Shown: positions 1-32,698 of the stretch, in pieces
Numbering within the stretch: the stretch's first letter is position 1
Layout: every line of letters starts with the position of its first letter
DNA from: Candidatus Peregrinibacteria bacterium Greene1014_49
GTDB taxonomy: Bacteria; Patescibacteriota; Gracilibacteria; Peribacterales; Peribacteraceae
Direction: 5' to 3'
Length of the DNA: 32,698 bases
Assembly: GCA_007376635.1 (NCBI GenBank)
Contig: VMGQ01000005.1
Coordinates: forward strand, 1 to 32,698
Notes under the pieces: model-generated
The model's input: only the letters and a program-made list of their open reading frames with translations
Databases searched by the model: none
What the model was told of the DNA's origin: nothing
Position numbers and translations under genes: made by a program

Positions 1-174
1 GCCGGTTTACAAAATGACGTTGAATCAGCTCGTCGGATGATGGCAGTGCTCAAGGCTAATCCCATATACCTTTCAACCACCACTATTGCCAAAGGCGGAG
101 CGACTGCAGTGAAGGGTGATGCGTACACAAAGATTCTGGATGATCTCGAGGCAGCAACACCAGAGAAAGCCTGA
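1..174 (+). CDS. C-terminal fragment of a CDS truncated by the window edge (unknown product)
   Basis: Frame 1 open from base 1 to TGA at 172-174: AGLQNDVESARRMMAVLKANPIYLSTTTIAKGGATAVKGDAYTKILDDLEAATPEKA*. Confidence 0.6.
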   Translation, partial: AGLQNDVESARRMMAVLKANPIYLSTTTIAKGGATAVKGDAYTKILDDLEAATPEKA

Positions 175-215
175 GTTTTGTTTCTTCGGCACTCCTCCTC
201 CGCTACGCTTTCCCC

Positions 216-1256
216 GTGCCTAAGAGGATCCTGATCACCGGCGGCGTCGGTTTCATCGGCGTGAATGCTGCGGAACGATTTTTGAAGGAAGGATGGGAGG
301 TCGAGATCTTCGATAACTTCTCGAGGAGGGGAGTGGAGCTCAACGAGCGGTATCTGCAGGGCGTCACGAATGCGAAGAATCTCACTATTCATCGTGGGGA
401 TGTTCGGAGGGATCAAGATCTCCTCGTGCAGCTCTGCGAGCAAGCCGATGTCGTTCTGCATCTTGCTGCCCAGGTCGCGGTCACCACGTCCGTCACCGAT
501 CCTCGCACCGATTTCGATGTCAACGCGCTCGGGACGTTCAATGTTCTCGAAGCCGTGCGTGCAAGCAGCAAGAAGCCGATGGTCATCTACGCGTCTACAA
601 ACAAAGTCTACGGCTCTCTCGAGCATCTTTCCGTCGTTGAGGAGAAGAATCGTTACGCTCTGGGGGGAGGACTGCGTGCTGTCGATGAAAGCCAACCACT
701 CGATTTTCATTCGCCTTATGGGTGCAGTAAAGGAGCGGCAGACCAGTACGTGCGCGATTACAGTCGCATCTACGGTCTCAAGACGATCGTCTTCCGGCAA
801 TCGTGCATCTACGGCACCCGGCAGCTCGGGATCGAAGATCAGGGCTGGGTCGCATGGTTCATGATCGCCGCTATGTTTAAGCGCCCGGTCACGCTCTACG
901 GCAACGGCAAACAGGTTCGCGACCTTCTCTTCGTCGAAGATCTCGTAGAGGCGTACGTGCAGGCAATCGCGCACATCGACAAGTGCTCGGGACAGGCTTA
1001 TAACCTCGGTGGAGGATCGGAGAATGCACTTTCACTCTTGGAATTCTTTGCGATTCTCGAAAAAGACTTCGGGCAGAAGTTGTCTCCCGCTCATTCTCCG
1101 GAGCGCCCGGGAGACCAGCCGATATTCATCGCGGATAATGGGAAATTCTCGGCAGACTCGGGGTGGAGGGCGAAGACAGGAGTGCGCGAGGGATTGAAGA
1201 AGCTGAATGATTGGTTGCAGGAAAATAAGCCGATGTTGCAAGAGTTTTATAAATAA
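216..1256 (+). CDS. NAD-dependent epimerase/dehydratase (extended SDR), CDP-paratose 2-epimerase-like
   Basis: GTG start; Rossmann motif ITGGVGFIGVNAA; TNKVYG; SPYGCSK active-site region; RQSCIYGTRQLGIEDQGWVAWF resembles CDP-paratose/tyvelose epimerases. Confidence 0.85.
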   Translation: MPKRILITGGVGFIGVNAAERFLKEGWEVEIFDNFSRRGVELNERYLQGVTNAKNLTIHRGDVRRDQDLLVQLCEQADVVLHLAAQVAVTTSVTDPRTDFDVNALGTFNVLEAVRASSKKPMVIYASTNKVYGSLEHLSVVEEKNRYALGGGLRAVDESQPLDFHSPYGCSKGAADQYVRDYSRIYGLKTIVFRQSCIYGTRQLGIEDQGWVAWFMIAAMFKRPVTLYGNGKQVRDLLFVEDLVEAYVQAIAHIDKCSGQAYNLGGGSENALSLLEFFAILEKDFGQKLSPAHSPERPGDQPIFIADNGKFSADSGWRAKTGVREGLKKLNDWLQENKPMLQEFYK

Positions 1257-1276
1257 GTATCAGATTGATCTGATGT

Positions 1277-1978
1277 TTATTGCGATTGTTTCACGTACTT
1301 CAAAAACTCCTCCAATTCCCCCCACATCCCATACTTCTCCACTTCCCGACTATGCCCATAGAGATGGAAGAACGATTGATTCGTCTCTTTTGCGTATCCA
1401 TATAAATACTTTGCAAGCGCGAGCCATGAGCCCATCGCGGCGTGAGGCGTTTGCAACTTCCGCAGGCGCGTGTAGCGGGCGCGCAGAGGTCCGAAATGAT
1501 CGAGGAGCTTCCAACTGATCCGCGAATGCCTGCGTCCGGGAAATGGCATGATTTGCAGCGTGACCGGTTCCAAAAAAGGATCCGCTGCGGAAAATTCCAG
1601 ATCCTTCGTTGTACGAGCTCCCGTGAATCCCGCTTCTTTCACCAGATCACGCACGTGCGGATTTACCGCTCCGTAGGGATAGCAGAACATCGTGCAGGGC
1701 TTGCCTGTCACTTTCTCCACCCATTTTTTACTCTCGTGGATTTCTCTCTGCGCATCTTCCCGGGAAATCAGTGTGAGATGAGGATGCGAAAGGGAATGCG
1801 CGCCGATCGCGTGGCGGTTACTCAGTGCGCGGATTTGCTCCTCCGACATCATCTGTGATCTGTGCTGCGTATGCGGGCATACATAAAATGTTCCCTTGGC
1901 GTTGTATCGGTCCAGGAGATCTGCCACCCGAAGATCGAGCGTGTAGCCGTCGTCCCAGGAGGTTAGAAAAGAAGTCAC
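1277..1978 (-). CDS. Polysaccharide deacetylase (NodB/CE4-like)
   Basis: Motifs [19 protein letters not shown]. The ORF track extends to 2074 but those codons are the repeat ([17 protein letters not shown]); a GTG at 1976-1978 gives [11 protein letters not shown] as a more plausible N-terminus. Confidence 0.85.
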
Positions 1979-2031
1979 AAGATACAAGATACAAGATACA
2001 AAAAAATCTTGTATCTTGTATCTTGTATCTT
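1979..2031. repeat. Inverted array of ATACAAG heptads: perfect 23-bp stem, 7-nt loop
   Basis: Left arm AAGATACAAGATACAAGATACAA (1979-2001), loop AAAAATC, right arm TTGTATCTTGTATCTTGTATCTT (2009-2031). Confidence 0.95.
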
Positions 2032-2039
2032 CAATCTCA

Positions 2040-3011
2040 ATGCCTAAGAAGAAAGCTATTATCACGGGAATCACTGGTCAGGACGGTTCGTATCTGGCAG
2101 AACTCCTGATTCAGAAAGATTACGAAATCCACGGTGTCGTCCGTCGCGCTTCCACTTTCAATCGTGGGCGCATCGATCATCTGAATTCGGATGAATCGAA
2201 TCCTGATTGCCTTGTCCATTTGCATTATGGAGATTTGGGAGACTCCAATTCCTTACTACGCATCATTCACGATGTGAAGCCCGATGAAATCTATAACCTT
2301 GCAGCACAGAGCCACGTAGGCGTCAGCTTTGAAATGCCGGAGTACACAGGAGACATCACGGCGCTCGGGACAACACGTCTCCTTGAGGCTCTTCGCACGA
2401 GCAAACTTCCTGCGAAGTTTTACCAAGCCAGCAGTTCCGAGCTCTATGGCAAGACCACTTCGGAGCGCCAGGATGAAGAGACACCGTTTTATCCACGCAG
2501 TCCGTATGGGTGTGCGAAGGCCTATGCCTACTATCTCACGAGGAACTATCGTGAGAGCTACGGAATGTACGCGGTGAATGGCATTCTTTTCAACCATGAA
2601 TCGCCGCGCCGAGGCGAAAACTTCGAAGCGAAGCGTGACTGGGGATACGCTCCGGAATTTGTCGAAGGCATGTGGAAGATGCTGCAGTGCCCGGAGCCAG
2701 AAGATTATGTGCTTGCGACAGGGCGCACGGCATCTGTCCGTGAGTTTTTGGAACTATGCATGAAGCATTTGCATATCAACTACGAACGAAAAGGATCTGG
2801 AAAAGACGAAACGTATACCGATACAAAGACGGGGAAAAAGATTGTTGCGCTCGATCCGCTGTATAACCGTCCTGCAGAAGTGGATTTCTTACTTGGGGAT
2901 GCATCAAAAGCAAAGAAGAAGCTGGGGTGGGAGGCGAAAACCAGTATCGAAGAGTTAGCAAAGATCATGTTAGAGGCGGATTGTAGGAAGCAGGGAGTCC
3001 AGTTGAATTAA
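2040..3011 (+). CDS. gmd: GDP-mannose 4,6-dehydratase
   Basis: [59 protein letters not shown]; start at ATG 2040 rather than ORF-track 2016. Confidence 0.95.
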
Positions 3012-3057
3012 GAATTAAGAACGTCTTCTTAATTCCTAATTCTTAATTCATAATTCT
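3006..3057. repeat. Inverted TTAATTC-type heptad array
   Basis: AATTAAGAATTAAGAA (3006-3021) pairs with TTCTTAATTCCTAATT (3026-3041, one mismatch); right arm continues CTTAATTCATAATTCTT. Left arm contains the gmd stop codon (3009-3011). Confidence 0.9.
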
Positions 3058-3063
3058 TCTCAG

Positions 3064-5691
3064 ATGCCTCGAAAGACAGTCATCATCGGCGGGATTGTGT
3101 TTCTCATTCTCATTCAGCTTGTCATCCTCGCTGGCTATGCTGTCGTTCTTCTACGAACAGAGCTTTCTGCCATTCCCTCTGCGGAAACTTCGCGGCGGCT
3201 TTCACCGTTTCTGGAGTTTGGGCGATCAGCGGATCGTTGGGTCAGTACGTTTTATAAAGGCCCGAAACCCAAAGAGATACTTCCGCAGTATGCGTTAGAG
3301 ATTTCTCCGGATCAGTGGGGGAGGGTACTCCAAAGTCTTCCTGCGCCGGGGAAGGCATTTGATGAAGATCTCGTGCCATGGGTACCTGCAGTGTTTTCAG
3401 CAGAAGACCAGCAATGGAACGTGCATGTGCGTGTGCATGGCGAGAGTCTTGCCCATTGGTCTTGGCCCAAAAAATCCTATGAAGTGCGTTTTGCAGCGGA
3501 TGCGCCTTTCCATGGTGCGCGCACCATATTGCTTGTTCTTCCCGAGGAACGCGGCTGGGTGAATGGTCTTCTATTAAAGCGCAGAAGTAGTGCGCTGGGG
3601 CTTGTGCATCCAGAAACATCTTTCATAGATCTGCGTCTCAACGGTCGCGGCCCCATGATCTATGTGCAGAGTGAAGAATGGTCTGAAGATCTGGCTCAAC
3701 GTCAGGGCAAGGGGGGAGATATCGTGCTGTATCGGATTTCCCGGCAGGGAGCTGGATCCGCATCGTCGCCGGATGCAGCCTATTGGGAACGGTCAGGGTC
3801 TTCCAAGGTACGCGCTCCCGATGACGCTCTGGGGCTCCTTACAGAACTCTCTCGTCCGGGCGCAGAAGCCGATCCGGATTACCTCACGAAGCTCAGTCAG
3901 GTGATGGATCTCGATCGGTTGTCTGCGTATATGGCTCTGCGACAGCTCATGGGCAACCCGGTAGCGCGACCCGATGAATTGCGCCTGCTCTATCGGAGCG
4001 ACAAAGGGCTTTTTGAGCCGGTGCCCTGGAATATCGTGATGCGTTCGCCACGATCTATTCTCGCTCCCTCGGGTATTCCTCTTATTGATGCCGCATCGCG
4101 TGTTCCTGCGCTTCGGAGCCGTGCACAGATGATGCTTCAGGAATATTTCCAGACGGAAGCCGACGGAGATAGTGCATTGTTCCGGTTTACGAGAAGCAAT
4201 ATCGAGGCTCCCCTCTATGCCGATCAATGGAAACTGCCGAGCAACCGTATCGTCCGTAACGCACTCGACGCGCAAGAGCATCTTCTGGAAAAAAGTATTG
4301 GCGAAATCTCTGCACAATTGTCCTCCGCGGAGGTACTCATCAACGAACATATTCCTACAACGGAAACCGAAGTTCTCTTGGTTATCGATTGCAATGCCCG
4401 CGGTCCGGTCGCCGGACTGCTGACATCCATCGCGTTTCCTTTGCGGTATGCGGATGCACTCGCACGCAGTGATATCCGCGTCCTTCGTGATACGGGTGAT
4501 GGTGTCTATGGAGAAGGAGATTTGCCTGTGCCCACTACAATTTCCGGAAGCACGCTGCAATTTCTCGAAGGCCAGGAGCGGCTACTCTGGCCGGGGAATC
4601 CAGCGGTAACTGTAGAGGGCGAAGTGTTGCGTCCTCCGCAGCGGCGACACCGGTTCTATCTCGTTGGTACCGTTACCACTCCACGATTGACCATTGATGC
4701 ATTGCCGCTCCCCATTGGCATCGGCAATGCGGTGACTGGCGGCAGTGGCCAAATTCTTGGCATGGCGCTTATTGATGACCGTGTATACGGTGCAGTATTG
4801 CCCCCCCAAATGCAGCGGCCGGAATTCCTCAGCAGAAACAAGCAATTCATCGCTCAAGGTGACAGAGGGATTTCCTTAAAAGGCTCTGTGATACTGGAAG
4901 GCATGATCGCGATTCCTCCCCAGATGCCGCTCTCTGTCGCTCCCGGTACACAGATCCGTATGGGGAGCGGCGCGATGCTGCTGTCCTATGGGTCTATCAC
5001 GATGCTTGGAGAGGAGACGGCACCGATCCGCATTCTTCCGGTCAAGGCTGGCATTGTTTGGGGAACCATTGCCATTATCGATGCGGCAGAGCCGAGCGAC
5101 CTGCATTTTGTCACCGTCGCTGGGGGCAAAGGAGGAAGAGCGGGCGGGAAAAAGCTTCCCGGATCCATCACTTTTGCCGGAAGCCCCGGCTCTATTACCA
5201 ATGTGACTGTGGACAATGCTCAAGGGAAAGCCGCGATTGCTCTCTCGCAGATTTTCGTTGATCTCAGAGACTCCATCATTCGCGGCAGTGCCGGCAACGG
5301 AGTGCTCATCGAATCCGCACTCGCTGGTCGTATCGAAGGCGTGACCATTACCACATCATCGAGTCATGCAATCGATCTGCGCGGTTCACCTATTGTGATC
5401 CGCAATTCTGTTGTAGAAGGATCTTCACAGGCTTGTATCCACGTCGCCGAGCGCTCAGCTCCCCTCATTGAGAATTCACGTTTGCAAGGGTGTGCAGTGG
5501 GCATTCTCTCCGGAGACGGCGGGCATGTTGTTGCCAAAAATGTGACGCTTGTCGGGAATGCAATTGGATTTTCTGCGGCTGGCGGTTCTCCTGCATTCGG
5601 CCCTGGATCCATCGTCGCGAATGGAACGGTGTTTGTGGATAATGGAGAGAATATGAGGGAAGAGAGTGGGGGAGTGGTGGCGGTGGAATGA
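3064..5691 (+). CDS. Membrane-anchored CotH-kinase-like protein with C-terminal parallel beta-helix-like region
   Basis: N-terminal TM segment; RVHGESLAHWSWPKKSYEVRF, LDRLSAYMALRQLMGNPVARPDELRLLYRSDKGLFEPVPWNI resemble CotH-family blocks; C-terminal short repeats GSVILEGMIAIPP.., DLRDSIIRGSAGNGVLIESALAGRIEGVTITTSSSHAIDLRGSPIVIRNSVVEGSSQACIHV typical of right-handed beta-helix. Confidence 0.7.
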   Translation: MPRKTVIIGGIVFLILIQLVILAGYAVVLLRTELSAIPSAETSRRLSPFLEFGRSADRWVSTFYKGPKPKEILPQYALEISPDQWGRVLQSLPAPGKAFDEDLVPWVPAVFSAEDQQWNVHVRVHGESLAHWSWPKKSYEVRFAADAPFHGARTILLVLPEERGWVNGLLLKRRSSALGLVHPETSFIDLRLNGRGPMIYVQSEEWSEDLAQRQGKGGDIVLYRISRQGAGSASSPDAAYWERSGSSKVRAPDDALGLLTELSRPGAEADPDYLTKLSQVMDLDRLSAYMALRQLMGNPVARPDELRLLYRSDKGLFEPVPWNIVMRSPRSILAPSGIPLIDAASRVPALRSRAQMMLQEYFQTEADGDSALFRFTRSNIEAPLYADQWKLPSNRIVRNALDAQEHLLEKSIGEISAQLSSAEVLINEHIPTTETEVLLVIDCNARGPVAGLLTSIAFPLRYADALARSDIRVLRDTGDGVYGEGDLPVPTTISGSTLQFLEGQERLLWPGNPAVTVEGEVLRPPQRRHRFYLVGTVTTPRLTIDALPLPIGIGNAVTGGSGQILGMALIDDRVYGAVLPPQMQRPEFLSRNKQFIAQGDRGISLKGSVILEGMIAIPPQMPLSVAPGTQIRMGSGAMLLSYGSITMLGEETAPIRILPVKAGIVWGTIAIIDAAEPSDLHFVTVAGGKGGRAGGKKLPGSITFAGSPGSITNVTVDNAQGKAAIALSQIFVDLRDSIIRGSAGNGVLIESALAGRIEGVTITTSSSHAIDLRGSPIVIRNSVVEGSSQACIHVAERSAPLIENSRLQGCAVGILSGDGGHVVAKNVTLVGNAIGFSAAGGSPAFGPGSIVANGTVFVDNGENMREESGGVVAVE

Positions 5692-5694
5692 TGT

Positions 5695-6963
5695 TTACAA
5701 CGCCAAATATTTCCTTCCCACCTTGGTAATCGCTTTTCCGTCCAATACCGATTTCAAATCGAAGATTAATCCTCCATTTTTCGTTGCCCCAAGCAGTCCT
5801 TCCGTTCCCAATGCGAGATATTCTTTGTGCGGTACAAGGAGAACGATCGCGTCGTACGGTCCTTCTTCCAGTGTTCCCGGCTTCCATCCGTTGCGTTCAA
5901 TGATCGCAGATGACATGTACGGATCTTGCACCAACACCGTATGTGCTTCTTTTTCTAGGGTACGAATAACGTCGCCAGATTTACTGTTGCGAGTATCTGG
6001 AACATCCTCTTTAAAGGTGAGTCCAAGGACCAATATCCGTTTCTCACTTGTGCCTATAGCATCTTGAACCTGCTTGGCAACGAAATGCGCCATGCCTTCG
6101 TTCACTGCGCGTCCCGCCGTGATGATGTGCGTGTCCATGCCATATTCTTTCGCCTTCTCCACGAGATAATACGGATCCACTCCGATGCAGTGGCCGCCGA
6201 CGAGGCCGGGAGTGAAGCGGAGAAAGTTCCACTTCGTTCCAGCAGCATCAAGCACGTCTTTACTGGCGATGCCGATTTTGCCGCAGAGCATCGCGATCTC
6301 ATTGATGTAGCCGATATTTAAATCCCGCTGTGCGTTCTCTATCGCCTTGGCCATTTCCGCAACTTTGATACTGGGTGCTTTATGGATGCCCGCTTCCACG
6401 ATGGAGCCGTAGAGTGTAGCGAGAGTCTCAAGGACTTCTGGTGTTTGCCCTGACACAACTTTCACAATCGTATGGAGCCGGTGTTTTTTATCTCCAGGAT
6501 TAATGCGCTCCGGGCTGTACCCAAGAAAGAAATCCTTGCCGCACGTCATGCCGGAAGCTTTTTCCAGAATCGGCCCGCAAATTTCCTCCGTGGTTCCCGG
6601 CCACACCGTGGATTCAAAGACGATAATGGTGCCTTTCTTCATATGCGCTCCGACCGTCTTCGATCCCGCTTTGAGGATCGTGATATCAGGCTTGTTCTTG
6701 TCATCGACAGGCGTCGGGAGCGCAACGATCACAATATCCGCATCGGCGATGACCTTGGGATCATTACTGAAGCGCATCTCCACCTCTTTCAATTCCTTAG
6801 CACTCAACTCTTTCGTGCGATCCTGTCCTGCCTGTAATTCGCTGACGCGCCCAGCATCAATGTCGTACCCGATCGTTGGGTAGCCTTTTTTAGCAAAACC
6901 GTGAGCGAGGGGGAGACCGACGTAGCCGAGGCCGACGATGCATATCGTTGGGAGCGGTTTCAT
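5695..6963 (-). CDS. Nucleotide-sugar dehydrogenase, UDP-N-acetyl-D-mannosaminuronate dehydrogenase type
   Basis: MKPLPTICIVGLGYVGLPLAHGFAKKGYPTIGYDID; VVFESTVWPGTTEE; GYSPERINPGDKKH; GGHCIGVDPYYL; start at 6963, not ORF-track 7071. Confidence 0.9.
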   Translation of the reverse strand: MKPLPTICIVGLGYVGLPLAHGFAKKGYPTIGYDIDAGRVSELQAGQDRTKELSAKELKEVEMRFSNDPKVIADADIVIVALPTPVDDKNKPDITILKAGSKTVGAHMKKGTIIVFESTVWPGTTEEICGPILEKASGMTCGKDFFLGYSPERINPGDKKHRLHTIVKVVSGQTPEVLETLATLYGSIVEAGIHKAPSIKVAEMAKAIENAQRDLNIGYINEIAMLCGKIGIASKDVLDAAGTKWNFLRFTPGLVGGHCIGVDPYYLVEKAKEYGMDTHIITAGRAVNEGMAHFVAKQVQDAIGTSEKRILVLGLTFKEDVPDTRNSKSGDVIRTLEKEAHTVLVQDPYMSSAIIERNGWKPGTLEEGPYDAIVLLVPHKEYLALGTEGLLGATKNGGLIFDLKSVLDGKAITKVGRKYLAL

Positions 6964-6984
6964 GGGAAGAGTGTAGGGGAGGGT

Positions 6985-7053
6985 AGGAAGGGAAGAAAAG
7001 GCAGGAAAGGCAGAAAGGGCAGAAACGTTTTTTGCCTTTCCTACCTTTCTTGG
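6985..7053. repeat. Inverted AAAGGCAG-type purine/pyrimidine short-period array
   Basis: GGAAGAAAAGGCAGGAAAGGCAGAAAGGGCAGAAACG then TTTTTTGCCTTTCCTACCTTTCTTGG (near inverted repeat). Confidence 0.8.
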
Positions 7054-7069
7054 CCTACAGTTCCCCGGC

Positions 7070-7471
7070 ATGCGTCATCTGATCCTCGGTCGCGCCCAAT
7101 CCAGTCATATCCAGTTCTTCCGATATTTTTTCGTTGGAGGAACGGCAGCGGTCGTAGATCTGGTTGTCTATACAACTCTTCTAAAGCTTCTCGGGATTCC
7201 CTACCTCGTTGCCGCTTTCATCGGATACATGATTGGTCTCGCATGGAATCATTATTTGTGCGTTCTCTGGGTATTTCAAAGTAAGCACAGCAGAAGTAAA
7301 GAAGTGACTATGGTCATTGCGATCGCCATTGGGGGATTAATCTGGACGGAGTTGATTCTCTATGGACTCGTCGAATGGGGAGGGTCGGATGAAATCGTGG
7401 CGAAGATTATTTCACAGATATTGGTATTGCTGTGGAATTTTGGCATGCGGAAGATGTATGTGTTTCATTAA
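7070..7471 (+). CDS. GtrA-like family membrane protein
   Basis: QFFRYFFVGGTAAVVDLVVYTTLLKLLGIPYLVAAFIGYMIGLAWNHYLCVLWVF; four predicted TM segments. Confidence 0.85.
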   Translation: MRHLILGRAQSSHIQFFRYFFVGGTAAVVDLVVYTTLLKLLGIPYLVAAFIGYMIGLAWNHYLCVLWVFQSKHSRSKEVTMVIAIAIGGLIWTELILYGLVEWGGSDEIVAKIISQILVLLWNFGMRKMYVFH

Positions 7472-7503
7472 GAAGGTTGCCGGAGAAGCTGTAAGCTTTG
7501 TGT

Positions 7504-9159
7504 ATGACGAAGATCGCTATCATTGCTGGTGCGGGTCCTGCAGGGCTCACTGCAGCATATGAGTTACTCAAGCGTACGGATGTGCATCCAATCGTTCTGG
7601 AGTCAACGCAGGCAATTGGAGGTATTGCACAGACTTTTAACTACAAAGGGAATCGCATCGACATCGGTGGACATCGGTTTTTTTCCAAGAGCAAGCGCGT
7701 GATGGATTGGTGGTTCAATATTCTTCCAGTGCAGGGGCACCCCGCTGCGGACACCACAGAAAAAGGACATGAGATCGATTATGCGGTGGAGGCGATCGTG
7801 GAGTTTTTGTGTAAGGAAGCTGTGGCGATCCCCGCACCTGATCCTGAAAAAGAAGATCGCGTGATGCTCCAGCGCCCGCGCCTGAGTCGCATCTATTTCC
7901 GCAGAAGTTTTTTTCCGTATCCGATTGGCATCACGTTTACTGTTGCCCGCAGATTAGGTCTGGTGAATACCTGTTTCATCGGTTGCAGTTACATCAAGGC
8001 ACATCTCTTTCCCTTGAAGGATGAATCGTTTCTTGATGCGTTCTTCATCAATCGCTTCGGTCGCAGGCTCTACGAAACATTCTTTAAAGATTACACCGAA
8101 AAAGTATGGGGAGTGCCGTGTAACCAGATCCGTGCGGACTGGGGGGCACAGCGCATCAAAGGGCTTTCGCTCAAGCGTGCAGTTTTCCATGCTGTGAAAG
8201 ATCTACTAACTTCCGATTTTGCCAAGGCTCAGGTAGAGCGCGAAACAAGCCTCATCACGCGGTTCTTCTATCCTAAGTTCGGTCCCGGTCAGATGTGGGA
8301 AACGGTGACGGAGCAAGTTCGGGCGTGCGGCGGAGAGGTGAAGATGAAGAGAAGGGTGGTGGGGGTGAAGTGGATGATGGATAATGCAAAAAGAAAAATA
8401 ACGTCAGTAACTATTGAAAATGTTGATTCCGGTGAAACGGAGGAAGTTCCCTGCGATTATTTTTTCTCCACCATGCCCGTGCGGCACCTTATCGGGATGA
8501 TGCATCCAAAGCCTGATGACAGAGTATGTGAGGTGGCGGAAGGGTTGATCTATCGCGATTTTCTGACGGTGGGATTGCTCTTAAAGAAGCTGCATGTTCA
8601 AGAGAAGGGGAGGAAACCCAGTGCAGCTGTGCCGGATAACTGGATTTATATCCAGGATGGCGGTGTGCATGTAGGGCGTATCCAGATTTTCAACAATTGG
8701 AGCCCATACATGGTTGCTGATCGCAAGAACTCCGTCTGGATCGGATTGGAATATTTTGTGAATGAAGGAGACAAGCTCTGGGTGATGCCGGATCAGTCAC
8801 TCATCGATGTAGGAATCGCTGAAATGGAGAAGATCGGATTTGCCCTCAAGGCAGACATTCTCGATGCCTGTGTCCTGCGAATGCCCAAAGCCTACCCCGC
8901 CTATTTTGGCAGCTACAATCAGCTCGATACCGTACGGGATTTCACGCTCACCATTCCCAATCTCTACCTCATTGGTCGCAACGGCATGCACCGCTACAAT
9001 AATCAGGATCACAGCATGCTTACGGCGATGACGGCAGTCGACAATATTGTCGCCAGGTTAACGGATAATCTCAACATCTGGAATGTGAACGCGGATAGAG
9101 TCTACCACGAGGAGAAGGGGCAGAGCGAAGTGGATGTGGAGGCGAGGAAGAGGGGATAA
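7504..9159 (+). CDS. FAD-dependent oxidoreductase, UDP-galactopyranose mutase/protoporphyrinogen-oxidase-like
   Basis: [16 protein letters not shown] dinucleotide-binding motif; [25 protein letters not shown]; ends ..[28 protein letters not shown]. Confidence 0.85.
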
Positions 9160-9195
9160 AGTGGCAGAGGGATACACTGGTATGAGACCGTACAC

Positions 9196-12100
9196 TTAGC
9201 AAGTCGGGCTAAGTCCACAATGATCGCCATTTCTGATTAAACCTGAACTGCAACATGTTGGCATTCCATTGAGGCATACAGGGAAGGGGGTATCGGCTGC
9301 TGTACAGCGTGGCATCGCACCTGTGGGGCAGCTGACACGATCCATACCGTAACTAAAGCTACAAGTAGGATAGATCGGCCGTGTACAAACACTTGGAGAT
9401 CCTTGGCAACGCCAACCCGATTGTATCGCACACAAACTGGTACAGCCGTCGTTATCACTCGCATTCCCGTCATCACATGTCTCTCCAGCGTTGATCGCAC
9501 CGTTGCCACATATGCGGACACACACACTCGGCGTACCGGAACACGTATAACCTCCTTCTACGCCGCAGGTCGCACTACACCCATCATTTGCATTCGCATT
9601 ATTATCATCACAGATTTCGCCGGTATTGAGCACACCATTGCCGCAGATACGAACACACACACTGGGAGCGCCCGAGCAGGTATGACTCGTTTCAATGCTA
9701 CAGGTCAAATTGCACCCGTCTCCTGCAGTCCGGTTCCGATCATCACACGCTTCTCCTGTATTGATCACACCGTTCCCGCACGTGGGCAGACACACACTGG
9801 GCGAACCTGAGCACGTGTAATCCGGTTCGATTGCACAGGTTGCATTGCACCCGTCTCCTGTAGTCGGGTTCCGATCATCACAACTTTCCGTTCCCTGCAT
9901 AAAGCCATCTCCACAGGCTGGAAATTTACAGATATTGGTACAGCCATCCGTGTTGCTGGCATTGTTATCATCACATTCCTCGCCACGTTCGACGATACCG
10001 TTTCTGCATATCGAAAGGATCAACTTCTTGCAGCTCGGTAGAATGGTATTCGTGCTATCGACGGGAGCCGCTAAGAGCAGAGAGCCATCGTTGACCGTGT
10101 AGGCAGGATCATTATTGCTCTGGCGTTCTGCAAACATCGTATCCGTTCCGCCGTAGTGCACAATGTTCCCGATGCCGTTGGATGCGAATAGTTGGTTATC
10201 TGCTGAGACGAAGGATGGGGCAGAACCCGTCCTAAAATAGACGCCTGTTAGAAAACTATTCGGTGTTTCGATGTTCATGCGATACACCATAAAATTGGTC
10301 ACAAATCGCGGAAGCCCAACAACAAAAGCCTGTCCATTCGCTTCCATCGCCTGGAAGACTGTCTCGGGCATTGCTGCACCAACCGATTGCACATCGATGA
10401 TGGCATAGAGTGTATTTCCTCCCCACACAGCAGCTTTGAGTGGAAGGAGGCCTTGGGTATTGGCCGCAATGGCAATATTTGCGCCGAGGCGGCTCCATGT
10501 ATGGTCATTGTTATAGCGATAGACATTGCCGTAATTGCGCACGGCGGCATAGAGAACTCCATTGTGCTCGAGAAGATTGACGATATTCGGGGCGTTCGGG
10601 TTGATCACACTGGTGGGAACAAACGGAGTTCCAAGCCCTTCCCACTGTCCGTTTGCGTTGCGTCTGTAGACCATTGAATCTGTTTGAGTGATCGATCCTG
10701 CATAGGGTGCTGTTACAATCGCATAAAGTGTCCCGTTGATACTTTTCAAGGTGATACTTGATGATTGGATCTGGGCTTCCGTAATCCAGGAAACCCTGTT
10801 GCCATTTCTCATCAGCCTACGAATCCTATTATCAGTTGCCATGTACGCGGAATTATTAAAGGAAACAATCGAGGTCGTCGTCCCCGTAGTTTTTTTGATA
10901 GTTCCAAGTGGTACAGGGTTCACGCTATCGGTACACACCTCAGACAGTGAAACTGGGGAAGTGCAGCTCCCCGGTGCACACCAGTTAGGATCTATTTTGC
11001 ATTCCGGTGTGCAGGAATCTTCGTTGAGGAGATTGCCATCGTCACACTCTTCCGTTCCCTGAATAAAGCCGTCTCCGCAGGCTGGCAGTCTGCAAGCATT
11101 TGTACAGCCATCCGTGTTGATTTCATTCCTGTCATCGCACGTCTCGCCACTTTCGATGGCGCCGTTACCACAGAAGGGAATAACTAACTTTTTGCAGACA
11201 ACCAGAGCGGACTTAAATTCCGTCTGGAATGTCAGAGAGGTCGAGAGTATCAGTGGTCCTTCATCGAGTAAGCGGGGATTCGAAACGCCCCATAGGCCTG
11301 TATCCTGCCAAATTTGGGCGGCTGCATTGTACTGGAGGAGACTCGTGCCTCTGATGAAGGCAAAGGGTCTGTCTGCGATACTAAACAATTGAGGCTGTAG
11401 CACCGTAGAGTTCGGGTTTAATCGAGCGACGGTGGGAGTGGCTTCCACACGGGTATCGGTGAGAGGCACATCCGCACCCGGCTGATAGCGATAAACACCG
11501 TAAGGCTCTGTTGCGCTGTTACTTGCATCATATTTTCCGAGAAGAAGGAGCGCGTTTCCTGCACCCACCACGTTGGAAATGCGTCGCAGAGCGGCGGCAC
11601 CCGTATCGGCAACCCAAGTAGATCCATCCAATCGATGCATGGTATTTACCGTCATCGTTCCTTCTGTGACGGATCCGATCACGTACAGGCGATCATTGGT
11701 GTTTGTGAGCAACAAAGGATTACTCAGGGGAGATCCTACAGGTGCCCAATTGCGATTCCCGTTGTATTGATAGACGCGTCCATTGTGCGCGGCATAGAGG
11801 GTGCCTTTAAAATCGAGAATACTGTTGATTGGGGCGGATGATGGCGATTGCCATAGTGTGCCCAGATCTTCCCATATGCCTCCTGCTGTGCGCCGAAGGA
11901 TATTTCCTGTGGATCCAGGTTGGGAGATATCTCCAGAGCGGCCCCTTCTTATTGCATAGAGTCTCCCTCCGGTTTTGATCAGTGCCGCTCCTGGGCCTCC
12001 AAAGGTACTTGCGGTAGCTATTTGTGATAATCGTGCTTCCGCGACCCACGATGGTGTCTGGTTCACCTTGGTATACCGATAGATTGTAGGAATGAGCGTT

Positions 12101-15100
12101 CCCGAACTCTGCGTTACGCCGACAATGCCGTACGCTTCATCCCCAAACGAAGCAACGACGACTCCTGTCAGACGGGATGTCTGTGTAATTGCACCAAGAG
12201 ATCTGGAAGTTTGTGTACTGTTGCACGTCTGAGAAAGCGGCATCGGGGGAGGAGTCGTACAAATACTCGGTGATCCCGTGCAGGTGAATCCGGATTCCAC
12301 GGTGCAGGCCGCTGAGCATCCGTCTCCCGCAAGGGGGGGTCTGCCATCATCACAAATTTCACCATCCTGGATCGTACCGTTTCCGCAGTTGAGTCTGCAG
12401 GTACTGCGCTCCGTTCCCGTGCAGCTGTATCCCGGTTCGACTGTGCAGAGAGCAGAGCATCCGTCTCCGGCTGCGACGTTATTATCATCACATTGCTCAT
12501 TGGTTTGCTTCACGCCGTTTCCGCATGGCAGCGGAATGCGGCAGGCACTGGGTGTGCCAATGCAGACATATCCTGATTCAACTTGGCAGGATGCAGAGCA
12601 TCCGTCTCCGGCGATCCGGCTTTGGTCGTCACACTCTTCGCCTTCGGTGATGCTTCCATTCCCGCATAATCGCGTGCACACACTGGGCGCTGTTCCTACA
12701 CAGGCAAATCCCTGTTCGTTGCGACATTCCGCGTTACACCCATCTTCGGCAGTACGGTTGCCATCATCACACGTTTCATTAAATAGTGTGTTTACTGTTC
12801 CGTTGCCACATTGGAGCACACAAGTGCTGGGAGAGCTCGAGCAAATATATCCTGACTCTTGTCTACATTCTGTGCTGCACCCATCTCCGGCAGTGCGATT
12901 GCCGTCGTCGCACGCTTCGCCAGGATTGACTTGGCCATTGCCGCACATACGTGCACATACACTGGGTATACCAGTGCAGGCGTATCCCGTTTCCACGGCA
13001 CATGTCGCATTGCATCCGTCTCCCACATCGCGATCATTGTCATCGCATCCTTCACCAAGCTGGATAGTGCCGTTGCCGCAGTTGAGTGCGCAGACACTGA
13101 GTGGTTCCCCTGCGCAGCCAAATCCCGCTTCCACCGTGCAGGTGGCCGAACATCCATCACTCGGCACGGCATTATTATCATCGCAGCCTTCGTCGAATTC
13201 CTTTATGCCGTTGGCACATACAGAAGGCGCAAAACATTGCTGCGCTTGGGTATAGAGAACGATTCCCGTGGGGGTCGCGACGACAATATCGATGCGTCCA
13301 TCCCCCGTGAGATCCGCGGCATTGAAATCATTCACAGAGCCTTCATGGAGGATGTGTGGAATCCATTGGCCGCTTTGCTGTTCCATCCACTGCACAGCAC
13401 CTTGGGTGGTGTTGTTGGACTGCACAACGACATCCCTATCGCCGTCTCCATCAACGTCCACGACTGCGATGCCGGGACGGGTCCACGAAATATCGGCGAT
13501 GAAGAACCAGGTGTTATTGAGCGGGTTCCACCATTTTAATTTGCTGCTGCCCGGAGTTCCTTTTTTGATCACTGCAACAATGTCCAGTTCCCCATCTCCG
13601 CTGATGTCGCCAACTTCGACTTCCGTGGCCGCTTCGTCTGTCTCCAGTGTCGTCACAACTGCAGTCGCATCATCAATAAGGAATTTTCCCGTGGCGATGA
13701 TATGTTTGCCATTATTCCAAAGGTTTCGACTGATCGAGGTGTAGGCAATCAAAGGTCTGTTTCCGAACCCTGTATCGAAAGAGAGCACACGGCGAGTTGA
13801 ATTTTGGGCAGCGAGATTATCGATGTATTCCAGTGGTTGATACGCAGTAGTCGCCGCTGTACCACGGTAGATGGATCCCAAAAAGCCTCCCGGCCGTGTG
13901 AGGGCAAAGGGATTGCTTGCGCGAGAAGATCGCCTGAGCCATGAGAGGTTCTGGTCGGAAAATCCATTGCCGCCCATACTCAGAATGTAGTGATTATTTT
14001 CGTGATATCCCGGAAGGGGATTGGAGAGATTTGGGTAGAGCGAGCTCTGGATCAGGGCAACGAGGTTGGTACGTGTTCCTCTCGGATTATCAAAAGCTTC
14101 GATGTAACCGCGGTCATTCGCATCCTCAATGGTTCCCGTGCTGTTGGATCGGACAAACCGCTTCGACCATGTCATCGCAAATGTGGTGCCGCTTTTTTGG
14201 AATAACTTGAGAACCGCTCCTTTACGAACCGCAAATTCCAGGAGTCCATTACCATCGAAGTCCGCAGCTACGACCTGGTCACTTCTCTCTGTATCGACAG
14301 TCGATTGGGCAAAGCTGATGGTGAGGAGAGTCGGGAGCGTGCAGGAAATTTTCCCGGGGTTTTTACAGTCCGACGCACACCAACCATCCGTATCACTCGT
14401 ATTCCCGTCATCACACTGCTCGCCCGTTTCCGCTATGCCATTTCCACAAACAATAGGTGTGCAGACAGTCGGGGTTGCTATGGAACAGGTAAATCCGGGT
14501 TCAAGTGTGCAGAGCCCTGAGCATCCGTCTCCTGGAAGGAGATTGCGGTCGTCACATTGCTCATTGCCGTTTAACACTCCGTTGCTGCAATTCACCGTGC
14601 AAACACTTAGCGTATCTCCTGTGCAAGTGAATCCGAATTCACGTATGCAGGAAGAGTCACAACCGTCTGTGGAGGATGTGTTTCCATCGTCACATTGCTC
14701 CAGTCCCTCTTTGAGACTGTCCCCGCATACGGCAAGAAGGCAATCGTTGGGGCAGCTATCGAGATTATTGGTGTTTCCATCATCGCACTCTTCGTCCGGT
14801 GGTTTTACAAACGTATCTCCACATTTTGCATTTTTACACACGTTCGTACATGCATCTGTGTTCGTTTGGTTCCCATCATCACACTCTTCACCCGTTTGCA
14901 CTAGAGAATCTCCGCACGCGAGAAAGAGAGGAGGGAGTTCTGCGTAATAGACGTAGCGGTCTGTGAAGATCCATGCGCGATTGAGAAATGTCACCGCTTT
15001 CAGATTGTAGGCCGGAGTCACGCTACAGTTCGGCGTAGTTGCCTTTGCCCAACGAATGCCGTTATCCGAAGACAGGACAACTTTATCGCAGTTGGGGTTC

Positions 15101-16032
15101 CGGTTAAGCACGAAGGCGTTGCCGAGCGCCAGGATGTAATTGCCGTTGGTCAGAAGGTTTGCGGTATTCGCTATACTGAGCTGGGCATTCGTCGATAGCG
15201 TCGATGGCAGAATGCTTTGGGTGGTCCAGGGAGCCACACCTGTCGGGGAGCTCATGATCGCGCGGCCGTTTAAGGCAAGAACACGGTTGCCGAATGCGAC
15301 GGTGTTGCTTCCGAAAGCAGTACCCGCAACTTGCCATGCTCCGGTGATGCTCTCCAAAACGTACACGTTGTATACCGGTGAATTATTCACCATGGTCGCG
15401 ATGTTTGATCCCACAAACAGTTTTCCGTTCAACACATAGAGAGGCACATTGTTGTTGCGTGAGCCTGCTGGGAGTATAGGGCCTTGCTGCCAAGTGATAC
15501 CATCTGTGGAATGAAATGTTGCACGTGAAGCCACACAGGATCTGCCATACATATTGCATGTCATTCCTCCAACCACCCAGAGCTCCCCATTCCATCCAAT
15601 CGCTGAAGCTGCATGAATTTTTGAAGGAAAATTCCCCACGATATTCCAGCTATAGCCGTCCGTTGTGGCATACACTTGGTTCGTAGCCTGACCGGAATTG
15701 TAATCCTTTCCTCCGATCACCCACATTTTTCCAAGAGCTGCCACGGCCGCATATTCCCTGAGCCGATAGGGCAAGAAGCCTCCCGGAAACCAAGTGAGTG
15801 CCTGAATACCGGCCGGCTTATTCTCCGTGATGCATTGCATCGAACATCCGTCCAAATTTGTTCGATTTCCATCATCACATTCTTCATACGGAGAAAGCTT
15901 GGCATCACCACATACGGACACACTATTCACTTGTCCCTGCTTCGGAGAAGAGCTGACCAGCATTCCCACCAAACTCGCTGCTCCCAGTAAAACCAAGAGC
16001 AAGCGTACTCGGAGAGTGTGGGTGTTCTTCAT
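9196..16032 (-). CDS. Giant secreted Cys-rich repeat protein (~2278 aa): about 20 DUF4215/Myxococcus-type Cys-rich repeats interleaved with kelch-like/beta-propeller and FG-GAP/VCBS-like segments
   Basis: Signal-like N-terminus MKNTHTLRVRLLLVLLGAASLVGMLVSS; repeated C-G-[ND]-G..E.CDD.N....DGC..C; kelch-like MWVIGGKDYNSG../ELWVVGGM; VGDISGDGELDIV, VDVDGDGDRDVV, ADLTGDGRIDIV. Start at 16032 preferred over ORF-track 16242. Confidence 0.9.
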   Translation of the reverse strand: MKNTHTLRVRLLLVLLGAASLVGMLVSSSPKQGQVNSVSVCGDAKLSPYEECDDGNRTNLDGCSMQCITENKPAGIQALTWFPGGFLPYRLREYAAVAALGKMWVIGGKDYNSGQATNQVYATTDGYSWNIVGNFPSKIHAASAIGWNGELWVVGGMTCNMYGRSCVASRATFHSTDGITWQQGPILPAGSRNNNVPLYVLNGKLFVGSNIATMVNNSPVYNVYVLESITGAWQVAGTAFGSNTVAFGNRVLALNGRAIMSSPTGVAPWTTQSILPSTLSTNAQLSIANTANLLTNGNYILALGNAFVLNRNPNCDKVVLSSDNGIRWAKATTPNCSVTPAYNLKAVTFLNRAWIFTDRYVYYAELPPLFLACGDSLVQTGEECDDGNQTNTDACTNVCKNAKCGDTFVKPPDEECDDGNTNNLDSCPNDCLLAVCGDSLKEGLEQCDDGNTSSTDGCDSSCIREFGFTCTGDTLSVCTVNCSNGVLNGNEQCDDRNLLPGDGCSGLCTLEPGFTCSIATPTVCTPIVCGNGIAETGEQCDDGNTSDTDGWCASDCKNPGKISCTLPTLLTISFAQSTVDTERSDQVVAADFDGNGLLEFAVRKGAVLKLFQKSGTTFAMTWSKRFVRSNSTGTIEDANDRGYIEAFDNPRGTRTNLVALIQSSLYPNLSNPLPGYHENNHYILSMGGNGFSDQNLSWLRRSSRASNPFALTRPGGFLGSIYRGTAATTAYQPLEYIDNLAAQNSTRRVLSFDTGFGNRPLIAYTSISRNLWNNGKHIIATGKFLIDDATAVVTTLETDEAATEVEVGDISGDGELDIVAVIKKGTPGSSKLKWWNPLNNTWFFIADISWTRPGIAVVDVDGDGDRDVVVQSNNTTQGAVQWMEQQSGQWIPHILHEGSVNDFNAADLTGDGRIDIVVATPTGIVLYTQAQQCFAPSVCANGIKEFDEGCDDNNAVPSDGCSATCTVEAGFGCAGEPLSVCALNCGNGTIQLGEGCDDNDRDVGDGCNATCAVETGYACTGIPSVCARMCGNGQVNPGEACDDGNRTAGDGCSTECRQESGYICSSSPSTCVLQCGNGTVNTLFNETCDDGNRTAEDGCNAECRNEQGFACVGTAPSVCTRLCGNGSITEGEECDDQSRIAGDGCSASCQVESGYVCIGTPSACRIPLPCGNGVKQTNEQCDDNNVAAGDGCSALCTVEPGYSCTGTERSTCRLNCGNGTIQDGEICDDGRPPLAGDGCSAACTVESGFTCTGSPSICTTPPPMPLSQTCNSTQTSRSLGAITQTSRLTGVVVASFGDEAYGIVGVTQSSGTLIPTIYRYTKVNQTPSWVAEARLSQIATASTFGGPGAALIKTGGRLYAIRRGRSGDISQPGSTGNILRRTAGGIWEDLGTLWQSPSSAPINSILDFKGTLYAAHNGRVYQYNGNRNWAPVGSPLSNPLLLTNTNDRLYVIGSVTEGTMTVNTMHRLDGSTWVADTGAAALRRISNVVGAGNALLLLGKYDASNSATEPYGVYRYQPGADVPLTDTRVEATPTVARLNPNSTVLQPQLFSIADRPFAFIRGTSLLQYNAAAQIWQDTGLWGVSNPRLLDEGPLILSTSLTFQTEFKSALVVCKKLVIPFCGNGAIESGETCDDRNEINTDGCTNACRLPACGDGFIQGTEECDDGNLLNEDSCTPECKIDPNWCAPGSCTSPVSLSEVCTDSVNPVPLGTIKKTTGTTTSIVSFNNSAYMATDNRIRRLMRNGNRVSWITEAQIQSSSITLKSINGTLYAIVTAPYAGSITQTDSMVYRRNANGQWEGLGTPFVPTSVINPNAPNIVNLLEHNGVLYAAVRNYGNVYRYNNDHTWSRLGANIAIAANTQGLLPLKAAVWGGNTLYAIIDVQSVGAAMPETVFQAMEANGQAFVVGLPRFVTNFMVYRMNIETPNSFLTGVYFRTGSAPSFVSADNQLFASNGIGNIVHYGGTDTMFAERQSNNDPAYTVNDGSLLLAAPVDSTNTILPSCKKLILSICRNGIVERGEECDDNNASNTDGCTNICKFPACGDGFMQGTESCDDRNPTTGDGCNATCAIEPDYTCSGSPSVCLPTCGNGVINTGEACDDRNRTAGDGCNLTCSIETSHTCSGAPSVCVRICGNGVLNTGEICDDNNANANDGCSATCGVEGGYTCSGTPSVCVRICGNGAINAGETCDDGNASDNDGCTSLCAIQSGWRCQGSPSVCTRPIYPTCSFSYGMDRVSCPTGAMPRCTAADTPFPVCLNGMPTCCSSGLIRNGDHCGLSPTC

Positions 16033-16135
16033 GGAACCGGTGTGAAAGGGGATGTGGGTGTTTTTCGGGAATCGACCGTATCGTACTATTATTGCAGAAA
16101 AATGGTATTTGAGCAATATCGCAAGCGTGCTCAAT

Positions 16136-17059
16136 TTAGGTATTTGCCGCGTACCACTCCACCGCCTTCTTGACCCCCTCCGCAAACGGTATTTTGGGAT
16201 CAAATCCAAAGGCTTTCTTGGCCTTCGAAATATCCGCCACATAGTGGATCACTTCGCCTGTCCGCGACTCTCCCAGTTCAATCTTGGACTTCGACCCTGT
16301 GAGTTCGATGATCATCTCCGCGAGTTTCAGAATCGTATTCCCTTCGCCAAAAGCGAGGTTGTAGGTGCCATTTTTTACAGCATCGAATTTTTCGAGAGCT
16401 TTGATTACACCATCGACAGCATCGTCGATGTAGGTGAAGTCGAGACATTTCTCTTTACCAAAAATTTTCAATGTTTCGTTCCTCCTTGCTTGGCGGATGA
16501 ACAGCGGTACCACGCGCACGGAGTTATCGTATGCGCCATACACATTGGAGAAGCGGATGATCACATGATCGATCCCGTAGCAGCGCGTGTAGGCATGTAC
16601 GAGCGCTTCGCCGCCGACTTTGCTTGCAGTGTACGGACTCTCGCAGTTCTCCACGCGTACGAGATCTTCAGTCAGTCGATCGACCTGAATATTGCCGTAC
16701 CCTTCACGGGAGCCTGCGAAGAAAAATTTCTTGATACCATTCTTTCTCGCGAGTTCCAGCGTATTAAACAGCGTGATGAAGTTATCCAGTGCGCGTGGAG
16801 GATCTTCCACAAGTTCATAGACACGGGCATTAGCGGCCAAGTGAATGATGACGTCGATGGGACGATTTGCAATTTGCAATTTGCAATTTGCGATTGCGGC
16901 CTCATCTCTCAAATCGACCAATATTGTGCGTTTATTCACTTCCGGGTTCCACTTATTTGGCAACCAGTCTGCGCCGATCACGTCATAGCCTTTGGCCAGA
17001 AGCGTTTCGCAGAGGCGGGTGCCGATGGTGCCTGACGAACCTGTTACAAGAATTTTCAT
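16136..17059 (-). CDS. NAD-dependent epimerase/dehydratase (UDP-glucose 4-epimerase-like SDR)
   Basis: MKILVTGSSGTIGTRLCETLLAKGYDVIGAD; YTASKVGGE; VIIRFSNVYG; contains repeat-derived peptide AAIANCKLQIAN. Confidence 0.88.
   Translation of the reverse strand: MKILVTGSSGTIGTRLCETLLAKGYDVIGADWLPNKWNPEVNKRTILVDLRDEAAIANCKLQIANRPIDVIIHLAANARVYELVEDPPRALDNFITLFNTLELARKNGIKKFFFAGSREGYGNIQVDRLTEDLVRVENCESPYTASKVGGEALVHAYTRCYGIDHVIIRFSNVYGAYDNSVRVVPLFIRQARRNETLKIFGKEKCLDFTYIDDAVDGVIKALEKFDAVKNGTYNLAFGEGNTILKLAEMIIELTGSKSKIELGESRTGEVIHYVADISKAKKAFGFDPKIPFAEGVKKAVEWYAANT
16863..16916. repeat. Intragenic ATTTGCA heptad tandem (about 4.5 copies)
   Basis: CGATTTGCAATTTGCAATTTGCAATTTGCGATTGCGG, with terminal CGATTTG/CAAATCG inverted pair; inside the 16136-17059 SDR CDS. 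Confidence 0.9.
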
Positions 17060-17066
17060 CCCACAT

Positions 17067-17100
17067 ACCGTAGCGGAGAGCCGCGGCTCTCCGCTACGGT
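17067..17100. repeat. Perfect 34-bp palindrome in divergent intergenic spacer
   Basis: ACCGTAGCGGAGAGCCG|CGGCTCTCCGCTACGGT, 17-bp arms with no loop. Confidence 0.97.
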
Positions 17101-17106
17101 ATTCCC

Positions 17107-18201
17107 GTGCTTTCCCTCATTCTGCCAACATTCAATGAATCGGAGAATCTTCCAGAGCTTCTTCCGAAGATCCGCTCGGCGCTTTCTTCCGTTCCCCATG
17201 AGATCATCGTTGTCGACGACGATTCACCGGATAGCACATGGAAAGTAGCCCAGGAACTCTCGCAACAACTTGGTGATGTTCATGTCATCCGCCGTATCGG
17301 GCGAAGAGGCCTTTCTTCCGCGGTTATCGAGGGGTTCCTCGCAGCAAAGGGTGATGTGCTCGCCGTGATGGATGCTGACGGACAGCACGACACGGAACTT
17401 CTGGGAAAATTGCACGCAGCCGTACAGCAACAAGGCGGCATCGCCATCGGCTCGCGGTACGTAGCGGGCGGTAGTGTTGGCGCATGGGACGAAAGGCGTT
17501 ACATGCTCAGCCGCATTGCGACGCGTATGGCATTGTCGCTGTGTGCAGTCAAAGCCAAAGATCCCATGAGCGGGTTTTTTGCCATCGATCGCAAGGCGTT
17601 CGAAGAAGTCCTGCCGCGCCTAAACCCCAAAGGTTTCAAGATCCTGCTCGATCTTCTTGTGCACGTCCCAAAGACAACGCATGTCACGGAATTGCCGTTT
17701 ACGTTTGCGACGCGCAAACATGGAGAGAGCAAGCTCTCGCGCAGAGTGCAGCTGGAATTTCTGGAATACCTTTACGATGTGAGTCTTGGGAATTGGATCC
17801 CGTTGACATTTGTGAAGTACTGCATTGTCGGCGCTCTCGGCGTCGGCGTCCATTTAACTGCGTATCTGTTTCTTTCCGCATTCTTCTCGCACGGTTTGCC
17901 CCTTACACTGATGGGATTCTCTTTAGCCCTTCTTGGAGCCATCGAGACTGCGATCATCTTCAATTTCTGGCTGAATAATCTCTGGACGTTTGCTCACGCG
18001 AAGCTGCAGGGTTTCGCGCTCATTCCGGGATTTCTTAAGTACAATTTTGCATGTGTATTCGGTGCGCTCGCTAATTATGCCGTCAGTACGTATTTGTTTT
18101 CTCACGGGATTGGGGAAATCGTGAGTGTGATCATAGGGGCATCTGCGGGTATTATCTGGAATTACACGATGAGTAGGATGTTTGCGTGGAAAAATGCATA
18201 A
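17107..18201 (+). CDS. GT2 glycosyltransferase (dolichyl-phosphate mannosyltransferase-like) fused to C-terminal GtrA domain
   Basis: GTG start; SLILPTFNESENLPELLPKI; EIIVVDDDSPDSTW; VMDADGQHD; GSRYVAGGSVGAWDERR; C-terminal FVKYCIVGALGVGVHLTAYLFLS GtrA-like. Confidence 0.92.
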   Translation: MLSLILPTFNESENLPELLPKIRSALSSVPHEIIVVDDDSPDSTWKVAQELSQQLGDVHVIRRIGRRGLSSAVIEGFLAAKGDVLAVMDADGQHDTELLGKLHAAVQQQGGIAIGSRYVAGGSVGAWDERRYMLSRIATRMALSLCAVKAKDPMSGFFAIDRKAFEEVLPRLNPKGFKILLDLLVHVPKTTHVTELPFTFATRKHGESKLSRRVQLEFLEYLYDVSLGNWIPLTFVKYCIVGALGVGVHLTAYLFLSAFFSHGLPLTLMGFSLALLGAIETAIIFNFWLNNLWTFAHAKLQGFALIPGFLKYNFACVFGALANYAVSTYLFSHGIGEIVSVIIGASAGIIWNYTMSRMFAWKNA

Positions 18202-18514
18202 TTCCTGCATGTTGATGCAAAGACACTTGTGGAATTTTTTCTGGGGTATCTGCGTACTCATTGCATTGGTGCTTATTGTACGCGTGTGGAATCTTCGATT
18301 GTTGTACATCGACAAAGCCGTTCGTGAGCAGGTCAGAACCACAATCGAAGTTGTTGCAGGAAGGGAGGGTTGGCTGATTTCCGATATTTCCCTTCGTGCA
18401 GTCCAGAATACAGGAGTGATGATTCATCACCGGCAGCACATGCGCGGCTCTGATCCCAGAGAGTGCTATTTCATTGCCTTTGAAACACTCAACCGCTCCC
18501 CCTGTATCCCCTAA
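18194..18514 (+). CDS. Small single-TM membrane protein, unknown function
   Basis: MHNSCMLMQRHLWNFFWGICVLIALVLIVRVWNLRLLY..; stop overlaps the next start (TAATG), consistent with translational coupling. Confidence 0.6.
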   Translation: MHNSCMLMQRHLWNFFWGICVLIALVLIVRVWNLRLLYIDKAVREQVRTTIEVVAGREGWLISDISLRAVQNTGVMIHHRQHMRGSDPRECYFIAFETLNRSPCIP

Positions 18515-19689
18515 TGCTTGCGCGCATCCTCTCCATCATCGGGCTCCAGGGATTCGCTGTCCTCACGGCGATGCTCCATCAGCATTTGGGGGTGCATACG
18601 GATGAAGCAAAGTATCTTCTCAATATTCCTTATCCTCATCCGCCGCTTCTGCGGTGGATCATGGGACTGAGTGATGGATGGCAGCATCAAGAGCTCTTCT
18701 GGCGGATTCTTTTTGCCTCATTCATCGCGCACGGCGTGTGGCTCGTTGCCGATATGGTGCGAACATTTTCCCGGGAACAGCGCCTCACCATTGTAGGATT
18801 GTGGCTTTTCTCTGGGGCGCTGCTTCTACAGTCCGGCACTCTGATGATGTCGTGCATCACCGCAGTGCAAGCATTGTTTCTTTTGTGGATGCTATCGCGT
18901 CCGAAATTCTTGAGGAAATGGAGCGTGATCGTAGCGGCGCTCTGGATCGAAATGCTCTTCACGGCGTATCAGGGAATCCTTTTTGCGCCGCTCGTGTGGA
19001 TTGCGTTGCAGCGGTCAGATCTTGGATTTTGGAAGCGCATGTTTTCCTTCTTCACGCCAATCGCATTATTGCTGCTTTATACCCTCGGCAATCCTCTGGC
19101 GATTGCCGCGATGGGATTTGTGGGATCCATGCAGAGTGGAGTTTCTCTCGAGCAATCCATACTCTCGGTTCTGAAGATCTGGATGATCGGTGGGAGTATC
19201 GTGCTCAGCGTTCTTGGTATATTTGGGATGGTTCGCAGCAGAAATATTCCGCTGATACTCACTACGGTGCTTCTTACGGCGTATATTCTCCTTTCTTCTC
19301 GTGGGTACTACGCGATTCTTTTCACGCCGGTACTCATTGCCGGAATCACGTCGCAGCCAAAATTCCTTCGGTCATCCTCCATCCTTGCGGCACACATCGT
19401 TGCCGGCATCGCCCTCTTTTTCTATGTGCCCTTCTCCACGCGCTCAGCGGCTCCAACGGTCGCGGCGGCGCTTGAGCGCGTGCATTCCGAAGGAACCGTG
19501 CTCATTTCCGGGGATTTCGGTCATGACTGGCAATACGAGCTTCGGCGCCCGGTGCGGAGATATAAAAAAGAATTTCTGGAAGATGCGTCTGCCGTTGTGT
19601 GCATTGCTCCGTGTACAGAAATCGATGCACGCTCCTGGCGGCAGGTGCCGCAGGTGGGAGCGGAGGTATGGGTACGGACTGGTCGCTAG
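18514..19689 (+). CDS. Polytopic membrane glycosyltransferase-like protein (GT-C/GT39-like)
   Basis: Multiple TM segments; N-terminal luminal HTDEAKYLLNIPYPHPPLLRWI resembles the acidic DE motif of PMT/ArnT-type GT-C enzymes. Confidence 0.65.
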   Translation: MLARILSIIGLQGFAVLTAMLHQHLGVHTDEAKYLLNIPYPHPPLLRWIMGLSDGWQHQELFWRILFASFIAHGVWLVADMVRTFSREQRLTIVGLWLFSGALLLQSGTLMMSCITAVQALFLLWMLSRPKFLRKWSVIVAALWIEMLFTAYQGILFAPLVWIALQRSDLGFWKRMFSFFTPIALLLLYTLGNPLAIAAMGFVGSMQSGVSLEQSILSVLKIWMIGGSIVLSVLGIFGMVRSRNIPLILTTVLLTAYILLSSRGYYAILFTPVLIAGITSQPKFLRSSSILAAHIVAGIALFFYVPFSTRSAAPTVAAALERVHSEGTVLISGDFGHDWQYELRRPVRRYKKEFLEDASAVVCIAPCTEIDARSWRQVPQVGAEVWVRTGR

Positions 19690-20663
19690 AGGTGATAATA
19701 CTCGCGGTACCACTCTACAAACTTCTTCACGCCTTCCTCGATCCTCGTTTTTGGCTGATACTTGAGCATCTTCTGTGCCTTGGAGATATCCGCCGAAGTC
19801 GCAACCACGTCGCCCGGTTGCATCGGCAGGAATTCTTTCTTCCCTTCCTTTCCACATGCTTTTTCAATAGCTGCGACATAGTCCATGAGTTCCTCGGTCT
19901 TTCCGCCACCGAGGTTATAAATTGCATAGGAATCATTCCGGTCGATCGCGGCGATCACGCCGCTCACGATGTCGTCGATGTACGTGAAGTCGCGCCGCAT
20001 TTTTCCCTGACCGAAGATGGGCAGTGTTTTTCCGTGCATCACGGCATCGGTGAAAAGGAAGAGTGCCATGTCGGGGCGACCCCAGGGGCCGTAGACCGTG
20101 AAGAACCGAAGCCCCGTGCACGAGACTCCGTACATTTTATGATAGAGGTAGGCTTGGAGTTCGTTTGCTTTTTTCGTAAATCCGTAAATCGAAATCGGGT
20201 TATCCGTTCGGTGTTCCTCAGAGAAGGGTTGCTCTTTGTTATCTCCATAGACGGCGCTTGTGGAAGCGTAAATCAGACCGCCTACAGTATGCGTTCGACA
20301 TGCCTCAATCACCATGTTGTATCCGACGATATTGTCATGCAGGAAAATTCCAGGGTTATCGATGGAGTGTCGGACACCGGCTTGGGCGGCTAAATGACAG
20401 ACACGGGTGACGATTTGCGATTTGCCGCCGTTGTTTGTGAGAGCATCGAATGCTTCATCAAGAGCTTTTTGATCCGTGATGTCGCCGCGGACGAGGGTGA
20501 AATTCTTGTCTTTTTCCAAGATCGCGTTGCGTGCGACCTTGAGCGCGGGGTCGTAGTACTCATTGAAATTATCGATACCGATCACTTCGTCGCCGCGCTT
20601 GAGGAGGGCTTTTGCGACCGAGAAGCCGATGAAGCCGGCGGAACCGGTAACGAGGATGCGCAC
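19686..20663 (-). CDS. NAD-dependent epimerase (UDP-glucuronate 4-epimerase-like SDR)
   Basis: MRILVTGSAGFIGFSVAKALLKRGDEVIGIDNFNEYYDPALK; AAQAGVRHSIDNP; TSAVYG; RFFTVYGPWGRPDMALFLFT. Confidence 0.93.
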   Translation of the reverse strand: MRILVTGSAGFIGFSVAKALLKRGDEVIGIDNFNEYYDPALKVARNAILEKDKNFTLVRGDITDQKALDEAFDALTNNGGKSQIVTRVCHLAAQAGVRHSIDNPGIFLHDNIVGYNMVIEACRTHTVGGLIYASTSAVYGDNKEQPFSEEHRTDNPISIYGFTKKANELQAYLYHKMYGVSCTGLRFFTVYGPWGRPDMALFLFTDAVMHGKTLPIFGQGKMRRDFTYIDDIVSGVIAAIDRNDSYAIYNLGGGKTEELMDYVAAIEKACGKEGKKEFLPMQPGDVVATSADISKAQKMLKYQPKTRIEEGVKKFVEWYREYYHL

Positions 20664-20716
20664 AAAAGAAGCTTATAACTTTCCACTTTCGGCTTCTAGG
20701 TGCCTTTTGGTGAATA

Positions 20717-20749
20717 TTGACAAAATATTATATAGTTATATTATAATAT
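20717..20749 (+). promoter_or_regulatory. Putative sigma70-like promoter
   Basis: TTGACA followed by an AT-rich spacer (~19 nt) and TATAAT (..ttgacaaaatattatatagttatattataatatatag). Confidence 0.55.
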
Positions 20750-20784
20750 ATAGATGCTCATTTGCAGCATTGGCGGAATCAGAT

Positions 20785-20829
20785 GAGGCAGGCACAGTGG
20801 CGGCACTATGCCGTTAGCGTGCCTGTCTC
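20785..20829 (+). promoter_or_regulatory. Long 5'-leader hairpin upstream of small secreted-protein gene
   Basis: GAGGCAGGCAC (20785-20795) pairs with GTGCCTGTCTC (20819-20829) over 11 bp with one G-U; inner GGCGGC/GCCGTT stem with ACTAT loop. Confidence 0.65.
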
Positions 20830-20874
20830 AAGTGGTTTGGGACGACGAGTTACTCTTTTGTTCTGGAGACCATC

Positions 20875-21102
20875 ATGCGCAAGAAGTTGATTATCAGCAC
20901 TTTGATCACCTTTGTGATCTTTGGTACCTGGCACCTCATAAGGTCAAGTGGACACTTCATTTGTTGGGAGGGCACCTGCGTAGTAGTGCGCGGTCCTACC
21001 TATTACAAATGGGGATTCATCCCTGTGTACATCAATGAATGTGACCCATTCATTGGATGTGGCGACAACGATGGTAAACTTGAACCCGTGCCCATGCCCT
21101 GA
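20875..21102 (+). CDS. Small secreted/membrane-anchored Cys-containing protein (75 aa), unknown function
   Basis: MRKKLIISTLITFVIFGTWHLIRSSGHFICWEGTCVVVRGPTYYKWGFIPVYINECDPFIGCGDNDGKLEPVPMP; RBS-like GGAG 7 nt upstream; own promoter and terminator. Confidence 0.7.
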   Translation: MRKKLIISTLITFVIFGTWHLIRSSGHFICWEGTCVVVRGPTYYKWGFIPVYINECDPFIGCGDNDGKLEPVPMP

Positions 21103-21124
21103 TCCGTCGTCTGATTCGTCAGAC

Positions 21125-21156
21125 TACCCGGCTGCCGTGCGGCCGGGTTGTTTTTG
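21125..21156 (+). terminator. Rho-independent terminator
   Basis: ACCCGGC-tgccgtgcg-GCCGGGT followed by TGTTTTTG. Confidence 0.8.
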
Positions 21157-21167
21157 AATATCTACCT

Positions 21168-22478
21168 TTATCGAACTCCCACTCCCCAATACGTCAGTCC
21201 TGCATCCCGCACTTCCGCGGGTTCATACACATTTCTACCGTCAAACAATTCTTTTCCCCGCATGGTCTCTTTTAGTTTCCGCAAATCCACTCCGCGGAAA
21301 GCATCCCATTCCGTAAGCAGGATCACGGCATCCGCTTCTTTGGCGGCCTCCATCGGAGACTGTGCATAGGTGACTTTCTTTTTGAGGATTGCCTTGGCTT
21401 TTTCCATGGAAACCGGATCGTGCACAGAAACTTTGTGCCCTGCGCGTGTGAGCATCGGGATCAGATCGAGGCTCGGTGCTTCGCGGAGATCATCGGTCTT
21501 CGGTTTGAACGAGAGTCCCCAAATCGCGACATTGGCATTTGGCGGAAGCGTGCCGAGGATTTTTTTGAAGAAGCGCTGACGCTGGCGGTTGTTCATATCG
21601 TGTGTGGCTTTCACAAGTGGTAGCGGTACGCCGGTTTGCTTGGAAAGTGCAATCAATGCTTTTACATCCTTCGGGAAGCAACTTCCGCCGTAGCCGATAC
21701 CGGCATGGAGAAAGCGCGGACCGATGCGGTCATCGAGCCCCATGCCCGCTGCCACTTCGCGTACGGAGCCGCCGGTCGTTTCGCAGAGCTCCGAAATCAT
21801 GTTGATGAACGAAATCTTTGAAGCAAGGAACGCATTGCTCGCGTACTTCACGATCTCCGCCGATTCGCGCGTCATAAAAAGGAGAGGCTTTCCGACTCTC
21901 GTGAGGGGCTGGTAGATCTCTTCCATCACTTGCTTGGCGTGAGCGTCGCCATTGAGACCGACGACGATACGGTCAGGTTGCATCGTATCGTGGACGGCAT
22001 TCCCTTCACGGAGAAATTCAGGATTGCTGATGACCGGAATTCTATGCGGTACTTCCCGCTTGCGCAGAGTCTCGATGATCAGATCCTCGCATTTCTTCCC
22101 CGTGCCTACGGGAACCGTCGATTTGTTTACAAAAATCAAATCGTTTTCCGCATGCTCGGCGACCGACTGCGCGACCGTGAAGACTGCGCGAAGATCTGCG
22201 GAAAAGTCGGCATTCGGAGGAGTGGCAACTGCCGAGAAAATAACCTGTGCACCGGGCATTGCCTCGGAAAGCTCGGTTGTAAACGACAATCGCCCGCTTG
22301 CGAGGTTGCGTTGGATGATTTCCTCCAACTCCGGTTCATAGATGGGGGACTTGCCAGATTTCAACATTTTTACCTTTGCCTCATCGATATCCACGCCGAT
22401 GACTTCATGCCCGAGTTCCGCGAAACACGCTGAGGAAACGAGGCCGACGTAGCCGGTACCAACGATCGCAATCTTCAT
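21168..22478 (-). CDS. ugd: UDP-glucose 6-dehydrogenase
   Basis: MKIAIVGTGYVGLVSSACFAELGHEVIGVDIDEAKV; FVNKSTVPVGTG; NPEFLREGNAVHDTMQPDRIVVG; GGSCFPKDVKAL; start at 22478 preferred over 22526. Confidence 0.95.
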   Translation of the reverse strand: MKIAIVGTGYVGLVSSACFAELGHEVIGVDIDEAKVKMLKSGKSPIYEPELEEIIQRNLASGRLSFTTELSEAMPGAQVIFSAVATPPNADFSADLRAVFTVAQSVAEHAENDLIFVNKSTVPVGTGKKCEDLIIETLRKREVPHRIPVISNPEFLREGNAVHDTMQPDRIVVGLNGDAHAKQVMEEIYQPLTRVGKPLLFMTRESAEIVKYASNAFLASKISFINMISELCETTGGSVREVAAGMGLDDRIGPRFLHAGIGYGGSCFPKDVKALIALSKQTGVPLPLVKATHDMNNRQRQRFFKKILGTLPPNANVAIWGLSFKPKTDDLREAPSLDLIPMLTRAGHKVSVHDPVSMEKAKAILKKKVTYAQSPMEAAKEADAVILLTEWDAFRGVDLRKLKETMRGKELFDGRNVYEPAEVRDAGLTYWGVGVR

Positions 22479-22527
22479 TGGTCGCAGTGTAGCGCTTGGC
22501 GATCGGTTTTGTAATATTTTGGGCAAC

Positions 22528-22599
22528 TTTGAGCTTTGAGCTGTAAGCTATGAGCGTTATCATTTCTTATGGCTCAAAGCTCAAAGCTCAAAGCTCATA
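22528..22599. repeat. Inverted AAAGCTC heptad array
   Basis: TTTGAGCTTTGAGCTGTAAGCTATGAG (22528-22554) versus CTCAAAGCTCAAAGCTCAAAGCTCATA (22573-22599), imperfect inverted repeat with a few mismatches. Confidence 0.85.
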
Positions 22600-23549
22600 A
22601 CTCTAAAATTCTTATCACTGGCTCCATCGCCTATGACCTTCTCCTCTCCTACGAAGGTTCATTCGCTGATGCACTTAAGCAAAAATCCATGGATCGTCTT
22701 TCGGTGAGCTTCTTTGCACCACACATGAAACGTCACCACGGGGGCACGGGATCCAACATCACATGGAACCTGCGGCTACTCGGCGGCGATCCGTTGCTGG
22801 TTGGCACCGTCGGTACCGATGGCGGCAGTTACTGTGCGCTTATGGAAGAGCGAGGGATCGATACGAAGCATGTTGAACGTCGGAAGGACAGCATTACGGC
22901 GACAGCGATCATTGGGACGGATAATGGCGAGAGGCAGATTGCATTTTTCCATCCCGGCGCGGATGCATTAGGCACTTGGCCTACTGCAACTCTCTCCGAT
23001 GACTGTGATGACATTGCATGGGCGATTGTCGGGGCGCGCAATCCCGTGCTCATGATGGAGGCAGTACGATGGTGCGACAAAGCAGGATTACCACTTCTTT
23101 TCGATCCTGCACAGCAGATCATTGCTCTGAGTACGGATGAATTGCGGTCTGCGGTCGCTGCGAGCCGGGGAGTTATCTGCAATGAATATGAATGGAGCGT
23201 GCTTTCGGAGAGGACGGAGATGCAGAAGAAAGACATCGTGAAGACAGCAGAATTCCTGATTGTTACATTGGGTGATAAAGGCGTTGCACTGCATTCCAAA
23301 AAAGGAACGGAGAATATTTCTGCATGCATCGCAGACCAGGTCGTGAATCCCACAGGAGCGGGGGATGCGTTCCGTGCAGGACTATTATTTGGTCTCGAAA
23401 AGAAGTGGGATCTCAGTGCTTGTTGCAAATTGGGAGCGGCAATGGGATCAAAAGTTGTGGAGATTGAGGGAACGTTGATGGAGAGTTTGGATCTTGAGGA
23501 AGTGTGGGAGCGGGCACGGAAAGCATATGGTGATGTGTTGCCCAAATGA
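22569..23549 (+). CDS. PfkB-family kinase, probable adenosine-kinase-like
   Basis: KILITGSIAYDLLLSYEGSF; RHHGGTGSNITWNLRLLGG; NPTGAGDAFRAGLLFGL (PfkB signature); adjacent to adenosylhomocysteinase. N-terminal MAQSSKLKAHNS is encoded by the repeat. Confidence 0.85.
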   Translation: MAQSSKLKAHNSKILITGSIAYDLLLSYEGSFADALKQKSMDRLSVSFFAPHMKRHHGGTGSNITWNLRLLGGDPLLVGTVGTDGGSYCALMEERGIDTKHVERRKDSITATAIIGTDNGERQIAFFHPGADALGTWPTATLSDDCDDIAWAIVGARNPVLMMEAVRWCDKAGLPLLFDPAQQIIALSTDELRSAVAASRGVICNEYEWSVLSERTEMQKKDIVKTAEFLIVTLGDKGVALHSKKGTENISACIADQVVNPTGAGDAFRAGLLFGLEKKWDLSACCKLGAAMGSKVVEIEGTLMESLDLEEVWERARKAYGDVLPK

Positions 23550-23557
23550 GGTTTTTA

Positions 23558-23675
23558 AAGATACAAGATGCAAGATACAAACAAATCCCAGATCCAAATC
23601 CTAAAGTCTCGAGTCGAGATTTGTAATTTTGGTGCTGAATCTTGTTTGTATCTTGCATCTTGTATCTTGTATCTT
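23558..23675. repeat. Inverted ATACAAG/ATGCAAG heptad array with perfect 27-bp arms and imperfect nested palindrome
   Basis: AAGATACAAGATGCAAGATACAAACAA (23558-23584) is the exact reverse complement of 23642-23668, plus one extra GTATCTT unit; centre contains TCTCGAGTCGAGA. Confidence 0.95.
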
Positions 23676-23682
23676 GCCACAG

Positions 23683-24936
23683 ATGTCTTATGTGAAAGAC
23701 CCTTCATTGGCTACTCAAGGAAAACTGAATCTCGAAATCGCCGAGAAGCGCATGGGTGCGCTCATGCTTTTGCGCGAACGTTTTGCCAAAGAAAAACCCT
23801 TCAAAGGTCTTACCATCGGCATGGCTCTGCATGTGACGAAAGAAACGGGAATATTAGTGCGAACCCTCAGAGATGGGGGGGCGAAAGTGGCGATCACCGG
23901 CTGCAATCCCTTGAGTACGCAAGATGACATCGCTGCGGCGCTCGCCGAGGAAGATGGTGTTCTTGTGTGGGCGTACAAGGGAGAGAGCACGGAAGATTAC
24001 TACAAGTTCCTCACGGCCGTCATCGAGACCGAGCCGGATATCACCATCGACGACGGATGCGACCTCGTGACGGAAATCCACACGAAGCATCCGCATCTTC
24101 TCGGAAAACTCATCGGAGGCTGCGAAGAGACGACGACCGGCATTATCCGTCTGCATTCGATGGTTCGTGATGGTGCGCTCAAAATTCCGATGATTGCGGT
24201 GAATGACAATAAAACGAAGCATCTTTTCGATAACTACTACGGCACCGGCCAGTCGACGTTCGATGGCATCCTCCGCGCAACCAATCTCCTGATCGCGGGC
24301 AAAGTCGTTGTCGTCGTCGGGTACGGCAGCTGCGGCAAAGGAATCGCAATGCGCGCCAAAGGACTCGGAGCCAATGTCGTTGTCACCGAAGTCGATGCTT
24401 TTGCAGCGCTTCAGGCTGCGATGGACGGACATCGTGTCTTACCTATGAGTGAAGCTGCTCCCATTGGCGATCTCTTCATCACGGTCACAGGAAATCTGAA
24501 TGTCATCCGCTACGAACACATCGAAACAATGAAAGACGGATCAGTCCTCGCAAATTCCGGACACTTCGACTGTGAGCTCGATTTGAAGGCTCTGGAAAAG
24601 ATGGCGCGCCGCAAGCGTCGTGTGCGGCATTATTTGGATGAATACATGCTTAAAGATGGTCGTATCATCTACGTTGCGGGAGAGGGGAGGCTCGTGAACC
24701 TGGCGTCCGCCGAGGGGCATCCGAGCGAAGTGATGAGTATGAGTTTCCTCGGGCAGGCGTTTGCCTGTGAGTATCTCGTAAAGAACAAGGGCAAGCTCAA
24801 GCCCGAAGTCATCACACTTCCCGCAGAGATCGATGAGCAGATCGCTGCGGCGCAGCTTGCGATTATGGGAGTGAAGATAGATCGGCTGACCACTGAGCAG
24901 GAGGAGTATTTGAAGAGTTGGAAGGAGGGGACGTAG
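23683..24936 (+). CDS. ahcY: Adenosylhomocysteinase (S-adenosyl-L-homocysteine hydrolase)
   Basis: MSYVKDPSLATQGKLNLEIAEKRMGAL..; GYGSCGKGIAMRAKGLGANVVVTEVDAFAALQAAMDGHRVLPM; NSGHFDCELDL; EGRLVNLASAEGHPSEVM. Confidence 0.95.
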   Translation: MSYVKDPSLATQGKLNLEIAEKRMGALMLLRERFAKEKPFKGLTIGMALHVTKETGILVRTLRDGGAKVAITGCNPLSTQDDIAAALAEEDGVLVWAYKGESTEDYYKFLTAVIETEPDITIDDGCDLVTEIHTKHPHLLGKLIGGCEETTTGIIRLHSMVRDGALKIPMIAVNDNKTKHLFDNYYGTGQSTFDGILRATNLLIAGKVVVVVGYGSCGKGIAMRAKGLGANVVVTEVDAFAALQAAMDGHRVLPMSEAAPIGDLFITVTGNLNVIRYEHIETMKDGSVLANSGHFDCELDLKALEKMARRKRRVRHYLDEYMLKDGRIIYVAGEGRLVNLASAEGHPSEVMSMSFLGQAFACEYLVKNKGKLKPEVITLPAEIDEQIAAAQLAIMGVKIDRLTTEQEEYLKSWKEGT

Positions 24937-24939
24937 CAC

Positions 24940-24970
24940 CCTCACCCAACCCTCTCCCACGGGGAGAGGG
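24940..24970. repeat. CCCTCACCCAACCCTCTCCC-ACGGGGAGAGGG dispersed-repeat-like element
   Basis: CCTCTCCC..GGGGAGAGG inverted arms; I recognise this string type from many bacterial intergenic regions (memory, not searched). Confidence 0.7.
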
Positions 24971-25042
24971 ATAGTTAGATTGGATGCTTTTCATGAAAAC
25001 TTTATAATGGTGATTTGCCTTACCGAGAAACATCCACCGTAG

Positions 25043-25063
25043 AGACGCAACGCTGTTGCGTCT
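25043..25063. repeat. AGACGCAAC-GCT-GTTGCGTCT hairpin (dispersed-repeat-like)
   Basis: Perfect 9-bp arms, 3-nt loop, followed by TCTTGTTTGTTT. Confidence 0.75.
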
Positions 25064-25118
25064 TCTTGTTTGTTTATATTTCCAACAACAATCCCTCTAT
25101 CTTTCATCCATTAGCCAA

Positions 25119-25189
25119 AATACCCCCCTACACCCCGTACCGCTGCGCCGGTACAGGGGTATTGACAGACAGGAAAACCTCACTAGAAT
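25119..25189 (+). promoter_or_regulatory. Hairpin abutting a sigma70-like promoter (TTGACA-16-TAGAAT)
   Basis: AATACCCC (25119-25126)/GGGGTATT (25156-25163) enclosing GTACCG/CGGTAC; -35 TTGACA 25162-25167 overlaps the hairpin 3' arm; -10 TAGAAT 25184-25189. Confidence 0.55.
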
Positions 25190-25459
25190 GCCTGTAACGT
25201 GAACGCTCCCCATTTCCTCTTTCCGGCACGTTTCATTCGCTGCTTTAAGCAGTCGGAAGGGATTGCGTAAAGAGTATTCCGGAGAGAGAAGCTTCCCTTC
25301 CCACCCCCAAGGAAGGCGCTTTGTGGTTGATCATTTACATCATCGAACAATGAGAAACCTGCTCTGAACTTTCGTTGGATACGGAGTTCAATAGGGAGCC
25401 CTCGGGCTTCTATTCCCATTCCGGGAAGAGTCAGGACTATATTTTGTGGGAGTTCGCTT

Positions 25460-25597
25460 ATGACCTCGAGACGGAAGAAGCACGTCACTGCAGTACGCTT
25501 AGCGATGGGCACCAATGCCACCGAGGAGGACGCCCTTGTCGTTCTCAAAAAAGAAAAGAAACTTCGCAAGGCTGCAAAGCCGCGCACCCCCCGCTGA
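25460..25597 (+). CDS. Candidate 45-aa basic microprotein (below ORF-track cutoff)
   Basis: ATG..TGA: MTSRRKKHVTAVRLAMGTNATEEDALVVLKKEKKLRKAAKPRTPR*; purine-rich GTGGGAG upstream. Confidence 0.4.
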   Translation: MTSRRKKHVTAVRLAMGTNATEEDALVVLKKEKKLRKAAKPRTPR

Positions 25598-25731
25598 ACG
25601 CTGCACTCCCCACTTGTTCGGATCGATTGTCGATCCACCTTTTGCTGCCGAGTTCTATCCACGGACTCGGCAGCTATCTTCAGATTAGGTTTCTCTTTGC
25701 TCCTTTCCATCATCACTTCGCCCCAAACGAT

Positions 25732-25829
25732 CTGTCCTGACTTGTTCAGCGACAGAAGGGGAAGCCTGTACTGCAATCACTCGGTCATTTCTGCAGTACA
25801 GGTGGGGTCTCTTTGAGACCCCTTCCCCT
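25732..25829 (+). ncRNA. Candidate structured RNA element: hairpin plus three-way junction
   Basis: CTGTCCTGA/TCAG(c)GACAG hairpin; closing stem AGGGGAA (25757-25763)/TTCCCCT (25823-25829); arm 1 CCTGTACTGCA/TGCAGTACAGG (25765-25775/25792-25802); arm 2 GGGGTCTC-ttt-GAGACCCC (25804-25822). Confidence 0.5.
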
Positions 25830-25872
25830 CTTTTCAGAGCAGATCGTTTGTAGCTTTTCCCCCTTCCATTCC

Positions 25873-26268
25873 ATGTCTGGTTCCGAGCTCCCTGCTGAAG
25901 ATGTTGATCTCGTCGACACTTCGAATGACACGCACTCAAGCCATCCTCTTGTTGCTTCTTTAAGTACGCGTCTCCGGGAATTATTGGAGCAGCATTCAGG
26001 TGATGAAGAACTTCGTGCTTGTATTGAGCAGACAGCGGGCGGTTTGCGCTTGAGCATGGTTGAAGAGATCACGCGAGTGAATGGAGCAGGACTATCAGTG
26101 ATGGCAGGAAGACGTTTCGAAAAGGATATCGACCAATTGGAGTATGATTCCAGAAGGGCATTAAAAAATGCGCTGAAACGCTCCAAAGTGAATTCTTCTC
26201 AGAATGAACGAGCGCGGCAACGAAGGGATATGGGCGACAGATTTGATAGAGATCGCCCGACGGCGTAG
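25873..26268 (+). CDS. Hypothetical protein, charged, likely helical (131 aa)
   Basis: MSGSELPAEDVDLVDTSNDTHSSHPLVASLSTRLRELLEQHSGDEELRACIEQ..; internal ATG preferred because upstream codons overlap the structured element. Confidence 0.55.
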   Translation: MSGSELPAEDVDLVDTSNDTHSSHPLVASLSTRLRELLEQHSGDEELRACIEQTAGGLRLSMVEEITRVNGAGLSVMAGRRFEKDIDQLEYDSRRALKNALKRSKVNSSQNERARQRRDMGDRFDRDRPTA

Positions 26269-26280
26269 TAGAATGTTTGT

Positions 26281-27264
26281 GTGGTGCACAACGCCAAGAT
26301 CGCCGCGCTCTTCCGTCAAATCGCTGCCCTCCTCCAAGCAGGTGCGGGCATGGAAGATGCAAACGTGACGTTCAAAATCCGCGCGTATCTTCGTGCGGCA
26401 AAAACCATTGAAGAATTACCGGAGGATGTGAGTACCTATGGCGGTGTGAAGGAATTGAAGGCACTCCCTGGCATCGGTGAGGCGACAGCTAAAAAGATTG
26501 TGGAATATTTGGAGAAAGGAACAATGGAAGCACTTGAAAAGCTGCGGCGCAGCAGTGGGGGAGTGAGTGCAGAGCTGATGGGTGTGGAAAACCTTGGACC
26601 CAAGCGTGCTATTCTTATTCAGAAAGAACTAGGCATTACTACAGTTCCAGAGCTTATAGCCGCTGCTAAGGCCGGAAAGCTACGGTCACTTTCTCGTTTT
26701 TCTGAAGTCATCGAAAAGAAGATTCTGGAGAGTGCCGGCCGCTCGAAAGAGAGATCCACTCGGTTTGCCAGGGAGAGTGTGGAAGGTGATGTGGAAATAT
26801 TATTGAGGAACGTTCGTAGTGTTCCGGGTGTGCAACGTGCGGAAGCTGCCGGATCGTATCGGCGCAGGCAGACGACCGTCGGCGATATAGATATTCTTGT
26901 GGTCACAAAATCACCTACTGCCGTTTCGGAGGCGATTTCCAATCTACCATTTGTCCGTAACATCGTTGCGCAAGGTGACAAGAAATTATCTTTCGATCTG
27001 CAATCTGGGATTCGGGTCGATGTCCGGTTCGTATCCAAAGATCAATGGGGATCTGCCCTGCTTTACTTCACTGGATCCAAAGAACACAACATCGCCATGC
27101 GCATCGTCGCGATCAAGAAAGGGTGGAAACTCAGCGAGTACGGATTATTTGATGCGAAAGGGAAGGTGATTGCTTCAAAGGAAGAGAGGGATATTTATGA
27201 GAAACTAGGGCTGGAGTATCGGGAACCGTGGGAAAGGACGGGGGAATTGATAATTGAAAATTAG
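26281..27264 (+). CDS. DNA polymerase X family (pol beta-like), without a PHP domain
   Basis: HhH LPGIGEATAKKIVEYL; catalytic GDIDILVVTKS; IRVDVRF; WGSALLYFTGSKEHNIAMRIVAIKKGWKLSEYGLF; ~327 aa, ends ..PWERTGELIIEN. Confidence 0.9.
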   Translation: MVHNAKIAALFRQIAALLQAGAGMEDANVTFKIRAYLRAAKTIEELPEDVSTYGGVKELKALPGIGEATAKKIVEYLEKGTMEALEKLRRSSGGVSAELMGVENLGPKRAILIQKELGITTVPELIAAAKAGKLRSLSRFSEVIEKKILESAGRSKERSTRFARESVEGDVEILLRNVRSVPGVQRAEAAGSYRRRQTTVGDIDILVVTKSPTAVSEAISNLPFVRNIVAQGDKKLSFDLQSGIRVDVRFVSKDQWGSALLYFTGSKEHNIAMRIVAIKKGWKLSEYGLFDAKGKVIASKEERDIYEKLGLEYREPWERTGELIIEN

Positions 27265-27277
27265 ATGCACAATGAGA

Positions 27278-27302
27278 GCACCCATTCCTGGGTGCGGTTT
27301 TT
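27278..27302 (+). terminator. Rho-independent terminator after the PolX gene
   Basis: GCACCCA-ttcc-TGGGTGC-GGTTTTT. Confidence 0.8.
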
Positions 27303-27305
27303 GGT

Positions 27306-27399
<94 letters not shown>

Positions 27400-27462
27400 G
27401 TGCAGGGAACTGTAACAAATATTCCGCGTAACGCATTATGAATTCTTCAGGTAATCACAAAT

Positions 27463-27488
27463 AGCCGCACCCCTGCAGGGGTGCGGCT
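27463..27488 (-). terminator. Perfect 26-bp palindrome, possible terminator of the 27529-27777 gene
   Basis: AGCCGCACCCCTG|CAGGGGTGCGGCT; followed on the minus strand by ATTTGTGATT. Confidence 0.5.
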
Positions 27489-27528
27489 AGTGCAAGGGTG
27501 CGGTTACGAATGATATTCCTACGATCGA

Positions 27529-27777
27529 CTATTTCTTATCGTGACCGCATACGCAGCACAACATCTTCGTGCAGAATGCGATATTGATCGCAAAGGCAAT
27601 GAGCGCGAGAGAAGCGCCGCTGCCGCCGAAGGCGATGCCGCCACTCGTAAGGTGCGTATTCACGACACCCATCATCGCAGCGAGCGACGTGAGCAGGAGC
27701 AGAAAGGCCACAAGGCCGAGGAAAACGGAGCATGCGCTCGCAGAGCCGGTGGTGTTCTTCTTTTTAAGGAGAGTCAT
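27529..27777 (-). CDS. Small two-TM membrane protein with C-terminal Cys cluster
   Basis: MTLLKKKNTTGSASACSVFLGLVAFLLLLTSLAAMMGVV..ASLALIAFAINIAFCTKMLCCVCGHDKK; the ORF-track upstream extension is antisense to pheT. Confidence 0.65.
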   Translation of the reverse strand: MTLLKKKNTTGSASACSVFLGLVAFLLLLTSLAAMMGVVNTHLTSGGIAFGGSGASLALIAFAINIAFCTKMLCCVCGHDKK

Positions 27778-27833
27778 AGTGGATGTGAGGGTAGCGTATA
27801 CTCCTACACTCGTCCACTGATACACTCCTATCG

Positions 27834-30254
27834 ATGAAGCTCTCTCTGCACTGGCTTTCAGATTATGTGACTTTCGGGATCTCCGATCCCGAGGAGATTG
27901 CTCGTCGCCTGACAGCGCATGTCGGCGAAGTCGATGAGATTGAAATTCAAGGTAAGTACTTAAAAGATTGCTGCGTTGGAAAAGTGCGCAACCTTCGCAA
28001 GCATCCGAATGCGGATAAGCTGAATCTCTGTGAAGTCGAAACGGATCGCGGTGTAAAAAATATTGTTTGCGGCGGAACGAACCTGCGCGAAGGAATGCTC
28101 GTAGCATTTGCTCACGTGGGAGCCACGGTTCGGCATGGAAATGAAGAGATCGTATTACGTGAAGCGAAGATTCGGGGGGAAATAAGTGAGGGGATGATCT
28201 GTGCTGCGGAAGAGCTGGAACTGGAGGCGATGTTTCCAGCAAAGAAGGAAGAGGGGGAAAGGCCAGTGATCGATTTGCGATTTGCGATTGATGATTTGCG
28301 ATTTGGTGCTCCATTGAGAGAGGCATTGGGAATGGATGATGTCATCTTTCATATCGATAATCATGCGATTACGCACAGGGCGGATCTGTTTTCGCATATC
28401 GGATTTGCGCGGGAATGCTGCGCGATGGGGATTGCGACGTGGAAGAAACCCTTCGAATCCGCTCAGGGCAGGCAGCCAGAGTTTAAGAGTCCGAAATTCA
28501 CAAAGACCGCATTGCCATTCCAATTTCTTGTGGAGGAGAAAAAACTGATGCCGCGGTACTGTGCATGTGTCGTCGAGGTAGATAGCATCGGCGAAACGCC
28601 GGAGTGGATGAAAAAGCGTTTGCAGGCTGTGGGATGGCGGTCGATCAGTCTGCCGGTCGATATCACCAACTATGTGGCAGCCGAAGTCGGCGTGCCGCTG
28701 CACAGCTTCGATCTTGATGATCTCAAGGGTGATGTGCACATGCGCAAAGCCAAGGAGGGGGAAAAGATCGTTACACTCGATGGCAAGGAGTGGAAACTTC
28801 CCGCGGGCGCATTGGTGCTCAGTGATGAAGAGGGCATCTTTGACATGCTTGGGATTATGGGAGGACTCCGGAGCTCCACGAAGCCCTCGACGCGAAGAAT
28901 TTATCTGCACAGCGCATCGCTCGATCCGGTTTCCATCCGCTCTACGGTCATCGCAACCGGGCACCGGACGGATGCGGCGACGGTGTATGAAAAGAGCGTG
29001 CCGCATATCACGACCGAACAAGGGTTCCTCCGCGCATTGGAGTTGCTTCTGGAGCTTGCCCCGGGTGCGCGGGTTGCATCGAAGCTGGAATCCGTGGGTG
29101 ATAATGGAACCGCAAAATCCATTACATTTTCTGCTGCGTATTGCGAGGGGAGACTGGGTGCGGATATCACGGAGAAGACGATCGTGAAGATTTTGGAGGA
29201 TCTGGGATGCACAGTAAAAGGGGAGAAAAGGCAGAAAGGGGAGGAAGGTGCCACACTCTCTGTAACGCCACCACTGTGGAGATTGAAAGATCTTAAAGGG
29301 CAGCATGATCTTTCCGAAGAAGTTGGCCGCATCTACGGCTACGACAAGATTCCGGTCACTATTCCGGAAGGTTCTATCACACCTCCTGCGCGTGATCAGC
29401 GCATTCATCATCTGCGCGATGCTCTTAGAGCACTCGGATATTTTGAATTACTGCCGCTTTCCCTGCTAAGTCCGGAATTGGTGAAAAAGTGCAATATGGA
29501 TCCGGAGCAGTGCGTGCAGCTAGGCAATCCGATTGGTGAAGAAGTGAGTCTTTTGCAGCCGTGTGTGATGCCGCAGCTTCTAGAACATGCATCGCACAAT
29601 ATGCTGCGCGTTGATGACGCACTTAAAACATTCCATTGGGGTAATATTTTTACTCCCAATGGCCAGGTGCTCGCTTTCGGAGCATTGCTTGCCAGTCGCA
29701 TCGAGACGACCCCTGCGACCGAACCATTCCTACGTCTCAAGCGGGATATCACTGCGGCGTTCAATCACGTTGGATACATTGCTGAACTGGAGCCAAGTAA
29801 AGGACAGCTGAATGCCGTCGCGCATCCGGGTCGCAGTGCATCCATTTTTGTTGCTAAAAAGGAAGTGGGTGCTTTGTTTGAGGTGCTCCCCGCTGTCCGC
29901 GAGCGCTTCGACCTGCCACATCGGACTGCTGCGGTGACGATCAATCTCGATGCACTGCTCGCGATTGCTCCGAGTCCTCGCCATGCCAAGTCCGTCCCAC
30001 AATATCCGGCGATTACCTACGACGTGACGATGACGTTGGATCGGAGCAAGGCATTACAGAAGATTCTCGCAAAGATCCGTACATCGTCACCACTTCTGGA
30101 ATCCGTTGAAGTTGCCGATATCTACAGCGGCAAGCCCCTGCAGAAGGAGCAGTACAATGTGACGGTGCGGTGCACGTATCGTTCGGCAGAAAGGACGTTG
30201 ACGGAGGAGGAGGTGAAGAAGGCTCATGAAAATCTTATGAAGGGGGTGGCCTGA
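27834..30254 (+). CDS. pheT: Phenylalanine--tRNA ligase beta subunit
   Basis: MKLSLHWLSDYVTFG; EMF-type tRNA-binding domain (VGKVRNLRKHPNADKLNLCEVETD); B3/B4 and B5 regions; C-terminal anticodon-binding domain (SVPQYPAITYDVTMTLDRS). Confidence 0.95.
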   Translation: MKLSLHWLSDYVTFGISDPEEIARRLTAHVGEVDEIEIQGKYLKDCCVGKVRNLRKHPNADKLNLCEVETDRGVKNIVCGGTNLREGMLVAFAHVGATVRHGNEEIVLREAKIRGEISEGMICAAEELELEAMFPAKKEEGERPVIDLRFAIDDLRFGAPLREALGMDDVIFHIDNHAITHRADLFSHIGFARECCAMGIATWKKPFESAQGRQPEFKSPKFTKTALPFQFLVEEKKLMPRYCACVVEVDSIGETPEWMKKRLQAVGWRSISLPVDITNYVAAEVGVPLHSFDLDDLKGDVHMRKAKEGEKIVTLDGKEWKLPAGALVLSDEEGIFDMLGIMGGLRSSTKPSTRRIYLHSASLDPVSIRSTVIATGHRTDAATVYEKSVPHITTEQGFLRALELLLELAPGARVASKLESVGDNGTAKSITFSAAYCEGRLGADITEKTIVKILEDLGCTVKGEKRQKGEEGATLSVTPPLWRLKDLKGQHDLSEEVGRIYGYDKIPVTIPEGSITPPARDQRIHHLRDALRALGYFELLPLSLLSPELVKKCNMDPEQCVQLGNPIGEEVSLLQPCVMPQLLEHASHNMLRVDDALKTFHWGNIFTPNGQVLAFGALLASRIETTPATEPFLRLKRDITAAFNHVGYIAELEPSKGQLNAVAHPGRSASIFVAKKEVGALFEVLPAVRERFDLPHRTAAVTINLDALLAIAPSPRHAKSVPQYPAITYDVTMTLDRSKALQKILAKIRTSSPLLESVEVADIYSGKPLQKEQYNVTVRCTYRSAERTLTEEEVKKAHENLMKGVA
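28271..28305. repeat. Intragenic ATTTGCG-type heptad array within pheT
   Basis: CGATTTGCGATTTGCGATTGATGATTTGCGATTTGG encodes IDLRFAIDDLRFG. Confidence 0.85.
28449..28473. repeat. Second intragenic dispersed-repeat-like segment in pheT
   Basis: CCCTTCGAATCCGCTCAGGGCAGGC encodes PFESAQGR; resembles the CTTCGACT(C/T)CGCTCAGG(G/A)CAGGC string seen in many genomes (memory). Confidence 0.6.
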
Positions 30255-30256
30255 CC

Positions 30257-30338
30257 ATTTATGATTGACGATTGATGATTTACGATTTGCTGTTTGCAGC
30301 TGTAAATCGTAAATTCACAAATTGTAAATCGTAATCGG
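30257..30338. repeat. Inverted AAATCGT-type heptad array
   Basis: ATGATTGACGATTGATGATTTACGATTTGCTG..TGTAAATCGTAAATTCACAAATTGTAAATCGTAATC. Confidence 0.85.
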
Positions 30339-30354
30339 TTATACTGCTAAGCCC

Positions 30355-30909
30355 ATGTCCATTGTTACCAAAACCGGCGATACAGGAATGACAGGACTCT
30401 ATGGTTCGCGTCGCGTTTCCAAAGCCAATGCCCGCATCAATGCCTATGGCACTGTCGATGAATTAAATGCAGTATTGGGCGTGGTGTTGGCCGAAGTGGA
30501 TCTGCCCATTGTCATTCGCTGGCAACTCACTGCTGCACAGAATGCGTTGTTCATCGTCGGAAGCGATCTGGCGACGCCGGATGTCGCTGTTTCTGTTCCG
30601 CGCGTACTGCCCGAGCACACCGCTGCCGTGGAGCGATGGATTACAGCATTAGAATCATCATTGCCGCCTCAAAGAAAATTTCTTCTTCCGAGTGGCTCAA
30701 GGACGGGAGCATTGCTGCATCAGGCACGGAGCGTGTGCCGGCGCAGCGAGCGGTGCGTTGTGTTCCTTGCTGAGAAAGAGGGGACTACTACAGAAGTGCA
30801 GATGTATCTGAATCGGCTTGGTGATTATTTGTTTCTTGCAGCACGCTCAGCGAATATCGCTCACGGATGTCCGGAGATGGAAGTGGATTATGAGGGGTGG
30901 GATGCCTGA
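30355..30909 (+). CDS. Cob(I)alamin adenosyltransferase, PduO type
   Basis: MSIVTKTGDTGMTGLYGSRRVSKANARINAYGTVDELNAVLG; ARSVCRRSERCVV; YLNRLGDYLFLAARSAN. Confidence 0.92.
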   Translation: MSIVTKTGDTGMTGLYGSRRVSKANARINAYGTVDELNAVLGVVLAEVDLPIVIRWQLTAAQNALFIVGSDLATPDVAVSVPRVLPEHTAAVERWITALESSLPPQRKFLLPSGSRTGALLHQARSVCRRSERCVVFLAEKEGTTTEVQMYLNRLGDYLFLAARSANIAHGCPEMEVDYEGWDA

Positions 30910-31229
30910 GGCACGGGCAGGATTGTCCAAAAATTTAGTATTACCAATGCGGCGAATATTGCGATGAGCGGAATCGCAATAATGATCAGCTTTACCCAAG
31001 ATGCTTTTTCTCCATGATGCACTGTCCGGTAGAAACTCGTGCCACCATAGAGGATTCCAACGAGTGCCAGCGGTAGATCTGCAACTTGCATCCACCAACC
31101 CGGCCAGACGCCGCCGATGCTATTTCTGAGCAGCAGGTATCCGAGGAAATAGCTTCCGGCGAGGAGGGAGAAGAGGGTGCCGGTGAGGCGTTGGAGGAAG
31201 AGGGACATCGGGAGGATTGTAGCACCCAT
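30888..31229 (-). CDS. Small polytopic membrane protein, unknown function
   Basis: Several hydrophobic segments; convergent 22-bp overlap with the ATR gene; alternative start at 31208. Confidence 0.6.
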   Translation of the reverse strand: MGATILPMSLFLQRLTGTLFSLLAGSYFLGYLLLRNSIGGVWPGWWMQVADLPLALVGILYGGTSFYRTVHHGEKASWVKLIIIAIPLIAIFAALVILNFWTILPVPQASHPS

Positions 31230-31236
31230 CTCAGGA

Positions 31237-31313
31237 CAAATTTACGATGTACGATTTCTGATTTACGATTGCAAATCGTAAATCATCAATACCAAATCGT
31301 AAATCGTGTTATT
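31237..31313. repeat. Inverted AAATCGT-type heptad array
   Basis: TGATTTACGATT-GCA-AATCGTAAATCA core hairpin (31259-31285) plus flanking degenerate units. Confidence 0.88.
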
Positions 31314-31477
31314 TCCATTTCTTCATATTCACCACCACCCTCTTTCTCCCCTGTGCACGTCGCCTATTCAGGACTTTGCGTCCATTCGGTGTCTTGCTCC
31401 TGCGAAGGAACCCGTGCCGACGTACCCGTTTTCTCCAGCGTAATTTGGCTAACATTGCTGGCGTAGCGTAGCGAAAA

Positions 31478-31568
31478 AATGGAGAATGGAAAGTGAAAAG
31501 TGACAAAATACGCGTAATTCTCCATTCTCCGGCCTTCGCCACGGCTACGGCCGGCAAGCCATTCTCCA
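31478..31568. repeat. Composite repeat: GGAGAATG inverted arms around a CCGGCCTTCGCCACGGCTACGGCCGGCAAGCC element
   Basis: AATGGAGAAT (31478-31487)/ATTCTCCATT (31517-31526), third copy CCATTCTCCA (31559-31568), flanking a GC-rich palindromic segment. Confidence 0.8.
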
Positions 31569-31583
31569 TCCCCAACCTTCCTC

Positions 31584-32698
31584 ATGTATTCTCTCAATAG
31601 TCTTTCCTCCGGTCTTCCCGTCCTCACTGCCACCACGGAAGGAACTGCATCCGTCACAGTTCTGGTCTTTGCCGGGGCAGGTTCTCGTTATGAGACCAAG
31701 GAGGATACCGGCATAGGGCACTTTCTTGAGCACATGTTTTTCAAGGGAGGGAAGAAGTTCCGCAATACGAAGGAAGTCAGTGTGGCGATCGATGGCATTG
31801 GTGGGGATTTCAATGCCTTTACTGGGAAAGAATACGCGGGATACTACGTTAAGGTTGCCGCGACGCACGCGGATCTCGCGTGTGATGTTCTCAGTGACAT
31901 GCTCGTCAATGCCACGTTTCCCCAAGAGGAAATCGAGAAGGAAAGGGGAGTGATCATCGAAGAGGCACGGATGTACGAAGACACGCCGATGTACCGCGCA
32001 GGATGGGATTTTGAGCTGTTGCTGTATGGAGATTGTCCGCTCGGATGGGACACAATTGGCACGGAAGACGTCATCCAGAGCGTTTCGCAGAAGGACTTTC
32101 AGAAGCACAAAGATGAGCTCTACACACCGGACAATCTTGTCGTGACCTTTGGCGGGAAGATTGATTCGAAGCAGGCGATGGAGCTTTCTACAAAATATTT
32201 TGGGAGTATCAGTGGGAAGAAAGCGAAGGAGTTCGCTCCTCACAGGACATTTGGGACAAAGCGTGTGTGGCTCAGGACGAAGAAAACAGAACAATCACAT
32301 CTCGTGCTCGGCGTACCGGGTATTTCCGCGCTCGACAAAGAACACTTTAGTCACAAGCTGCTCTCGATCATCCTTGGTGGCAATATGAGCTCTCGGATGT
32401 TTCTGAATATCCGCGAGGCGAAGGGGCTTTGCTACTACATCTCCACAGAGACCGACAGTTACCTGGATGCCGGATGTCTTTCCACGCGCGCCGGAGTCGA
32501 CCAGTCGCGTCTCCATGAAGCCATTACATTAATTTTGAATGAGTACTCAGAATGTCGGGAAAAAGGGATTACCGGAGAAGAACTTTCGAGAGCAAAGGAA
32601 TTCCTCAAAGGAAAGATTACGCTGAGTCTGGAAGACAGTGAGGAGCTCGCGCATTTTTACGGCAAGCAGCAGCTTCTGTATCCTAAAATCCGATCCAT
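31584..32698 (+). CDS. M16-family zinc metallopeptidase (truncated at window end)
   Basis: HFLEHMFF (HxxEH motif) with downstream Glu in IIEEARMYEDTPMY; GGNMSSRMFLNIREAKGLCYYI. Confidence 0.93.
   Translation, partial: MYSLNSLSSGLPVLTATTEGTASVTVLVFAGAGSRYETKEDTGIGHFLEHMFFKGGKKFRNTKEVSVAIDGIGGDFNAFTGKEYAGYYVKVAATHADLACDVLSDMLVNATFPQEEIEKERGVIIEEARMYEDTPMYRAGWDFELLLYGDCPLGWDTIGTEDVIQSVSQKDFQKHKDELYTPDNLVVTFGGKIDSKQAMELSTKYFGSISGKKAKEFAPHRTFGTKRVWLRTKKTEQSHLVLGVPGISALDKEHFSHKLLSIILGGNMSSRMFLNIREAKGLCYYISTETDSYLDAGCLSTRAGVDQSRLHEAITLILNEYSECREKGITGEELSRAKEFLKGKITLSLEDSEELAHFYGKQQLLYPKIRS

What the first reader, a model, noticed from the sequence alone, without database searches (positions are those of the whole stretch)
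1979..31568. Family of heptad-period inverted repeats with locus-specific unit sequences
At least nine places carry tandem units of about 7 bp, mostly arranged as two facing arms: ATACAAG (1979-2031, 23558-23675), TTAATTC (3006-3057), AAAGGCAG-like (6985-7053), ATTTGCA (16863-16916), AAAGCTC (22528-22599), ATTTGCG (28271-28305), AAATCGT (30257-30338, 31237-31313), GGAGAATG (31478-31568). The architecture is conserved while the unit sequence differs. This looks less like copies of one transposed element and more like either several subfamilies or a local, sequence-agnostic amplification process such as hairpin-templated slippage. Cyanobacterial heptameric STRRs and REP/RPE elements are partial precedents; I do not know of a description for this lineage.
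Basis: partly seen in the sequence, partly recalled or inferred. Interest (0 to 1): 0.85.

Follow-up and report, generated by a model that had tools for sequence, protein, structure and literature searches.

The report
Self-spreading seven-letter DNA repeat blocks
A little-studied group of tiny bacteria (Peribacteria) carries many short blocks made of a seven-letter DNA word repeated about four and a half times; related species keep the blocks in the same places, even inside essential genes, but fill those places with different words, which points to an unusually fast copy-and-overwrite process that I did not find described.

Summary
In 342 kb of this Peribacteria genome there are 31 period-7 arrays against 0 in Markov controls; periods 8 and 9 give 4 and 5. 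The arrays have a preferred length of 32 bp, four units plus four bases, and few short ones, so they are not ordinary slippage tracts. Close pairs nearly always face each other (42 inverted, 1 direct). Units form genome-wide word families, and imperfect blocks recur at unrelated loci (31 pairs, null mean 6.7). About 40% of arrays lie inside genes. At 31 of 75 orthologous coding slots the other species also has an array (control windows 39/1176), yet 0 of 31 share the unit. Arrays differ internally by 5.7%, while four-fold sites between the species are only about 42% identical, so arrays are young or continually homogenised and slots are refilled. RAYT transposases do not track array density and sit beside other REPs; reverse transcriptases are absent from several array-rich genomes. 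Best explanation: short word blocks spread in trans by templated copy-and-overwrite, probably microhomology-guided. The pattern is well supported; the enzyme is unknown. Closest precedent: Xanthomonas GGGAATC repeats.

The parts
1977..2037 (.). two-arm heptad element, unit AAGATAC (arms 1977-2001 and 2006-2037, 4-nt loop), between divergent genes
   Evidence: same word at the orthologous spacer of G003 (#0)
3005..3058 (.). two-arm element, unit TTAATTC (TAATTCN: TAATTCC, TAATTCT, TAATTCA)
   Evidence: G003 spacer carries AATTAGC (#1)
6985..7053 (.). related two-arm element with mainly 9-bp period (AGAAAAGGC)
16865..16895 (-). single-arm array ATTTGCA inside an epimerase gene (16136-17059, minus); G003 and G001 lack it and are 3 aa shorter there
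20411..20425 (-). short remnant (two CGATTTG units) in a second epimerase gene; the orthologous slot is a full array in G003 (CGATTTG) and G001 (GGTTCCT)
   Evidence: (#39)
22527..22597 (.). two-arm element, unit AAAGCTC; the right arm overlaps the start of the pfkB-family gene (ATG at 22569)
23558..23676 (.). two-arm AAGATAC element with a 73-nt interior; similar elements in G000 C59 and in G002
28271..28305 (+). single-arm array CGATTTG inside pheT; arrays of other words at the same slot in three congeners and in a different genus, degenerate G-rich heptads in a fourth congener
30252..30334 (.). two-arm element, unit GATTTAC/AAATCGT; orthologous spacers: same word in G003, GTATTAN in G002, AATTGAN in G001
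31240..31307 (.). two-arm element, unit AAATCGT, downstream of rpmH
31476..31568 (.). imperfect two-arm element AATGGAG/AATGGAA upstream of rpmH, right arm split; similar word kept in the congeners

Best explanation
These are short, quickly turning-over blocks of heptad 'words'. A block is (4-nt core + 3-nt spacer) x4 + core, about 32 bp, used mostly alone inside genes and often as two facing arms between genes. SHOWN: period 7, the preferred length, facing arms, genome-wide word families, recurrence of imperfect blocks at unrelated loci, conserved slots whose words differ between species, and arrays with far less internal divergence than the species have diverged. INFERRED: a block is copied in trans from one array to other places, where it overwrites about 20-30 bp of resident DNA; it survives only where sequence is unconstrained (spacers, protein loops), so permissive slots are refilled again and again with whatever words are abundant in that genome. 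The most likely route is short-patch, microhomology-guided templated replacement by short single-stranded DNA (as in short-patch double illegitimate recombination; own knowledge). The 7-nt period would come from re-priming on the 4-nt core, and facing arms from snap-back copying. Absence of MutS in the family may permit this but does not explain which genomes are rich.
For: Period specificity. Length peak at 32 bp with secondary peaks at 25 and 39, length mod 7 = 4 in 56 of 141. In 46 distinct 32-bp arrays core mismatch is 30/552 and spacer mismatch 53/552. Pairs: 42 inverted against 1 direct, 5' arm G>C in 34 of 42. Identical-unit pairs 33 against 1.1 (G000) and 132 against 4.7 (G003); no short-range clustering of words in G003, p = 0.32. 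Imperfect 24-mers shared at different loci: 31 pairs against a null mean of 6.7, maximum 13, with flank identity at random level in nearly all listed pairs. Slots: 31/75 against 39/1176 control windows, 0/31 same unit. Four-fold-site identity 0.42 (G000-G003) and internal array divergence 5.7%. Net length change against array-less orthologs is mostly -2 to -5 aa, so the array largely replaces sequence. MutS_I absent in 20 of 20 genomes, control positive in 11 of 14. Words are genome-specific: AATTCGG x3 has 40 placements in G003, 3 in G000 and 0 in ten others.
Against: No enzyme or donor molecule was identified and no event was caught between near-identical strains (one genome per species is held). 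Some intergenic elements keep the same word in orthologous spacers (AAGATAC; the array upstream of rpmH), so not all are quickly replaced. Shared imperfect blocks could partly reflect recurrent unit alleles. The core/spacer contrast is modest and slightly favoured by the delimitation rule. Slot comparisons count some slots from both species, so 31 is not 31 independent slots. One clear intergenic gain (G003 L123:12320-12392 against G000) is an insertion, not a replacement.
Confidence: 0.45

Rival explanations
1. Local replication slippage with 7-nt steps plus hairpin-templated correction builds each array from local sequence (first reader's second option; the polymerase-footprint idea reported for heptamers).
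For: Heptamers are over-represented in many bacteria and slippage was proposed (PMC4692102, PMC4679880). Period is strict, and arms match within an element. The pheT array of G000 starts on the locally conserved Asp-Leu codons.
Against: The length distribution peaks at 32 bp with few short arrays. Words are shared across unlinked loci, and imperfect blocks recur. In genes each 7-bp slip would shift the frame, yet slots keep near-constant length while words differ completely.
Confidence: 0.2
2. A dedicated but unrecognised transposase or integrase moves about 32-bp arms (or two-arm hairpins) as miniature elements, recognising period and structure instead of a fixed sequence.
For: Discrete size, facing arms with a fixed polarity, dispersal in trans, one clear empty intergenic site (#136), and AAGATAC elements with partly similar interiors.
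Against: No constant terminal motif or target duplication was seen at block edges; single arms in genes replace instead of purely inserting; dozens of unrelated words in one genome.
Confidence: 0.2
3. REP/MITE-type elements mobilised by RAYT (Y1) transposases.
For: Intergenic hairpins; Y1_Tnp genes occur in this genus.
Against: G011 has 8 arrays in 20 kb and G022 10 in 60 kb, both with no Y1_Tnp found, while G007 (9 Y1 matches), G035 (8) and G018 (4) have 1, 1 and 0 arrays in 20 kb. The two Y1 genes of this genome lie beside GTAGAGACG and GCCGCAC hairpins that recur elsewhere, with no heptad array in the 2 kb held around each.
Confidence: 0.04
4. Functional sites (regulatory or nucleoid/uptake binding sites) selected for a heptad layout, for example translation control just upstream of start codons as proposed for TAACTGA repeats in Beggiatoaceae.
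For: Many window arrays end 7-20 bp before a start codon; slots are conserved.
Against: Word identity is not conserved at orthologous slots and many words coexist; about 40% lie inside unrelated genes; intergenic classes show no strong bias (39 co-directional, 15 divergent, 8 convergent against 400, 159, 135 spacers).
Confidence: 0.08

Closest known systems
GGGAATC heptamer repeats of Xanthomonas and GGGGA(C/T)T of Nostoc (PMC4692102)
   Same: Heptamers with one or two variable positions; the majority in Xanthomonas have four units; 70 and 75 facing (convergent) pairs; generally no link to insertion sequences; 90% lie between the same genes in two species while the pattern varies.
   Different: One G-rich word per lineage there, dozens of words here; up to 26 units there, sharp 32-bp length here; only 7-11% intragenic there, about 40% here; I saw no word replacement at coding slots described.
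TAACTGA direct repeats of Beggiatoaceae, also in Cyanobacteria and Bacteroidetes (PMC4679880)
   Same: Heptamers, two to six copies in Maribeggiatoa, mostly just upstream of start codons.
   Different: A single word; 169 sets direct and one indirect in that genome, so facing pairs are essentially absent.
Cyanobacterial STRRs and long heptameric simple sequence repeats (via PMC4692102 and PMC4679880)
   Same: Period 7, dispersed, mostly intergenic.
   Different: Comparators sampled here (Mycetohabitans 116 bp, Isosphaera 172 bp) are long expandable tracts, not 32-bp blocks.
REP/BIME elements with RAYT transposases
   Same: Small dispersed intergenic hairpins.
   Different: Fixed sequence family and cognate transposase; here many words and no association.
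Short-patch double illegitimate recombination in Acinetobacter baylyi (own knowledge; paper not held)
   Same: Short templated overwriting of resident DNA by intragenomic segments at microhomologies.
   Different: Rare clustered mutations there; here a genome-wide, self-reinforcing accumulation of periodic blocks.

Membership tests
Heptameric simple sequence repeats (STRR/LSSR) | tandem 7-bp units in excess of chance | tested here: met
Heptameric simple sequence repeats (STRR/LSSR) | open-ended copy-number distribution expected from slippage | tested here: not met
   peak at 32 bp, few shorter than 25
Xanthomonas-type GGGAATC repeats | about four units, often as facing pairs | tested here: met
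   PMC4692102
Xanthomonas-type GGGAATC repeats | single G-rich word able to form quadruplexes | tested here: not met
   many words, mostly A+T-rich cores
REP/RAYT | conserved palindrome sequence family | tested here: not met
REP/RAYT | cognate Y1 transposase nearby or correlated with density | tested here: not met
MITE | conserved termini and target-site duplication | tested here: inconclusive
   no constant edge motif by inspection of all delimited arrays; no duplication evident at the one clear empty site (#136), too few cases
Reverse-transcriptase-made repeats (DGR, retron, telomerase-like RT) | RVT_1 reverse transcriptase in the genome | tested here: not met
   none found in G000, G001, G003, G004, G011, G022, G031
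DNA uptake sequences (DUS/USS) | one short sequence over-represented genome-wide and shared by close relatives | tested here: not met
   many words; orthologous coding slots never share the word
Short-patch double illegitimate recombination | intragenomic template segments at unrelated loci | tested here: met
Short-patch double illegitimate recombination | microhomology at both edges and dependence on ssDNA-processing genes | not testable with these tools
   needs near-identical strains or an experimental system; DprA is present in 19 of 20 genomes

The most novel reading that the evidence does not exclude
A previously undescribed genome-wide copy-and-overwrite process: about 32-bp heptad word blocks replicate selfishly in trans, fill many unconstrained stretches including loops of essential proteins, and compete as words, so that each species writes its own vocabulary into the same slots.
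Probability: 0.4. Interest if true: 0.9.

Novelty: new variant of a known kind. Interest (0 to 1): 0.74.

Why it matters
Why heptamers dominate bacterial simple repeats has been open since they were noticed; replication slippage is the standing guess. Peribacteria give a case where slippage alone can be argued against from length distribution, shared words and frame-preserving replacement inside genes. If the overwrite reading holds, these arrays mark a mutational process strong enough to rewrite protein loops in essential genes such as pheT, and a natural system for short templated DNA replacement. It also gives a practical warning: repeated peptides in such proteins (KSQIANR, NSEFGIR, SGKWKVE) are DNA-level products, not protein repeats.

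Tried and rejected
RAYT/REP link: rejected. Reverse transcriptase origin: rejected for several array-rich genomes. MutS loss as the cause of differences between genomes: MutS_I is absent from poor and rich genomes alike. DprA: present in 19 of 20, no pattern. Local (distance-dependent) copying: not seen in G003. A hypervariable seventh position (6+N rule): true for some words (GTATTAN, TAATTCN, GTAGGGN; 17 arrays against 8.9 expected) but not general. Rfam: only a tRNA. Intrinsic terminators: the consensus scan of 20000-32698 did not call any of the heptad stems; one hit (23604-23622) lies in the loop of the 23558-23676 element. One word (GATTTGC) in 287 genomes of the phylum: only this genome and single hits in two others. 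One word in viral contigs: a single contig. A peptide search in plasmids gave hits that I sampled only in part; those sampled were long or unrelated repeats. Ten paper searches found no description for this lineage.

Full report
WHAT IS THERE. The window is contig C6 of a 1.36-Mb, 105-contig genome assembly. The nearest named relatives are Candidatus Peribacteria. In the window only period 7 (and its harmonic 14) exceeds controls, apart from one period-9 array at 6997-7025. In 342 kb of the same genome there are 31 strict period-7 arrays against 0 in third-order Markov sequence, with 4 at period 8, 5 at period 9 and almost none at other periods apart from the harmonic 14. The congener G003 is denser: 43 arrays in 118 kb. 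E. coli K-12 has none in 100 kb. Other genera of the family range from 0 to 40 per 100 kb in small samples, and other families of the class gave 2 in 200 kb.

ARCHITECTURE. With a detector that needs only 11 exact lag-7 matches (18 bp), and so does not favour long arrays, lengths still peak at 32 bp (25 of 107), with secondary peaks at 25 and 39; length mod 7 equals 4 in 40 of 107, and in 56 of 141 with a second detector. The array is therefore core4-spacer3 repeated four times and closed by the core. In 46 distinct 32-bp arrays the interior core positions mismatch the consensus in 30 of 552 cases and the spacer positions in 53 of 552, a modest difference. Two neighbouring arrays within 180 bp that share a word (up to two mismatches) face each other in 42 of 43 cases, and the upstream arm has G over C in 34 of 42. 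Loops range from none to about 170 nt. About 77 of 180 arrays lie well inside open reading frames, mostly as single arms.

WORDS. The unit differs between loci, but a genome uses a limited vocabulary. Pairs of loci with the identical unit: 33 against 1.1 expected from composition-matched 7-mers in G000, 132 against 4.7 in G003. Whole-genome pattern searches agree: AATTCGG x3 has 40 placements in G003, 3 in G000 and none in ten other genomes; AAATCGC x3 has 19 in G000, 15 in G003, 8 in G002, 2 in G011; reversed-pattern controls are zero. Loci with the same word are not clustered within a few kb in G003 (p = 0.32). Blocks carrying the same imperfections recur at loci with unrelated flanks; counting imperfect 24-mers shared between different loci gives 31 pairs, against a mean of 6.7 and maximum of 13 when the same number of substitutions is placed at random. 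One example: the first 26 bp of the pheT array of this genome (28271-28296) recur in an epimerase gene of G003. So the words travel in trans.

SLOTS. The strongest result comes from orthologs. Inside pheT, three congeners have arrays at the same codons and the same length with other units (AAATTGA in G002, AAGTGGA in G003, GAATGGA in G001); the fourth (G004) has degenerate G-rich heptads there. A genus with 55% identical PheT (G033) has AGCTACG x4 in the same loop, while many other genera have a plain DLGDGDDGVG-type loop. Over all coding arrays, 31 of 75 orthologous slots in another species also carry an array, against 39 of 1176 control windows of the same genes; none of the 31 shares the unit within one mismatch, where shuffled pairing gives about 3. 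Some slots are counted from both species. In G003 and the different genus G022 (gene 49% identical) two slots of one gene carry GGAAAGT and TTTCCAC in one and GGGCTAT and CAGCTCA in the other. Four-fold degenerate sites between G000 and G003 are 42% identical, near saturation, while arrays differ from their own consensus by 5.7%. An ancestral array left to drift would be unrecognisable, so arrays must be young or continually homogenised, and the slot is filled repeatedly. Against orthologs without an array the net length change is mostly 2-5 residues, so the array mainly replaces sequence. Intergenic elements are more conservative: the AAGATAC element at 1977-2037 and the array near 31478 keep their word in some relatives, while the spacer after pheT has AAATCGT in G000 and G003, GTATTAN on both arms in G002, and AATTGAN in G001.

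HOW IT MIGHT WORK. Steps shown: strict period, preferred length, facing arms, shared vocabulary, recurring imperfect blocks, conserved slots with different words, low internal divergence. Steps inferred: blocks are copied from existing arrays into other places and overwrite 20-30 bp; only permissive places survive; the abundance of a word sets its chance of being copied, so each species drifts to its own vocabulary. The likeliest molecular route is annealing of short single strands through short matches, with the repeated 4-nt core offering many anchors, extension that re-primes on the core in 7-nt steps, and snap-back copying for facing arms. Short-patch double illegitimate recombination in Acinetobacter is the closest described process (own knowledge; the papers are not held). 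MutS is missing in all 20 family genomes searched, which may permit this but does not explain differences in density.

WHAT IT IS NOT. Not REP/RAYT: array-rich G011 and G022 have no Y1 transposase match, and genomes with eight or nine have few arrays in the sample; the two Y1 genes of this genome sit beside GTAGAGACG and GCCGCAC hairpins, which look like its REPs. Not made by a reverse transcriptase of the RVT_1 kind: none is found in seven genomes that include the richest. Not ordinary slippage tracts: long heptamer tracts in Mycetohabitans and Isosphaera reach 116-172 bp, whereas here length is bounded, although G031 has three arrays of 65-74 bp. Not a protein-level repeat: the DNA period is 7, it occurs in spacers, and words change completely between orthologs.

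AGAINST THE KNOWN. Rehm et al. 2015 (PMC4692102) describe GGGAATC repeats in Xanthomonas with mostly four units, 70-75 facing pairs, location between the same genes in two species, no general link to mobile elements, and no function assigned; they cite the 2007 survey that found heptamers over-represented and proposed a polymerase footprint. MacGregor 2015 (PMC4679880) describes TAACTGA repeats upstream of start codons. These cover the period, the copy number and the facing pairs. The large vocabulary, the coding slots and the word replacement are not in the passages I read, and ten literature searches found nothing for this lineage. I therefore call it a new variant of a known kind, with a real chance that the underlying process is new.

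LIMITS. Genomes are draft assemblies held one per species and unnamed, so no recent event could be caught. Sampling was partial, and some density figures rest on 20 kb. Gene calls are simple open-reading-frame calls. The mechanism is inference.

Noticed in passing
window 25039-25064; L038:262-287: GTAGAGACG...CGTCTC hairpin family (15 pattern hits in the sampled genome), one copy beside a Y1 transposase gene (C76): looks like the cognate REP of a RAYT.
   Followed up: partly
window 27462-27489; L037:675-698; L155:1983: GCCGCAC...GTGCGGC perfect hairpins, also beside the other Y1 transposase gene (C21) and beside a Y1 gene in G002: a second REP/RAYT pair.
   Followed up: partly
window 17065-17102: Perfect 38-bp palindrome ATACCGTAGCGGAGAGCCG/CGGCTCTCCGCTACGGTAT without a loop between two divergent genes; no other copy of CCGTAGCGGAGAG in the sample.
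   Followed up: partly
window 9196-16032 (minus): About 2,280-residue protein with 16 DUF4215 cysteine-rich repeats plus FG-GAP and Kelch-like stretches: a giant probable surface protein.
   Followed up: partly
L193 (G031 C22) 9423-9575 and 17662-17895: In one other genus arrays of GTATTAC/ACGTAGT type reach 65-74 bp in facing pairs, unlike the 32-bp norm; may show what happens when the length limit is lost.
   Followed up: no
G011 (whole genome search): DprA is present in 19 of 20 family genomes, but was not found in G011, the genome with the densest 20-kb sample of arrays.
   Followed up: no
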